Shown here in pieces: positions 1 through 56,589 of a stretch of 56,589 nucleotides of DNA. The DNA lies in assembly GCA_947453445.1 (NCBI GenBank), contig CANGGP010000016.1, positions 1 to 56,589 of the forward strand, read 5' to 3'. The notes beneath the pieces are model-generated. The model searched no databases. It was not told where the DNA came from and saw nothing but the letters and a program-made list of their open reading frames with translations. Each line of letters opens with the position of its first letter. Positions within the stretch are counted from its first letter, which is position 1. Origin of the DNA: Sphingobacteriaceae bacterium (lineage in GTDB: Bacteria; Bacteroidota; Bacteroidia; B-17B0; Aurantibacillaceae). The position numbers and the translations under genes were made by a program.

Positions 1-432
1 TGTACCCTCCACCAATTTGTTTTGTTTTTCTTCTAATTGGGTGAATTTTTCTTTTTGAATCTCATTAAAGGAGCGCACGTTTCTATCGAAATTTTCTTCA
101 ACACCTTTCATTGCAATCACAATACTTTCCCGCATAGCTTGGCTATCTTTCTGTGACTTCTCATTAATTTCTTTCAATGAGTTACTAAGTTCTGCTTTTT
201 GTTCCTTTAAGGTGTTGTTTAACTCCAGCCTGTTTTCCTTTGCAATATTTGCGTTTTCTTCACGATTGATTCTGAAATCTTCTTTTAAATTTGTTTCTAT
301 TTTTTGAAGGTTCTTTTCAACGGCATCAATTTTATTTAATAATTCCGGACTGTTACCGGAAGCGGACTTATTCCTGAAAATAAAGATGGCTACCAGATTT
401 GCCAAGAGAAGTATTATTATAGCAATTTCCAT
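1..432 (-). CDS. rmuC: DNA recombination protein RmuC, N-terminal part (runs off the window)
   Basis: The reverse strand is open from an ATG at 432 to the window edge (144 residues). The protein starts with one hydrophobic segment (about residues 3-18, MEIAIIILLLANLVAIFIF) and continues as a long charged coiled coil rich in K, E, N and Q, with repeated NxTLKEQKAEL-type heptads. This is the usual architecture of the RmuC N-terminus: a membrane anchor and coiled coil ahead of a PD-(D/E)XK-like nuclease core, which would lie outside the window. RmuC limits recombination at inverted repeats in E. coli. A TAnnTTTG element lies 52 bases upstream. The call rests on architecture and general resemblance because the nuclease core is not visible. 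Confidence 0.72.
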   Translation of the reverse strand, partial: MEIAIIILLLANLVAIFIFRNKSASGNSPELLNKIDAVEKNLQKIETNLKEDFRINREENANIAKENRLELNNTLKEQKAELSNSLKEINEKSQKDSQAMRESIVIAMKGVEENFDRNVRSFNEIQKEKFTQLEEKQNKLVEGT

Positions 433-483
433 TATTTATGGTTTTGATGTATGTTTATGTCGTATGATCAGCGGTTCTCGTAT

Positions 484-491
484 CAAAGATA
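484..491 (-). promoter_or_regulatory. Bacteroidota -7 promoter element for rmuC
   Basis: Read on the minus strand this is TATCTTTG, a perfect match to the Bacteroidota -7 consensus TAnnTTTG. It lies about 50 bases upstream of the rmuC ATG and just beyond the stop codon of the neighbouring Ntn-hydrolase gene. A convincing -33 TTTG at the expected distance is not visible. Confidence 0.5.
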
Positions 492-498
492 TGTTAAC

Positions 499-1254
499 CT
501 AGTACAATGTTAAGTTATATCTGTTGCTTTTTAATTTGTCTAATTTTAAAATATTATAAAGTTCATTTGGATACGAAGCGTACATTATTTTTTCTTCATC
601 TGTAATATGTGGGCTTTCAAAAAGCCATTTGGAACGGCCTTCGGGCAGAACTTCAAGAATGTCCGTCGGCCCACCAACTTCGAAAGGGTGCATTAAATTT
701 TCTGCAATCATTTTTTCGTTAATGATATCAATCGCTTTAAGTCTTTCATCTGAATAAAGACAATTCCGAATTTCTTTTTCATTTTTTTCAAAACAGTTTC
801 CCGGTTCAACATTGTCAACTATTGCCACTTTATTGTAACAAGTATTAAATGAAATAAACGACGCCACGTTATCCTTAATACCCGCAATAAATCCTGACAG
901 GAATACATCCTCTTTGCATTTTTCCCAAGTGCTTATCTGTTTTATGTTGTCGACTATTTTTTGTGCGGTAACAGATATTGAATCCTCCTCTTTGAGATTT
1001 TTAGTAAAACCGGGAAGAAAATATGCGATTGGCAGTAATGTTTCTGCCTCGGAATTCAAGTCTTGAAAGTATCCTGAACCAAAAAAGGAAATCCCAATAT
1101 TATAGGGCTTTAATAAAAATGTCTTTCGTCCACAATCAGCAAAATATCTTGAAGAGTCTCCGTAACTGTTTTCTTTAATTTCTATATCTGATACTCTGGT
1201 GTCAGAGGCCATTAGAATACTTGATTTTGTTATGTATGAAATTATATGGGTCAA
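499..1254 (-). CDS. Proteasome-like Ntn hydrolase (Thr1 nucleophile), last gene of the defence-type operon
   Basis: The frame is open from 1296, but I choose a TTG start at 1254, giving MTHIISYITKSSILMASDTR. Once Met is removed, Thr becomes residue 1 and the Asp of ASDTR falls exactly at position 17, as in 20S proteasome beta subunits (Thr1, Asp17, Lys33). A Lys in GRKTFLL sits at about 43 and could be the Lys33 equivalent after a short insertion. The hydrophobic strand-like pattern also fits the fold. At 251 residues it is a little longer than a typical beta subunit. It lies downstream of the WYL gene, behind an operator shared with the far end of the operon. The substrate is unknown. An amidohydrolase or inactive homologue is possible. 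Confidence 0.5.
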   Translation of the reverse strand: MTHIISYITKSSILMASDTRVSDIEIKENSYGDSSRYFADCGRKTFLLKPYNIGISFFGSGYFQDLNSEAETLLPIAYFLPGFTKNLKEEDSISVTAQKIVDNIKQISTWEKCKEDVFLSGFIAGIKDNVASFISFNTCYNKVAIVDNVEPGNCFEKNEKEIRNCLYSDERLKAIDIINEKMIAENLMHPFEVGGPTDILEVLPEGRSKWLFESPHITDEEKIMYASYPNELYNILKLDKLKSNRYNLTLY

Positions 1255-1289
1255 TGTTAATTTGTTTTGTAGTAAAACTAGTATGATAG

Positions 1290-1308
1290 AACGCAAAGTA
1301 AATGCGTT
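1290..1308. promoter_or_regulatory. Inverted-repeat operator A (AACGCA-N7-TGCGTT)
   Basis: AACGCA (1290-1295), a 7-base spacer and TGCGTT (1303-1308) form a perfect 6-bp inverted repeat between the WYL gene and the Ntn-hydrolase gene. On the minus strand the centre reads TTTACTTTGCG, so the operator overlaps a -7-like element. The right arm with its flank (TGCGTTTAAGTAA) matches the arm of operator B at 18608-18640 in 11 to 12 of 13 positions. I infer that one dimeric repressor, most simply the adjacent WYL protein, binds both sites. Confidence 0.55.
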
Positions 1309-2336
1309 TAAGTAAAGAGACTGGGCAAGTAAGATCTTTCAAAGGCGGAGGTGGCCATTTTCTTTATCTCACGCCGAATAAGTGGATTCTGAACTACTAC
1401 ATCGGGGGCGTTTGAAAAGAACCATCGGGTAAGTTCAAGTGTAGGAATAACTTCTATTGAGAATTTAGACCGGTCTTTTAAGTTGCTTTTAAGAGTGCGC
1501 TGTGAGGCATGGATCGGGTGCGTTTCAATAAAGTAACCTAAAAACTGGGTGGTAACAAAAACGACGACTTGTTTCTTTTCATTCTCGTATGGAAACACAC
1601 CGTACATATCCTGATTGTATTTTTTTACTTCTTTTATTTTCGAATCATTAAAAGGAATGTCAGGAAAGGTAATTTCAGTAACGATGCGATCAAGGCCAAA
1701 GACCCTAATAGCCTTGCGCTCCTGAGAATATCCAATAACATACCAATAATGGTTAAACTCAATTAATTGATAGGGATGAACCACCGGTTCAGTTAAATCG
1801 TTCTTGTGGTAATTCACATGATCAAATTGAATGACCCGTTTATTTTTAATAGCATCTAGGATCGGATAAAAGTGTTGAAAGCCCGAATGAGGAGGAGGCT
1901 GCTCAGAATAGATATGCGGAGTTTCGTTAGTCTTTTCTTTTTTATGCGTGTCCAACGCATCCATCAATTTAATATAAGCTTGATTATACGCTTCGTTTAA
2001 TTGCTTACCCCCGAAGGCCTGTAAAAGGTCATTTGCATCCTTTAAAGCTTCTATTTCTTCCTCCTGAAGTGGAATTGTATTAATGCTGTAATTTGAATCG
2101 CTGTAATAATAACCGTTTTTACTTTTACTAAATTTTATGGGTGCTAAAAAACCTAATGCCTCATCCTCCTTCATAGCCTTTATATCCTTCTGAAGTGTAG
2201 AAACTGTAAAACTTTTTCCTAACTTAACCTCACATACATTCATAATCTCTTCCATACTAGGATAGGGTTTCTGCTTGTTAGCAATGCAGCCATCAATTAT
2301 TTTGTAACGGATATATGCTTCTTTATTAAGTGGCAT
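1308..2336 (-). CDS. WYL-domain transcriptional regulator
   Basis: This 342-residue protein has an N-terminal winged-helix-like region (about 1-85) and a WYL domain around residues 150-250. The WYL core is recognisable as HPYQLIEFNHYWYVIGYS followed by IRVFGLDRI, with W198-Y199-V200 as the name-giving triad. WYL proteins bind ligands, probably nucleic acid or nucleotides, and commonly control phage-defence islands (BrxR and CapW are examples). The start is 2 bases from the stop of the upstream gene, so it is translated as part of the operon. It is the best candidate for the factor binding operators A and B. The alternative controller is the XRE-ImmA protein encoded from 18790. Confidence 0.85.
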   Translation of the reverse strand: MPLNKEAYIRYKIIDGCIANKQKPYPSMEEIMNVCEVKLGKSFTVSTLQKDIKAMKEDEALGFLAPIKFSKSKNGYYYSDSNYSINTIPLQEEEIEALKDANDLLQAFGGKQLNEAYNQAYIKLMDALDTHKKEKTNETPHIYSEQPPPHSGFQHFYPILDAIKNKRVIQFDHVNYHKNDLTEPVVHPYQLIEFNHYWYVIGYSQERKAIRVFGLDRIVTEITFPDIPFNDSKIKEVKKYNQDMYGVFPYENEKKQVVVFVTTQFLGYFIETHPIHASQRTLKSNLKDRSKFSIEVIPTLELTRWFFSNAPDVVVQNPLIRREIKKMATSAFERSYLPSLFT

Positions 2337-2338
2337 TT

Positions 2339-3547
2339 TTAGTAAGCTATGTACCTGTCGATTTCCATTAAACTCTTTATCTGCTCTTGAATATATGTAT
2401 TCAAAACCTTTTTGGAATCTTCTTCACTATTTGAATCTCTTCGAATCACCTCTTCATATATTCTTTCCATTTTCTCAATGACTCTTTTCTTTGAAAATAA
2501 ATTGGTTATCCCATAAGGATTGTTCTGAACTTTCGTGATTAAGTCTTCAGAATTATTTATCACCACACTTCTTATTAGGGATGCCCAATTGAACTCATCT
2601 CGGACAACACCTCTTGCACCATTACGAATCGTTTTATTAATTAATTTTTGGAGCCTGCGATCTAAATCTACACTCGAAACATTTCTGTTTCTATCATATA
2701 AGTCTAAAACAATGGCACTATATGCTGTCCTGTCCAAGTTGATTTTGCGCATTAACTCGTACAACAGGATGAAGTTCTCTAGAGCTGTAAGGAATTTGTC
2801 AGAACTCTTATCAAAGATTGAATTTATACTAGAGAGAGAATAATCCTTTTCAAAGATTTTAAAAAATGCATCAGGGTCACCCTTAAGTGATACTTTAAGG
2901 TTGGTTTTTTCCAAAGTAAGGCTTTGGGCGTTGATTGATAAATCATCAAGATATGGGTTTCTGTGATATTGATTATTGGATGCTATTTGAAAATAAATAT
3001 TTGGTGAGGAATCCCCCCCTAAACCGTTTTCTGCGGAAATCAATAAAGTATATCCTTCTTCTTTTAAGAATGTAATAAAATCATACAATTTGGTTCCCTT
3101 AAAAATTTCCCTCCTCCGAGACAAATCGACTGTAAACCCATACCAATTTCTTTTTGGATCAATGGTGTAGGCCACAGCTTCTAAGAATTTTAGCCAATCA
3201 ACCGGACTAAAAGATTGCCTCCTACTTAGCTTTTTTGAAGGCAATGTATCTTCATTTATCCACGCTGATAGAATACAACACATGCCAGCAAACACTTCGC
3301 TATTTCTCAGCCAAAACGACTTTCGTAAAGTAGGTTTGTTGTTAAATTCATTTTCAACAAATGCTCTATTAAGACCTAAGAATGTGAATTTTTCATTTGT
3401 TGGTTCAGTACCACCGGGACATGAGTATAAAAGAACATATTCATCTATTTCAATTTTATCGCCTGTGTATTTGTCTTTGAAGGAAACTTTTTCTTCTCTG
3501 ATATCTACAAAGATTTGTTCCGGCTTTCTTAATTCAATTATTTTCAT
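2339..3547 (-). CDS. Uncharacterised defence-operon protein, 402 aa
   Basis: I do not recognise this family. The protein is soluble, with no signal peptide or membrane segment. The first half is mixed alpha/beta and contains two hydrophobic beta-like segments (EYVLLYSCPGG and YTLLISAENGLGG). The second half is largely helical and charged (roughly 215-402), with KIFEKDYSL, RLQKLINKTIRNG and RIYEEVIRRDSNSEED. There is no nuclease, ATPase or methylase motif that I can identify. It sits between the three-Cys protein gene and the WYL gene with short spacers (18 and 2 bases), so it belongs to the same transcript and is probably a component of the same system. Confidence 0.75.
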   Translation of the reverse strand: MKIIELRKPEQIFVDIREEKVSFKDKYTGDKIEIDEYVLLYSCPGGTEPTNEKFTFLGLNRAFVENEFNNKPTLRKSFWLRNSEVFAGMCCILSAWINEDTLPSKKLSRRQSFSPVDWLKFLEAVAYTIDPKRNWYGFTVDLSRRREIFKGTKLYDFITFLKEEGYTLLISAENGLGGDSSPNIYFQIASNNQYHRNPYLDDLSINAQSLTLEKTNLKVSLKGDPDAFFKIFEKDYSLSSINSIFDKSSDKFLTALENFILLYELMRKINLDRTAYSAIVLDLYDRNRNVSSVDLDRRLQKLINKTIRNGARGVVRDEFNWASLIRSVVINNSEDLITKVQNNPYGITNLFSKKRVIEKMERIYEEVIRRDSNSEEDSKKVLNTYIQEQIKSLMEIDRYIAY

Positions 3548-3565
3548 TTTTCTAAGTTTAATAAG

Positions 3566-4336
3566 TTAAGTCAATTTTAACTTCCTCTTCGGAAAATTTC
3601 TGTACACTTTTCCATTTAAACTACAGCCCCCTTTTGCATGGTCTGGGTGATTTGTTCCGATAGTCGGATCGCCTGGATCAGGGTTAAATTGCTTCTTACC
3701 CCATTGTTTAAAGAAAAATGCCACTTTGCTTTTAGAACATTCTTTTTTTATGTCAATAATCCATTCTTTTTTTACAGGACGTGCTTTTGGCCCTGACTCA
3801 CCACCAACAATTATCCAATCAATGCCATTAAAATTCATTTTTTTTAAAGGGCCAATAAGTGGCTCAATAGAAAGAAATTTCACTTTCGCACCAGTTCTTT
3901 TCAAAAATGAAATTCTGTCTTGTACACGATCATCCTCCACGGAAACTCCCATCCATATGTTTGGCGTCCAATTTAGTTCCCGGTGATATTGAAAGAGAAT
4001 ATCCGCTCTCTTAGTAAGTACTTGAAATGTATGTCGTGGATTTTCGTTCATTACCTTAAATACCCTCTTTAAATAAGCCAGAGGAACGTCTTTATGAAAT
4101 AAGTCACTCATGGAATTTACAAAAACAACTTTTGGTTTCTTCCAATGATATGGATCTTCTAATGTGTCGGGATGAAGAGTTAACTTAAAATTGTTTTTAT
4201 ATTTTTCCGTTCCCATCAGAAACAATCGATTGCTCATTGTTTCAGCATAGCAAAACTTGCATCCGGCAGTAACTTTGCTGCACCCAGTGGTGGGATTCCA
4301 CGTTAATTCAGTCCACTCTATATTCGACTCAGCCAT
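3566..4336 (-). CDS. Three-Cys-motif phage Gp37/Gp68-family protein (DUF5131)
   Basis: The 256-residue protein opens with SNIEWTELTWNPTTGCSKVT and has three early cysteines at 19, 26 and 29 (C-x6-C-x2-C), the hallmark of the Gp37/Gp68 family. Further family features are FVNSMSDLFH, FQVLTKRAD, WMGVSVED, FLSIEPLIGP and WIIVGGESG. The family is thought to resemble radical-SAM proteins, the cysteines probably binding an Fe-S cluster, although the spacing is not the canonical CxxxCxxC. The ATG lies one base from the stop of the tcmP gene. The two families are known partners, so they probably act together, perhaps modifying a nucleic acid. The reaction is unknown. Confidence 0.85.
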   Translation of the reverse strand: MAESNIEWTELTWNPTTGCSKVTAGCKFCYAETMSNRLFLMGTEKYKNNFKLTLHPDTLEDPYHWKKPKVVFVNSMSDLFHKDVPLAYLKRVFKVMNENPRHTFQVLTKRADILFQYHRELNWTPNIWMGVSVEDDRVQDRISFLKRTGAKVKFLSIEPLIGPLKKMNFNGIDWIIVGGESGPKARPVKKEWIIDIKKECSKSKVAFFFKQWGKKQFNPDPGDPTIGTNHPDHAKGGCSLNGKVYRNFPKRKLKLT

Positions 4337-4337
4337 T

Positions 4338-5444
4338 TCAGCAATAATTAATCGAAGGAATTAATACATTAGGTTTACATAAATTGCTTGAAAGGGTATA
4401 TGCTGCTCTTTGCAAGACATTGCTTTCAATCAACTTTTTGATAACTGGCTTAGCATGTCTCGGCAGAAAACCATTTGACAGTACATGCAAATATATTTCC
4501 TTTGTTGTTTTAAAATATTTATTTCTTAATAGTTCTTCTAGTTCTTGTTCGAATACTTCTACCTTATTAGGTTTTCGTATTCCGTCACCTTCCGCAAATA
4601 GATCATATTGATGTTGACTAATATTTTCGTTATCAATATCAAAATTTGCTTCGCCTCTTTCGGGGTCAATTGCCCAACATGTCGACAGAAATTTTTCCAT
4701 ACCCAAGGGATGGCCGCTGCCGAAAATTAGACCATAAATATTCGACCCCTTTCTCAAAGAAAAACTGGATAAATAGTATGGTTTATCAGATGGGATCAAT
4801 GACTTATAGTAACTAAGTACATAGCGATGAATTTGATGATATGGTATGTCGTCAATTTCTGCCTTATCTACATTGAAGTATGTTTGAATCGAAGGATGGT
4901 CAGCAAATCGCTTGATGGTTGATGATGAAATAAAAAATAGAAAGTCAGTATGCTTTAATGCTGTGATCTGTCTGAATACTTCTTCTGTTATATGTTTAAC
5001 ACCGTATTGATCAAGAAAAAGGAGATTAGCGGAATCGCTATCATTCATTTTCGGAAACCATTTATCAAATGCTAATTTAAAATCAAGATTTTCAACTAAT
5101 TTGTTGTATTGCCCTTCAGCAAAGTCAGACGATACTAAGCGATTGTTTAATTCATCATATTTAGCTTTATCATTCTCGTTAAAGTGAAGGGAAACTGAGA
5201 TATTTCTTTGTGATGCATTTTTAAGATGCGGGAGTAATTCTTCTACAATGATTAAAGGAGAACCATTGTTGCCAATAGAATCTTTACCGGGACCAGCGAA
5301 AAAGTCAAACACATTCACTTTCTTCCAATAGACATTACGGGCAGCAAGGAACACAGGGAGCCACTCTTTCAAGTAATCTCGAAAGATAGCGAGTTTAACC
5401 AATGTGCTCTCCTCAAATGCAGCCTTATGTAAGTCCTTTGCCAA
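4338..5444 (-). CDS. tcmP: Three-Cys-motif partner protein TcmP
   Basis: This 368-residue protein carries a Rossmann-like motif FDFFAGPGKDS at about 46-56 followed by NGSPLIIVEELLPHL. This is the signature of TcmP proteins, which resemble SAM-dependent methyltransferases. Later segments LLFLDQYGVKHI and DFLFFISSSTIKRFADH also fit. The C-terminal 80 residues look like a winged helix (KTTKEIYLHVLSNGFLPRHA...). The name comes from constant pairing with the three-Cys protein, and here that partner starts one base downstream. A nucleic-acid methyltransferase role is plausible but unproven. Confidence 0.83.
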   Translation of the reverse strand: MAKDLHKAAFEESTLVKLAIFRDYLKEWLPVFLAARNVYWKKVNVFDFFAGPGKDSIGNNGSPLIIVEELLPHLKNASQRNISVSLHFNENDKAKYDELNNRLVSSDFAEGQYNKLVENLDFKLAFDKWFPKMNDSDSANLLFLDQYGVKHITEEVFRQITALKHTDFLFFISSSTIKRFADHPSIQTYFNVDKAEIDDIPYHQIHRYVLSYYKSLIPSDKPYYLSSFSLRKGSNIYGLIFGSGHPLGMEKFLSTCWAIDPERGEANFDIDNENISQHQYDLFAEGDGIRKPNKVEVFEQELEELLRNKYFKTTKEIYLHVLSNGFLPRHAKPVIKKLIESNVLQRAAYTLSSNLCKPNVLIPSINYC

Positions 5445-5449
5445 AATTA

Positions 5450-6247
5450 TTAATGTGCCTTTAAAGTATTCTTTTCAACTAGCAAACTAAAAACAACATC
5501 CTCAGAATTTGTAATTAATTCAAATTCATAATTTAGAGTTGTTGTTGCAGAGTTTTTGAAAATATTCATTTCTGAAATGGACGGGAAAATTAGATTCAAA
5601 TCGAATACAGGTCTAGCGTGGTACGGGGAAACTAATGATATAAGAGCTATGGTGTGTTCGATAACCTCGCCATTGACAAAACCAGAGCAACGAATTTTAA
5701 TCTGTGACCCCAATACAACTTTTAGCCATTCATTCTCAGAGGATGAAAAATGACTGCTTAATATTATTTTCTTTAATGTAATTGGGCGATTGGGATTATT
5801 GACCTGAAATTGGTCTTTTAATCTATTTTTATTTAATGTCAATTCAATGCTTTCATCTAAATATTCATCTACAAGAGCACCTAAAGAAATTAAATGATTC
5901 AAAATCAATTGTGTAATAGGCGAATCCGAATAGTCTTTAAGAGTCGACCTTAGAGATGCTGTGTCCTTACAGGAAGCATTTTGATGATTTGAGGGGTGTT
6001 TAGCGAACAATTTTAAGTTAACTGGGAATCGCTCTAAAAAGTCTTTTGAGCTAGCCTCTATTAGCCGATAACTATAATGTTTTAATTTTGGTGTTACCAC
6101 CTGTAAGGATAATGTAACTTCACCAGTGTGTTCATTAAAACCTTGAACAATAACACCAATACACATATTTTTAGATAAAACTTTTATTCTATCTGCAACT
6201 TCATTCATCGCATTCTCAATATCGATTGTATCGTTTTCTATTCCCAT
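5450..6247 (-). CDS. Uncharacterised defence-operon protein, 265 aa
   Basis: I recognise no family here. The protein is soluble and beta-rich, with alternating hydrophobic strands such as MCIGVIVQGF, GEVTLSLQVV, ITLKKIILSSHF and HTIALISLVSPYHARPVFDL. A short helical middle (about 100-140) separates two beta-rich halves. No catalytic motif is evident. It is 2 bases from the EEP gene upstream and 5 bases from tcmP downstream, so it is translationally linked to both. A binding or scaffold role is possible, but nothing in the sequence proves it. Confidence 0.72.
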   Translation of the reverse strand: MGIENDTIDIENAMNEVADRIKVLSKNMCIGVIVQGFNEHTGEVTLSLQVVTPKLKHYSYRLIEASSKDFLERFPVNLKLFAKHPSNHQNASCKDTASLRSTLKDYSDSPITQLILNHLISLGALVDEYLDESIELTLNKNRLKDQFQVNNPNRPITLKKIILSSHFSSSENEWLKVVLGSQIKIRCSGFVNGEVIEHTIALISLVSPYHARPVFDLNLIFPSISEMNIFKNSATTTLNYEFELITNSEDVVFSLLVEKNTLKAH

Positions 6248-6249
6248 TT

Positions 6250-7116
6250 TTATGCTATTTTTAGTGTTACTAATACTGGTAGATGATCGGAAAACTCATC
6301 GATCAGCATCGACTCGGCATCCCCAATTCTAATGTCTTTAACAAAAGAGGCTGTATTAGTTTTCGTCAGGATCTTGGATTCTTTGTATATTATCCTATCC
6401 ATTAGTTGAGGTCTTAGTAAAATACCATCAAAAAGATTCCACATTGGGAGATCTTGCACTTTACTCCAAAAGTATGTACCAGTTATTCTTTCGCTATCAT
6501 TGGTGTAGTCGTAATCTCCCAAAAAGTTCCACATAGGATTATACCAAACATTATTCTTTTTACGAGGCGGATTATTTATTTCGATTAGTTCAACAATATG
6601 CTTAGTATCTTTTGCATTCAGAAATATTGGATCGAGCATGTTCGACTCATGTGGATTATGATTAAAATCGCCAACCATTATTGTTTTTTTATTATTAACC
6701 CTACTCTCATAATTTTTAACAGCCTCAATAATTTTTAAAGATTCCCACATTTGCATACGTTCAGTGGTATCTCTTTTACTATAAAAGTGGATAGCAGCGA
6801 TAACAATCCATTCGGAACAAGTTCGTTTTCTTACATTAACTAAAATCCATTTATTGAAGTACCCCCGTTCAACACTTTCGTAGTCAAATTCATTGTTTTT
6901 TAAAAAGACTCTTACACCATTACTTATTCCACTATTGGGATATTCAACTTCAAAATGTGTTGGCTGAAGTAATGTGGGAATTCCGGCTCCTCGCGCCTCC
7001 TGCAAAACAACAATATCTATTTCATTTTCAACAACCATATCAACCAACGCGGATTCTTTAAAATCCGTTGCTTCTTGATGATAATTCCAAGTCAGTATTT
7101 TAAGTTTGTTTGACAT
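6250..7116 (-). CDS. Endonuclease/exonuclease/phosphatase (EEP) family protein
   Basis: The 288-residue protein has the ordered EEP-superfamily motifs: LTWNYHQ (8-14, the Asn being metal-associated), VLQEARG (Glu40, metal ligand), AAIHFYSKRD (His110), MVGDFNHNP (Asp150 and Asn152) and a terminal EFSDHLPVLV (Asp277-His278). These residues are the catalytic set of DNase I/exonuclease III-like phosphoesterases, so activity is expected. The substrate could be DNA, RNA or a small phosphate ester. Being in the same tight operon as McrBC and a methylase, it may be an extra nuclease effector of the defence locus. Confidence 0.87.
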   Translation of the reverse strand: MSNKLKILTWNYHQEATDFKESALVDMVVENEIDIVVLQEARGAGIPTLLQPTHFEVEYPNSGISNGVRVFLKNNEFDYESVERGYFNKWILVNVRKRTCSEWIVIAAIHFYSKRDTTERMQMWESLKIIEAVKNYESRVNNKKTIMVGDFNHNPHESNMLDPIFLNAKDTKHIVELIEINNPPRKKNNVWYNPMWNFLGDYDYTNDSERITGTYFWSKVQDLPMWNLFDGILLRPQLMDRIIYKESKILTKTNTASFVKDIRIGDAESMLIDEFSDHLPVLVTLKIA

Positions 7117-7164
7117 TAATTCAATTTCTTCAATTTCCCAAGCCCAAAGTCTAACTTTTAATTT

Positions 7165-7506
7165 TTACATATCAGCTGCGCCTTTGTCCTTACCACTTCT
7201 TCTCAGCAAAGGACTTCTATACCACTGATCTTTTTCTTTCTGCTCAGCAAGTTCAATCTCGTATTTCATTTCTACAAATTTATTCATGTCTTTTACGATA
7301 CTCATTTTCATCTCTTCTGTTTTTTGTAAAGTGGCAATTAACATGTTGATTTCTTTTTTCCAGCGATTTATTGCTCTGTGACTTCCTTCGGCTTTAGCAT
7401 CAAGCATTCTTTGCAATTCCTTCTGGAATATTGGGATTTGACTCTCAATCCTCTTAAGTTTAAGTGCTACGTCCTCTATTGTTCTTACTGCATTATTTTG
7501 TTCCAT
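7165..7506 (-). CDS. Small coiled-coil protein between the EEP and mcrC genes
   Basis: This 113-residue protein is almost wholly helical and charged, with heptad-like stretches ALKLKRIESQIPIFQKELQR and IATLQKTEEMKMSIVKDMNK, and a basic Gly-poor tail ending GKDKGAADM. It has no signal peptide, membrane segment or catalytic motif. Its ATG at 7506 is 40 bases beyond the mcrC stop. Its position in the series suggests an accessory or oligomerisation factor for the McrBC-like complex or the EEP protein. I do not recognise a named family. Confidence 0.6.
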   Translation of the reverse strand: MEQNNAVRTIEDVALKLKRIESQIPIFQKELQRMLDAKAEGSHRAINRWKKEINMLIATLQKTEEMKMSIVKDMNKFVEMKYEIELAEQKEKDQWYRSPLLRRSGKDKGAADM

Positions 7507-7545
7507 TCGGATTCTGGATTTAGTTTTTCATCTTTTCCAAAGCTG

Positions 7546-8790
7546 CTAAAGCAACTTCTTTAGTATTTCATTTCCTATGTTTTTGTCAAGTTTTCCTGTA
7601 TCATCAAGGACATTAATAAATCCGATCTTACAAGCGTTTCCGTTTTCTCTTCCCTTATGAAACGTTCCGAAATTCTCCGGATACTCCTGTATTTTAGGAT
7701 AGAGCAGCATACTCTTACCGGCATTCCAATAAAGGTTATATGCATACATTTGTTTCAAGTCATCATCTGAAGGGTTTCGGTAATCAATGATTTTCCACTT
7801 TGTATCAATTATGTACTTTTCTTCTTGATCTCCTTCTTTCTTAGAAACAACGATATCAGGGCGAATCGTTTTGTTCTCCCAGAATCTTTGTGAATTTTGA
7901 AACTCCACTTTGTAGTTTTCAGGTTTACCTTTTTGAAGCATTCTGTAAACGTATTCCTCCCATAATTTATTCATGTCAAATAGGAGGGCGAGCATGTTCT
8001 CCTGACCATTTTTTATATCCGGGGAATAGTTCAAGATGATCATTTTTGCAATTTTTAGAGCCTCAGAATACTGAATTGATTTCCGGGATTCTCTGATCTG
8101 CTCAAAATGCACCTTCGTTATTTGAATTTCTTTTATTTCAGGGAAATCAAGCTTCATCCTGCCAATTCGATCTTTAATAGAAGGGTTAACTACTATTTTG
8201 TCGAGTATGTTGAGTGCTTTAAGTAAAATCTGATTAAGCACATGCTCTTGGTCATACACTTGATGGGTGGTGAAGAACCTCTCCTGATGAATGAGGTTTT
8301 GTTGTATATTCTTTGCAAAGTCTATTCTACCTTTTAGTGCCAGCGTATTTGAAGAGGTATTCCGGTATTGTTTTATTAAGCCCCGATGAATTAAAGCTGC
8401 TACTTCATCAAGAAATATTTCAAAGTATAATTCTAAAAGGGAATGATAGCGTTTATTGAGACTGGCCTCTGAAACCGAATCCACCTTTATTTTCCTACAA
8501 ACTGCAAGCATGCTTAACAAAGCATTTCTCCATTTTTCCAGTTCTTTTTGATTTGTGGATCTTCTTTTATCAGCTTTCGGTAAAATTTCAATAGTTAACC
8601 CTCCAATCTGAATAACGCCAACATAATTGGTAAACTTGACACCATCACGTATTCCAGTGAAATACTCGTTTTCATTTCTATCATTAAAGTCATATAGTTT
8701 GGCTAATTCTTGGGGCAAAAGATGATCCCCTCTTTCATTGGGTAAAAGAGTGAGTCTTTCGTATTCAAATATTTGTATTAGCCTTGCCAA
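7546..8790 (-). CDS. mcrC: McrC-family nuclease subunit
   Basis: The 414-residue protein begins with the McrC N-terminal beta-rich region (IQIFEYERLTLL, then YVGVIQIGGLTIEILPKADK). It has the helical middle and ends in a PD-(D/E)XK nuclease: RPDIVVSKKEG (Asp312) followed 17 residues later by IIDTKWK (Asp329 and Lys331). In McrBC systems McrC joins the McrB GTPase hexamer and cuts modified DNA. The start is 2 bases past the mcrB stop, the usual McrB-McrC order. All catalytic residues appear present, so an active nuclease is likely. Confidence 0.92.
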   Translation of the reverse strand: MARLIQIFEYERLTLLPNERGDHLLPQELAKLYDFNDRNENEYFTGIRDGVKFTNYVGVIQIGGLTIEILPKADKRRSTNQKELEKWRNALLSMLAVCRKIKVDSVSEASLNKRYHSLLELYFEIFLDEVAALIHRGLIKQYRNTSSNTLALKGRIDFAKNIQQNLIHQERFFTTHQVYDQEHVLNQILLKALNILDKIVVNPSIKDRIGRMKLDFPEIKEIQITKVHFEQIRESRKSIQYSEALKIAKMIILNYSPDIKNGQENMLALLFDMNKLWEEYVYRMLQKGKPENYKVEFQNSQRFWENKTIRPDIVVSKKEGDQEEKYIIDTKWKIIDYRNPSDDDLKQMYAYNLYWNAGKSMLLYPKIQEYPENFGTFHKGRENGNACKIGFINVLDDTGKLDKNIGNEILKKLL

Positions 8791-8792
8791 TT

Positions 8793-11495
8793 CTACTCGT
8801 ATATAGATTTAAATGCCCAATCAGACATCGGTCTTATTGTATAAATTGCTCGTTGTTTTAAGTCCTGCTCTGATTGCGGGTCATAATCTTCGAACTTTGC
8901 AAAATCAAAATCATTTATTTCTTTTTTTACAAAAGAACTGCCCAGCACAAGTCCAATTTTTCCAAAATCACCAAAAAAGTATTCTTCAAGCAACGGGATT
9001 ACTTTGTCTTTGAAAGCCAATTGTAAAGACTCAATAGAATTAACAGTCATAAAATATGAGTGACCAATTTTGTGATCTTTGTCAATTAGCTTTTCAATTC
9101 GTTCATTCATTCGGTCTAAAAGTTGCAGTAAATCTACACCTTCAACAACACCTTTTGATTTGCCTTCTGACTTAATCAAACTTGATTTTGGGGACATTTC
9201 AATGAATGAAAAGCGCCTTCTTAATGCTGTATCGAGTGATTCAATACTTCTATCTGCTGTGTTCATTGTTCCGATTATATAAACGTTAGCTGGAACAGTG
9301 AACCGCTTTTTAGAATAGGGCAACATTACCTCCAAAGCTTCAGGATTGCCATACCTCTTTGTAGGCTCAATTAAAGTGATTAATTCACCGAATATGGAAG
9401 ATACGTTGCCCCTGTTGATTTCATCTATAATAATAACAAAGTTTTTAGTTTCGTTTTTTTGTTCTGCCTTGTTGTTGGTTTTAATAAAAAAACTAGGAAT
9501 TATAAACTCTTTTTTAAGTTTGTAGATGGTTTGCTGCGAAAGATTTTTTTGATAAAACTCATTTACTGGAATTTCTACATCTTTAAAAATCCATTCTACG
9601 TTTCTAAAATGATTCCAGCCAATATCTGAATCTTCTTCATAGCGGTATTCTCCTGTCACCTTTCCAAGTGCCCTGATATATAAATTGCCATTGGAAACGA
9701 CAATGTAATTGCCGACCTGAAGATAATTTTTGAAGTAGTTGATTGCCTGTGCAGCGTAGGAATCGATAGTGTACTCTTTGACAAGGCCATTAACTTTCTC
9801 TTCATCCTTGCCTGTAAAATCAACACCATCCCCGAATCCAATGCTCATTACATTATTATTAATGCAATAATCATACACATCTTTGCCTTCTTGTTTTGAA
9901 GTATCCCCAAGTGAAACCTTATAAAAAACGGCTTGATTAAATTGTGACTCTGTAAAGTTTACTAAATTCTCCTTGGCCAATGTTTGCGCATTTTTAATTG
10001 CATCGGCTTGGCGACAGATGCTTTTGAAGATACCGTCTTCAATATCATAATACACACTTTTCTCCTCAGTAAGTTTTGGCTTAATGCCTTCAACAAAATC
10101 TTCGTAGCTGAAGGATTGATGAAAGGTACAGAAAGCGATCTGACCCATGTTGCTTTTCCAGTCACGAATTAACAACTCGTTAAATCTATTTTGCAATTTA
10201 TCTCTGTTGCTTGCATTCGCATTATAGAAATCAGGATCAACCACTTTAATGGCTTCAGAGATTGTGTGGTATGTTTTGCCTGTACCAGGAGGGCCAAATA
10301 AAATTTGGTTTAAAGGGTGTGAATTGTTTGCTTCCATAATGATTTCATTTTTATCAAACTTTGTATAATCAGTGTTTACCCAATCTATAAGGGCATTTAG
10401 AGTTGAACTTTGATCAGGGTTTAGCTTTAATGCTTCTTGAAGGATATTATTGACATTGGCTAGGTTGTTAAGGTAATTAAACCCAACCTGCCCAACACGT
10501 TTTTTATCTTCCAAATAGCTCTTTTCCTTTACCTCTTCAATTTTATTTTTTAAGACAAGTGATAGAGGACGTGATCCTATTAAATTATAGCTTTCTCTTT
10601 TATTGACTTTTACTGTTTCATCTAAAACCTCGGCTTTACCATAGAAACCAACAATTTGATTTTGTGAATAGAATACAATTAAATTATTACTACCCGAAAC
10701 ACTAGGGGGATTTGTGAATTGCCCAAAACCATAAATTGACTCTTTAGGATTTCTTGGATTTTTAAAATCAAAATTCCAGCTCTCATGGCCTGTATTACCC
10801 TCGACAACAAATTTATGACCGCTAGCATCTTCACTTGGCCCTTGCCAGTTTTTACTATTCCATGTTATGTTTACCAATAAGTACTTTCTTTCGTCCTCTT
10901 CCGGCAAATCTTCAATATTTCCGGCATTATACTCTTCCTTTATTTCTTGGCGTAGTATGGCATATACTAAAAGGTTAGAAATCCATTGAAGTGTTTTTTT
11001 GTGGTTTAAGACGGAAATTTCATTCTCTTTTAATATTCCAAATTCAATGTAGTCGCCATAGTCGGGAAAATTAACCACTAGCGAAGGCACTTTATTCTTT
11101 ACATATTTGATTACTTTTGACTTAGTGAGATTTTCTACTCCTGTTACTGTGCCATCATGCCAAAGCCTTGAGCCGAAGCGAAGCGGTTCAACAAATTTAT
11201 CAAGTACTAACTGAATTAAATTTTTACCAGTTGCTTCATTATAAACAGCTAAACAATTTCCATTGACCCTATTATATAAGTGTATTAAAAAAACGTATGT
11301 CTTACCCTGATATTGTAAAGTTAATTTACGAGCGGTTTCTGTGGCTTTAAAATCAACAGTTCCAAAATCTTCGACTTCTTCAAATGCCGGCAAAGCGGCA
11401 ATATTTTCCTTATTCTCAAAGAACAATGAATATATGCCGTTTATTATAGGCTTTAAATTTGCCTTAGTGTTAGTATCAATTTTCCAGTTTGACAT
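8793..11495 (-). CDS. mcrB: McrB-family AAA+ GTPase with a PUA/EVE-like domain inserted in the motor
   Basis: The 900-residue protein has an N-terminal recognition part (1-390) that includes a beta-rich module at about 203-290 (LLVNITWNSKNWQGP...). The AAA+ motor then follows: Walker A GPPGTGKT at 401-408, FCTFHQSFSYEDFVEGIKP, Walker B FVIIIDEINRG at 687-693 and the McrB signature MNTADRS at 744-750, then DTALRRRF. Between Walker A and Walker B lie about 280 residues instead of the usual 80 or so. They hold a module (about 522-665) starting VFYKVSLG and containing VGNYIVVSNG and ALGKVTGEY, which resembles EVE/PUA-like modified-base readers. McrB proteins translocate DNA using GTP and recruit McrC. 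Confidence 0.92.
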   Translation of the reverse strand: MSNWKIDTNTKANLKPIINGIYSLFFENKENIAALPAFEEVEDFGTVDFKATETARKLTLQYQGKTYVFLIHLYNRVNGNCLAVYNEATGKNLIQLVLDKFVEPLRFGSRLWHDGTVTGVENLTKSKVIKYVKNKVPSLVVNFPDYGDYIEFGILKENEISVLNHKKTLQWISNLLVYAILRQEIKEEYNAGNIEDLPEEDERKYLLVNITWNSKNWQGPSEDASGHKFVVEGNTGHESWNFDFKNPRNPKESIYGFGQFTNPPSVSGSNNLIVFYSQNQIVGFYGKAEVLDETVKVNKRESYNLIGSRPLSLVLKNKIEEVKEKSYLEDKKRVGQVGFNYLNNLANVNNILQEALKLNPDQSSTLNALIDWVNTDYTKFDKNEIIMEANNSHPLNQILFGPPGTGKTYHTISEAIKVVDPDFYNANASNRDKLQNRFNELLIRDWKSNMGQIAFCTFHQSFSYEDFVEGIKPKLTEEKSVYYDIEDGIFKSICRQADAIKNAQTLAKENLVNFTESQFNQAVFYKVSLGDTSKQEGKDVYDYCINNNVMSIGFGDGVDFTGKDEEKVNGLVKEYTIDSYAAQAINYFKNYLQVGNYIVVSNGNLYIRALGKVTGEYRYEEDSDIGWNHFRNVEWIFKDVEIPVNEFYQKNLSQQTIYKLKKEFIIPSFFIKTNNKAEQKNETKNFVIIIDEINRGNVSSIFGELITLIEPTKRYGNPEALEVMLPYSKKRFTVPANVYIIGTMNTADRSIESLDTALRRRFSFIEMSPKSSLIKSEGKSKGVVEGVDLLQLLDRMNERIEKLIDKDHKIGHSYFMTVNSIESLQLAFKDKVIPLLEEYFFGDFGKIGLVLGSSFVKKEINDFDFAKFEDYDPQSEQDLKQRAIYTIRPMSDWAFKSIYE

Positions 11496-11512
11496 ATTAT
11501 TAAATTACTGAC

Positions 11513-14500
11513 TTATCTTTTTTCAGTGTAGGGTAAAGTTGGGTCAATTATTAATGCTTCTTCATTGGTAATATTGTAAAGGTCAAATACCAAAATGTCC
11601 AATTCATTTTCGAGTTCTTTGGTGCTAATTTCCGCATTCCTTCGTTTTAGTGACAATATTTTATTTACTAGATCAATAAATGGTTTTTGTTCTGCTTTTG
11701 CAATCTTTTTAACCGGTAATCTATAGTAATGAAAGATTCTTGTCTTAGTAAAAGCGCCTTTAGTCTTTTCAAAGGCAATTAAATTCATGAGGAAATGGAA
11801 AACTCTGGAGTTCAAAAGAGCTAGAAGGTATTTTAAATCGTACTCCTTATCTATTAGAATTAAGGAGTATAGAGTGGAAAGGGCATAATGATTATCTGAG
11901 TCAAAGGCGGCTATTATTCTATCTCCTGTTTCTCTAACAACGATTTTTTCTTGTTCGAACACTTCCTTTCTTCTAGGGTTAGCTAAATGATCGCCATGCA
12001 AAATGTATTTATGGGACAAAATGGCATATCTATCAATATCCTTACCACCTATTAGTTTTTTCCATTCTTTAGTTTTTTGTTCCTCTGAAACATATTTTTC
12101 GTTATCTCCGGTATCAATACCATCTTTCACATGTACAATATTTTCCAGATTTATAGAGTTTACGTTTAATTTGTCAATGATGTTCTTATATTGAAACCCA
12201 CGAAGAAAGAAAACCAACTTATCTTGGTTTAGAATGAATGATTTAGGAATTATTTTTTCTTCCCCAAATAAAGAACTGTTTGTCTTGATTCTTATATCAT
12301 AATTTTCTTCTTCTTTAGCCATAAAGCTGAACACCATTGAATGAACAACCGCCTCAGCAAAGACACCGTCATGGAGATCAACGATTTCCAAAATTTTATT
12401 CTTCATCAAAAGTTGTTCTCTTACCTTTTCTTCAAAATAATTATCCAAAAGAGTATTTGGAATTATATAAAAGCAAACCCCATTAGCTTTAAGAAGCTTT
12501 AAAGTTCTTAAAAGGAAAAGCGAGTATGAATCTATTTTAAATTGTGTTTCTGGATAAAGATTCCGATAAATTGCTTTTTCCTCATTCGTGAACTTTGCTC
12601 CATAAGGTGGATTCCCAATTACAATATCAAAACCCCCAGTATCGAAAATGTCCTTGTAAAATAGATGCCACAGAAAGTAAGGTCTTTCAGGAGTATTCTG
12701 TAAATCATGTAATTCGCTTCGCCTTTTTTGAAGATTCTTAAGTTGTGTTTTCGCTTTCTTTAATTCGGCCTCAAGCTTTATTGTAGTTTTTTCTTTTCTT
12801 TCTTTTACACCTTTGCTATCCGTTTTTGAAAGTTTATTACCGCTAATTTTAACTTCAATATCATTAATAACAATATGAATTTTATTTTCCGCAAACTCCA
12901 AATTAAAATCAATATGCAGATGAATTATCTCATCAATTTGATGCTTTAAAGCCTGCTTTTGTTCGGGTAGCTGCGCTGTAAAGTAATTTTCAATTAATTC
13001 TGAGATATTACTGTCGTCAATATAACTGGTATCAAAAATTGTAGATTGCGAGTTTATAGGGTTACCAAATAAATCAACTTCAAATTCAGTTACTTGTGTT
13101 TGGTTCCCGGAAATGTGACTTAAATCAATACCCTCAAAGCTTTCGAGTAAACTATTCCCTTGCATTATTTTAAAGTCAAGATTAGGAAGCGGGTAAGGTT
13201 CCTTTTCGTCAACAATTAAGCTCAACCAAAACCGCAATCTTGCTATGTCTACTGCACCTTTATCTAAATCAACCCCATAAATACTATGTTGAATTATATT
13301 TTTCTTTACAACATCAGGAGCCCAATCTTCCATACCCCATATTTCTTTCACTGAGTCATTACCCATTCCATAAAGCACTTGAACACATTGAAATATTTCA
13401 TTTAGCAATCCCATTGGAAATGCGCCTGACCCAATCGCAGGATCACAAATCTTTACTTCTTTTAGGGCTTCAGCTATTTGATCTTCGTAATTATTAGAAA
13501 AAATTAGTTTTGCTTCTTTTTTTCGAACTAACAATTCCAGAAGATTCCCGATGTTAATATCACCTTCGTGAGTATTAAGCCAATCAGTATGATTTCTTAA
13601 ATATGTTTTGAGATATTGTATCAAGCTTTCTTGACACATGTATTGAACGATGGGCTTAGGAGTATAAAATGCGCCTTTATCCTTGTTATCCTCAAGCAAA
13701 TTCTCAAAAATGTGACCTAACATCTCTGGATCAATTCCAACCTCATGATCTAAAGGATCATTCTCATCGATTGTAAAATTATACTGGCCAAAAAATTCTA
13801 TGAGATCCGCAAAATATTGACTTGGGAAGTCAAGTAGATCGGTTTTTGTGTACTCGTTTTCGAACAGACCCCCGTTGAGATATGGCACTCTTGTTCCGGT
13901 TAGTGGAAAAATTTCATTTGGTCGGTTGGGGGCGTTAAATGCTCCATAAAACAGCGGAAAAAGTGAGGTTGAATGAAATTTGTCTTTATTTTTAGTAGCC
14001 TCGAAAAGTTTAAGTAGAAACTCTCGGTCACCATCTTTCCACTTTTTATTCTCAGGAGGTACGCCCATCCAGCCTTTTTTTTGTAAAAACTGGATGAAGA
14101 CCAAACGACCAAGTAAGAGTTTAACAAAATTTCTGGCTAATTTATCATCGCTTTTAAAAACTGTTTTATGCTCAGATATTGGCTTCCCTTTTGTTTTCTC
14201 AACCCATTTTCCTTTTTCCTTTTCAAAACGTTTACCAGTAATGTGTTGCACAAAATCTTCGTAAAAGGCTTTGTACTTGGCAAAGAACTCCTTATTTAAA
14301 CGTTCAACAGAAAAAGCTTGTTCAACATCCTTAATGGTAGCCTTTTCCTTGGCGGTACTTAATTCCCAAAATCGATTGGCAGCAGTCTTGCAACTTTCAT
14401 TCTTCCCTAAAATGTAAGTAAAGCGTTTGGCATCTGTTTCAAGGTTTTTAAAATCACCTTCATTCTCGTCAAACTCAGTACTTTTAGCAGTAAAAGTAAA

Positions 14501-14833
14501 TCGGTAATCTTCCTTGCCTTGTTCGTATACTACTAATACTCCATGATTGCGTTCTTGGTCAATTAATGGTGCAACTAGCTTACGAAGCTCAACACGATTT
14601 CCAGAAAGATTTACATTTTCAGCAACATGCACTTCGAACATAGCTAGATTCTTTCCATCGGTCAACTTAACATTACCAATTTGTTTAAAAGACTCTACCT
14701 TATCGCTTTCAAATGGTATATCCTGAGGCTTTTGTAAATAGGATACGTTCGGAAAAACAAATTCAGTAATTTTTTTCCAGTTATCGGATTTGTATGGCTG
14801 AGAGAGTAATCTTCTTAATTCTTCCTTTTGCAT
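11513..14833 (-). CDS. Large N6-adenine DNA methylase, Eco57I-like with TaqI-like C-terminus
   Basis: The 1106-residue protein has an N-terminal beta-rich region (about 1-145, with LAMFEVHVAENVNLSGNRVELR), a helical part with KGAFYTPKPIVQYM (386-399), methylase motif I CDPAIGSGAFPMGLL (463-477) and motif IV NPPYGAKF at 741-748. A coiled coil lies just before motif IV. The C-terminal 250 residues (LIGGKDIDRY, YALSTLYSLIL, LLALLNSRVFHFLM) match TaqI-like target-recognition domains. No clear PD-(D/E)XK nuclease is visible at the N-terminus. It starts 5 bases beyond the helicase stop. It probably marks self DNA for the locus. Confidence 0.9.
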   Translation of the reverse strand: MQKEELRRLLSQPYKSDNWKKITEFVFPNVSYLQKPQDIPFESDKVESFKQIGNVKLTDGKNLAMFEVHVAENVNLSGNRVELRKLVAPLIDQERNHGVLVVYEQGKEDYRFTFTAKSTEFDENEGDFKNLETDAKRFTYILGKNESCKTAANRFWELSTAKEKATIKDVEQAFSVERLNKEFFAKYKAFYEDFVQHITGKRFEKEKGKWVEKTKGKPISEHKTVFKSDDKLARNFVKLLLGRLVFIQFLQKKGWMGVPPENKKWKDGDREFLLKLFEATKNKDKFHSTSLFPLFYGAFNAPNRPNEIFPLTGTRVPYLNGGLFENEYTKTDLLDFPSQYFADLIEFFGQYNFTIDENDPLDHEVGIDPEMLGHIFENLLEDNKDKGAFYTPKPIVQYMCQESLIQYLKTYLRNHTDWLNTHEGDINIGNLLELLVRKKEAKLIFSNNYEDQIAEALKEVKICDPAIGSGAFPMGLLNEIFQCVQVLYGMGNDSVKEIWGMEDWAPDVVKKNIIQHSIYGVDLDKGAVDIARLRFWLSLIVDEKEPYPLPNLDFKIMQGNSLLESFEGIDLSHISGNQTQVTEFEVDLFGNPINSQSTIFDTSYIDDSNISELIENYFTAQLPEQKQALKHQIDEIIHLHIDFNLEFAENKIHIVINDIEVKISGNKLSKTDSKGVKERKEKTTIKLEAELKKAKTQLKNLQKRRSELHDLQNTPERPYFLWHLFYKDIFDTGGFDIVIGNPPYGAKFTNEEKAIYRNLYPETQFKIDSYSLFLLRTLKLLKANGVCFYIIPNTLLDNYFEEKVREQLLMKNKILEIVDLHDGVFAEAVVHSMVFSFMAKEEENYDIRIKTNSSLFGEEKIIPKSFILNQDKLVFFLRGFQYKNIIDKLNVNSINLENIVHVKDGIDTGDNEKYVSEEQKTKEWKKLIGGKDIDRYAILSHKYILHGDHLANPRRKEVFEQEKIVVRETGDRIIAAFDSDNHYALSTLYSLILIDKEYDLKYLLALLNSRVFHFLMNLIAFEKTKGAFTKTRIFHYYRLPVKKIAKAEQKPFIDLVNKILSLKRRNAEISTKELENELDILVFDLYNITNEEALIIDPTLPYTEKR

Positions 14834-14838
14834 AAATT

Positions 14839-17800
14839 TTATTTAGTGAAAGAAAAAGACTCTGAAATAATTATTTCAGGCTTAAATTTTTCAAATGATT
14901 TTATAGTAACAGTTGGGCGACTATCGCCATTCTCAGTTATTTCTATCGGGTATTTGTCAATGATCTTTAAAATTGAATCCAATAAATCAACCGCCTTCAT
15001 TGGTGTCTTCTTTACGTTACGTTTTAAGGCATTAACGTCCCTTTGTAATTGCTGAAACTTTCCAAGCTTGATGGCATGTTTAGCTGCCTTAAGTTTGTCT
15101 TTTTCCACTTCACCTACAAAAGGTAAATTCATAAAACCATCTAAGTAAGCCAAGGCACGTTTTTCGTTCGGCCCTTGCGTGGTGTCAACGACTTGACCAC
15201 TTGCAATCTCGTCCTGCAATTTCTCATGAAAGTCCTTTAGTGCATTGTTTACATGCTCATGATGATCTTTATGCAATGGAATGCTCTTTTCAGGAGTATC
15301 TGCTCTAAACTCACGAGCTACCTCCACAAAGGTCATTTCTTCAATTGATCCATCTCCACGAGACCAATAGAACGCATCTCTTCGGTTGTTTCTGATAAAA
15401 CAAATTGTAGTATCACGTTTAGTCCTCTCTTTCCGACCTACACGGGCTCTAAGCGGCAAGTTTTTAATCTTCCTGAACAATTCCGGGTTCTCTTCCTTAA
15501 ACTTTCGCAGTTCCATTAAAAAGGCAAGTTTCTCATCCTTTTCATCTTCAATGTTTTTATCGAACAGCCCGAACGACTGCGTCTCTTCATCAGGTGAGTA
15601 TATTTCAGAGTCTTCTCCCAAAGCAGAATGAAACGCTTGCAATTTCATTATGGCTTTCTTTTCTAACTCGATATCATCGTTCACCTTAGATGTAGGATAG
15701 AAATTAAATATATAAACTCGAGGTGCAAGGGAGCCAATACGATTCACCCTTCCGATACGCTGCATCAGCTTAGTGGAATTCCAAGGTGTATCGTAATTCA
15801 CAATCACATTACTGCGGTGTAAGTTCACACCTTCAGCTAAAACCTCAGTGGAAATTACAATATTGTAATCGCTACGGTATTGCTCACGAGGGATATTAGC
15901 ATCAAAATTAGCTCTGATAATTTCTCGTAGATTATTTCTGTTTGCCGCATGGACTTCCAAGACATCTGTGCGACCTTGTTTTTTTAAACTATCAACAAGA
16001 TAATTCGTGGTTTCTTTTGATTCAGAAAAAACCACCAATTTTGACTGCGGGTTTATTTCTTTAGCCAAAAGTTCATTATTTATTCGGTGCAGAAATTCTT
16101 CTAATTTAGGATCTTCAGTTACTTTTTTCCAACGTTCGTTTAAATCAGTAAGAATAACAAAATCTCTTTTTAAGCCCTCAAAAAATACTGATTCAAAATC
16201 ATCAGGTGTACATATCTCAATAGAAGGATCAGTGTCTTTTAAATCTAAAACCTTTTGCATTAACTCATCTTCACGTTCCTCAACAATGTATTCCGTAACG
16301 TTTAAGTTTGGCGCTAAAATTACTGCACCGGAATTAAACATCTTTATCATAGCCCCAGTAGCTTCAGTAAACCTATTTAAGGAAGCTTTAAAAGCATAAA
16401 AACTACTGTCGATCCGTTTAACCAATAGCGTCTTCATTATTTTAGCTAATGCAGCCGATGCCACATCCGCATTTTTGTATTTTGATTTTTTACCAGCTAA
16501 TAAAAATTTAATTGCCTGATACCTGAAATACTTCACACCATCTACTTCATGACTCAATAGGTACATAGTTTGGTCATACAGATCATCTAGTGCAGGACTG
16601 AGCTGATAGAGTATTTTTCGGGGCTTGTCAATATCGGGGAACACAATACCTTGTTCTTCCAAATCGGATGTGTATTGGAAATGTGCTTTTAGATCGGATC
16701 TTGTTCTTCGCACAGTAAGCGGAGCTATTACTTTGTCCCGTATCTCCTGATATATTTTTTTGACACCAGTTTGTACTTCTGTAATACTGGGGTTCTCTTT
16801 TAATTTCTTGTATTCATCAATTCTCTGGCGAAAAAAATGTTGTAAGTTGGAAACTTCAAGTGTTGAATCCTTAGCATCCTGAAATAGATAAACTTGATTG
16901 GCAATATCCTCCGGGCGATTATTTAAGGGGGTTGCAGAGATTAACATGACTTTTTTTTCTGCTTTTGAACCGTCCTTCAATATCCTTTTCGTTTTTGTTT
17001 TGCAAAGCTTTTGTAATTCATTATAGGCATCAGCCGTATCGTTTCTGAATTTGTGTGCTTCATCAATAACAACCAAATCGTACTTTTCAGGATCAGCTAC
17101 TTTATGAAGGCTACCATTTGTAATTACTGAGTAATTATGAAGTTGAAATTTATCTAATGTTTCGATCCAGTTTTCTTTTAAAGCTGGTGGAACAACGATA
17201 AGTGTGTTCGAAATATGGGAAGGGAAATCATTGGAGTAGAAAAACTTCTTGGCGATTAAAGTGCCAACAACAGTTTTACCCAGACCAACAACATCAGCTA
17301 GAAAAAAACCGTTGTGTTTCTGTAATAATTTAAACCCTTCATTGACTGCATCAATTTGATAAGAAAGACGTTTAAAGCCTTTAGGTAGGTCTGTTACGGA
17401 ATTTGGATCGAACTCTACACTCTTACCAAAATACTCAATCAGGAATTTGATATATACTTCGAATGGGGTAAAATTATCGTTTAGGTAAGTTTCTTCTTTT
17501 ACTTTTTCTATTTCAACCGGCAACACAGGAATGCCTTCCAGCCAAAGCTTTTCGAATTCGTCTGTAGCAAATTGTACATCATCAAAATCTCTCAACAAGA
17601 CATTAAACTCGTAGTTAAAATTATCGCCAGCCCCCAGACCTGCCTCAGTTAGGTTAGAGGAGCCAGTTATTACATTTCCACTTTTGTGTTCGTTCCAATT
17701 ATCAGGTCGGAAAATATAGATTTTAGCGTGCAGTTTCTTAGTTGGGTGTGCTTTTAATTGAATCTTTTTAGTCGTGATATCCTTGATAAATTGCATTATC

Positions 17801-18126
17801 CCTTCTTCAATTTCGCTATCGTATGCCGAAGATTGAATATCTTCCTTTGTTTCATTTAAGAATTCTACAAGTGTTTGATGGGCGTCTCCTTGAAAGAGTA
17901 ATCCTTTTGAGTGATATTTTTCAATAATCTTATCTACATTAATTCCAATGAGTATTCGAATATTTGGAACATCTTCTAAAAAAGGGCGAATACGGAAATA
18001 TCCTGAAGCTCTGAAATAGCCAATCAGGGCATCAAAGAATTCAATGTCCTTGTTATGTTCAAAAACACCTTTGAATTTTTGAAGTAAAGTATTAGTTCCT
18101 TCGTTTGTAAAAAATTTAGTCGCCAT
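14839..18126 (-). CDS. PLD-nuclease/SNF2-type helicase fusion
   Basis: This 1095-residue protein fuses a phospholipase D-like nuclease domain (about 1-200) to a superfamily 2 helicase. The PLD part has the HxK motif in LHAKIYIF (His133, Lys135) followed by GSSNLTEAGLG (155-165), so a single HKD-like active site is likely and may dimerise. The helicase has motif I ADVVGLGKT (277-285), motif II VIDEAHKF (353-360), motif III SATPLNN, and motifs V-VI LAEGVNLHRSNVI and MQRIGRVNRIG. Such fusions often neighbour Eco57I-type methylases in defence loci, as here. It is the longest gene and heads the core part of the operon, 118 bases after cREC. Confidence 0.9.
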   Translation of the reverse strand: MATKFFTNEGTNTLLQKFKGVFEHNKDIEFFDALIGYFRASGYFRIRPFLEDVPNIRILIGINVDKIIEKYHSKGLLFQGDAHQTLVEFLNETKEDIQSSAYDSEIEEGIMQFIKDITTKKIQLKAHPTKKLHAKIYIFRPDNWNEHKSGNVITGSSNLTEAGLGAGDNFNYEFNVLLRDFDDVQFATDEFEKLWLEGIPVLPVEIEKVKEETYLNDNFTPFEVYIKFLIEYFGKSVEFDPNSVTDLPKGFKRLSYQIDAVNEGFKLLQKHNGFFLADVVGLGKTVVGTLIAKKFFYSNDFPSHISNTLIVVPPALKENWIETLDKFQLHNYSVITNGSLHKVADPEKYDLVVIDEAHKFRNDTADAYNELQKLCKTKTKRILKDGSKAEKKVMLISATPLNNRPEDIANQVYLFQDAKDSTLEVSNLQHFFRQRIDEYKKLKENPSITEVQTGVKKIYQEIRDKVIAPLTVRRTRSDLKAHFQYTSDLEEQGIVFPDIDKPRKILYQLSPALDDLYDQTMYLLSHEVDGVKYFRYQAIKFLLAGKKSKYKNADVASAALAKIMKTLLVKRIDSSFYAFKASLNRFTEATGAMIKMFNSGAVILAPNLNVTEYIVEEREDELMQKVLDLKDTDPSIEICTPDDFESVFFEGLKRDFVILTDLNERWKKVTEDPKLEEFLHRINNELLAKEINPQSKLVVFSESKETTNYLVDSLKKQGRTDVLEVHAANRNNLREIIRANFDANIPREQYRSDYNIVISTEVLAEGVNLHRSNVIVNYDTPWNSTKLMQRIGRVNRIGSLAPRVYIFNFYPTSKVNDDIELEKKAIMKLQAFHSALGEDSEIYSPDEETQSFGLFDKNIEDEKDEKLAFLMELRKFKEENPELFRKIKNLPLRARVGRKERTKRDTTICFIRNNRRDAFYWSRGDGSIEEMTFVEVAREFRADTPEKSIPLHKDHHEHVNNALKDFHEKLQDEIASGQVVDTTQGPNEKRALAYLDGFMNLPFVGEVEKDKLKAAKHAIKLGKFQQLQRDVNALKRNVKKTPMKAVDLLDSILKIIDKYPIEITENGDSRPTVTIKSFEKFKPEIIISESFSFTK

Positions 18127-18244
18127 CTATTTTCTTTAAAGCGCTAATAAATCGTTAAGATTTACTCGCTGTAAATTATTGATTATCAGTTTTAAATATA
18201 GTTCTAAAATTCTTTATTTCTAAACCCAAATAATGATCAACTAG

Positions 18245-18586
18245 TCATAAATTGGTGTTCAGGTGCTTAATATAATTGTTGAGCAATCCTTCAATTTGCT
18301 TCTTAGCCACCGGATTCGCAGAGTGAACCTGAAACTTCAAATTGGATAAATTAATGCCTGATTCGTAAACAAGCCATTTGGCGCAGGCGTAACCATCAGG
18401 TAATACGTTGTGACTCTCATCTTCACCAAGATCATTGTCAAAACTTATAAATTCAGGGAGACCTTTCTCATGAATCTGCTCTACAAATTCTTTGTAAGAT
18501 CGAACGATCACAAAATCGCTGTTTCTCAATTGTGGGAAAACAAGATCTACGTTTCGGATATCGTCTAAAAAGAGTTTATAGGACAT
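18245..18586 (-). CDS. Cyclic-phosphate-processing receiver-domain protein (cREC)
   Basis: The 113-residue protein has the pattern of the cREC family: an initial YKLFLDDIRN, then FVIVRSYKEFVEQI, GLPEFISFDNDLGED, DGYACAKWLV and FQVHSANPVAKKQI. It resembles a response-regulator receiver stripped of output, but the conserved acidic residues (D8, D9, D50, D52) and the HSANP motif are thought to build a site for processing cyclic phosphates. A role in RNA-end or nucleotide metabolism has been proposed for the family. It is the first gene of the leftward operon, under operator B, separated by 118 bases from the PLD-helicase. Confidence 0.8.
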   Translation of the reverse strand: MSYKLFLDDIRNVDLVFPQLRNSDFVIVRSYKEFVEQIHEKGLPEFISFDNDLGEDESHNVLPDGYACAKWLVYESGINLSNLKFQVHSANPVAKKQIEGLLNNYIKHLNTNL

Positions 18587-18607
18587 GTTTAAAAGTACTA
18601 AAATAAA

Positions 18608-18640
18608 TTAGTTAAACGCAATATAAATGCGGTTAACTAA
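18608..18640. promoter_or_regulatory. Inverted-repeat operator B upstream of cREC
   Basis: TTAGTTAAACGCA (18608-18620) and TGCGGTTAACTAA (18628-18640) form a 13-bp inverted repeat with one mismatch and a 7-base spacer. The core AACGCA-N7-TGCGGT matches operator A at 1290-1308. On the minus strand the middle reads TTTATATTGCG, overlapping a -7-like element 35 to 40 bases before the cREC start. The site therefore sits where a repressor would block the head promoter of the leftward operon. Confidence 0.62.
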
Positions 18641-18730
18641 AGTGACGGTTTCGAGTCTTTTAACTCAAAATTTTATTGGTCTGTAAAACAATAAGATAGT
18701 TCTGACTTTGGATAAAAATGAGGGATTTAT

Positions 18731-18761
18731 TTTGCAATTATGCAGATTAGGAATACTTTTG
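18731..18761 (+). promoter_or_regulatory. Consensus Bacteroidota promoter for the XRE-ImmA gene
   Basis: TTTG at 18731-18734 and TACTTTTG at 18754-18761 are separated by 19 bases. This is a full match to the TTTG-N19-TAnnTTTG pattern of the Bacteroidota primary sigma factor. The ATG of the XRE-ImmA gene follows 28 bases later. It is one of the clearest promoters in the window and points away from cREC, so 18587-18789 is a divergent control region. Confidence 0.75.
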
Positions 18762-18789
18762 ATTCGCAGTTAAACTGAAAGTATAAGAA

Positions 18790-19824
18790 ATGAACGCTAA
18801 CAGATTAAATCCCAAAATGATAACCGTAGCAAGAGAGTCGAGGGGCTTAACACAGCTTGAGTTGGCTGAAAAGTTAAGTTTATCTACTTCTCAAATGTCA
18901 CGTATAGAACAGGATTTTACAGAAGTTGGGGAACAACATTTAAAAGCCCTTTCCACTGTGCTTAATTACCCTGAGACATTCTTTTATCAGGAAGGTGAAA
19001 ATCTACCTCCAGCATTGGCACTTCGGAAAAGAAATAAGGTGGCTCAGAAGGTTCTACTCCCGATTGAGGCTCAGGTAAATATTTACCGCTTCAATGTTGA
19101 GAAATTACTAAAAGCAATGGGAAAAACCGATTTTGATCTACCCACTTTGGACATAGATAAATTGGGATCACCCGCTGAGGCAGCCCGAAAGCTACGTAAG
19201 GCATGGAAGATGGAAAAAGGTGCAATTCCAAATCTCACTCAGGTATTAGAAGAAAACGGCATTTACATTATAGCTTTTGATTTTAATACCGAACGGGTAG
19301 ATGGTATGAGTATACTAGCAAATGGAAGCTTTCCTGTAGTATTTTCAAATAAAAGGAGTTTGGGTGACCGCCAACGTTTCACCTTGGCGTATGAATTAGG
19401 TCACTTGGTTATGCATTTGCAAACCAACCCGTCCTTTACAAGGGATATTAGTCACGAAGCCAACCAATTTGCTGCTGAATTTTTAATGCCGGAAAAAGAC
19501 ATTCGTTCAGATTTTAAAGATGGTGTTACAATTAACATATTGGCTGACCTGAAGCGTAAGTGGAAAGTTTCTATGCAATCGCTTCTGTATAGGGCAAATG
19601 ATCTAGGTGTAATCACCGATAATCAAAAAAGATATTTGATCAACCAGTTTAATAGTTTAAATATTCGGAGAAGAGAACCTGCCGAATTAGATATACCGAG
19701 GGAGCAACCAATGAAGTTGAGAGACACCATCACCCATTATAAAACAAAGCAACGTTTGAACGTAAAACAATTGGCTTTATTTTTTAATTCAAGTGAAGAA
19801 GAGTTCTTAAGTAAGTATTCGTAA
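18790..19824 (+). CDS. XRE-family HTH regulator fused to an ImmA/IrrE-like metallopeptidase
   Basis: The 344-residue protein has an N-terminal XRE helix-turn-helix (about 7-62, SRGLTQLELAEKLSLSTSQM) and an ImmA/IrrE domain (about 140-265). The zinc motif reads LAYELGHLVMH, so the first His of HExxH is Tyr201; Glu202 and His205 remain, and a downstream HEANQFAAEFLMP supplies the third-ligand region. ImmA-type proteases cleave phage or ICE repressors. The missing His suggests reduced or lost proteolysis, so it may act as a pure sensor or repressor. It is the first gene of the plus-strand element, under a consensus promoter, divergent from the defence operon, and could regulate either. Confidence 0.88.
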   Translation: MNANRLNPKMITVARESRGLTQLELAEKLSLSTSQMSRIEQDFTEVGEQHLKALSTVLNYPETFFYQEGENLPPALALRKRNKVAQKVLLPIEAQVNIYRFNVEKLLKAMGKTDFDLPTLDIDKLGSPAEAARKLRKAWKMEKGAIPNLTQVLEENGIYIIAFDFNTERVDGMSILANGSFPVVFSNKRSLGDRQRFTLAYELGHLVMHLQTNPSFTRDISHEANQFAAEFLMPEKDIRSDFKDGVTINILADLKRKWKVSMQSLLYRANDLGVITDNQKRYLINQFNSLNIRRREPAELDIPREQPMKLRDTITHYKTKQRLNVKQLALFFNSSEEEFLSKYS

Positions 19825-19841
19825 TAGAAAAATAAAGAGAT

Positions 19842-20045
19842 ATGAGCATAACGACAGACAAATTCGAGCTAAAAGCATACTCCAAGAGAGAATTGGCAGA
19901 GAAGTATCAAATATCGGTACGTACACTTAATACTTGGTTAAAACCATTTGATGAAAAAGTTGGAGCGAAAAGAGGTCGCTATTATACAGTGAATCAAGTA
20001 AAAGTCATATTAGAGTCACTGGGCTTGCCCGGTGTCATGCATTAA
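19842..20045 (+). CDS. Small HTH DNA-binding protein, paralogue 1
   Basis: This 67-residue protein contains a helix-turn-helix (YSKRELAEKYQISVRTLNTW, about 13-32) followed by a basic wing-like motif KRGRYYTVNQVKVILESLG. The closing motif recurs in the 69-residue protein encoded from 21034, so the two are paralogues. The form resembles excisionase or MerR-like DNA-bending proteins of mobile elements. It lies 17 bases after the XRE-ImmA gene, and a terminator follows it. It may bind the phased CCG repeats immediately downstream, but this is only inferred from position. Confidence 0.75.
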   Translation: MSITTDKFELKAYSKRELAEKYQISVRTLNTWLKPFDEKVGAKRGRYYTVNQVKVILESLGLPGVMH

Positions 20046-20079
20046 AACGCAGATTTCTTATTGAATGATTGATGAACTG

Positions 20080-20108
20080 GGTGACCAAATGGTCGCCTTT
20101 TATTTTTT
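20080..20108 (+). terminator. Rho-independent terminator after the regulator pair
   Basis: GGTGACC (20080-20086), loop AAAT and GGTCGCC (20091-20097) pair over 7 bp with one G-U, followed by TTTTATTTTTT. It closes the XRE-ImmA/small-HTH transcript 35 bases after the stop codon. Confidence 0.75.
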
Positions 20109-20129
20109 AAAATCCACCCATAATACTTC

Positions 20130-20217
20130 CCGAATAAACTCCGAATAATCCCGGAAAAAATCCTAAAGAAAAATTAAGTTCCCGTAATCTCCCCGGAGTC
20201 AGTCCGACATTTCCCCG
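20130..20217. repeat. Helically phased CCG motif array, candidate iteron/origin or regulator array
   Basis: CCG triplets recur at 20130, 20141 and 20151 (first two within CCGAATAA repeats), then at 20182, 20193, 20204 and 20215, the last four in exact 11-base steps. The surrounding DNA is AT-rich, and no gene spans this stretch (20046-20479). Regular spacing on one helix face is typical of iterons at replication origins or of cooperative protein-binding arrays. The neighbours on each side are small HTH genes. Nothing identifies the binding protein. Confidence 0.45.
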
Positions 20218-20389
20218 CAGCATTTTCAAAGACAATTAACTAAAATTAGAAGAAGAATCCGAAAATAGATTCGGAAGTTTCACGTTGTCTGCGTTTTGCT
20301 TCACATGTGTGCACATACCTGTACATGCCTTCTCTTCTCGTCGCTTTCCTTCAGAATTTCATACTTAGCTTCTAAATTTTAAACATAGG

Positions 20390-20431
20390 GGCACTTTGCG
20401 GAAAGTGCCGGGAACTGCTGCTGCACCTTTG
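20390..20431 (+). promoter_or_regulatory. Perfect hairpin plus -7-like element upstream of the 20480 gene
   Basis: GGCACTTT (20390-20397), loop GCGG and AAAGTGCC (20402-20409) form a perfect 8-bp inverted repeat. CACCTTTG follows at 20424-20431, close to the TAnnTTTG -7 consensus, 48 bases before the ATG at 20480. The hairpin covers the expected -33 region, so it could be an operator rather than a transcript structure. Confidence 0.45.
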
Positions 20432-20479
20432 TATCGTCAAAGCGACAGATCAACTAAGTAATCGAAAAACCTCAATAAA

Positions 20480-21028
20480 ATGACAGCAGTTAGAAAATTA
20501 AAATCAGCAAGACCACTCTTGAGAATAGTAAAGGGTGGCAAGTCCGATCCAATGAAAAGTGTTATAGAAAACACATGGATATTTATACATGCGGCTTTAT
20601 GGCCGAATGAAGAATTCACAAATAATGAAGAAGAACAGTTTAAACAACTGATTTCAGAACACTTTAATTTTTCTGATAATCCGAACAGTGTATTTGAAGA
20701 ACTCATAGAACGTGTTTGTTTGGTAAAACGCTTTATAAGCAGAAAACAAAGTCGCTATGTAGCCAAACCAATTGACTGGCTAAACATTCACTATTACGCC
20801 GGTCTAACAGGTACAGCAGGATGGTACGATGAGGTGTGCTTGCAGCGGGCTACTGTTCCTCAATACAATTATGGTCTTAGACTGCTCTCTAAGGCCATCA
20901 CAAAATATTTACAGGAACCAACCGTCAAAACAATTGTGAACTATCGAAAGAAACTCATTGCAGAAAAACAATTTGATCTCCTTCAGATTTTCAATAATTC
21001 AATTATTCATTTTCAAATTCAAAAATAA
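20480..21028 (+). CDS. Uncharacterised element protein, 182 aa
   Basis: I do not recognise a family. The protein has a basic N-terminus (TAVRKLKSARPLLRIVKGGK), an aromatic, helical core with IENTWIFIHAALWPNEEF and a central YVAKPIDWLNIHYYAGLTG segment containing several Trp and Tyr residues. There is no signal peptide or membrane segment. It is the first gene after the phased-repeat/promoter region and stands 5 bases before the second small HTH gene, so it may be an early replication or regulation gene of the element. No catalytic motif supports this. Confidence 0.72.
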   Translation: MTAVRKLKSARPLLRIVKGGKSDPMKSVIENTWIFIHAALWPNEEFTNNEEEQFKQLISEHFNFSDNPNSVFEELIERVCLVKRFISRKQSRYVAKPIDWLNIHYYAGLTGTAGWYDEVCLQRATVPQYNYGLRLLSKAITKYLQEPTVKTIVNYRKKLIAEKQFDLLQIFNNSIIHFQIQK

Positions 21029-21033
21029 GACTC

Positions 21034-21243
21034 ATGAAACAATCAGAAAAAACATCCATCGAAATAAAACCTTATATGCTCAATGAATTGGCAAAGTTCT
21101 ATCAGGTAAGCGATCCCACATTTAGATCATGGCTGAAAGGCATAGCGGATAAAATTGGCAAACGGCATGGCAGATACTATTCTGTGAAGCAAGTCGAAAT
21201 CATCATTGAGGAATTGGGATGTCCTAAAACGCTCTTATTCTAA
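21034..21243 (+). CDS. Small HTH DNA-binding protein, paralogue 2
   Basis: The 69-residue protein shares with the product of 19842-20045 the layout HTH (MLNELAKFYQVSDPTFRSWL) then a basic motif KRHGRYYSVKQVEIIIEELG. Overall identity by eye is moderate, strongest in the C-terminal RYY-V-QV-I-E-LG pattern. Both probably bind DNA as small winged HTH proteins of the excisionase or MerR kind. The two copies bracket the 20480 gene, and both belong to the early part of the element. Confidence 0.75.
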   Translation: MKQSEKTSIEIKPYMLNELAKFYQVSDPTFRSWLKGIADKIGKRHGRYYSVKQVEIIIEELGCPKTLLF

Positions 21244-21360
21244 AAGAATCGAAAACAAACGAAAGCACAACAAAGGATAATCTGAAACCTGTAAAGTGCG
21301 TCAAACCTATGATAGACCTTTGATGCCATGATGGATGATAACCTTAAAAACACAACAATT

Positions 21361-21555
21361 ATGTCGGAAATAAAACACAACCAAACCAATCATGACGGAA
21401 CCGGTAACATGCTTTTAACTGCCAGTATTCTGTTTGCCAACATCGACTATTCCGGGTTGACAGACTATGCCGTTAAAGCGATTGTGGGTGGTGCGATTTG
21501 GATGGCTTTTAAAGTGGGAGCAGAATACATCAGCGAAAAACTCAAAAAGAAATAA
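21361..21555 (+). CDS. Small membrane protein of the element
   Basis: From the chosen ATG at 21361 (MSEIKHNQTN) the protein has 64 residues with hydrophobic stretches LLTASILFANI and AIVGGAIWMAFKVGAEYI and a lysine-rich end SEKLKKK. An in-frame ATG at 21328 would add 11 residues, but the AT-rich leader just before 21361 favours the shorter form. It resembles small holin-like or virion-membrane proteins. Its last base overlaps the first base of the next ATG, so the two are translationally coupled. Confidence 0.6.
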   Translation: MSEIKHNQTNHDGTGNMLLTASILFANIDYSGLTDYAVKAIVGGAIWMAFKVGAEYISEKLKKK

Positions 21556-22052
21556 TGGTGAACATCAAAAAAATATTGCTTGGCTTAGGCATAGGAGGAG
21601 GCTTGGCCGCAGGAGGAACGTACCTGTGGCGGTTGAGAAAAACTTCGGTGAACTTGGAGATTGTGCCAACAGTAATGGTACATAAAATTGACTTGCAGGG
21701 TTTGATTTTGCGGGTGGATGTACAATTAAAAAATCCAAGTAGCACCAGTTTAAAACTCAAGTTCCCTTTTGTGAAACTACTCATAAAGGGAAGCAGCATC
21801 GGGAGTTCACAAGCCGTGAATAGGGACATTGCCCTGCCTTCTTATGGAGAGGCAAAATTTGAGGCAATCATGATCCGTATTCCGATGCTCAGCCTCCTCT
21901 CTAGTGCCAAAGGCCTCTTGCAAGCTATCCAACAAGGAGCAGCTTTCAAGATCGGAGTGATGACGATGACCACCATTGATTTGGGATGGAAAACAGTACC
22001 CTATGAAAACTTGGATGAAGTACAACTGATCGCCTCAAAAAATGGAAGCTAG
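21555..22052 (+). CDS. LEA type 2-like membrane-anchored protein
   Basis: This 165-residue protein begins with a basic residue pair and a glycine-rich hydrophobic segment (KKILLGLGIGGGLAAGGTYL) that probably anchors it in a membrane. A beta-rich domain follows, with HKIDLQGLILRVDVQLKNPS and KLKFPFVKLLIKGSSIGSS. The pattern V-D-V-x-L-x-N-P-S-S is typical of LEA14/WHy-type domains. It overlaps the start of the transglutaminase-like gene by 11 bases. Within a virus-like element it could be a structural protein of an internal membrane. Confidence 0.65.
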   Translation: MVNIKKILLGLGIGGGLAAGGTYLWRLRKTSVNLEIVPTVMVHKIDLQGLILRVDVQLKNPSSTSLKLKFPFVKLLIKGSSIGSSQAVNRDIALPSYGEAKFEAIMIRIPMLSLLSSAKGLLQAIQQGAAFKIGVMTMTTIDLGWKTVPYENLDEVQLIASKNGS

Positions 22053-23796
22053 TAAAAAGAGAAACATAGCAAGTGGAGAAGCATTTGATGCTCTGTTTAT
22101 CAAGCCACTTTTCCTTGATCCGGTGATCAAGCGCGGTGCAACGGTAAACGATACGGTGCGATTTATTCCGAAGGTTGTTAGAGAGACTTTGTTTCAAACA
22201 AGTAAGCTCGCCCAAACCTTAAAGGGGAAAGACACCTTTGATACTTGCAGAAACATTTGGGCTTTTGTTTACCGCTACATCGCTTATAAAAAGGATGAAG
22301 AAGGAAAGGAACAGGTCAGGAGCCCTGCGAGGACGTGGAATGACAGAAAGCAGGGAGTGGACTGCGATTGTTACACGGTGTTTATCAGCAGCATTTTAAG
22401 CAACCTTAAAATAAAACACAAGCTGAGAATAACAAAATACAAACAAGATCACTTTCAACATATCTATCCCATAGTACCAAACGGTGAAGGAAAATACATC
22501 ACGGTTGATTGTGTGGTAGACCAATTTAATTACGAAGAACCATATTCAGAAAAACAAGACACAAACATGGATTTAGAATATCTAAACGGCATACCCAGCA
22601 CAAACAATGTAGATGTGCAAGACCTAATGGGTTGGGAAGAATTACAGGGAGATTTAGGGAAATTAAAAATTCTCAAAAAGAACAATCCTTCGTCCGGAGG
22701 CGGAAGCAAACCCATCTTTAAAAAACTCGGTGCTAAAATTGCTCCACCTCCTGGTACTCAGAACACGACGACAAAAAAAGGAAAATTAAAAAATGCCATC
22801 CACAAAGGCTTGCATGTCACCAACCGAATTAACCCAGCTACTGCTTTGCTGAGAGAAGGTGTTTTGTTGAGCATGAAACTAAATCTGTTCAAAGTAGCGG
22901 AGCAATTAAAGTACTCCTACCTGACCGATGAACAGGCCAAGGCGAAAGAGGTGGACATGGCCAAGTTCGCAAAGTTGAAGGAAGTGCGTGCGAAGATGGA
23001 GAAGATCTTCTATGATGCGGGGGGTAAACCTGAAAACCTGAAGAAGGCTATTCTAACAGGAAAAGGAAATGCCAATCACGATGTGAGCGGATTAGGATAC
23101 ATCGTAGATGATATGAGTGGTTTGGATGAAAACGCCTCAGCGCAAGAACTACTTGGTACAGACATTTATTACGATGAAAATTTAAGCGGCCTTGGAGTTG
23201 TTGCGACCGCTGCCTCGGTAACCGCTGCCACAGGAGTAATTGGAGCAATAGCAGGACTTTTAAAAAGCATCGGAAGCATTTTTCCGAAAAAGAAAGTCGC
23301 AGCAAAACCTACCGAAAGCGGTAGTTCAAATGACAACTCATCCGGATCATCAGAAAGTTCTGGTGATAGTAGCTCCGGTGGCCAACAAGAAACGCCTTCA
23401 CAAAGTGCAGGTAAGTCAAGCGGATCAGGTAATGAAAATCCTTCAGGGAATTCTGAGCCTGAAAACAATTCCGGTTCATCAACTGAAAATGCGAATGGTT
23501 CAAATGAAAGCGGGGAATCAGGAACTGAAGAAACGAAGAATCTACCAGCTAAAAGTGGCGCAAAGCCCGGTGCAGCAAATGCAGCAACACAAGGCTTTTG
23601 GGATAAAAACAAAAAGTGGATCAAACCAACTGCAATCGGATTGACAGGAATAGGTCTCATATTTCTTGGAGTGAAGATGATGAAGTCTAAACCCGAAAAA
23701 TCCCCTCCAAAACACGAATTATCAGGATTTAAACCACGTAGGAAAAAGAAAGGAGGCAAAAAGCATAAGAAGAAGCAAGCAGTAGCATACGTGTAA
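22042..23796 (+). CDS. Transglutaminase-like protein with Ser/Gly-rich linker and C-terminal membrane anchor
   Basis: The 584-residue protein has a transglutaminase-like papain fold near its N-terminus: GVDCDCYTVFISS (Cys108 or Cys110 as nucleophile), DHFQHIYPIV (His140) and KYITVDCVVDQFN (Asp156), the Cys-His-Asp order of the family. After a basic region comes a hydrophobic Ala/Gly stretch at about 385-420, a low-complexity Ser/Gly/Asn/Glu linker (about 425-515) and a terminal membrane segment TAIGLTGIGLIFLGVKMM with a very basic tail. It may process or cross-link virion or envelope proteins at the membrane. It lies between the LEA-like gene and another glycine-rich membrane protein gene. 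Confidence 0.72.
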   Translation: MEASKKRNIASGEAFDALFIKPLFLDPVIKRGATVNDTVRFIPKVVRETLFQTSKLAQTLKGKDTFDTCRNIWAFVYRYIAYKKDEEGKEQVRSPARTWNDRKQGVDCDCYTVFISSILSNLKIKHKLRITKYKQDHFQHIYPIVPNGEGKYITVDCVVDQFNYEEPYSEKQDTNMDLEYLNGIPSTNNVDVQDLMGWEELQGDLGKLKILKKNNPSSGGGSKPIFKKLGAKIAPPPGTQNTTTKKGKLKNAIHKGLHVTNRINPATALLREGVLLSMKLNLFKVAEQLKYSYLTDEQAKAKEVDMAKFAKLKEVRAKMEKIFYDAGGKPENLKKAILTGKGNANHDVSGLGYIVDDMSGLDENASAQELLGTDIYYDENLSGLGVVATAASVTAATGVIGAIAGLLKSIGSIFPKKKVAAKPTESGSSNDNSSGSSESSGDSSSGGQQETPSQSAGKSSGSGNENPSGNSEPENNSGSSTENANGSNESGESGTEETKNLPAKSGAKPGAANAATQGFWDKNKKWIKPTAIGLTGIGLIFLGVKMMKSKPEKSPPKHELSGFKPRRKKKGGKKHKKKQAVAYV

Positions 23797-23821
23797 ATAT
23801 TAAAAGAAAAAAATAAGACAA

Positions 23822-24439
23822 ATGGCAAAACATAAAAACAAATATCAAAAAGAAGCACTCAAAAAAACACTCAGCGGTGCCGGTGATGCAAGTGCAGGAG
23901 CCAAAGCCAAAGATGCAGCCACCGAATTAGGAAAGGACATTGTGGTGGGTGTGATTGGTGGCGGTGTTGCCGGGGCGGTATTAGGAAGATTATCCTTCTT
24001 AGTTGGAGCAGCCGTTACGGGAGTTGGGCATTTCGCTAAAAGCAGAATTGCTTCTGTACTCGGTCTCGGCATGATGGCATCGGGAACTTACCAAAGTATC
24101 TCCGGCATGAATGGAAAAGGCACTTCAGGTTTGGATGGTGTGAAGGAACGCTTACTCACTTTGAAAGACGACATGAAGCGTCGGGTGTTTTTGGACAAGG
24201 TTCTAAAAGCTAAGGATAAAAAAGGCTCTGATGAAAGTACCAATGGTGTAGGCGAAGTGCAATACTTCTTACACCCCGGAGCAGAATCAGTTGGCGCTCT
24301 CGACATGAGTGCTTTGGATACCATTCAAAAACAAATTCAAGAGAGTGGCGAAAAATACAGCCAAGTGAATGGCCTTGAAGGGGAACTCAGCGGCGAAGAA
24401 GAAATGGGAATGGTAGAACCCTCCGATAAACTCTACTAA
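23822..24439 (+). CDS. Glycine-rich membrane protein, possible virion protein
   Basis: The 205-residue protein has a basic N-terminus (MAKHKNKYQKEALKKTLSG) and two glycine/alanine-rich hydrophobic segments (DIVVGVIGGGVAGAVLGRLS and the one around residues 75-92 with SVLGLGMMASG). Its hydrophilic C-terminal half is acidic. No family is recognised. Small glycine-rich membrane proteins are common in the internal membranes of PM2- and PRD1-like viruses. It sits immediately before the main capsid candidate, which supports a structural role but does not prove it. Confidence 0.68.
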   Translation: MAKHKNKYQKEALKKTLSGAGDASAGAKAKDAATELGKDIVVGVIGGGVAGAVLGRLSFLVGAAVTGVGHFAKSRIASVLGLGMMASGTYQSISGMNGKGTSGLDGVKERLLTLKDDMKRRVFLDKVLKAKDKKGSDESTNGVGEVQYFLHPGAESVGALDMSALDTIQKQIQESGEKYSQVNGLEGELSGEEEMGMVEPSDKLY

Positions 24440-24484
24440 ACAATAGCAAAAATTAAAAAAGTCAAACCATAAAAAAGAAACAAT

Positions 24485-25204
24485 ATGTTAGAACTATTAG
24501 AAGGTACTGAACAGTACAACAATGCCGGAGCCTTGCTCGGACTGGAAGGTATAGAGGGCGAAGAATTATTGGGTGCATTGCGCAGAATGAATCCGGTTGC
24601 CCGTCAGCGCACCATAAACAAATTGGCGAGTCCTCCTGCGAACAGTAAAGGATCACGGGCTGAGATGGAAAAACATTTTGGTGAATTACCCGATCACATC
24701 AAATCAGCTTTGTCAAAAGGTGATTTGAGATTGGCCGACACCATCATTTACTCCATCAAACCGGTGAATTCAAAAACCGTTAAGTTGTTTGAAACACAGG
24801 ACGTGAAAGAGGTGGGTATCCGTAACCTGAGCAATGCCAAGTTACCAAAGAACCAAGCCTTATTGGTGAGTGGCATTGTTTTGTTGGCTTCTATTCCAAC
24901 AGACAACACAACCGACAAAATCATGGCATCCCGTTTCATTCAATTAGAGGACTTCCCGGCAATCGCCAACGGAGAATTCAGCTTGAAGGCCAACAAAAAA
25001 ATCATCGTGCCGGAAACAAGTGTGGCCGCTTTCAAAACGCAAAGTCACCATGCAGTGCCACTGGGCTATTACAAACTGGCAAACCCTCGCCTTATTCAGG
25101 ATGATATTCTGATTGAGTTCACCGTGGAGTTGGGCACGATGGATGGCCTTGATCCTAAAACCCAATTGTATGTGGGTTTACACGGCACCATCACCACTCC
25201 GTAA
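24485..25204 (+). CDS. Candidate major capsid protein (single jelly-roll-like), 239 aa
   Basis: The first 80 residues or so are helical (LLGALRRMNPVARQRTINKL). From about residue 85 the protein becomes a series of alternating hydrophobic strands: IIYSIKPVN, VGIRNLSNAKLPKNQALLVS, GIVLLASIP, FSLKANKKIIVPETSV, GYYKLANPRLIQDDILIEF, TQLYVGLHG. The strand count fits a single jelly roll of about 150 residues with an N-terminal arm. It has no signal peptide or membrane segment. Position after the glycine-rich membrane protein and before two other beta-rich genes is the order expected of a capsid block. No sequence signature proves it, so this is a structural guess. Confidence 0.45.
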   Translation: MLELLEGTEQYNNAGALLGLEGIEGEELLGALRRMNPVARQRTINKLASPPANSKGSRAEMEKHFGELPDHIKSALSKGDLRLADTIIYSIKPVNSKTVKLFETQDVKEVGIRNLSNAKLPKNQALLVSGIVLLASIPTDNTTDKIMASRFIQLEDFPAIANGEFSLKANKKIIVPETSVAAFKTQSHHAVPLGYYKLANPRLIQDDILIEFTVELGTMDGLDPKTQLYVGLHGTITTP

Positions 25205-25259
25205 TCACTCAACAAATAGTCGGGAGAAATGGTCTCCCGGCTTTTAAAAAACAAAAGCC

Positions 25260-25643
25260 ATGATAAAAACAACGAAGAAACGATTTGATATCAGAATTAC
25301 TCAGGCCAATGCTACGGTGAGTGACACTTTTGAATTGGATAAAAACATTGTTCGTATCCTCGGCATACTCCTGACTTCCGACAAAGATGATCTTTTGTAT
25401 TACCGTGGTGCCCAAAAAATCGAGATCAACAAAGAAGAGTATTTCCCGGACAACTACGAGAGTAAATTATTAATGACCGGAATCAATGTATCACCAAAGC
25501 AACGGTACTATGATTTAGGAGGGGCAAGCACCGGGAATGGAAGAGTGCAAATCACTTACAAAGATTCCGATGACGGAAGAACAGTTTTTGCTCCCTACCG
25601 TGTGAGTTTGTATTTGGATTGCGAATTGGAGGATATGAAATGA
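25260..25643 (+). CDS. Beta-rich candidate minor capsid protein, 127 aa
   Basis: The 127-residue protein is almost wholly beta-strand in pattern: RFDIRITQANATVSDTFEL, NIVRILGILLTSD, KIEINKEEYF and RVSLYLDCELEDM at the end. The motif F-x-L-x-x-x-I-x-x-I-x-G-I followed by a closing RVSLYL strand recurs in the 25640 gene as FQIKLPSDIKSIIGIEC and EVSIYVWIK, so the two may be related. A single jelly roll of this length is plausible. The ATG of the next gene overlaps its stop (ATGA), so both are made together. Confidence 0.5.
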   Translation: MIKTTKKRFDIRITQANATVSDTFELDKNIVRILGILLTSDKDDLLYYRGAQKIEINKEEYFPDNYESKLLMTGINVSPKQRYYDLGGASTGNGRVQITYKDSDDGRTVFAPYRVSLYLDCELEDMK

Positions 25644-26176
25644 ATAAGGAATCGGTAATAGTTACAAAGCTGAATATTAAACTAAAGGGAGAGCGCAAGC
25701 ACTTTCAGATCAAGCTACCCAGCGATATCAAGTCCATAATCGGAATTGAATGCAGTGTAAGAATGATCGATGCTTGGCCGGTTCCACCTGTTGATCCGCC
25801 AAGGGAAATAATAAACCCGGATGGAACTATTACCGTGATTATGCCGGAAGATGATTCTCATGTTGCTATCAAAGAAAAATACAAAGCCAATCAATTTGTA
25901 GGGGAAGTAAGAATTCAAAGTTATGATCTGCTGAATTGGTTTTATGTCTCAGATGTATATGCCAATGATGTGAATTTGAATTTATGTGATGTTTCCGATG
26001 TGTTCTTTCGAGTTAAGGAACATTCACACGGAATCCCAAAGCATGAAGAGATCATGACGATACCGGGTATCACCACTTTAGTTCAGGGCTGGTTTTTGGA
26101 TGCCATTGGCAAGCAATACAACCAAAACCTTCGCTACGAAGTGAGCATTTATGTATGGATTAAAACAGAAGATTAA
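25640..26176 (+). CDS. Beta-rich candidate capsid-associated protein, 178 aa
   Basis: I choose the ATG at 25640 (MNKESVIVTKLN), which overlaps the previous stop as ATGA. The frame extends to 25619, but that start would overlap more. The protein is beta-rich (VIVTKLNIKLKGE, KSIIGIECSVRM, FVGEVRIQSYDLLNWFYVSD, RYEVSIYVWIKTED) with a Pro-rich loop at about 48-60. It shares a strand pattern with the 25260 protein. It has no membrane segment. A penton, spike or second jelly-roll capsid protein is a reasonable guess in this neighbourhood, but I cannot name a family. Confidence 0.5.
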   Translation: MNKESVIVTKLNIKLKGERKHFQIKLPSDIKSIIGIECSVRMIDAWPVPPVDPPREIINPDGTITVIMPEDDSHVAIKEKYKANQFVGEVRIQSYDLLNWFYVSDVYANDVNLNLCDVSDVFFRVKEHSHGIPKHEEIMTIPGITTLVQGWFLDAIGKQYNQNLRYEVSIYVWIKTED

Positions 26177-26178
26177 AC

Positions 26179-26502
26179 ATGACGATCAACTTGGCTTTAG
26201 AATACATCCCAAAACGGATGGAGGAATTGGGAAACGGTAAAAACTACACAATTCGTTTTCGGCACCTCGTGCTTCAAGCGAATGAAACGCAAACAATAGA
26301 TGCCACCAACCAATTTTATTACCTCGTTGAAGAGGCCGATCAAGTGCGGGTGGAGAGCGAGACAGGGGTGTTTGATCTGAGTGAAAAGGCAACCAATGAA
26401 ATGCAATATGAACACCAAAGTAAAATTCAAATCATCAATTATCTCTCAGGGATTAATCATTTAAGATTTATTCATGTGATACCTAAAAACCAAGAAAAAT
26501 AA
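26179..26502 (+). CDS. Small beta-rich element protein, 107 aa
   Basis: The 107-residue protein has a short helix (LALEYIPKRMEELG) then several predicted strands: YTIRFRHLVLQANETQTI, QFYYLVEEADQVRVES, HLRFIHVIPKN. No family recognised. It starts 2 bases after the previous stop and ends 1 base before the next ATG, so it is part of the capsid-like block. A minor virion or assembly protein is most likely by context. Confidence 0.65.
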   Translation: MTINLALEYIPKRMEELGNGKNYTIRFRHLVLQANETQTIDATNQFYYLVEEADQVRVESETGVFDLSEKATNEMQYEHQSKIQIINYLSGINHLRFIHVIPKNQEK

Positions 26503-26503
26503 A

Positions 26504-27382
26504 ATGCAACATACCAATCCATACAACGATGTGAAACTGGCACAATTTAAAATGTGGCTAAATGACATGGTCGATAAAAACGAAGGCAAATATTTTGAAG
26601 TGTATGTGGACGATGTAAAAATTGTACCACGCACCAACCGGGTGGATGCCATTGACGACCACAAAGTGTATTTAGATGAGCGCAGCGATACCGTTAAAAT
26701 ATTTACCTACAATACTGAAAACTCCAACCGCTACGAGCAGTTCACTTTCTTTATCGAAAAGAAGAAAACAAACGAAAATTCAGCTCAAACCATAGTTCAG
26801 GCGGTACAACCACAAGGTTTGTCAGGTCTCGAATTGGAAAACAAAATCAACGAGCGGTTAACTCAATCGCTGATGCAGGAAAGAGAACGTTGGCAAACGG
26901 ATCTTCTAAAACGAGATTATGACGCTTGTAAAAAACAACTCGCAGACGCAGAAGAATACATCGGTGACTTAGAAGAACACCTCAATAAGTTCAAAGGTAA
27001 AAAACTCCATTGGGGAGATGTGAACCTTGGGGATGTGGCTTCTGTAATAGTTGAAGGCATGGTGAAACGGAATCCGCATTGGGTGGCCAAATTGCCCGGT
27101 GGCGATGCACTTGCCGGATTAATTGCCAAAGAAAGTAACGGTGGTTCGGAATCGACAGAACCGGAAACGGAAATGGTGATCCGAAAGAAGTCCGCCTCAG
27201 AGGGCGAACTCAGCGATGAGATGAAAGCACAATTAGGATTTCTGAAACAACTGGAGTCACACTTTAGCCAAGATCAGTTGGATAAAATTATGCTCATCCT
27301 ACAATGCTTTGCAGAAGAACCAAAACACATTCAAACAGTATTCGATCTTTTAGAAATCAAAACAGAAAATGAAAAAGTTTAA
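26504..27382 (+). CDS. Coiled-coil element protein with helical C-terminal domain, 292 aa
   Basis: The N-terminal 95 residues are mixed alpha/beta (KYFEVYVDDVKIV, RYEQFTFFIEKKK). Residues about 110-180 form a clear coiled coil (LENKINERLTQSLMQERERW, CKKQLADAEEYIGDLEEHL). The rest is helical with an acidic linker. No membrane or signal segment is seen. Such proteins can serve as scaffold or length-controlling proteins. The next small gene starts inside its last codons. Confidence 0.65.
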   Translation: MQHTNPYNDVKLAQFKMWLNDMVDKNEGKYFEVYVDDVKIVPRTNRVDAIDDHKVYLDERSDTVKIFTYNTENSNRYEQFTFFIEKKKTNENSAQTIVQAVQPQGLSGLELENKINERLTQSLMQERERWQTDLLKRDYDACKKQLADAEEYIGDLEEHLNKFKGKKLHWGDVNLGDVASVIVEGMVKRNPHWVAKLPGGDALAGLIAKESNGGSESTEPETEMVIRKKSASEGELSDEMKAQLGFLKQLESHFSQDQLDKIMLILQCFAEEPKHIQTVFDLLEIKTENEKV

Positions 27383-27551
27383 TTACGACATCAGCATTGA
27401 GGCCGCTTCTGAAGCAGAGGCCGATGCAAAAATGAAAGCCCTGAGTGTGCTTGCCAAAAAACTCCAAACCAAAGAATTACTGAAACTGGCTGACATCGTT
27501 CAAAACGATCCTGTAAAGACTGCGATAGCTAAAAAAGCATTAGGCGTTTAA
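27369..27551 (+). CDS. Small helical element protein, 60 aa
   Basis: This 60-residue protein overlaps the end of the previous gene by 14 bases. It begins with a short strand (MKKFNYDISIEAAS) and continues as helices rich in Ala, Lys and Leu (AKMKALSVLAKKLQTKELLK). It has no membrane segment. The overlap on one side and the 1-base gap to the next ATG on the other argue for a real, translationally coupled gene. Function unknown. Confidence 0.6.
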   Translation: MKKFNYDISIEAASEAEADAKMKALSVLAKKLQTKELLKLADIVQNDPVKTAIAKKALGV

Positions 27552-27552
27552 A

Positions 27553-28230
27553 ATGGAAAAGAAAACCACCAATACAAATTTGTCAATAAGAGAGAAAGTG
27601 ATTTACTCTTTGATCGGGATCGGCATTCTTGGTGGTGGCATTTTTTATGGCAAAAAATTTGTGCAGAAGGGCATCTCCAATCGTGAAGAGAATAAATCTT
27701 TTGAAGATGGAACGCCGGCCACTATTGCCAAACAAATAAAAATGGCTTTTGAAAATGATGGTTGGCCGGGAACAGATGTGGTAAAGCTTCGCAGCAGTTT
27801 GACTGAGATACCAAGTAAAGAGGTTTTTCTTAAAGTCCAGGACTCCTATAAAAAGTTGTACAACGGCAATTTGATAGCGGAGATGAGTGATGAATTGCAG
27901 TCCACCGAATACAACGAGATGATGCAAATTATTGCAGCCAAACCATCAAAGAAAGGTGCGAAAGTAAGCGATCCTAATATCAAATATACCGCTTGGGCAA
28001 AACGACTGAAAGCGGCCTTCGATAAGGTTTACGGGTTTTTACCGGGAACAGATGGCGATGCAATAAAAGCGGTGCTTTCAGAAATCCCTTCTCAAAAGGC
28101 TTTCATTAATACTGGGATTGTTTTCAAGAAACTATATGGCACCAACGTCATGAACGATTTAAAAAGTGAAGGAGAGTTTGGGCAGTACAGTGAATGGATG
28201 AAAGTCATCACCTCGAAACCCAAAGGATAG
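27553..28230 (+). CDS. Membrane-anchored protein with two annexin-like repeats
   Basis: The 225-residue protein has an N-terminal membrane segment (IYSLIGIGILGGGIFYGKKF, about 17-36), then two copies of a roughly 75-residue repeat at 55-128 and 145-221. Each has helix - GTD - helix - L-x-E-I-P-S - Y-K-x-L-Y - helix - EY/QYxEMM: WPGTDVVKLRSSLTEIPS... and LPGTDGDAIKAVLSEIPS.... The GTD turn, the (Y/F)KKLY helix and the terminal helix are those of annexin repeats, which occur in some bacteria. The type II calcium loop (GxGT with downstream acidic cap) is not clearly conserved. A membrane-binding role on the particle or host envelope is possible. Confidence 0.6.
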   Translation: MEKKTTNTNLSIREKVIYSLIGIGILGGGIFYGKKFVQKGISNREENKSFEDGTPATIAKQIKMAFENDGWPGTDVVKLRSSLTEIPSKEVFLKVQDSYKKLYNGNLIAEMSDELQSTEYNEMMQIIAAKPSKKGAKVSDPNIKYTAWAKRLKAAFDKVYGFLPGTDGDAIKAVLSEIPSQKAFINTGIVFKKLYGTNVMNDLKSEGEFGQYSEWMKVITSKPKG

Positions 28231-28275
28231 GAAGAACAACACACGCAACGTCTTCTATCAAAAGGATGAAAGAAA

Positions 28276-28746
28276 ATGAATGTTTTAAAAACAATTAAAA
28301 TGAAAACGATCAGAGATATAAAATACATTGTGGTGCATTGCACCGCTACGCCACCCAACACCACAATTGAATCCATTAAACGATTTTGGAAAGAACAACG
28401 TGGTTGGGGAGATACACCGGGTTACCACTTTTTGATTGAACGCAATGGGACGATTGTTTCACTCTTGGATCTGGATAAAAACAGCTACGGGGTGTATCAT
28501 CACAACTCAAGCTGTGTAAGTCTTGCTTACATCGGAGGAGTTGATAAAGAAGGCAAGGCACTCGACAACCGCAGTGATGCACAAAAGCACGCCATGTTCA
28601 ATTTGATTGTGTCGCTAACCGAGAAATACCCAAAAGCAGAAGTATTAGGTCACCGAGATTTTGCGGGTGTAAAAAAAGCTTGTCCATGCTTTGATGTAAA
28701 ATCATGGTTAAAGAATTATGAACCGGATTTAGGAAAGGCGGCCTAA
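28276..28746 (+). CDS. T7-lysozyme-like N-acetylmuramoyl-L-alanine amidase (endolysin)
   Basis: The 156-residue protein matches zinc amidases of the T7 lysozyme type: IVVHCTATP (His21), GYHFLIERNG (Tyr50), VLGHRDFAGVKKACPCFD (His126, Lys134, Cys136). These correspond to T7 His17, Tyr46, His122, Lys128 and Cys130. A second ATG at 28300 gives MKTIRDIKY and could be the true start. It cleaves the amide bond between MurNAc and the stem peptide. It starts the lysis block of the element and overlaps the next gene by one base (TAATG). Confidence 0.93.
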   Translation: MNVLKTIKMKTIRDIKYIVVHCTATPPNTTIESIKRFWKEQRGWGDTPGYHFLIERNGTIVSLLDLDKNSYGVYHHNSSCVSLAYIGGVDKEGKALDNRSDAQKHAMFNLIVSLTEKYPKAEVLGHRDFAGVKKACPCFDVKSWLKNYEPDLGKAA

Positions 28747-29471
28747 TGCTACTGAACAAGCTTAGAGGGATACTGCGAAGTAAGGGGTATGAACTTTATA
28801 CAAAGCCAAACGAATTAAATATTGTGGGCATTAGGTCAACAACGACAGCCTCCAACCGCTTTGATGATGAGATTCATGTTTTTTACAAAGTAGCTCCCTT
28901 AAAATGGTTCTACCATGTCTACAAGGCCACTACTGATCCGGGAACGTTTTGGTTGAAGAATCCGATGCAGCCGCAGGGCACTGCGATATTGGCGCAGGGT
29001 CAATACAAAGATGCCTATCGCATTGGAATGCATCAGAGCAAATACAAAGCCTTGGTGCAAGCGAAACCAATCTTTGTAATGCGAGATTACGACAGAACCG
29101 CCAAGCTTGATTTTAGAAACGGCAAAAAGAGTAAAGGCTTGTATGGAATTAACATCCATCGAGCCAGTCTCAGCGGAACAACTAAAACGGTGGACAAATA
29201 CTCGGCAGGCTGTCAGGTTTTTGCAAACATCAAAGACTTCAATGAATTCATGAGTTTATGTGAAAAGCACAAATCCTTATACGGAAACAGTTTCACTTAC
29301 ACACTCATCGATTTCAGAGCAGTCAAACGACAAAGTTTCAAACGCTGGACGATTGGCACAGTTTCGGTGGCTTTGGGATTAACCGCCCTGTGGGGTCTCT
29401 TAAAACGTAAAAGAAAAAACAAAAATGAAGAATCAATTCTTAGCCGCCTTAGTGCAATTACTAAAAGATAA
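28746..29471 (+). CDS. L,D-transpeptidase/murein-peptidase-like protein with C-terminal membrane anchor
   Basis: The 241-residue protein carries a motif of the YkuD kind: GINIHRA (His138) then, 14 residues on, SAGCQVFAN (Ser153-Cys156). This follows the HX14-17[S/T]xGC arrangement with Ala in place of the usual His before Gly. Around it are GLYGINIHRAS and FTYTLIDFRAV. A membrane segment (about 201-219) and a basic tail end the protein. It could be a second wall enzyme (endopeptidase-like) in the lysis block or a virion-borne muralytic protein. The predicted Cys nucleophile and His base are both present. Confidence 0.62.
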   Translation: MLLNKLRGILRSKGYELYTKPNELNIVGIRSTTTASNRFDDEIHVFYKVAPLKWFYHVYKATTDPGTFWLKNPMQPQGTAILAQGQYKDAYRIGMHQSKYKALVQAKPIFVMRDYDRTAKLDFRNGKKSKGLYGINIHRASLSGTTKTVDKYSAGCQVFANIKDFNEFMSLCEKHKSLYGNSFTYTLIDFRAVKRQSFKRWTIGTVSVALGLTALWGLLKRKRKNKNEESILSRLSAITKR

Positions 29472-29664
29472 AAACGGAAACCACAGCCTCCGGGAAGTAG
29501 CCACAGCCATTTTTGTCTTGGTGCTTTTGGTGAGTTGGGTTGCCGAGCAGTTCTTTGACAAACAAATGCCGGAGTATATGTTCTACGCCTTTGTAAGCTT
29601 GGTGGGCGCAGGCTGCTTCGGGTACTCGATTGAAAGAAAAACAACAATTAAGGATAAAAACTAA
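29425..29664 (+). CDS. Holin-like small membrane protein
   Basis: The 79-residue protein overlaps the preceding gene by 47 bases. It has a charged N-terminus, two hydrophobic segments (REVATAIFVLVLLVSWVAEQ and MFYAFVSLVGAGCFGYSI) and a highly basic C-terminus (ERKTTIKDKN). This two-pass layout between a lysin block and a spanin-like gene is typical of phage holins. Sequence alone cannot prove holin activity. Confidence 0.6.
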   Translation: MKNQFLAALVQLLKDKNGNHSLREVATAIFVLVLLVSWVAEQFFDKQMPEYMFYAFVSLVGAGCFGYSIERKTTIKDKN

Positions 29665-29668
29665 AACA

Positions 29669-30274
29669 ATGAAACAACTATTTCTCGCCTTTACCATAGG
29701 CTTCATCCTTTGCTTTTTGGGATTTAAAACCTGTCAGGATTCCCCACCTAAAAATAACTTAAAGGAAATACGACAGTCGATAAAGGTCTCCGAAAAGCAA
29801 GCAAAGCAAATCGATCAAGATTATTCAAAAGCAAAAAAGGAGTTTTTGAAAGTGGCCGATTCGCTCAAGGATGAAAATAAAAAACTCAGTACTCAACTAT
29901 CTACCAGTCGATCCTTATTAAGGAAACAGCAATTGATCGTTCAAAAACAATTGCCCTGCGATACACTGCGAAAAGAAACGCTGGTGCTGAGTAGCTTAAG
30001 TAAATGGCAGGATAGTCTCTGCGACCTTTCCATTCATTGCTTGCAAGAAGGCATAGCCATTAGGGATTCACAGCTTGTAATGTGCGACCGAAGTTATGCC
30101 TCGATGTATAATCTACAAAAAGAAAATCAACTCCGGGAAATACAATTGAGCGAAGATCTTAAGACGGCATTAAAGTCGATCAAGAAAAAACGATTTGAAA
30201 ACCGGATGCTTTCTGTAGGATGGATGATCATGGCAGGTTTAACAACAAGCCTATTAATAAAAACGCAACAGTAA
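29669..30274 (+). CDS. Spanin-like coiled-coil membrane protein
   Basis: I choose the ATG at 29669 (MKQLFLAFTIGFILCFLGFK), which gives an N-terminal membrane segment; an upstream in-frame start would overlap the holin-like gene. The 201-residue protein has a long periplasmic-type coiled coil (EIRQSIKVSEKQAKQIDQDY..., SLKDENKKLSTQLSTSRSLL) and a second hydrophobic segment near the end (SVGWMIMAGLTTSLLI). It follows the holin-like gene directly. Inner-membrane spanins connect the inner and outer membranes in lysis of Gram-negative hosts. The second membrane segment is unusual for them. Confidence 0.55.
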   Translation: MKQLFLAFTIGFILCFLGFKTCQDSPPKNNLKEIRQSIKVSEKQAKQIDQDYSKAKKEFLKVADSLKDENKKLSTQLSTSRSLLRKQQLIVQKQLPCDTLRKETLVLSSLSKWQDSLCDLSIHCLQEGIAIRDSQLVMCDRSYASMYNLQKENQLREIQLSEDLKTALKSIKKKRFENRMLSVGWMIMAGLTTSLLIKTQQ

Positions 30275-30275
30275 G

Positions 30276-30449
30276 ATGAAGGAAAAGACCATCATTTCGA
30301 CCGCAACACTTGCAACCTCTTTGCTGATGTATTTCTATGCCAAAACTGTACAAAAGGACGCTGTTCCGTATGTAATGATAGGAGGCTTTATGGGAGCCAT
30401 CATTGGAGAGAGTATTATCGAATTTATAAACAAAAACAAAAAACAATAA
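30276..30449 (+). CDS. Tiny two-segment membrane protein, 57 aa
   Basis: An ATG at 30276, one base after the preceding stop, opens a 57-residue frame (MKEKTIISTATLATSLLMYF... ending NKNKKQ). It has two hydrophobic stretches (about 6-20 and 31-48, PYVMIGGFMGAIIGESI) with lysine-rich ends. The next ATG lies 2 bases after its stop. The tight packing and amphipathic layout support a real gene, probably another small virion or lysis membrane protein. Confidence 0.65.
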   Translation: MKEKTIISTATLATSLLMYFYAKTVQKDAVPYVMIGGFMGAIIGESIIEFINKNKKQ

Positions 30450-30451
30450 TT

Positions 30452-31003
30452 ATGGCAGTAACAATTGAAAACAATGGAGCAAACCTAAAGGTGACTGAAA
30501 ACGGGCTTTCCCGTTACATCTTTAAAGAACAAATTCGTGAGATTGAAGTCGTGCGAGGAACCATCATCCGCATTGATCTCGGACAAGGAGCATTGAGAAA
30601 TCTCTTTGTTGATCAAGCCAATGTGACCACCCCGGTATCGAGTTCAGTAACGGATCTGAGAGATCAAATCATTGCCATGCTGGAGCCTGCTGCAAATAAC
30701 AGTAATGCTAACGAAGCATTGGAACTTGCAGCCCTCAATGGTATTTCTACACTGGTAGATGGTCTAAAAACCAAAGTGGATTCTTTGGACAACAAGATTT
30801 TCTACGAACCAAAAATTGTGGATGAAAGCGATGTAAACATGGTGTACAATGGCTACGCCTTACCGGGAGCCCTTCCTGAACAAGCTGTGTGGGCAATTCA
30901 AAAGGTGAGTTTCCGTGATGGATTATACACCTATGAGTGGGCTGGTGGCAACAAGAACTTTGATAAAAAATGGTCTGACAGAAACTTATTGAGTTTCAGC
31001 TAA
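30452..31003 (+). CDS. Uncharacterised element protein, possible fibre or attachment protein
   Basis: The 183-residue protein begins with beta strands (AVTIENNGANLKVTENGLSR, REIEVVRGTIIRIDLGQG), passes through a helical part (about 80-115, EALELAALNGISTLVDGLKT) and ends with YTYEWAGGNKNFDKKWSDRN. It has no signal or membrane segment. No family recognised. The beta start, helical stalk-like part and compact C-terminus would fit a short fibre or tail-spike-like adhesin, but this rests on shape alone. The Dam methylase gene begins 3 bases after its stop. Confidence 0.55.
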   Translation: MAVTIENNGANLKVTENGLSRYIFKEQIREIEVVRGTIIRIDLGQGALRNLFVDQANVTTPVSSSVTDLRDQIIAMLEPAANNSNANEALELAALNGISTLVDGLKTKVDSLDNKIFYEPKIVDESDVNMVYNGYALPGALPEQAVWAIQKVSFRDGLYTYEWAGGNKNFDKKWSDRNLLSFS

Positions 31004-31006
31004 ACC

Positions 31007-31879
31007 ATGAAGACACCAATCACATATTACGGTGGGAAACAAACCCTTCTTAAATACCTGTTACCATTGATTCCCGCACACCGTTTATATTGTGAACCCT
31101 TCTTTGGGGGTGGCGCTGTTTTCTTTGCAAAACCAAAATCGGAAGTAGAAGTGATTAATGATATCAATGGAGAGATTGTAAATTTCTTCAAAGTCCTGAA
31201 ATCAAACTTCCCGGAATTGCAAAAGGAAATCAGAGCCACCCTTCATAGTAGGGAACTCTATAAAAAAGCAATGGTGGTGTATGCACACCCGGATTTGTTT
31301 TCGGATGTAAAAAGAGCTTGGGCTCTTTGGGTACTCACCAACCAAGGCTTTGCAGGGATGATTGGCTCTTGGGGATTTGGAAAAGATGATTCAAAAGAAG
31401 CATCCTTAGCAGTTAAGAGAGAAAACTTTACAAAAGACTACGAAGACCGGCTCGTAAAAGTGCAGGTCGAAAATAATAACGCAATTAAAGTAATACAACG
31501 CTGCGATGACAAAGAAACATTTATCTATGCCGATCCGCCGTACATTGGTTCGGATCAGGGGCATTACAAGGGCTATTCAGAAAACGATTACAGAGAACTA
31601 CTCGATGCACTGGCCAAGGTGAAGGGAAACTTTTTATTGAGTTCTTACCCTTCAAAAGTATTGCAGACATACATCAAGAAGTACAAATGGCGAGTTCAGA
31701 AAGTCACTAAGAGTGTGGCTGTAACAAAGCACACCGACAAAGTGAAGACGGAAATGATTGTGATGAATTATGATCCTGCAAAAATAAAATCCTTTCAACA
31801 TAGCCTTAACACCAAAGACAAGAGAGAACTCCAGACTCTGACTAAACAACTTCGCCAATTAAAATTCAAAGCAAAATGA
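31007..31879 (+). CDS. Dam-type (D12 class) DNA adenine N6-methyltransferase
   Basis: The 290-residue protein has the class D12 order of motifs: TPITYYGGKQTLLKYLLPLI (motif X-like start), CEPFFGGGAVFFAKP (motif I, SAM binding), EVINDINGEIVNFF and YADPPYIGSD (motif IV, DPPY). It methylates adenine N6, in GATC or another short site. In viruses such enzymes protect genomes from host restriction, which is pertinent next to the McrBC/methylase operon. The ATPase gene overlaps its stop by 4 bases (ATGA). Confidence 0.93.
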   Translation: MKTPITYYGGKQTLLKYLLPLIPAHRLYCEPFFGGGAVFFAKPKSEVEVINDINGEIVNFFKVLKSNFPELQKEIRATLHSRELYKKAMVVYAHPDLFSDVKRAWALWVLTNQGFAGMIGSWGFGKDDSKEASLAVKRENFTKDYEDRLVKVQVENNNAIKVIQRCDDKETFIYADPPYIGSDQGHYKGYSENDYRELLDALAKVKGNFLLSSYPSKVLQTYIKKYKWRVQKVTKSVAVTKHTDKVKTEMIVMNYDPAKIKSFQHSLNTKDKRELQTLTKQLRQLKFKAK

Positions 31880-33711
31880 GAATCACAACTAAGAATTATT
31901 TTAAAGCCATTAATGAAGTAGGCTTTGAAAACCTCCCAGACGTTTTACAACGATCTCACACCATCATTGATGACAGGACACAGCACGGCAAGGACTGGGG
32001 GATTTATGAAAAGGATGCAGACGTAAAAAGAGCGTTTGATTTGGGCTTTGAAAAGTTGGAGGAGTTTATTGATCGCAAGGAAGATCTGTCGGGCTTGGAT
32101 AGCAATCCAATAATTGAAAGAGCAAAACAAGATGCGGCAGGGTATAAAAATCTACCACTCGAAAAATTAAAAATGATTTACCGTTTGGAATTAGATGCTG
32201 AGTTGGAAGATGGTCTAACCGCAGAGATTGCGATTCGCAAACCGGCATTAGAGAAGGCCATAGCAGAGAAAGAAGGCAGAGAGACACCGGATAAGCATGT
32301 GTCGCCTTTGGAACAGAAGTTGATCAAACGATTTTTATTATTGACCGGCAAAACACATCAGAAAAAAGAAATTGAGGGATTTCTAAAAGATGTGCTGGCT
32401 GCCATTAAGAACGATGAGTTTGAGAATTCTGTTTTGTCGAAGGAAATACTGTTTGTGAAAAGCAAGTTGATTCCATTAGTTAAATCGATGGGAAAAAGCG
32501 TTAAGATTGAACTGTCAACGGACACTAAAAAGAAACTCCAGTTAGCCTTGAACAAGGCGAATGCGAAGCCCAAAGTAAAAAAGACACTTGATGGAATTGA
32601 ACCGGAAGTCGCCCAAGAAAACAAACCCAGTCAGAATTTAATGAACAGCATTGATTTTGCGAAGCTGCATTTTAATTCTATCGGCTTCACCGGAAAGTGG
32701 TTTGATTTGATCGGAGACCCAAGTCCAGGATTCACAGCGATGGTCTTTGGAAGACCGAAGATGGGGAAGTCCTATCTCTGTGTTGATCTTGCAGGATACT
32801 TAGCTCGTAATCATGGAACCGTTCTATATGTTGCAAATGAAGAGAAGTTAGATGCTACCCTCCAAATGAAACTCAACGACAAAGAGGTGAAACATGAGAA
32901 TTTATTTGTAAGCGATTATTTGCCGGAAGACCTGAGTAAGTATCAGTTTATCATTTTAGATAGCGTGAACAAATTGGGTTTAAGTCCTAAAGACTTGGAA
33001 AACATGAAAAAGAAGAACCCCGGCAAATCCTTCATCTTTGTTTTTCAAACAACCAAAGATGGAAAATTCAAAGGAGCGAATGCCTATCAGCACGATGTGG
33101 ATGTGGTGATCGAAGTGCCTGAGAGAGGAAGAGCCACCCAATTTGGAAGGTTCAATCAGGGAGGAGAGATTGCCATTTTCGAGGATGTTCCGGTCGGAGA
33201 GACCGAAGAGTTAAATGGGATCAGAAAGCCTAAAAAGAACTTGGAAGTTCCAAAAAATGTATCGAACGTAGCTACCATGAAAAAGAAAACCTCTGAAAAC
33301 AAGGACTGGACTGAGTCGCAGCACTTGAACGCTTCGGACAGGCGTGATTTAAAATTAGTCAAGGAATATTACGATGCAGGTAAATTCATGGAAGCAATGA
33401 GTTATGCTTCTCGATTAGAGACCATTGTCCGAGAAGAAATTCCACCGAAAATTTGGAAAGAGATCGGTGGTGAACTCACTCCGGCAGGAAAAGAACGCCT
33501 CATGTCGAAGGACTATGAAAACCGTGCGGATGAAATTAACCCAAGGTTTATTTTTAGCACCGTTGCAACGGCTTTACTCGTTGAGGCCTTACGGGGCGAC
33601 TTTGATTTAAAAGCCCTTGTGAGGCGAGAATTAGCCAACAGAGGGCTAAATGCAGCCGGGGATTGGGTTGGCTTTGACAAAGCGGCTCAGATTCATAAAA
33701 TAAAGAAGTAA
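31876..33711 (+). CDS. RadA/RecA-like ATPase with extra N- and C-terminal domains, 611 aa
   Basis: The N-terminal 240 residues are helical and charged and start RITTKNYFKAINEVGFENLP. A RecA-like core occupies about 255-440: Walker A FGRPKMGKS (291-299), LYVANEEK, Walker B FIILDSVNK (358-366), QTTKDGKFKGANAYQHDVDV (RadA-like KxGxxxGxxxxxH pattern) and GRFNQGGEIAIF. This matches RadA/DnaB-like ATPases more than HerA/FtsK or terminase. The C-terminal domain (about 475-611) is helical. It probably works in DNA replication or recombination of the element; use as a packaging motor is less likely. It is the last gene before the hairpin at 33732. Confidence 0.75.
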   Translation: MRITTKNYFKAINEVGFENLPDVLQRSHTIIDDRTQHGKDWGIYEKDADVKRAFDLGFEKLEEFIDRKEDLSGLDSNPIIERAKQDAAGYKNLPLEKLKMIYRLELDAELEDGLTAEIAIRKPALEKAIAEKEGRETPDKHVSPLEQKLIKRFLLLTGKTHQKKEIEGFLKDVLAAIKNDEFENSVLSKEILFVKSKLIPLVKSMGKSVKIELSTDTKKKLQLALNKANAKPKVKKTLDGIEPEVAQENKPSQNLMNSIDFAKLHFNSIGFTGKWFDLIGDPSPGFTAMVFGRPKMGKSYLCVDLAGYLARNHGTVLYVANEEKLDATLQMKLNDKEVKHENLFVSDYLPEDLSKYQFIILDSVNKLGLSPKDLENMKKKNPGKSFIFVFQTTKDGKFKGANAYQHDVDVVIEVPERGRATQFGRFNQGGEIAIFEDVPVGETEELNGIRKPKKNLEVPKNVSNVATMKKKTSENKDWTESQHLNASDRRDLKLVKEYYDAGKFMEAMSYASRLETIVREEIPPKIWKEIGGELTPAGKERLMSKDYENRADEINPRFIFSTVATALLVEALRGDFDLKALVRRELANRGLNAAGDWVGFDKAAQIHKIKK

Positions 33712-33713
33712 GT

Positions 33714-33758
33714 CCTAAATTTTAGGCAAAGCAAAGGCGGAGTATTTCTTCGCCTTTG
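33714..33758 (+). terminator. Hairpins closing the element operon
   Basis: CAAAGGCG (33732-33739) and CGCCTTTG (33751-33758) pair perfectly over 8 bp with an 11-base loop. A small near-palindrome (CCTAAATTTTAGG, 33714-33726) sits just before it, right after the ATPase stop. A T-run is weak, as is common in Bacteroidota terminators. It ends the long plus-strand transcript of the virus-like element. Confidence 0.55.
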
Positions 33759-33808
33759 GTCGTTCTTTGAAATGTTGATTCATAGTCAATTTTAGACGGG
33801 TACACTAA

Positions 33809-33829
33809 TTCTAAATTTCTTCTAAATTC
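33809..33829. promoter_or_regulatory. Tandem 11-bp direct repeat, probable response-regulator site 1
   Basis: TTCTAAATTTC (33809-33819) is repeated as TTCTAAATTC at 33820-33829, an 11-base period. The identical arrangement lies at 35783-35802. A -7-like TAACTTAG begins 16 bases after the second repeat (33836-33843), so transcription would start at or just before the ATG at 33849. OmpR/PhoB-family regulators bind such 11-base direct repeats upstream of the core promoter. The regulator encoded immediately downstream is the obvious candidate, giving autoregulation. Confidence 0.65.
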
Positions 33830-33848
33830 AATTGTTAACTTAGCACTA

Positions 33849-34523
33849 ATGAAAATTCTCTTAATAGAAGATGAAGTAGAGCTAGCTTTAAGTACGATTG
33901 ATTATCTCAAAAGCAATTTAGTACTGTGCGAGTGGGCGAACTCTGTCTCTTCTGCTATGGATAAAATAAATGGTTACGAATATGACTGTATTCTACTTGA
34001 CCTTAATCTACCAGATGGGAATGGCTTTAAAATACTCTCAGAACTAAAAAAGCAGGATAAAACGGACGGAATTATTATTACCTCAGCTAAAGACACTTTG
34101 GAAACCCGCCTTGAAGGATTGAAACTTGGAGCAGATGACTTTTTAACGAAGCCTTTTCATTTATCGGAATTACTAGCAAGGATTCAGGCGCTGGTTCGAA
34201 GGAAACAATTTAATGGAAAGAATATTCTACGTTTTAATGAAATTGAAGTAGATATATTATCAAAAACGGTTAAGGCAAATGGGGAAGCCATAGATGTAAC
34301 AAAAAAGGAAATTGATCTGTTATTATACCTCATTGGCAATAATAATAAGGTTCTATCCAAAGCCGCATTAGCAGAGCATTTGTCCGGTGATATGGCTGAT
34401 ATGTTGGATAATCACGGTTTTGTTTATGCTCATATCAAGAACTTGAAAAAGAAATTAAGTGATGCGGGCTGTCCTGATTATATAAAAACAGTTTATGGAT
34501 TAGGTTATAAATGGCAGGAATGA
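33849..34523 (+). CDS. OmpR/PhoB-family response regulator
   Basis: The 224-residue protein has a receiver domain (1-118) with the acidic pair E7/D8, phospho-acceptor Asp51 (ILLDLNLPDG), Thr/Ser switch (IIITSA) and Lys101 in FLTKPFH. A winged-helix effector domain follows (about 128-224), with VTKKEIDLLLYLI and VYAHIKNLKKKL recognition-helix-like segments and the terminal KTVYGLGYKW. The kinase gene overlaps its stop (ATGA at 34520). It is expected to bind the tandem 11-base repeats at 33809 and 35783 and to control the downstream PepSY/efflux genes. Confidence 0.95.
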   Translation: MKILLIEDEVELALSTIDYLKSNLVLCEWANSVSSAMDKINGYEYDCILLDLNLPDGNGFKILSELKKQDKTDGIIITSAKDTLETRLEGLKLGADDFLTKPFHLSELLARIQALVRRKQFNGKNILRFNEIEVDILSKTVKANGEAIDVTKKEIDLLLYLIGNNNKVLSKAALAEHLSGDMADMLDNHGFVYAHIKNLKKKLSDAGCPDYIKTVYGLGYKWQE

Positions 34524-35788
34524 GAAGGAGACTATTAAATAAAACATTGAGGGTTTACATTTTGTTTTCCTTACTCATTTTGCTAATAAGTGCACCAATG
34601 TTTTATTTTTTAACTGAGCGACTATATCTTGAGGATGCTGATGAAATATTGATTCTTCGTAAAAATGAATTCATAAAATATTCTATTCCGGCTATGAAGG
34701 CATCTGATATTTCTATATGGAATAAAGTGAATAGAGACATTAAGATAGAAGAGTCTTCTTATGATTTGTATAAAGACTCGATTTTCTATAAATTTTACAT
34801 GGATACTTTGCTGAATGAAAATGAAACATATAGGGTTTTAATGTCGCCAGTTACAATTGATGGAAAAGTCTACCACCTTAAGTCACGCATCAACCTTGTA
34901 GAATCGGAGGACTTGATTAAAAGCATTGCTTTACTTTTTTTTATAATACTGGCCTTACTCTTAACAGGGTTGTTTTTTATTACAAAAAGGCTTTCTAATA
35001 GGCTTTGGCAGCCATTCTATGCTACGTTGCAGCAAATAGAACACTTTGATATCGATAAAAGTACATCGCCAAAATTATTGGAAACGGATATCGAGGAATT
35101 TCACCGACTGAATGTGTCAATTAATTCATTGATGGAAAGAAATACAATTATTTATAAAAGTCAAAAAGAGTTTATTGAAAATGCAGCGCATGAATTACAA
35201 ACACCGTTAGCTGTCTTTCAGGTAAAACTGGAAACCCTGATGCAGCACCCCGACTTGACCCCCGATCAAGCAGATATACTATTAAAATTGGCGGAATCTG
35301 CCTCAAGACTGAATCGTTTAAATAAAAACTTACTGTTACTCTCTAAAATTGACAACACCCATTATTCCGAAAGAGAAAAGGTGTCGCTGAAGAATATTAT
35401 TGAAAAGCAGCAGGAGTTCTTTATGGAACAGGCCGATGAAAAAAAATTATCTATCACTATTGAAGTAAAAGAAGATGTTATCATTAAATCAAATCCGGTT
35501 CTGACGGAAATTTTGGTCAGCAACTTATTCTTAAATGCCATTCGTCATAATGTCCCGGATGGTTCAGTGAATGTTTTATTGAATCAGAACACATTGATAA
35601 TTTCAAATACAGGGAGCAAAAATCCAATTCCATCAGAAAAATTATTTCTGCGATTTTCAAAACCAAATCATTCTTTTAAGGGTAGCGGTCTTGGACTTGC
35701 TATAGTAAAAAAGGTCGCAGATACTAATAACTGGGAAATTAGTTATGCTTTTAACAGCAATCTGCACGGTTTTACCGTAAAATTCTAA
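34520..35788 (+). CDS. Sensor histidine kinase
   Basis: I choose the ATG at 34520 (MRRRLLNKTL), which overlaps the regulator stop as ATGA; an in-frame ATG at 34511 is also possible. The protein has a first membrane segment (about 12-31), a short periplasmic sensor of about 100 residues, a second membrane segment (about 136-154), a HAMP-like linker, HisKA with phospho-acceptor His224 in ENAAHELQTPLAV, and a HATPase domain with N-box FLNAIRHN and G-box GSGLGLAIVKK. It is a full orthodox kinase. The signal is unknown; membrane or metal stress would fit the efflux neighbours. Confidence 0.93.
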   Translation: MRRRLLNKTLRVYILFSLLILLISAPMFYFLTERLYLEDADEILILRKNEFIKYSIPAMKASDISIWNKVNRDIKIEESSYDLYKDSIFYKFYMDTLLNENETYRVLMSPVTIDGKVYHLKSRINLVESEDLIKSIALLFFIILALLLTGLFFITKRLSNRLWQPFYATLQQIEHFDIDKSTSPKLLETDIEEFHRLNVSINSLMERNTIIYKSQKEFIENAAHELQTPLAVFQVKLETLMQHPDLTPDQADILLKLAESASRLNRLNKNLLLLSKIDNTHYSEREKVSLKNIIEKQQEFFMEQADEKKLSITIEVKEDVIIKSNPVLTEILVSNLFLNAIRHNVPDGSVNVLLNQNTLIISNTGSKNPIPSEKLFLRFSKPNHSFKGSGLGLAIVKKVADTNNWEISYAFNSNLHGFTVKF

Positions 35789-35816
35789 ATTTCTTCTAAT
35801 TCAGGTTGGAACTTTG
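35783..35816. promoter_or_regulatory. Tandem 11-bp direct repeat and promoter, probable response-regulator site 2
   Basis: TTCTAAATTTC (35783-35793) then TTCTAATTCA (35794-35803) repeat with an 11-base period, overlapping the kinase stop codon. GAACTTTG (35809-35816), a -7-like element, starts 15 bases after the second repeat. The geometry nearly equals that of the site at 33809. It probably drives the PepSY-like gene. Confidence 0.65.
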
Positions 35817-35849
35817 TCTTATAAATTTTATTCACTTAAAAAATGAAAA

Positions 35850-36278
35850 ATGAAAAAATTAACAATAATGCTGGTTGCAGGATTAATTACCACTTGCACT
35901 TTCGCACAAAAAATACAAGAAAAGGATGTTCCGGCATCTGTAAAGTCAACATTCAAGAAAGACTATCCTTCAATTAAAGAAGTAAAGTGGGAAAAAGAAG
36001 GTGACAAATATGAAGCCAGCTTTGACCTAAATAAAATAGACAATTCTGTTTTATTTGACGCGTCGGGTAATGTGATCGAAACAGAAGTTGAGATTGAGCT
36101 AAACCAATTACCATCAGGTGTTATGGACTATGTGAAAGCACATTACGCAGGACAAAAAGTAAAAGAAGGCGCCAAAATCACAGATACTAAGGGAACTGTT
36201 ACTTACGAAGCTGAAATTAAAGGCATGGATTTATTATTTGACAGTAATGGTAAATTCATAAAAGAAGTAAATGATTAA
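35850..36278 (+). CDS. PepSY-like periplasmic protein (putative beta-lactamase-inhibitor-like fold)
   Basis: The 142-residue protein has a signal peptide ending at about residue 19 (MLVAGLITTCTFAQ) and two copies of a roughly 60-residue unit: FKKDYPSIKEVKWEKEGDKY...LFDASGNVIE and VKAHYAGQKVKEGAKITDTK...LLFDSNGKFIKE. This is the pattern of PepSY-like proteins of the Bacteroidota, often placed beside two-component systems. Such proteins may act as periplasmic sensors or buffers. It stands behind regulator site 2 and is followed by a strong palindrome, so it may be expressed separately from the efflux genes. Confidence 0.85.
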   Translation: MKKLTIMLVAGLITTCTFAQKIQEKDVPASVKSTFKKDYPSIKEVKWEKEGDKYEASFDLNKIDNSVLFDASGNVIETEVEIELNQLPSGVMDYVKAHYAGQKVKEGAKITDTKGTVTYEAEIKGMDLLFDSNGKFIKEVND

Positions 36279-36286
36279 TTAACACT

Positions 36287-36320
36287 ATAGTCCATATCAA
36301 TTGATATGGACTATTTTATT
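36287..36320 (+). terminator. 28-bp perfect palindrome with T-rich tail between PepSY and efflux genes
   Basis: Bases 36287-36314 form an unbroken palindrome (arms centred at AATT, 36299-36302) that ends in a T-rich run (36315-36320). It begins 8 bases after the PepSY stop and precedes the outer-membrane factor ATG at 36328 by 13 bases. It could be a terminator or attenuator reducing expression of the efflux genes, or a protein-binding palindrome. Confidence 0.7.
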
Positions 36321-36327
36321 CTTAGAT

Positions 36328-37602
36328 ATGTCCAAACTATTCATGTATTTTACTTTGTTCGCGAACGTGTGTTGTTCACAGGTAGACTTGAATTATTACA
36401 TAAATATCGCAAAACAAAATAGTCCGCTGATAATTGACAATCAAAACCAATCAAAAGTAAGTCAATTAGAAGCTGAGAGGCTTAAAGCATTTTACACCAA
36501 GCCTCAAGTAGGTGTAACAGCTAACTATATGTTTTCACCTATTATTAATTTAGATAATAATCAAGCTAAATTTGAAGGCAATTCAGCAGGAGCTGAAAAA
36601 TATTTGGGATATGATTTCGCTGCTGCTAACGGTGGACAATACCAAGCCTTATTAAATATTACACAACCAGTTTTTAATAACCAAAAACTTAAAACAGCAA
36701 CTGAACAAGCGAATGTAATAACTCAAATAACGCAAAACAATGTAAAATTAACTGGTCATGATATTGAGAAAATCGTAACTGATCAATACATTCTCTGCTT
36801 ACAGGGTTTGAAACAAATGGACTATACTAATTCAATGTTGAATATTCTTTCCGAACAAAAGGTTATTATAAAAGAGTTGGTTGAGGCAAGCATATATAAA
36901 CAATCTGATCTGAGTTTACTAAATATCGAACATCAAAATTTTCTATTTCAACAAGCTTCTTTCAAAGCTAATTACAAAAGAGACTTAATGGATTTAAGAA
37001 TTCTTTGCGGAATAAAGGATACATCTTTCGTTATTATAAACGATTTAGACTTAAAATTAACCGCTAATGCGGAAAATTCTTTTTTCAGCGAAAAATATCG
37101 GCTTGATAGTCTAAACTTAATTTCTTCAAAAAATATTTTCGAATTAAAATATAAACCGCAACTTAACTTAGTTGCTAATACCGGGCTTAATGCTGTTTAT
37201 GCGCCAACCATCCCAAACCGTTTTGGTTTTAATGCCGGGTTTAGCTTTGCCTATAATTTTTTTGATGGAAGGCAGAAAAACATTAACCGAAACAAAACGG
37301 ATATTTTACTTAAAACCGTTTCAACTTATAAAGAAAATTTTGTTACACAGAATACAATGCGCAAAACAAAAATATTAAATGAACTGCAATCTTATATAAA
37401 TCGCATAAACATAGCCGAGGCGCAATTATTAGAATATGGCACACTGTTAAATCTTTATAAAAAGGAAATCCTAACGGGACAACTTTCTATTATCAGTTAT
37501 GTGATGGTTCTTAAAAACATGGCTACCATGCAAAGAGACAATGCCATTCTATCGTCGCAGAAACAATCATTAATTAACGCATATAATTACTGGAATTGGT
37601 AA
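36328..37602 (+). CDS. TolC-family outer-membrane efflux protein
   Basis: From the ATG at 36328 (MSKLFMYFTLFANVCCSQ) the 424-residue protein has a signal peptide ending at the Ser-Gln. The long helical parts and strand segments of TolC-type trimers follow (ISIAKQNSPLIIDNQ-like start, TEQANVITQITQNNVKLT, LNELQSYINRINIAEAQLLE). The frame also opens at 36301, inside the palindrome. It would form the outer-membrane channel of a tripartite pump with the following adaptor and RND genes. Spacing to the adaptor is 10 bases. The N-terminal Cys pair (CCSQ) might support lipidation, but a standard signal peptide is as likely. Confidence 0.9.
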   Translation: MSKLFMYFTLFANVCCSQVDLNYYINIAKQNSPLIIDNQNQSKVSQLEAERLKAFYTKPQVGVTANYMFSPIINLDNNQAKFEGNSAGAEKYLGYDFAAANGGQYQALLNITQPVFNNQKLKTATEQANVITQITQNNVKLTGHDIEKIVTDQYILCLQGLKQMDYTNSMLNILSEQKVIIKELVEASIYKQSDLSLLNIEHQNFLFQQASFKANYKRDLMDLRILCGIKDTSFVIINDLDLKLTANAENSFFSEKYRLDSLNLISSKNIFELKYKPQLNLVANTGLNAVYAPTIPNRFGFNAGFSFAYNFFDGRQKNINRNKTDILLKTVSTYKENFVTQNTMRKTKILNELQSYINRINIAEAQLLEYGTLLNLYKKEILTGQLSIISYVMVLKNMATMQRDNAILSSQKQSLINAYNYWNW

Positions 37603-37612
37603 AACACCCATT

Positions 37613-38545
37613 ATGAAAAGATTCATTTATATATCTCTTATACTTAATGTCTTCTTGTTGATAAGATGCAAAACTGCACCGAAAGAGTTAGACGAGAAAG
37701 AAATCCTTAACCCAAAATCAATTGTAGAGGTTGTTGGAGTTAAATATGGAACGGTCGATGATGAACTCGTTTTATCGGCCACAACTGTTTACCTTAAAAG
37801 AAATGTAGTTACAGCAACCATTCCGGCTTTTATAACTAATGTGCATGTAAAATTAGGCGATGCGATTAATAAGGGTGATGTTTTGTACGAACTCGAATCC
37901 AAAGAAAGAAGGGCTTTAGGTAACAATATCTCTAAATTAGATACTTCACTAGTCAGCTTTGGCTTAATTAAAATTAGAGCATCGGCAAGTGGGATCATTA
38001 GCACCTTGGATAAACAGCAACCCGGCGACTATGTTTTGGAGGGCACACAGCTTTGTACAATCGCTGAAAGTAGCGACTTAGCATTTCAAGTAAATGTCCC
38101 ATACGAATTTACGTCCTTCGCAAAACCCGGAAAGACGTGTGTCATTCAATTACCGGATAACACAACACATCAAGCAGAATTTACAAAAGCTTTAACTGCT
38201 ATGAATGCTTTAGCTCAAACACAAACTATATTGGCAAAGGTTAAAGAAAGTTTATTTCTCCCCGAAAACATGATTGTTAAAGTTAGTATGGTTAAAGGTT
38301 CCACAAGTAAGAAACAGATCCTTCCGAAAACTTGCATCCTAAGCGATGAGATGATGAAAGAGTTTTGGGTGATGAAATTAATTAATGATAGCACAGCTAT
38401 AAGGATTCCGGTAATGGTTGGAAATAAAAACACGATCAATAGTGAAGTGATTTTTCCACAATTTAGTCTGAATGATAGAATAATAAGTAGTGGTAATTAT
38501 GGATTGGCAGATACGGCGTCGGTTAAAATTGTAGGTGGAAAATAA
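37613..38545 (+). CDS. HlyD-like periplasmic adaptor of an RND efflux pump
   Basis: The 310-residue protein starts with a hydrophobic segment ending LLIRCKTA (Cys19, a possible but weak lipobox, since Arg precedes it). The adaptor core follows: a barrel-sandwich hybrid (NVVTATIPAFITNVHVKLGD, DVLYELESKE and a later GIISTLDKQQPGDYVLEGT) and a beta-barrel region (FAKPGKTCVIQLPDN). The helical hairpin is very short, so the lipoyl halves lie close together. It would connect the RND pump to the TolC-type channel. It sits between the two in the operon. Confidence 0.88.
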   Translation: MKRFIYISLILNVFLLIRCKTAPKELDEKEILNPKSIVEVVGVKYGTVDDELVLSATTVYLKRNVVTATIPAFITNVHVKLGDAINKGDVLYELESKERRALGNNISKLDTSLVSFGLIKIRASASGIISTLDKQQPGDYVLEGTQLCTIAESSDLAFQVNVPYEFTSFAKPGKTCVIQLPDNTTHQAEFTKALTAMNALAQTQTILAKVKESLFLPENMIVKVSMVKGSTSKKQILPKTCILSDEMMKEFWVMKLINDSTAIRIPVMVGNKNTINSEVIFPQFSLNDRIISSGNYGLADTASVKIVGGK

Positions 38546-38554
38546 TTTTTCGAT

Positions 38555-41500
38555 ATGAACCGAGAAAACAATTATTTTAAAATATTTTCAAAACCAATCT
38601 TATTTATTGGTTTATTATTGCTCATGGCGGGTATATTTTCATATACCCGAATGCAAACCAATCTATTTCCTGAAGTTCTTTTTCCTCGTATTACAGTTAT
38701 TGCTGACGCAGGTCAATTACCTATTGACAAAATGATGATTACCGTTACTAAACCATTGGAAAGTGCGGTAAAAAAAGTCAAAGGTGTGACGGTTGTTAAA
38801 ACAAACACAAGCAGAGGAGCAACAACAATAGATGTTTTTTTTGAGTGGGGTGTAGATATTTACAATTCTAAAGCGCAATTAGAAAGCAGGATTAACGAAA
38901 TAAAAAACTTTTTACCGCCTGGTGTAAACGTTACTTCAGAAGCAATGAACCAGTCTGTGTTTCCTGTTTATGGATTAACTTTAGAAAGTAAAACTCACAG
39001 CCAAGTGGCATTGCGTGATGAAGCTAATTTAATGCTTCGACCTTTACTCTCTCAAATAAAAGGAATATCCAATGTTATTGTTAGGGGAGGAAAAGCAAAA
39101 GAATATGTAGTTATTCCTGACGCGATTAAATTATCTTCTCTTGGTTTGTCACCAAATACGCTAATTAACGCTTTTAATAATAATAATTTCGTTTTATCAA
39201 ACGGATATATGTCTGACTACAAACGATTGTATCTAAATCTTACTGATACCCGTGTAAATGATATAGGCGAGTTAGAAAACGTTATTTTGAAAAATGACGG
39301 TAACAGAATCGTAAAACTAAAAGATGTTGCAAAAGTTGAAATACAAGAACAACAAGAGTTTATTAAAATTAATTCAAATGGCGGAAGTGCTGTTTTAATT
39401 GATTTAGTAAAACAATCGGGAGTGAATCTACTTGATTTTTCTAAAGATGCCGAAGTCAAAGCAAGTGAAATAAGAAAACTACTGCCTAAAGGGTATATTC
39501 TTAAATCTTATTATAATCAAAGTGCTTTTGTTGGCGAGAGCATTAGCAGCGTAATTGAAACCATTTATGAAGGTTTATTCTTAGCTATCATAGTTATGAT
39601 CCTTTTTCTTCGATCGTGGAGGGCAAGTTTGGTTGTGATGCTTACAATACCTGTAACACTTGCCTTTACAATGTTGGTTCTTAATATTGTCGGAATCACT
39701 ATAAACATTATGTCATTGGGAGCAGTGGCGGCATCGATTGGTTTAATAATTGATGATGCAATTGTTATTATAGAACAAATTTATCGAGGGCATGAAGATC
39801 ACCCGGAAAAAAGCAAATACACAATAGTACAGGAATCAATAAAGGGACTGTTTCCTGCAATGGTTGGATCATCCTTAGCTACAATTGTTATTCACTTTCC
39901 ATTTCGTTTAATGAGTGGTTTGGCTGGTTCTTTTTTTAAAGAATTGTCAGACACCATGCAGATAACAATGATAACCTCCTTTTTGGTGACTTGGTTATTA
40001 TTGCCCGTTTTCCATCTTATTGTAGGATATAAAGCTTCCTTGAAGCCACATCATCATGATCCTGAATCAGCGGTAAAGAAACTGCGGTGGCTCACTTGGT
40101 TCTTTAAAAAGCCGGCAGTTGCATTTCTATTTGTTATTGTACTTGCTTTTTCTGCTTGGACGGCTTCAGGGAAATTAGAAACCGGTTTCTTGCCTGATTT
40201 AGATGAAGGTTCAATTGTATTAGATTACTTTTCGCCACCCGGAACTGCGCTTGAAGAAACGGACAGGTTGTGTAGAGAGATGGAAAAAATAATACTGAAG
40301 CACCCTGATGTGGAAACATACTCACGGAGAACAGGAACTGCAATGTCTTTTCGATCAGTTCAGCCAACAGAAGGTGACTATTTAATTCAATTAAAAAAAG
40401 TTCGAAAGAAAAATACATTTGAAGTTATCTCAGATTTAAGAAATGAAATTGGGGCTTCAGTTCCAGTTATGGATATTTCTTTTGGACAGCGTATTTCCGA
40501 CTTATTGGGAGATTTAATGAGTACTTCAAAACCAATTGAAATTAAGATCTTTGGAGATGATTATGCTGTTTTAAGAAAGTTGTCCGCGGAAGCAGAACCA
40601 ATTCTGCAACAGATAAAAGGTATTGCCGACGTAAATAACGGACTGGTGACCGCTGGACCATCATTAATTTTTATTCCTAATCAAGAAAAATTGAATCAGT
40701 ATAAAATTGCATTAACCGATTTTCAAACTCAATTGTCGGCATATACAGGAGGTGTCCCTTTAGGTATGAACTCAAATATGCCAATGCCATCCCCAGCACA
40801 GGCTGCAATGACAGGAGGAATTCAGGTGGGACAATTACAGGATGGCGAGCAAATGCGAAGAATATTAATGCGTTTTACCAATTACGAAGACAATGATTTA
40901 GAAAATCTAAAGCGTAAACTCATCTTTCTTCCCGATGGAAGTACTCGGCCATTGTCCTTTTTCTGCGATGTTAAAATAATACCCGGAGAAGTTGAACAAA
41001 GACGTGAAGATTTAAAATCAGTTATCGCTGTAACTGCACGTTTAGATAATAGAGATTTGGGAAGTGCCATTCAGGAAATAAAAGCAAAACTAAAGCTTGA
41101 GTTACCACTCCCGCATGGTTACACTATTGTTTACGGAGGTGCTTATTCTGAACAACAAAAATCATTTGCCGAATTATTGTTAATTCTGGCATTGGCAACT
41201 TTATTAGTGTTTGCAGTATTAATGTTTCTATTTAAAGAGTGGTTGATCTCAATTTTAATTCTTTTCATTTCGGTAATGGGTATATGCGGTTGCATAATCG
41301 CTTTATACATAGTTGGCATTCCCTTAAACGTGAGTAGCTATACCGGAATTATTATGATAGTCGGCATTATTGCCGAGAATGCCATTTTTACTGTTAATCA
41401 GTTTAAGGCTAATTTTAAAATCAGTGGTGATGTAGATCAGTCAATTAATTATGCAATCGCGCTGCGAATTCGTCCAAAATTAATGACGGCAATAGGCGCA

Positions 41501-41662
41501 ATACTAGCGCTAACGCCTTTAGCGATGGGAATTGGTTTAGGAGCACAAATGCAACAGCCATTAGCGGTTGCCGTAATTGGTGGTTTTATGGCGGGCTTGC
41601 CAATGTTACTATTGGTATTTCCGAGTTTAATGAGAGTAATTTATAAAAACGTAAAACAATAG
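38555..41662 (+). CDS. RND-family efflux pump inner-membrane transporter
   Basis: The 1035-residue protein has the RND layout: 12 membrane segments in two sets (a first at about 13-30, sets near 335-490 and 855-1025), and two large periplasmic loops with porter-domain patterns (PGVNVTSEAMNQSVFPVYG, VRGGKAKEYVVIPDAIKLSS). TM4 has the proton-relay Asp pair in SIGLIIDDAIVIIEQIYRGH. It is nearer the general CzcA/AcrB core than clearly heavy-metal type; no metal-relay signature was identified, so the substrate stays open. Confidence 0.95.
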   Translation: MNRENNYFKIFSKPILFIGLLLLMAGIFSYTRMQTNLFPEVLFPRITVIADAGQLPIDKMMITVTKPLESAVKKVKGVTVVKTNTSRGATTIDVFFEWGVDIYNSKAQLESRINEIKNFLPPGVNVTSEAMNQSVFPVYGLTLESKTHSQVALRDEANLMLRPLLSQIKGISNVIVRGGKAKEYVVIPDAIKLSSLGLSPNTLINAFNNNNFVLSNGYMSDYKRLYLNLTDTRVNDIGELENVILKNDGNRIVKLKDVAKVEIQEQQEFIKINSNGGSAVLIDLVKQSGVNLLDFSKDAEVKASEIRKLLPKGYILKSYYNQSAFVGESISSVIETIYEGLFLAIIVMILFLRSWRASLVVMLTIPVTLAFTMLVLNIVGITINIMSLGAVAASIGLIIDDAIVIIEQIYRGHEDHPEKSKYTIVQESIKGLFPAMVGSSLATIVIHFPFRLMSGLAGSFFKELSDTMQITMITSFLVTWLLLPVFHLIVGYKASLKPHHHDPESAVKKLRWLTWFFKKPAVAFLFVIVLAFSAWTASGKLETGFLPDLDEGSIVLDYFSPPGTALEETDRLCREMEKIILKHPDVETYSRRTGTAMSFRSVQPTEGDYLIQLKKVRKKNTFEVISDLRNEIGASVPVMDISFGQRISDLLGDLMSTSKPIEIKIFGDDYAVLRKLSAEAEPILQQIKGIADVNNGLVTAGPSLIFIPNQEKLNQYKIALTDFQTQLSAYTGGVPLGMNSNMPMPSPAQAAMTGGIQVGQLQDGEQMRRILMRFTNYEDNDLENLKRKLIFLPDGSTRPLSFFCDVKIIPGEVEQRREDLKSVIAVTARLDNRDLGSAIQEIKAKLKLELPLPHGYTIVYGGAYSEQQKSFAELLLILALATLLVFAVLMFLFKEWLISILILFISVMGICGCIIALYIVGIPLNVSSYTGIIMIVGIIAENAIFTVNQFKANFKISGDVDQSINYAIALRIRPKLMTAIGAILALTPLAMGIGLGAQMQQPLAVAVIGGFMAGLPMLLLVFPSLMRVIYKNVKQ

Positions 41663-41667
41663 ATAAA

Positions 41668-42690
41668 ATGAAAAAACTAATCTTTCTAGTTGCCGCAGTA
41701 ATTAGTACAACTAATGTTTTTAGTCAAATAGTCACTTCGGAATATAAGATCTCAAAAAGGTGGAATACCGGTGGAGATGGCGGTTGGGATTATTTAATTG
41801 TTGACGAGCCAACACAACGGCTATTTGTTTCTCACGGAACAGTAACACAGGTTGTGGATATAAAAAGTGGAACGTTGCTATCTACAATAGCAGACACCAA
41901 AGGCGTCCACGGGATAGCGATAGCCAATGATTTGAACAGAGGGTTTATCAGCAACGGAAAAGACACTTCTGTTACGGTATTTAACCTTAAAACCCTGGAA
42001 GTAATAACTAAAACAAAAGTAACCGGCGTTAATCCCGATGCTATTTTATATGATGAATTTTCTCATAAAGTATTTGTTTACAATGGTAGAACTAATAATG
42101 CAACTGTTATAGATGCAAATACATTTAAAGTTGTTGAAACTATTAAACTGGAAGGGAAACCTGAATTTTCGGTGACTGATGGCAGAGGAAAAATTTATGT
42201 AAATATCGAAGACAAAAACAGTATCACGCTTATTAATGCTACCACATTAAAAGTTGAAAAGAATTGGTCAATTGCCCCCGGAGAAGAACCAACAGGACTT
42301 GCACTAGACAATAAAAATCATCGTTTATTTTCCGTTTGTGGAAATAAAATCATGGTTGTTGTAAATGTTGAGGATGGGAAAGTTGTTACAACTGTTCCAA
42401 TAGGTGACGGATGCGATGGTGTTGCTTTTGATGAAGTTAAAAAACGCATTTTCAGTTCAAACGGCGAAGGAACAATTACGGTAATAAAACAAGAAAGTGA
42501 AAACATATACAGTGTTTTAGAAACGGTAGCTACACAAAAAGGGGCAAGGACGATTGCACTCGATAAAACAACACACCAGCTTTTTTTGCCGACCGCTGAA
42601 TATGGTGAAACACCTGCTGCTACAAAAGAAAATACACGACCTCGACCGTCAATAAAACCTAATTCATTCGTTGTGCTTCAAGTTGAATAA
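41668..42690 (+). CDS. YncE-type beta-propeller protein, secreted
   Basis: The 340-residue protein has a signal peptide (MKKLIFLVAAVISTTNVFSQ) and then repeated blades of about 40 residues in the YncE/NHL style: RLFVSHGTVTQVVDIKSGTL, RGFISNGKDTSVTVFNLKTL, KVFVYNGRTNNATVIDANTF, RLFSVCGNKIMVVVNVEDGK, RIFSSNGEGTITVI. Each carries a motif like G-x-x-(I/V)-x-V-(I/F)-x-x-x-T-L. It starts 6 bases after the RND gene, so it is probably co-transcribed. Such propellers bind ligands; a periplasmic accessory role in efflux or metal handling is possible. Confidence 0.87.
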   Translation: MKKLIFLVAAVISTTNVFSQIVTSEYKISKRWNTGGDGGWDYLIVDEPTQRLFVSHGTVTQVVDIKSGTLLSTIADTKGVHGIAIANDLNRGFISNGKDTSVTVFNLKTLEVITKTKVTGVNPDAILYDEFSHKVFVYNGRTNNATVIDANTFKVVETIKLEGKPEFSVTDGRGKIYVNIEDKNSITLINATTLKVEKNWSIAPGEEPTGLALDNKNHRLFSVCGNKIMVVVNVEDGKVVTTVPIGDGCDGVAFDEVKKRIFSSNGEGTITVIKQESENIYSVLETVATQKGARTIALDKTTHQLFLPTAEYGETPAATKENTRPRPSIKPNSFVVLQVE

Positions 42691-42717
42691 CTTAAGTCCT
42701 AATCAGAAACCAACTAC

Positions 42718-42748
42718 AGAATTCCTTTAGAATTATGTTGTAACTTGG
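42718..42748. promoter_or_regulatory. Possible third regulator site (opposite orientation) before the 42786 gene
   Basis: AGAATT occurs at 42718-42723 and at 42729-42734, an 11-base period; read on the other strand these are AATTCT half-sites resembling those at 33809 and 35783. TAACTTGG (42741-42748) follows, close to the TAACTTAG of site 1. The resemblance is weaker and the orientation reversed, so this is tentative. Confidence 0.3.
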
Positions 42749-42785
42749 TAGTTTACACTAATGAAGTACATTAAATAATAAAGCA

Positions 42786-43379
42786 ATGAAGAATTTGAAA
42801 TTTTTAGTCCTTCTCATATTTATCTCTTCGTGCAGAATATTTGCTCAAAGTCATGTCGTAACAAGTGGGATTTATTTATCAGCAGAGGATTTCCTGAACA
42901 ATAAACTTGTTGAAGAAGAGGAGTGTAAAAAGGATCATGAAGACTTTAAGAAACATGACTTTTTTACAAGAGAATCATTTGAGGTTATTTATAAAGGAAA
43001 GAAAAAGACTTTTCTGAAGGCCAATATATTCGCGTATAGAGATTGCGATAATAAAACATGGCGCTTCTATGATAATAAAGAATATGAGATCATCGAAAAA
43101 CTTGACATTTACGTCTATAAATTAAGCAAGGTTGTTTTTAATGGGATAACCATAGAGAAAGACCCAGTATTCTATTTTAGTAAAGGCCTAAAGGGGGAGA
43201 TAAAAAGGTTAACCAATGATAATTTAAAGTCTTCGTTTGCGGAAAATAAAGAGTTTTGCCGTTTAGTAGATAAGGAGCTTAAATCTGATATTCCAGATAA
43301 GGCTGCTCACTCATATGATTTTGCAAACAAGATGTACAGAGTGAATTATCTTTTGATCGAAAGTAAGAACAAGAAATAG
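42786..43379 (+). CDS. Secreted protein of unknown function, 197 aa
   Basis: The 197-residue protein has a signal peptide (MKNLKFLVLLIFISSCRIFAQ) and a soluble body with many Lys, Glu and Phe residues. Patterns include SGIYLSAEDFLNNKLVEEEE, KKDHEDFKKHDFFTRESF and YRDCDNKTWRFYDNKEYEI. It resembles small beta-rich periplasmic proteins of the Bacteroidota with a GIY-S-EDF-N start, but I cannot name a function. A possible regulator site lies 38 bases upstream. It follows the YncE gene with a 95-base spacer and may be a separate unit. Confidence 0.75.
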   Translation: MKNLKFLVLLIFISSCRIFAQSHVVTSGIYLSAEDFLNNKLVEEEECKKDHEDFKKHDFFTRESFEVIYKGKKKTFLKANIFAYRDCDNKTWRFYDNKEYEIIEKLDIYVYKLSKVVFNGITIEKDPVFYFSKGLKGEIKRLTNDNLKSSFAENKEFCRLVDKELKSDIPDKAAHSYDFANKMYRVNYLLIESKNKK

Positions 43380-43647
43380 TTTGCTAGTCGAAGTCGTTAT
43401 ATACTATTAATCTTTTTAAAGGGCACACGTTTGTGATTTTCGACCTTTTCAAGGGCAATAAAATGGCGGCGCTTCCACGTAAAAAAGGAACTCATTAATT
43501 GCTGCCATATCCCGGAGGAAAACATCAGCCAACACATCATCTTTTAGTCCGTGTATTTTGTGTGGTGAAATCGCATTACCAAAAGATTGGTTTCCATTTC
43601 ATTTAGAGGTTTAAGATTCGAACTGGGTAACGTTCTTTCCGCATAAT
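43380..43647. other. Gene-free stretch with a short CxxC-containing open fragment
   Basis: No full gene is visible. In one plus frame the stretch from about 43516 to 43614 reads as an open fragment ending CILCGEIALPKDWFPFHLEV then stop. The CxxC and the aromatic pattern could be the remnant of a zinc-containing protein, but it is too short to assign. The next element is the first copy of the dispersed repeat. Confidence 0.3.
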
Positions 43648-43785
43648 GTGGACATATGGAGTAAGGAATTGGAGTAAGGAAATGTGTTAAAATGCTTCAA
43701 AATGCAAACTTTTGAAAGGCTGAAAGCCCCGTAAACACTGATACTCAGAGTGGACACGGAGAGTTCGAATAGTGTGAAATCCATT
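43648..43785 (+). repeat. Dispersed ~140-bp structured repeat, copy 1
   Basis: It starts GTGGACATATGGAGTAAGG, has the doubled GGAGTAAGG (13-base period), then a core with AAAATGCTTCAAAATGCAAA, the mini-hairpin GGCTGAAAGCC and an internal GTGGACACGGAGAGTTCGAA. The closing inverted arm has decayed. Fragments of the GTGGAC motif recur at 43818 and 43838. Copies 2 and 3 lie at 49221 and 51720 in the same orientation. Coding in this gap (43786-44232) is absent; an AT-rich leader precedes the subtilase gene. Confidence 0.7.
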
Positions 43786-44232
43786 TTTCATAACTAATTG
43801 ATTATGTGTAAGATAAGGTGGACCCGGAAAGATTGGGAAGTGGATACGGAAAGAATGTATAAACATACTTCAGTAAATTACTAACGGGAAATCATAGAAA
43901 TTTGGAGTAAGCAATTATTTGAATTAATGCAACTCATGTTATCTAAATGAGGTACGTGTGAAATTCAAGTTAACTCGATTGCAAAAGTGATATAAAAATA
44001 ATATAATTGTATTAGAAAATTAATTCCAAGATTTTTTTGAAATGAAATGTATGTTATTTCAAAATAATTTCAAATTACTTAGGAATTCATTTGAACTTTG
44101 AGTGCCGATTAAATAAACTTTCCTGAACCCATTTTCTCTCTTTTGAACTCAAGTCCTACTTTACAACCGTTCTGCTATTTTCTGTTTTATTGTTCTCATG
44201 TACTAAATTAAAACCTTTAAAAACTCAACAAC

Positions 44233-47200
44233 ATGAAGAAACTAATTTTATCTCTTGTCTTTATTGCTTTCTATGGCAATGTTAATTCTCAAGTTTTCGT
44301 AAACCGAGTTTACCAGGATATTTCAGCAAATCCTGTTTTCAATCCTGTCTTAAACTCTTTTGGTGTTAATTGGAGTAAGTCTATAACAAATACAAACAAT
44401 GAATTAATAACAGTAGGGCATACAACTGTTTCTGGGCAAGGTGAAAATTTGTATTTAGAGAAAAGAGGTGGTGGAGGAAATTTAATTTTTTCGATTAGTA
44501 AAAACACAACAAGTACTAATAATGATTATGGTATTGATGTTTTTGAACCATCACCGGGAGGTGATATTTATGTTTGCGGTGTAACGGATAACAGCACATC
44601 AAATAATTATGATATAATAATATATCGGTATAGTTCAAATGGTTCACTTTTAGATAGCGCACAATATGATAATGGTATAAACTATAATGATCTTGTTTCA
44701 GCTTTAACAGTTGATGGTAGTGGTAATATTGTTTTGGCAAGCTCCACTCAGGTTTCGAATGGAACCTATGATTTTTTGGTGCTTAAATATTCGAGCGGTC
44801 TTAGTCTTGTTAATTCAAATACCTATGACTACTCAGGTTTAAATGATGCGGCAATCGGTGTAGAAATTAATACAATTAATGGTAACATTTGCATAGTAGG
44901 TGCAAGTGCAAGTACATCGATAACGGCAGAATATGCGGTAGCTTATTTTGACGGGACTACTTTAGGATACTTGTCTGATGAACGAAGTAGTATTCCCGGC
45001 ACAGCACTCGACCAACCACTTTCTTATTGTAAAAATTCTTCAAACGACATTTTTGTGACAGGTAAGGCTTGGAACGGAACAAACTTTGACATAAAAACTA
45101 TAAAAATTTCTTCTACTTATTCTTTATCATGGTCATCTCCACTTGACATTAAAGGCTTTGATGATGCAGGAACTTCAATTGCTATCGATCCAGTTAATGG
45201 CAATATTATTGTTGGAGGTTATGCGAAAAACGCAAACAATGTAAAAGAATTAGTTTGTTTAAGATTAGACGCCTCAACAGGAACCGTTATATCAAGCCAT
45301 AACCAGTCATCAGAAAATAACAGTGGCGATGCGTTTATAAAAGCATTAACTACGAATACACTTGGAGATGTTTATTTTATTGGTGAAGAAAAAGGCAACT
45401 CAGGAACGAGGCAAGTGTTAGTTGGTAAGATCAAATTCAATGGAATGCATTCATGGTTAAGGAAAGTAGTAAGTAACAGTTTCGATGTTAGGGCTTCAGA
45501 TATTGAATTAGCTAATGATGGTGTTTGCGTTATTTCGATCATTGATTCAAGTGTGACTAAATATGTTGAAACGAAATATTCAGAATTTGAACTTGACACC
45601 AATATGGTTTATAGTAGCAGTGGAAAACCGGTTTTTAAAAAGAACGAATTGATTGTAAGGTTTAAACCTACTGTTTTGGATTCAAGTGCAATTGATAACA
45701 AAATTGGAACTGCAAACAAAACCTTTGCCAATTTAAATTATTTTTTAGCACCAACCGCATACTCTCAATTTATGAGTGCTATAAATGACCATTGTGCTGA
45801 ATGTCCAATCAAAGCTGTAAAAGTTTTTCCGTATTTAACTACCACATTTACTACAACCACGTCTAGATTGGGTCAAAATGTTTCAGTACCGGATTTTTGG
45901 GCTACTCTGTTGTTGCAATTTCCAGATAATACTAATTTACAACAGGTATCGCATGACCTTGAAGGAATCCCAAACATTGTTGCATATTCTCATCCTAATT
46001 TTATTGCAACCTTGCCACAAGTTACTGTTTCTGCCGCTGGGCCTTCTACCGTTGCATCGGCTACCGACCCTTTTTACTCTTATCAGCATTCCTTACATAA
46101 CTTCGGCTTATTCCCCAATGCTGACATCAATATTGATGATGCATGGGGAATAGTACAAAGTGGGGGTAACTCTTTCGTAAAGGGAGGAGTTATGGATTCA
46201 GGCATTGAATGGAGACATGAAGATTTTGGATATTCTGCCGGTAACCAAAATAGTAGCAAAATTGTTAATGGTTGGGATTTTATCTCTGGTACAAATTTAA
46301 AGTTATTGACAAACCCGGATTCTTATGGTCATGGAACGGCGGTTGCAGGTATTATCGGAGCTATTAAGGGAAATACACTAGGAATAAAGGGGATTGCTGG
46401 TGGTGATTACTATGGCAGTGGCAGTGGTGTGTCATTATATAGTCTTGCTTTTTTTCTTTTACCAACAAATACCATAACATTAAATTATATAGCCGACGGT
46501 ATTATTAATTCTGCCATTGCTAGTACTAGTTATTCTTATGCATATGGTTTACATTTTCAAAATAACTCTTGGACCTTCGACAGCATTGCGAATACTACTC
46601 ATTACATTGATACGAATATAGTATTGTTAACTGAAGCGGTTCATTTTGTAAACAGACAAAATGTAACTTTTGTAATGAGCAGGGGAAATGAAGGTACAAA
46701 TGCGGCGAGTTTACCTGCCACCCTACACGATGATTGGGTGCTTACAGTTGGTGGTACAGGAACCGATGGTAATTATATGAATGGCAGCAATGGCGGAAGC
46801 GCCTTAAGCTATGGCAGAGGAGTTGATATCGCGGCGCCCGCATCGAATTCCCTTATTCTAACAACATGGAGACCAGCACCTCTTACTAATACTACATATA
46901 ATACATTTGATCAATCATCTGCGGCAGCACCACATGTTTCGGGTGTGGTTGGATTATTAATGAGTTACCATAACAATCCAAGTGGTGCTAACGATTACAA
47001 TAATCTTGCGCCTGAAGATTGTGAAGAAATTATTCAACGATCTGCAAGTACGCCGACCACATCAGGGATCACTTTACCTAACCAATACGTTGGTTATGGT
47101 CGCTTAAATGCAGGAAACGCGTTGAAAATGATTGAACATCCATTTAGAACACTTTATCATTTTGGCACGAATACATTAACACCACATACTTTTACAAAAA

Positions 47201-47907
47201 CGGTTTATAGTAATAGTGATACAATAAAATTAATTGAGTTTTATAAAAATTACGCTACGCCACCAATATCGTTTCAAAGAGGAAAATATGTTGTTAAAAC
47301 TTTTGAAATAAGGGCAACAGTAAATCACGGAATAAATTCTTCAACAGATAGTATCATGCATTACTGGGCTAGACCTAGCTCTTCCTTTGTATACCCATTA
47401 TTCAATAGTATAAGTAAACAATTTCAACCTCGTGAAAAGGTAATTATTACAAATATGAATTCAACTTCTGCTACCCTAAAAGGATATGTATACAAAGTTA
47501 TGGATAGTACAGGTACAAATTTATTAGGTTGGATACCTTGCGACACAAGTTTTGCTTCTTTATTTTCTGGTTCAGGTGCTCCCCATACCTTGATGGAGTA
47601 TTCAATTCTTACAAAAAATATTGGTTTAGGTGTAAATGAAAATTTAAAAGAAAGTAAGTTTATTAATCTTTATCCGAATCCTTCATCCAATAAGCAAACA
47701 ATTGAAATTACCAATCAAAAAGAAAGTAATTGTACCATTGAATTATATGACATAATGGGAAGGTTTGTTAAAGCAGTTTATTCGGGTAAATTACATTCGG
47801 GCAAAAATGAAATTTTATGTGATATCAATAAGCTCGCAAATTCTATGTATATTTATTATATAAAAATTGATGATAGCGTATCCTATAAAAAATTTATTAA
47901 AGAATAA
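44233..47907 (+). CDS. Type IX-secreted subtilisin-like (S8) serine protease
   Basis: The 1224-residue protein has a signal peptide (MKKLILSLVFIAFYGNVNSQ), an N-terminal half of beta-propeller-like repeats (about 40-450, GDIYVCGVTDNS, GNIVLASSTQVS, GDVYFIGEEKG), an inhibitor-like segment and a subtilase domain (about 640-960). The triad is Asp in GGVMDSGIEWRHED (about 655), His in SYGHGTAVAGI (about 700) and Ser in QSSAAAPHVSG (about 895). The serine motif is QSS rather than the usual GTS. The final 80 residues (NLYPNPSSNKQTIEI... KKFIKE) are a type IX sorting domain, so it is exported and attached or released. Confidence 0.93.
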   Translation: MKKLILSLVFIAFYGNVNSQVFVNRVYQDISANPVFNPVLNSFGVNWSKSITNTNNELITVGHTTVSGQGENLYLEKRGGGGNLIFSISKNTTSTNNDYGIDVFEPSPGGDIYVCGVTDNSTSNNYDIIIYRYSSNGSLLDSAQYDNGINYNDLVSALTVDGSGNIVLASSTQVSNGTYDFLVLKYSSGLSLVNSNTYDYSGLNDAAIGVEINTINGNICIVGASASTSITAEYAVAYFDGTTLGYLSDERSSIPGTALDQPLSYCKNSSNDIFVTGKAWNGTNFDIKTIKISSTYSLSWSSPLDIKGFDDAGTSIAIDPVNGNIIVGGYAKNANNVKELVCLRLDASTGTVISSHNQSSENNSGDAFIKALTTNTLGDVYFIGEEKGNSGTRQVLVGKIKFNGMHSWLRKVVSNSFDVRASDIELANDGVCVISIIDSSVTKYVETKYSEFELDTNMVYSSSGKPVFKKNELIVRFKPTVLDSSAIDNKIGTANKTFANLNYFLAPTAYSQFMSAINDHCAECPIKAVKVFPYLTTTFTTTTSRLGQNVSVPDFWATLLLQFPDNTNLQQVSHDLEGIPNIVAYSHPNFIATLPQVTVSAAGPSTVASATDPFYSYQHSLHNFGLFPNADINIDDAWGIVQSGGNSFVKGGVMDSGIEWRHEDFGYSAGNQNSSKIVNGWDFISGTNLKLLTNPDSYGHGTAVAGIIGAIKGNTLGIKGIAGGDYYGSGSGVSLYSLAFFLLPTNTITLNYIADGIINSAIASTSYSYAYGLHFQNNSWTFDSIANTTHYIDTNIVLLTEAVHFVNRQNVTFVMSRGNEGTNAASLPATLHDDWVLTVGGTGTDGNYMNGSNGGSALSYGRGVDIAAPASNSLILTTWRPAPLTNTTYNTFDQSSAAAPHVSGVVGLLMSYHNNPSGANDYNNLAPEDCEEIIQRSASTPTTSGITLPNQYVGYGRLNAGNALKMIEHPFRTLYHFGTNTLTPHTFTKTVYSNSDTIKLIEFYKNYATPPISFQRGKYVVKTFEIRATVNHGINSSTDSIMHYWARPSSSFVYPLFNSISKQFQPREKVIITNMNSTSATLKGYVYKVMDSTGTNLLGWIPCDTSFASLFSGSGAPHTLMEYSILTKNIGLGVNENLKESKFINLYPNPSSNKQTIEITNQKESNCTIELYDIMGRFVKAVYSGKLHSGKNEILCDINKLANSMYIYYIKIDDSVSYKKFIKE

Positions 47908-49126
47908 ATTTCAACTGGAATTTATAGCCTTAACTTCGTCAATTTTCATGACATTTTCTGCCTTTTCACAACTAAGGCAGATTAATACTAATACTTCTGA
48001 AACATTGATAGATTTAAGTATTGTTGCAAAAAAGTTGTTAGTTAGTGGTACTCAAACTTTTATGGCTTCAAGTACAAATGAATGCCAAACCTTAAATTTT
48101 ATAGCGAAGCCAAATACAACAAGTTTTTATAATCGTCTACAAAGGCTTGATACCAACAATTTGTTTTTGTTTTCTTATTCTTCAAATCAAGCATTAATTT
48201 ATCACTCTAATAATTGTGGCAACAATTGGATACAAAAATACAATTCTGGAGGAGGGTTTAATTGCCAATTTTCATTTAATGATACTCTTACAGGTTACTT
48301 ATCAGTTGGGAGCGCAATGTACAAAACTATCAATGGAGGAATCACATTGAGTCAAATTTACCCTCCATACCAATTAAGTATTATGATTTTGAAATCATAC
48401 AAAGATAGTATAGTTGGAATGATGGGTATAAATACCAGTCTTTCAGGAATTTCACTTTCAAAGAACAAAGGCATAAATTGGACACAAGAATGGGGCATGT
48501 GGAATATTCCATCAGATATGTTTTTTTTGAGTAAAGATACTGTTATGGCGCTTGGCTCACATGGTGATTTATTAATAACTAAAAATGGAGGTAATACATG
48601 GGACGCTTCGCTTTATGTTCCAACCTACAGCACTCAGGCCGTCAGGTTCAAAAATAGTAATGAAGGTTATGTTGTTGGTTCCGATAATCAAAACAATGGA
48701 ACTATTGCTAAAACCACAGACCTAGGTAAGACTTGGTCAGTATTTAATACAGGTGTTCAAACCACTTTATATAACATAGCCTTTTTAAATGATAGTATTG
48801 CGTTTCTTTCAGGCTCGAACGGAGTTTTATTACGTTGGAATTATAAGCAAACCATTTTCACTGGTATTAACAATTCAAGCGAAGTCAATAATATCTATTC
48901 CATCTATCCAAACCCAACAACCAAGAAACTTAATTTCTCATACAATAGAAATTTAAAAACAAATTTTGATTTAAGCATAACCAACCTTTTAGGCCAAGTA
49001 ATTTTTACTCAGTACAATTTTAAACTCGAGGATGAAATGGATATTAGGTTTTTACCCGAAGGCATTTATTGTTTAAAAATTGAAAATGAAAGCGGGCAAA
49101 GACTTTTTAAATTCATAAAAGAATAA
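47870..49126 (+). CDS. Type IX-secreted BNR/Ycf48-like repeat protein
   Basis: The ATG at 47870 overlaps the end of the protease gene by 38 bases in another frame and gives a long signal peptide (ending TFSAFSQ, about residue 34). The 418-residue protein contains BNR/Ycf48-like propeller repeats with ITKNGGNTWD, KTTDLGKTWSVF, MYKTINGGITLSQ and SNEGYVVGSDN. It ends in a type IX sorting domain (SIYPNPTTKKLNFSY... RLFKFIKE). It is probably co-transcribed with the protease and exported by the same system. A binding or adhesion role is likely; no enzyme motif is seen. Confidence 0.83.
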   Translation: MIAYPIKNLLKNKFQLEFIALTSSIFMTFSAFSQLRQINTNTSETLIDLSIVAKKLLVSGTQTFMASSTNECQTLNFIAKPNTTSFYNRLQRLDTNNLFLFSYSSNQALIYHSNNCGNNWIQKYNSGGGFNCQFSFNDTLTGYLSVGSAMYKTINGGITLSQIYPPYQLSIMILKSYKDSIVGMMGINTSLSGISLSKNKGINWTQEWGMWNIPSDMFFLSKDTVMALGSHGDLLITKNGGNTWDASLYVPTYSTQAVRFKNSNEGYVVGSDNQNNGTIAKTTDLGKTWSVFNTGVQTTLYNIAFLNDSIAFLSGSNGVLLRWNYKQTIFTGINNSSEVNNIYSIYPNPTTKKLNFSYNRNLKTNFDLSITNLLGQVIFTQYNFKLEDEMDIRFLPEGIYCLKIENESGQRLFKFIKE

Positions 49127-49220
49127 TTAGAAATAGGTTATAAGCTGGAACAAAATATGGATACTGTGGCCACAATTTTCTAAATATTTAAAAAAACATT
49201 TTCAAAAAAATATTTCCTAA

Positions 49221-49366
49221 AAAAGTGGACACATGGAGTAAGGATTTGGAGTAAGGTTTTGTTTGAAAATGCTTCAAAATGCAAACTTTTGCAAGGCTGA
49301 AAAGCCCGGAAACACTGATGGCTCTAGTGGATCCAGAGAGTTCTCTCAATTTCCGTGTCCACTTTT
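49221..49366 (+). repeat. Dispersed ~140-bp structured repeat, copy 2
   Basis: The outer ends are a perfect 12-bp inverted repeat: AAAAGTGGACAC at 49221-49232 and GTGTCCACTTTT at 49355-49366. Inside are the doubled GGAGTAAGG, the ATGCTTCAAAATGCAAAC core, the hairpin GGCTGAAAAGCC and GAGAGTTCTCTC. It lies 95 bases after the BNR-type gene and 72 bases before the transposase stop. The rest of 49127-49437 contains no gene. Confidence 0.78.
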
Positions 49367-49437
49367 CGTAAGAGATTGATTTTAAATATGGTAGGTGATT
49401 GAAAAGAACACGGTGATTGGTTTTAAGTTATCTTAAT

Positions 49438-50832
49438 TTACCTCCATGCCGGATCTTTGCAGTTGTTTGTTTCACTAAAAGAAGGAGCAACTCTTTCGTT
49501 TCCCCAAATCATTTTTCCTGCTCTTTTCGGATTCTTTTTGAAATTCAAATTTCTTTCCGAAAAATAGGTGTCGATGGCTTTCTTAGCTTCTTCAACAGAT
49601 TGATAGTTACTGTTGTGAATGACACTTTTTGCTAAGCCACTGAATACTGATTCGATTACATTCAGAAATTGTGCTGATGCCGGTAACGGAGCCAATTCCA
49701 CAAATGGGCTTTTGTTTATCTTCTTATAGTCATCGCTGTTGATCTCTTCAATTTTGGAATAGAGTTCTTTTGAAGCGTGCCATGAAGCTGCATCCCAAGA
49801 GAAGTAAATTCGTTCTTCATTCACATATTCTTGAATTAAGACTTCCAGTAGTCTGATCATCTCCTTAGTATTTTTCTTAAGTGAATAAAAATGAGTGATT
49901 TGATTTGTTGAAAGTTCTAATGCGGCTGTGCATATCAAGCAGCCTTTGCTTCTTTGAATCTGTGGATAGGACTTTACTTCATTCCCTTTAGTAAGACTCC
50001 TTCCACCTTTCATTTTAACAGCGAAAGGCCCGAATTCATCAACAGAAAAAAATTTCTCATTTGGTTTTAGATTTGAAAGGATGCTTTTAATCTTATCAAG
50101 CTTCTCTCTGAACAAGGGGTCTGGGCTGGTGAGTACTTCTCTTGCCTTCTTAAATGAGTAACCTTCTTTTTTTAAATATTCAGACAAGGAACTTTTAGAA
50201 AGACTCGAGCCGTAATGATTTCTGTATGCGTCCGACAAACTTTGTACGCCCCATGATGTTCGATTTATTCCGTGGAGCTGGGGTGTTTCGTGAATCAGTT
50301 TGATAAGGTTCTCCTTTTTCGATATTATATTCAATTGAATTGCCTCGTTCGCTTTTCTATGTTTCTGAAACACTGACAGACCTTTTTTGCTGTAATTCAT
50401 AATCCATTCTTTCACAGTATCAGGGTGTCTCTCAACTTTTTTAGCTATGTCCTTTATTTGCATTCCCTCTTGAGCACTCAACAATGTGATAGCCCAGTCC
50501 CATTTTCTCTTGTCTTTTGATTTTTTCCACTGCAAAATTTGTTCAAGATCACTTTCATTTAAAAGGTTCGACTTCCATTTGCATTCTTTTTTCAAGTGCA
50601 TTTTATTTTTTGAATGAACGCTTGTTTTTGAAAATGGAGGAAAAATTTCTTCATCTGTGGGAAGCCTGTCTTCACAGACGGACTTTGCAGAAAGATAAGT
50701 ACGCAGATAACGTCGCACTGTATTGCGCGATAATCCTAACGATTTAGCTGCCGGTTTAATTCTCATTAACTCAGTGCTTCTGAGGAGAAAGATAAGGCGC
50801 TTAGCCTTTTTTGTTGAAATTCGATTTGCCAT
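49438..50832 (-). CDS. IS630-family transposase with an extra N-terminal HTH region
   Basis: The 464-residue protein has an N-terminal HTH (KPAAKSLGLSRNTVRRYLRT), a second HTH (MQIKDIAKKVERHPDTVKEW) and an IS630/Tc1-like DDE domain: Asp265 in FFSVDEFGPF, Asp347 in YFSWDAASWH and Glu394 in FLNVIESVF. The D-35ish-E spacing and LPASAQFLNVIES pattern are typical of the family. It is longer than common IS630 transposases because of the extra HTH part. I could not identify clear terminal inverted repeats. It is flanked by repeat copies 2 and 3, and the upstream region carries a large GTTCAC inverted repeat. Confidence 0.85.
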   Translation of the reverse strand: MANRISTKKAKRLIFLLRSTELMRIKPAAKSLGLSRNTVRRYLRTYLSAKSVCEDRLPTDEEIFPPFSKTSVHSKNKMHLKKECKWKSNLLNESDLEQILQWKKSKDKRKWDWAITLLSAQEGMQIKDIAKKVERHPDTVKEWIMNYSKKGLSVFQKHRKANEAIQLNIISKKENLIKLIHETPQLHGINRTSWGVQSLSDAYRNHYGSSLSKSSLSEYLKKEGYSFKKAREVLTSPDPLFREKLDKIKSILSNLKPNEKFFSVDEFGPFAVKMKGGRSLTKGNEVKSYPQIQRSKGCLICTAALELSTNQITHFYSLKKNTKEMIRLLEVLIQEYVNEERIYFSWDAASWHASKELYSKIEEINSDDYKKINKSPFVELAPLPASAQFLNVIESVFSGLAKSVIHNSNYQSVEEAKKAIDTYFSERNLNFKKNPKRAGKMIWGNERVAPSFSETNNCKDPAWR

Positions 50833-50886
50833 TTGAAATTCTTTTAAGATTGATAAATAAAGATCTTAATCGAATTCCAGATTCTT

Positions 50887-50938
50887 GTTCACTAAATAGT
50901 ACTGTTCACGAATACGTGAACGAGTTATTTTAGTGAAC
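50887..50938. promoter_or_regulatory. Nested GTTCAC inverted repeats in the divergent promoter region
   Basis: The outer arms are GTTCACTAAA (50887-50896) and TTTAGTGAAC (50929-50938). The inner arms are GTTCACG (50904-50910) and CGTGAAC (50915-50921) around AATA. Four GTTCAC half-sites thus form two nested palindromes between the transposase start and the gene at 51023. They look like a double operator for a dimeric repressor or a transposase-binding end. Confidence 0.6.
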
Positions 50939-50981
50939 ATGACTACCCCCTTATTTGCACCAAAATGGCTGAAAAATTGAC

Positions 50982-50989
50982 TATCTTTG
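50982..50989 (+). promoter_or_regulatory. -7 promoter element for the 51023 gene
   Basis: TATCTTTG matches TAnnTTTG exactly and lies 34 bases before the ATG at 51023. A TTTG at 50954-50957 is upstream, but the 24-base spacer exceeds the usual 19, so the -33 element is doubtful. Confidence 0.5.
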
Positions 50990-51022
50990 ATTAGGAAAAA
51001 ACACGAGAAAAGAGTATATTTC

Positions 51023-51550
51023 ATGAGCAAAAAGAAGGAAAAAAGAGAAGTTTCTGTTGAAATTGACAAGCTGACTAATTCTATTGAAAATGCAATTACG
51101 GGTGAAGTTTTCGAGACGGAATTTAGTAAGGTAACCAGCAAAGAACTGAAAAAGAGGGATTGGCTTTTCGACTGGCAAAAAGAACTTAAAGAAAGGAATT
51201 GCCAAGTATATAAAATGACCACTGTTGAGAACAGGAACATTATACAAGGCCTAATTTCTTTAATTATTGAAGATAAATTTATTACTGTAAATATTGTAGA
51301 GAACGCTAGATTTAATAGAGGAAAGAACAAGATTTATCAGGGAGTTGGCGGGAATATGTTTGCTTTTGCTTGTTTGCGATCGATGGACATGGGTTTCGGG
51401 GGTTTTGTAGGATTTGTTGCTAAAACAAGTCTTATCAAGCACTATCAGGAAACACTTGGTGCGGAACTTGCAATAGGTCAAAGAATGTTTATTCCTGATG
51501 AAGCGGCAGAAAAATTAATACATCAATATTTTAAAACTAGAAGAATATGA
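51023..51550 (+). CDS. Possible GNAT-like protein, 175 aa
   Basis: The ATG at 51023 (MSKKKEKREVSVEIDKLTNS) lies behind a good -7 element; the frame also extends to 50987. The C-terminal half has features of acetyltransferases (KIYQGVGGNMFAFACLRSMD, then GFVGFVAKTSLIKHYQETLG and AIGQRMFIPDEAAEKLI), with Gly-rich and FVGFVAK patterns that may be the acetyl-CoA loop and strand. The canonical Q/RxxGxG/A is not sharp, so the call is tentative. The next gene starts at its stop (ATGA), so the two are translationally coupled. Confidence 0.5.
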   Translation: MSKKKEKREVSVEIDKLTNSIENAITGEVFETEFSKVTSKELKKRDWLFDWQKELKERNCQVYKMTTVENRNIIQGLISLIIEDKFITVNIVENARFNRGKNKIYQGVGGNMFAFACLRSMDMGFGGFVGFVAKTSLIKHYQETLGAELAIGQRMFIPDEAAEKLIHQYFKTRRI

Positions 51551-51693
51551 AACTGAAACCGGAACCGAGAGAAATCGATCTGTATGTTTCTTCTAAGAAG
51601 ATGACAGAAAAAGAAAGAAAGGAACTCGGAGAATTTATAGAGGACTACAAACGCAAACATGCGAAAAAAAGTAAGGGCAAAAAGGCTGCTTAA
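51547..51693 (+). CDS. Small basic protein coupled to the GNAT-like gene, 48 aa
   Basis: This 48-residue frame, too short for most ORF lists, overlaps the preceding stop by 4 bases. It reads MKLKPEPREIDLYVSSKKMT then EKERKELGEFIEDYKRKHAK and a Lys-rich tail. The helical, charged composition resembles small antitoxin or accessory proteins. The coupling with the gene at 51023 suggests a two-gene module, possibly toxin and antitoxin, but no family is recognised. Repeat copy 3 begins 26 bases after its stop. Confidence 0.55.
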   Translation: MKLKPEPREIDLYVSSKKMTEKERKELGEFIEDYKRKHAKKSKGKKAA

Positions 51694-51719
51694 TTTCCTT
51701 CGCAATTTCAGCGTTTAAT

Positions 51720-51858
51720 AGTGGACTTTTGGAGTAAGGAATTGGAGTAAGGTTTTGTTCGAAAATGCTTCAAAATGCAGAATTTTGCAGGGCTGAAAAG
51801 CCCGGAAACACTTATGGCTCTAGTGGACCCGGGGAGTTCGAATCTCTCCGGATCCACT
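51720..51858 (+). repeat. Dispersed ~140-bp structured repeat, copy 3
   Basis: It has the same layout as copy 2: AGTGGA start (51720), doubled GGAGTAAGG, ATGCTTCAAAATGCAGA core and the hairpin GGCTGAAAAGCC. It ends with a long hairpin in which AGTGGACCCGGGGAG pairs with CTCTCCGGATCCACT (13 Watson-Crick pairs, one wobble, one mismatch) around the loop TTCGAAT. This loop is the usual tRNA T-loop sequence, but no tRNA gene is present. Confidence 0.78.
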
Positions 51859-51862
51859 GATG

Positions 51863-52015
51863 AATGCAAAATGAGGCCTCCGGCTTAAGCGAGAGGCCTT
51901 TTTTATTTGCGAAGTGACACGCCAAAAGCTTTTCGCTTTTGAGTGAGGCGCTTTGCAAATAAAAAGCGACGCGTTAGCGGCGACATTTTGCATTTTGACT
52001 CCGGGAAAGGAGAGA
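51863..52015. other. Densely base-paired noncoding stretch with a terminator-like stem
   Basis: At least four perfect nested pairings are visible: AATGCAAAATG (51863-51873) with CATTTTGCATT (51984-51994); AGGCCTC (51874-51880) with GAGGCCT (51893-51899) followed by a T-run, which would terminate plus-strand transcription; TTTATTTGC (51902-51910) with GCAAATAAA (51955-51963); and CAAAAGC (51923-51929) with GCTTTTG (51935-51941). TCTCTCC (51843) can also pair with GGAGAGA (52009). The remaining 52016-52275 holds a TGCCGCGGCA palindrome and no gene I can support. Confidence 0.6.
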
Positions 52016-52275
52016 TGCCGCGGCAGCGGAATCTCTCACAAAATAACTAGTAAATCAATCTACAGAAATTTTCGGATTTAACTTTAAAATTCATGCTCAG
52101 ATCTACATTGCTTAAAATCGAATCCCGGGAAAATTCGACAGCATCTTTGTAAATTATTTTTGAAAGTGACGAAATGGTTTTATTTGTCGGTTGGTGACAA
52201 TTTCTTTCTAGGCCATTTGAAATAGGCCATAAATGAAGCATTTTTTTTAGCCCTTTGCGGGTTATTTTTTAAAAA

Positions 52276-52971
52276 TCAATCCTTAAAAATCGAATCGGGA
52301 ATGCCCTTATTAATCTCGTATTTTTTTAGGCTCACCACAATTTCACCCGATTTTTTTTCTACCTTCTTGCTTGTTGAGGTATTGATGTCGGCGGCTAAAG
52401 CTTTGGGAATTTTAAATTTTTTTACATCAACACTAAATTTAATTACATCGGGTAAGCCATATGCTATTTGAGACCCGTAAATATATTCTGTTTTAATTGT
52501 CCCACTTGATTTAGTGGTAACCAATGATTTTACTATAATTTGGTTTTTTGTGTCTATCCATAGTTTTGCCAGTATAACATCACTTGTATCATTGGTTGGA
52601 ATCAAATTTAATAAAGTGGTGTTCACATTATTGAGCATTTCATCATTTTGAAAAATAGCTGCGTAACTATTTGTATCAGTTACCAAGCCTGACAATTGCA
52701 TAAAACCTTGCTTTGGCAAAATAGCAATACTTTTAGTGGCAATTTTAAATTTATCTTTTTTCTTGAAGTATAATTTTGTACTAAGAGGCATAAATCGAAT
52801 ATAGGGCAAATCAACACTGATTCTAATGTCGGCTTTATAATCGTTGGCTTTATTTAGTTTTGCTTGAACAAGGTTTAACAAGCCACGGGGATTTTGAGAT
52901 AAAAGCACATTGTTGTGACTCATTAAGCAAAGCAGAAACAGGATGATAATAGGTTTCAATTTTAACATCAC
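52276..52971 (-). CDS. LolA-like periplasmic lipoprotein-carrier/DUF4292-type protein
   Basis: The 231-residue protein has a signal peptide (LKPIIILFLLCLMSHNNVLLSQ). The rest is a curved-beta-sheet pattern typical of LolA/LolB-like proteins: AKLNKANDYKADIRISVDLP, STKLYFKKKDKFKIATKS, DVILAKLWIDTKNQIIVKSL, SGTIKTEYIYGSQ. Such proteins shuttle or sense lipoproteins and lipids in the periplasm. Its start overlaps the permease gene stop by 4 bases, so it shares the transcript with the ABC exporter and may accept its substrate. Confidence 0.72.
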   Translation of the reverse strand: MMLKLKPIIILFLLCLMSHNNVLLSQNPRGLLNLVQAKLNKANDYKADIRISVDLPYIRFMPLSTKLYFKKKDKFKIATKSIAILPKQGFMQLSGLVTDTNSYAAIFQNDEMLNNVNTTLLNLIPTNDTSDVILAKLWIDTKNQIIVKSLVTTKSSGTIKTEYIYGSQIAYGLPDVIKFSVDVKKFKIPKALAADINTSTSKKVEKKSGEIVVSLKKYEINKGIPDSIFKD

Positions 52972-53813
52972 GATAAAATATCTTTTTTACTAAATTTTAA
53001 GAATGCAATCAATAACAATACGGCAATGTGACTTAGCAATATAATTATGGAATAAATTATTTGCGTGTAATTTAAAGGATCATCAAAAAAATAGCGCCAC
53101 GCGGCCATGTGCGTTGTAAATAAATACGGACGGATGCTGTCGAAAATGGGCACATCCATTGATCCAATAATGGTAAATAATAAAATAATACCCATGGTTG
53201 AAACAATAGGGCCAATTGAGTTTTCGGAAAAACAAGATAATGTTAAAGCGAGTGTGGCAACTGTTACAAGAGACAAAAAGGCAATCATGAAGGCATAAAA
53301 AAACCGCCAATTGATATCATTTTCCTGAAATACAACCAATCCATCCGATTTTAAAACCATTAAATCGCCTGTGCCAAAAATTAATTTACCTAATACAACC
53401 GACATAAAAGCCAGGCACAAGGTTACGATGAAGGTATAAATACAACTTGCAAAAAATTTCGATAATAAAATCGTAAACCGTGAAATAGGTTTGGTTAACA
53501 GCAGCCTGATTGTTCCCATGGCTGATTCGCCTGAAACCAAATCGCCGGTAACAAATGCAATTAATAAGGGCACATGAATAATGAGCATTTGGATGATGAT
53601 AAATGCAATTAAATTTCCATTCAAGATATTGCCTTCAAAAAGTAGCGACTGTTCAAACTGCCCAGTAATTAGAGAAATATATAACATGCCATCTACTTTC
53701 ATGGCAAACAGAATAATGGCAATGATTAATACAATGCCTCCTAAACCAATATAGCTCCTTGGTTTGTAGGCAATTTTTAGTAATTCATTATATGTACTTT
53801 TAAACAACATCAA
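52968..53813 (-). CDS. ABC-2-type transporter permease
   Basis: The 281-residue protein has about six membrane segments (SYIGLGGIVLIIAIILFAM, LIAFIIIQMLIIHVPLLIAF, ASCIYTFIVTLCLAFMSVVL, FFYAFMIAFLSLVTVATLAL, GPIVSTMGIILLFTIIGSMD and IIYSIIILLSHIAVLLLIAF). Loops carry the ABC-2 features GDLVSGESAMGTIRLLLTKP and RFTILLSKFFAS. It is the membrane partner of the ATPase encoded just upstream, with a 4-base overlap. Confidence 0.9.
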   Translation of the reverse strand: MMLFKSTYNELLKIAYKPRSYIGLGGIVLIIAIILFAMKVDGMLYISLITGQFEQSLLFEGNILNGNLIAFIIIQMLIIHVPLLIAFVTGDLVSGESAMGTIRLLLTKPISRFTILLSKFFASCIYTFIVTLCLAFMSVVLGKLIFGTGDLMVLKSDGLVVFQENDINWRFFYAFMIAFLSLVTVATLALTLSCFSENSIGPIVSTMGIILLFTIIGSMDVPIFDSIRPYLFTTHMAAWRYFFDDPLNYTQIIYSIIILLSHIAVLLLIAFLKFSKKDILS

Positions 53814-54730
53814 TTATTAACCAGTTTTAAAAAATAATCTTCCAGTTTTCGCTTTGTTTCAATGCCGCTTACGCCAATTTTGTTTTCACAAAATAAATTG
53901 TTGATGGCTGAAATTGATTCAAGTGATGTATGGATTAATAAATTGGTATCCTCCTGCTTTATTTCACATTTGGCATAATCGCTATGCTGCTTTAGAATTT
54001 GAATGGCTTTAGGCACATTATCCAACTTAAATTGCACAATTATTTCCTGATGATTTAATAAGTCAGCCACATCGCCTTGCACAATGGTTTTGCCTTTATT
54101 GATAATAATCATTCTGTTGGCAATCAATTCTATTTCCGATAAAATATGCGACGAAATGATAATGGTTTTATTCTTCTCGTTTTTAAGTTGCAAAATCAAA
54201 TTTCTAACGTCAATAATTCCTTGGGGATCTAAACCTGTTGTTGGCTCATCTAAAATAATTAGTTCGGGGTCATGTAAAAGTGTTTGCGCAATGCCAAGTC
54301 TTTGTTTCATCCCGTGTGAAAACCCACTCACTTTATCTTTTTCACGCCCACTCAAACCAACAAAATCAATCAATTCGTTAATCCTTGATTTAGTGATTGA
54401 TTTGCCTGAAATTCTTGCAAATAATTCTAAATTTTTTTGGGCAGATAAGTATTTATAAAAATCTGGCTTTTCAACAATACAGCCAATTTTAGATAAAATA
54501 AAATTGCGGTTTTCATTTAAAGGAAGTCCGAATAAATTAACCTCACCACTCGTTGAACTTATTAGCGATAAGATAGTACGTATGGTGGTGCTTTTGCCGG
54601 CGCCATTTGGGCCCAAAAAACCAAAAACATCATTTTGATGAACGTCGAAACTAACATTTTCAATGGCGCAAAAACTGCCGTAGTTTTTTACCAAATTTTT
54701 AACTTCTACTATTTTATTGGTTTCTGACAA
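53810..54730 (-). CDS. ABC transporter ATP-binding protein
   Basis: The 306-residue protein has Walker A GPNGAGKS (40-47), the Q-loop around IVEKPDFYKYLSAQKN, the signature VSGFSHGMKQRL (about 134-145), Walker B LIILDEPTTGLDPQG and the H-loop IISSHILSEIE. The C-terminal 85 residues are the extension common in ABC-2 exporter ATPases. It heads the three-gene minus-strand operon (ATPase, permease, LolA-like) and energises export of an unknown substrate such as a lipid, drug or protein. Confidence 0.95.
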   Translation of the reverse strand: MSETNKIVEVKNLVKNYGSFCAIENVSFDVHQNDVFGFLGPNGAGKSTTIRTILSLISSTSGEVNLFGLPLNENRNFILSKIGCIVEKPDFYKYLSAQKNLELFARISGKSITKSRINELIDFVGLSGREKDKVSGFSHGMKQRLGIAQTLLHDPELIILDEPTTGLDPQGIIDVRNLILQLKNEKNKTIIISSHILSEIELIANRMIIINKGKTIVQGDVADLLNHQEIIVQFKLDNVPKAIQILKQHSDYAKCEIKQEDTNLLIHTSLESISAINNLFCENKIGVSGIETKRKLEDYFLKLVNN

Positions 54731-55209
54731 GACTAATGTATCAACGTATGAAATTGTTTTTTGTTTAAATTAAAATATAGCCAAAAAAATGCTGTGTAAC
54801 AATGTGCCATCACATCGCCAATATTTTCATTTTGACTTCTATGAATTGTAAAAGTACTTTTTAATGCAATCTAATTCTTCAATGCCTAAAAATGATTTCA
54901 GAAATAGTATGGTTGATTGCATGCGTACAAACAAAAAAGGAATGAGAAAACTTTTGTATTTGATGCTTGGAATTGAATGTTACCGGGGCAGTTGAAACTC
55001 TTTTTTTTTAAAAGAATCTGCGCTAAATGAACATATGCGTGATACAAACACAACTGATAAACTGTACGCCTGAATTAAATTGAAAATAATTTTAATTGAG
55101 ATGCTATTCATTAAACAAAACCAACATTCAAAAAATTATAGCGTTAAATAAACCGGCGTTTGCGAAACCAAAATTCGGTGAACAAAAAAAAAGAGGAGGA
55201 TTAATATGT
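54731..55209. other. Gene-free stretch between the ABC operon and the receiver gene
   Basis: I see no supported gene, repeat or RNA here. The sequence is AT-rich with homopolymer runs (for example near 55000 and 55180), and small frames have no coding character. It contains the promoter region of the ABC operon on the minus strand, but no consensus element is convincing. Confidence 0.5.
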
Positions 55210-55581
55210 TTAAACAACCTTCTCTGCCAATTTCTCAATGGCTCTGATGATCATTTCGGGCTCAAAAGGTTTTACAAAGTAATCGTTGGCCCCAAGGGCA
55301 ATGGCCTGAAATTTATCCACTTTTTCAGAGAGTGAAGAACTAAAAATAAAAGGAATGTTTGCCGATGCAGGTTTTTGTTTTAATCTACGCAGCACTTCAT
55401 AACCGTCGATGCCCGGCATTAACACATCGCATACAATTAAATCGGGAATATGCTGCAAAGCAATTTCTAAGCCTTCTTCACCATTTGTTGCGCTGATAAT
55501 GCCGTATCCGGCTAGTTCCAAGTATTCCTTCAAATTGTCGAGAATCTCAACATTATCTTCAATTAAAAGTATTGTCTTCAT
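55210..55581 (-). CDS. Single-domain CheY-like response regulator
   Basis: I choose the ATG at 55581 (MKTILLIEDNVEIL), the usual receiver start, rather than the longer frame from 55644. The 123-residue protein has the acidic pair E8/D9, Asp52 as phospho-acceptor (IVCDVLMPGIDG) and Lys in DYFVKPFEPE. It has no output domain, so it probably signals by protein interaction. Its kinase is not in the window. It follows the eRF1-like gene on the same strand with a 53-base gap. Confidence 0.88.
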   Translation of the reverse strand: MKTILLIEDNVEILDNLKEYLELAGYGIISATNGEEGLEIALQHIPDLIVCDVLMPGIDGYEVLRRLKQKPASANIPFIFSSSLSEKVDKFQAIALGANDYFVKPFEPEMIIRAIEKLAEKVV

Positions 55582-55634
55582 GCCTGTAACTTTTAAGTGA
55601 AATAAATTTAAACAAATTTTAACATCTATGCAAT

Positions 55635-56021
55635 TTAAATGCAATTGTGGAAATAATTATTCACAAAAGCCTGTTTTTGATTGGGGGTCAATTTATCTGA
55701 GTCCTTGATTGTCAGTACAATATCTTTAAAATGATGGTCTTTTTCTAAACTGTTTTTTAATTCAGTTTTTGCCTCAGTAGGACCAAATAATAAAACATGC
55801 TGGTTTTTTAGAATTGCTTCGCCGATTTTTTTAAAATAAGCATCTTGGGAGTGTTGTTCCTTATTGTGCATGAGCTGTTCGCTTTTTCCTATGCTTGTCG
55901 TTTTTACATCATGTGTAAAAGCTGAGTCAATACTTTCAAAAGTGGGATGGTTTTCTGTGAATTCGATGAATTCGGCTCTTGCATGGTCCATGTAAATACC
56001 GATCACATTTTGGTGTTTCAT
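55635..56021 (-). CDS. eRF1/baeRF-like small protein
   Basis: From the ATG at 56021 (MKHQNVIGIYMDHARAEFIE) the 128-residue protein has an N-terminal strand with MDHARAEFI, a central charged part with HSQDAYFKKIGEAI and a C-terminal VLLFGPTEAKTELKNSLEKD followed by KLTPNQKQAFVNNYF. This is the pattern of bacterial relatives of the eRF1 domain, sometimes annotated as host-attachment or translational-machinery proteins. The frame also extends to 56066. A role at stalled ribosomes has been suggested for the wider family. Confidence 0.55.
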   Translation of the reverse strand: MKHQNVIGIYMDHARAEFIEFTENHPTFESIDSAFTHDVKTTSIGKSEQLMHNKEQHSQDAYFKKIGEAILKNQHVLLFGPTEAKTELKNSLEKDHHFKDIVLTIKDSDKLTPNQKQAFVNNYFHNCI

Positions 56022-56358
56022 AATTGTGGTTTTTGAAATGAATCTTGTCCCTAATTTCTGAACCAAACCCGGGGCTGACAGTGTGGTATACAGTGGTAAT
56101 TGTGCAATGACTTTAGATCTTGCAAGGTATGGCAGTTGAGCAATTCCTTGAACGTCGACACAAAGGTGCAGTATTTAATTGATTTACACTTACAAAATTC
56201 ACGGTTTCTTGTAGGTATTTATATTGGCATTCAAAATTGCGCAATTCTTCACAAATCGCAACAAAATGAACATGGGTAGAGTTGGTTGCTTACAATGCAT
56301 GGAGGCGCTTTCAGTCAAGGTTTTTTTGTTGTATTTTAGTCATTTCTATATAATAACA
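56022..56358. other. Divergent promoter region between the eRF1-like gene and moeA
   Basis: No gene is visible. The stretch separates minus-strand and plus-strand genes and is expected to hold both promoters. The sequence before moeA (TTTTAGTCATTTCTATATAA) is AT-rich but lacks a clean TAnnTTTG element. Confidence 0.45.
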
Positions 56359-56589
56359 ATGATTTCAGTTTCAGAAGCAAAACAACTTATCAAAGATCAT
56401 TGTACTGTACTTGAACCTAAATGGCTTAACTTGTATGAAGCCAATGCTTGTGTGTTGGCGCAAGATTTAACAGCAACAAGCGATTCGCCTCCTTTTCACC
56501 AATCGGCCATGGATGGTTTTGCATTTCGTTTCGATGAGGCACAAATTCATCCTTCTTTAGAAATTATTGGTGAAGTTTCGGCAGGTGAA
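56359..56589 (+). CDS. moeA: Molybdopterin molybdotransferase MoeA, N-terminal part (runs off the window)
   Basis: The ATG at 56359 opens a 77-residue frame to the window edge that reads MISVSEAKQLIKDHCTVLEP, then a segment with ANACVLAQDLTATSDSPPFH and SAMDGFAFRFDEA. The motif PPFHQSAMDGFA is diagnostic of MoeA, in which the acidic Asp of the SAMDGF motif is catalytic. MoeA inserts molybdenum into adenylated molybdopterin in molybdenum-cofactor synthesis. Confidence 0.93.
   Translation, partial: MISVSEAKQLIKDHCTVLEPKWLNLYEANACVLAQDLTATSDSPPFHQSAMDGFAFRFDEAQIHPSLEIIGEVSAGE

Follow-up and report, generated by a model that had tools for sequence, protein, structure and literature searches.

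A tailless-virus-like gene module with predicted jelly-roll capsid proteins and a probable distant link to SSIP-1 in Bacteroidota genomes

Among the described viruses with which the locus studied here can be compared is SSIP-1, an unclassified phage of Salisaeta (phylum Rhodothermota) with circular dsDNA and an icosahedral virion that has a membrane but no tail. According to a 2019 review (PMC6356626), its genome 'hardly shares any similarity' with GenBank, and reviews group it with the PRD1-adenovirus-type viruses having two capsid protein types and list its capsid as single jelly-roll, with a question mark (PMC6356626, PMC4958249, PMC6260650). FLiP and PhiCjT23, which infect Flavobacterium, are likewise tailless and membrane-containing, and have Bacteroidota hosts, as does the present element; their genomes are short circular ssDNA molecules (7,642 nt in PhiCjT23) with a Rep gene, their capsids are built from double jelly-rolls, and they integrate by XerC/XerD-dif. 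PhiCjT23-like prophages are known (PMC9719478). In P23-77, HHIV-2 and SH1, the capsid proteins are single vertical jelly-rolls. Viruses of the P23-77/sphaerolipovirus type possess an FtsK/HerA-like packaging ATPase.

We analysed a stretch of 56,589 nucleotides of Sphingobacteriaceae DNA (the window), in which 23 genes, some overlapping by a few bases, all lie on the plus strand across positions 18,790-33,711; the initial annotation was right about the common strand and had counted about 24. The G+C content of this region is 0.38-0.44 (2-kb windows, 19,001-34,000) vs 0.32-0.38 outside, and the region makes up half of a larger element. Each of the 23 products was compared with Pfam, PHROGs or NCBIfam, or with more than one of these. 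As the initial annotation had stated, no convincing match to a tail, portal or terminase gene was found among them, nor to an integrase or an HK97 capsid, the latter being, with terminase and portal, a hallmark of the Caudoviricetes. A HerA/FtsK-type ATPase, also said to be missing, was unmatched among the 23 products, in contrast to the P23-77/sphaerolipovirus-type viruses, and the sole candidate was the RecA/RadA-like ATPase at 31876. The rows pointing the other way were weak: small terminase on a small HTH protein (E 0.014), excisionase/transposase on two small HTH proteins (E 0.04-0.13) and tape-measure on a coiled protein (E 0.2-0.5). No polymerase, Rep or primase was recognised in the module with the same databases, and an Rfam scan of 18,000-34,500 gave no match at gathering score.

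The module opens with an XRE regulator carrying an ImmA/IrrE-type peptidase (18790..19824; Pfam Peptidase_M78 1.4e-20, HTH_3 9e-9), which likely controls lysogeny. It is followed by a small HTH protein with homologues, MerR/DUF4248-like below cut-off (19842..20045), a 182-aa conserved protein (20480..21028; family in 56/92 loci) and a second small HTH protein sharing the cluster of the first (21034..21243). Next come a 75-aa hydrophobic protein, presumably of the membrane (21328..21555; 56/92 loci, no Pfam match), a 165-aa protein that is probably membrane-anchored (21555..22052; 78/92), a transglutaminase-like protein (22042..23796; DUF553 3e-4) and a 205-aa glycine-rich, probably membrane-associated protein (23822..24439; 79/92). 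Downstream of two putative capsid genes lies the most variable gene of the block (25634..26176; 20-77% identity, start codon uncertain), whose product is possibly a vertex or receptor protein. Then follow a 107-aa conserved protein (26179..26502; 79/92), a 292-aa protein with a coiled stretch by eye (26504..27382; 82/92), a 60-aa conserved protein (27369..27551; 62/92, no Pfam match) and a 225-aa protein with an N-terminus that is hydrophobic by eye (27553..28230; 81/92). Of the lysis block proposed initially, database matches support an N-acetylmuramoyl-L-alanine amidase (28276..28746; Pfam 1.6e-15, PHROG lysis 5e-48) and a second lysin-like protein (28746..29471; phrog_3000 5e-36, phrog_33083 endolysin 1e-16), while size and position suggest a holin-like small membrane protein (29425..29664; 46/92) and a spanin-like coiled protein (29663..30274; 62/92). 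Beyond a 57-aa putative membrane protein (30276..30449; 48/92) and a 183-aa conserved protein (30452..31003; 54/92), the Dam methylase and RadA-like ATPase named in the initial annotation were both recovered, the former as a Dam/D12 adenine methylase (31007..31879; 2.9e-27) and the latter as a RecA/KaiC-like ATPase closing the conserved gene set (31876..33711; phrog_6891 'ATPase' 4e-20; NCBIfam RadA 1e-5, far under the model cut-off), which is a candidate packaging ATPase. A terminator-like hairpin and conserved tail on the plus strand (33712..33779) mark the right end of the element; similarity to relatives ends at 33,777-33,779.

The gene at 24485..25204 (65-95% identity in 80 loci) encodes the likely major capsid protein, as judged from an AF2 model of its 239 aa with a helical N-terminus and then one eight-strand barrel (pLDDT 68.2). 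In the VIA comparison, this model matched SPV1 (Z 8.4, rmsd 4.0, 150 aligned), PBCV-1 (8.4), EhV (8.1) and SGIV (8.0), followed at lower values by PRD1 (7.3), HHIV-2 (6.7), SH1 (6.3) and P23-77 VP17 (6.3); the tool itself rates Z values of about 8 as weak. Jelly-roll capsids thus head the structural rows, and the non-viral PHM also reaches Z 7.2. With Foldseek, TM-scores were low, query-side values not exceeding 0.39; the best viral fold row was I1ZBH9 (211 aa, E 4e-6, TM 0.39-0.44), whose organism the tool left unnamed and whose length equals that of SSIP-1 gp35 and gp46 (211 aa). The adjacent gene (25260..25643) was modelled by AF2 as an eight-stranded single jelly-roll with pLDDT 91.4; its structural rows comprised EhV (Z 8.3), SPV1 (8.2) and HHIV-2 (8.1) with non-viral PHM on top (8.6), and Foldseek returned no match below 0.001. 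It may therefore be a minor or second capsid protein. Two of the three beta-rich proteins initially singled out as capsid candidates are hence predicted jelly-rolls with capsid-like folds. A double jelly-roll capsid, as in FLiP and PhiCjT23, was rejected for the 239-aa protein with its single predicted barrel, and for the same reason the PM2- or PRD1-like affinity first proposed is unsupported. The pair of single jelly-roll predictions recalls P23-77, HHIV-2 and SH1, although the resemblance is modest (Z 6.3-6.7 for the 24485 product, 8.1 between the 25260 product and HHIV-2). Searches of the PDB with the capsid profile and the transglutaminase-protein sequence gave nothing useful, and two distant capsid subgroups had no match when searched against viral contigs.

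The best reading of the comparison with SSIP-1 is a distant relationship. The family of the transglutaminase-like protein at 22042 matches SSIP-1 gp34, marked structural in the SSIP-1 record (blastp best 1.9e-15, hmmsearch 2.7e-18, local hhalign 97.8%), and this match is specific: one member (L062), compared with 50,697 phage records, hits the two entries for SSIP-1 and no others. The link runs via the family, as the 22042 protein alone has no phage match, SSIP-1 included. The ATPase at 31876 matches SSIP-1 gp40 (tblastn 2e-6; 5.7e-13 for the ATPase of a relative), and gp40 itself has AAA_25/KaiC rather than HerA/FtsK matches, so that both are of RecA/KaiC type; this match is unspecific, with 29 other phage entries at E up to 1, and many tailed phages share it. 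SSIP-1 also encodes a large methyltransferase, gp43, which is absent from the window but has relatives in some loci: a methyltransferase-helicase family (Eco57I + AAA_34) occurs in 49/92 loci, 20 of its members matching gp43 (best 2.7e-6), and a rarer family (3 loci) matches at 8e-48; methyltransferase matches, too, are shared with many tailed phages. The capsids could not be linked by sequence: hmmsearch gave no link, no capsid profile exceeded 6% against SSIP-1 proteins in local hhalign, and a blastp row to gp45 (E=0.006) was not relied on. Genome size is similar (43.8 kb in SSIP-1 vs about 24-42 kb for the elements here). Further differences concern gene order and host phylum (Rhodothermota rather than Bacteroidota).

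To what extent the module is conserved and mobile was apparent from its relatives. Core genes lie on one strand and in one order in all 61 loci with enough flank, 59 of which hold at least 9 of the 11 core families, so the gene set is not a product of chance. Between two genomes of different genera (G023 and G043), the module is 94.2% identical in nucleotides over 14.2 kb, whereas groEL is 76% identical, and another cross-genus pair (G007 and G043) reaches 96.6% over 12.9 kb; the module is therefore mobile and was recently transferred between genera. It is present in 23/40 genomes of the genus, in a patchy pattern, and its capsid gene in 32/87 genomes of the source organism's order (own genome counted), with several diverged module copies per genome and further loci in Chitinophaga eiseniae, Puia dinghuensis and Flavisolibacter nicotianae. 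In three close pairs, dN/dS was 0.06-0.15. Related gene sets, which the initial annotation had suggested searching for in other Bacteroidota along with circular or excised forms, thus occur at dozens of loci, with homologues moving across genera rather than fixed in place; no circular or packaged form was seen among IMG/VR contigs, GenBank phages or PLSDB plasmids. Pattern scans of IMG/VR returned two contigs only, neither with a terminal overlap, and the 24485 product had no match among GenBank phages and PLSDB plasmids, so virus catalogues seem to miss these loci.

A large serine recombinase lies on the opposite strand at most 50 kb upstream in 25/51 copies, where about 1.2 would be expected from 107 recombinase matches in about 111 Mb. 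The absence of an integrase, initially taken to characterise the element, is therefore not a property of its kind. No recombinase was found near by in 21/51 copies, of which 6 have more than 38 kb of upstream contig, 10 less than 27 kb and 5 no recorded length. A tRNA gene was present at 11 of the 13 recombinase ends examined, and with recombinase and tRNA in hand, integration by XerCD/dif, the mode of FLiP and PhiCjT23, was set aside. In the SSIP-1 record, the annotated genes include a DNA invertase and an integrase rather than a large recombinase linked to a tRNA. Neither recombinase nor tRNA was seen on the source contig, which begins 24 kb before the capsid gene, short of that point. One element has a displaced tRNA-Ser 3' end on its right side (27 nt, 96%); such a fragment was convincing in 1/11 elements and weak (13 nt) in another. 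Fragments of six tRNAs in the right flank of the present element (best 11 nt, E 0.06) were not accepted, and direct repeats at the ends did not exceed shuffled controls in 12 elements. Downstream of groEL, genome G014 matches the left but not the right side of the G023 insertion; no clean empty site could be shown there, because the genes flanking the G023 element on the right turned out to be shared with the G014 element. A domesticated particle or gene transfer agent, still made by the host after losing self-movement, would fit the lack of an extrachromosomal form in the three collections, the 6 copies with ample upstream contig and no recombinase, and a cargo that could benefit the host. 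Given the recent cross-genus transfer, the patchy presence with several diverged copies per genome and the recombinase by a tRNA in many copies, we consider this unlikely.

The left arm of the element (499..18126, minus strand) holds defence-type cargo by PADLOC and Pfam: a WYL protein (1308), DUF5131 (3566), PDC-M30A (TcmP-like, 4338), an exo/endonuclease (6250), McrBC as McrC (7546) and a McrB-like AAA protein (8793), a type IIG restriction enzyme (11513) and a PLD/SNF2 helicase (14839). A receiver-like protein (cREC_REC; 18245..18586, minus strand, Pfam 1.5e-24) may be cargo or host. In a relative (G065), the four genes of 7546-18126 recur with their order unchanged, flanked by the recombinase on one side and the virion genes on the other, with identities of 80, 73 (second part 53), 57 and 84%; genes left of 7546 would belong to the element by extension. 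The cargo at this place varies among copies, and on the best reading anti-phage defence genes travel with the provirus in its left arm; the SSIP-1 annotation names no defence genes. Large cargo, the missing polymerase, Rep and primase, and an ATPase of RecA/KaiC type only could also indicate a satellite with its own capsid that depends on a helper to replicate or to be packaged. A full virion set is usually missing from helper-dependent satellites, whereas virion, lysis and control genes are apparently complete here, and we regard a satellite as just as improbable as domestication. Even less probable is a defence island or integrative element of non-viral nature, in which the beta-rich proteins would assemble into a surface structure or a compartment: the cargo-filled left arm and the non-viral jelly-rolls in the structural rows would suit it, but the amidase and second lysin match phage lysis families, the sole phage match of the transglutaminase family is an SSIP-1 virion protein, and capsid rows lead for the 24485 product. 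A decayed tailed phage or unrecognised HK97-type phage, to which phage-wide relatives of the amidase, Dam methylase and ATPase might point, can be practically dismissed given a set that recurs intact in dozens of loci, the jelly-roll predictions for 24485 and 25260, and the lack of a convincing match to terminase, portal, HK97 or tail proteins among the 23 products.

We conclude that the element, seen here as genes only, is quite probably the integrated form of a temperate icosahedral virus that has no tail, probably contains an internal membrane and is a distant relative of SSIP-1. In such a virus, the recombinase would integrate the genome as a circle at a tRNA gene's 3' end and the XRE/ImmA protein would hold the provirus silent. 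Upon induction, the 24485 and 25260 products and their neighbours would build a vertical single-barrel capsid enclosing a membrane in which the small hydrophobic proteins lie. DNA would be loaded by the 31876 ATPase, and opening the cell would fall to the amidase and the second lysin together with the holin-like and the spanin-like protein. With somewhat less assurance, we favour the view that these loci represent an undescribed, abundant group of family level or higher. Its members would be temperate viruses without tails, having capsids of single jelly-rolls and a packaging ATPase of RecA/KaiC type; a large serine recombinase would integrate them at tRNA genes, and they would carry whole islands of anti-phage defence from one Bacteroidota genus to another. 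No paper describing these elements was found in our literature search, in line with the initial annotation, which knew of no described Bacteroidota lineage with this gene set. The loci provide distant relatives of SSIP-1 in culturable Bacteroidota, so the lineage to which SSIP-1 belongs, the unusual ATPase that it encodes and the way it integrates become testable. If this reading is true, a tailless virus that transports defence islands would be a further type of carrier.

The element, at 18,790–33,711 of the window, comprises 23 plus-strand genes by the gene calls, some overlapping by a few bases; the shared strand that the initial annotation had reported was confirmed, while its count of about 24 was slightly high. 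G+C content is 0.38–0.44 in the module versus 0.32–0.38 outside. We scanned all 23 products, each against at least one family library. For lysis there are an amidase and a further lysin-like protein; a Dam methylase, a RecA/RadA-like ATPase, a transglutaminase-like protein and a regulator of the XRE/ImmA type could also be recognised. As first noted, none of the products looks like a tail, portal, terminase or integrase protein: no convincing match to these or to HK97 was obtained among the 23 products. The weak rows on two small HTH proteins (small terminase at E 0.014; excisionase and transposase at E 0.04–0.13) and on a coiled protein (tape measure at E 0.2–0.5) are in our judgement noise.

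The product of gene 24485, the likely major capsid protein, has matches in 39 of 150 genomes (own genome counted), with at most five copies in any one genome and identities as low as 27%. The capsid profile matched in 32 of 87 genomes of the order and in 5 of 395 in a phylum-wide draw (own genome counted in both), and, by our count of rows, in 23 of 40 within the genus. Isolates with such loci include Chitinophaga, Puia, Flavisolibacter, Niastella, Flaviaesturariibacter and Sediminibacterium. The 80 loci kept of 113 confirmed in a scan of named genomes, together with one IMG/VR locus, formed a gene-order test set of 81, from which 19 with too short a flank and L121, whose capsid ORF was not called though tblastn matched, were left out. 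In all 61 remaining loci the core genes found lay on a single strand in a single order, and 59 of them held nine or more of the 11 core families. The 24485 family was the most conserved (65–95% identity), and the 25634 family the most variable (20–77%). For three close pairs, dN/dS was 0.07, 0.06 and 0.15 over 23, 22 and 19 genes; against genome G039, 15 of 21 genes gave values of 0.02–0.22, dS being saturated for the most part, and no ratio was obtained for the remaining six. Loci L056–L062, L064 and L065 form more distant capsid subgroups (21–34% identity to the window capsid for those in A1), and all but L058 carry a transglutaminase gene in the same locus; since G232 and G478 also show weak capsid matches about 3 kb from such a gene, the group extends beyond the 80 loci. 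Some elements, such as L072 (15300–15896) and its relatives, encode a glucosaminidase (Pfam 5e-19; family in 15 of 92 loci), located, as seen for L041, between the amidase and holin-like genes, a place taken in the window by the second lysin-like gene, and the lysis block therefore seems to be swapped between relatives.

The initial annotation had proposed comparing the beta-rich products with jelly-roll capsids, and such folds were predicted for two of them. The AlphaFold2 model of the 24485 product (40 sequences; pLDDT 68.2, pTM 0.59) has a helical N-terminus followed by eight strands from residue 82. Its best eight Foldseek rows against the PDB were viral capsid proteins, with modest E-values (best 3.6e-4) and TM-scores of 0.15–0.38; against a viral library, tail and movement proteins appeared too. 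After realignment, Z-scores were 8.4 for SPV1 and PBCV-1, 8.1 for an Orf virus scaffold protein and EhV-201, 8.0 for SGIV, 7.5 for Faustovirus, 7.3 for PRD1, 6.3–6.7 for HHIV-2, SH1 and P23-77, and 7.2 for the non-viral enzyme PHM. The 25260 model (pLDDT 91.4, eight strands) had no Foldseek match passing 0.001; on realignment PHM came first (Z 8.6), with EhV, SPV1 and HHIV-2 at 8.1–8.3. A jelly-roll is well supported by modelling for 25260 and moderately for 24485. The putative capsid role is argued from fold, conservation and context.

Described initially as lacking an integrase, the element does lack a convincing match within the module, but about half of the relatives' copies have a large serine recombinase upstream. 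Using that of the G065 element as query, we obtained 107 matches in 25 of 27 genomes (~111 Mb). For 25 of 51 capsid-gene copies (in G050 as fragments only) a match lay upstream on the opposite strand and no more than 50 kb away, at 11.8–42.2 kb, versus ~1.2 cases expected, by our arithmetic, from the overall match density. Five copies (three of them in G129, the others in G093 and in G062) had it downstream on the same strand, that of G129 contig C16 with no adjacent tRNA. Neither arrangement was found for 21 copies in these genomes, whose upstream contig is below 27 kb in 10 (window included), above 38 kb in six and of unknown length in five. Of 13 upstream ends examined, 11 had a tRNA at most about 340 bp from the point where the recombinase alignment ends: tRNA-Leu in G023, G014, G065, G037, G017 and G018, tRNA-Phe in G017 and G043, tRNA-Ser in G014 and G144, and tRNA-Arg in G043; none was present at one end in G033 or at the second copy of G037. 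By coordinates, tRNA and aligned recombinase overlap by 24–33 bp in six ends, and the attachment site is therefore probably at the 3' end of the tRNA gene. To the right of the G014 element at tRNA-Ser lies the displaced 3' end of the tRNA (27 nt, 96%); a second element showed 13 nt only and nine nothing convincing. The IMG/VR contig L031 begins inside its recombinase. On G037 contig C68 (~194–273 kb) a pair of elements is arranged nearly head to tail: the recombinase of the second starts ~4 kb past the right end of the first, where a 33-nt terminator-like stretch recurs, which suggests tandem integration; the second copy has lost its later genes close to a further recombinase match.

Measured from the end of the recombinase to that of the ATPase, 16 elements span 28.7–41.9 kb and that of G050 23.8 kb; one IMG/VR contig gives at least ~24 kb. 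The conserved set ends with the ATPase gene. To the right of this gene, G023 and G014 (loci L193 and L195) share an SOS-type cassette (LexA-, DinB-, DnaE2- and YedK-like, named by eye) that is 92% identical versus 83% for groEL, and therefore seems to travel with the element. Between genera, the modules of G023 (genus g1) and one G043 copy (genus g5) are 94.2% identical over 14.2 kb (groEL 76%); module identity alone is 96.6% over 12.9 kb for G007 (g1) and a different G043 copy, and 91.4% across 12.6 kb for G065 (g8) and G037 (g1). Two MAG contigs, L123 and L128, are 100% identical over 20.7 kb of element and flanks, reflecting either a single organism or a transfer that is very recent.

In the window, the right end of the element is placed at ~33,779, the point beyond which relatives cease to be similar. 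On the left, McrC, McrB-like, type IIG enzyme and PLD/SNF2 helicase genes follow the same order as in G065, where they sit between recombinase and virion genes. Left of the module the contig, which starts at base 1, holds no recombinase or tRNA, so any integrase of this copy is out of sight. The two-component and RND-type efflux genes to the right (33849–42690, named by eye) are probably host genes; a 19-nt sequence that recurs exactly, at 33807 and at 35781, may be a site for a regulator. In L175 (G033 contig C10), the region upstream of a related two-component system holds repeats that resemble integron attC sites.

The nearest known virus, yet a distant one, is SSIP-1, a tailless membrane phage of Salisaeta, described in reviews as circular dsDNA of 44 kb with T=49 and two capsid protein types (PMC6356626, PMC4958249, PMC6260650). 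Its gp34, marked structural in its record like gp40 and gp43, matches our transglutaminase family (hmmsearch 2.7e-18; hhalign 97.8%). For the L062 member, two SSIP-1 entries were the only matches among 50,697 phage records (8e-10), and the window's own protein had none there. The 31876 ATPase matches gp40 (2e-6; a relative's ATPase 5.7e-13), as it does other phages; AAA_25 is clear in gp40 (5e-11) and below cut-off in 31876 (0.0018). Matches to gp43, weak for a methyltransferase-helicase family (49 of 92 loci) and strong for a rarer one (3 loci), are unspecific. With the other 15 of 16 profiles, the capsid among them, hhalign placed no SSIP-1 protein above 6%. We chose not to assign the element to any named family. 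Searches confined to open-licence PubMed Central papers listed nothing that describes SSIP-1-like proviruses from Bacteroidota.

No replication gene was recognised in the window and no circular form of the element was found, and the cycle that we propose is inferred beyond the steps named here. The provirus would integrate at a tRNA gene via its serine recombinase and be held under ImmA-type control. Judging from the genes, its virion may be a single-barrel shell over a membrane, presumably packaged by the RecA/KaiC-type ATPase and released through lysis by the amidase and its partners, while the defence cargo would serve the host.
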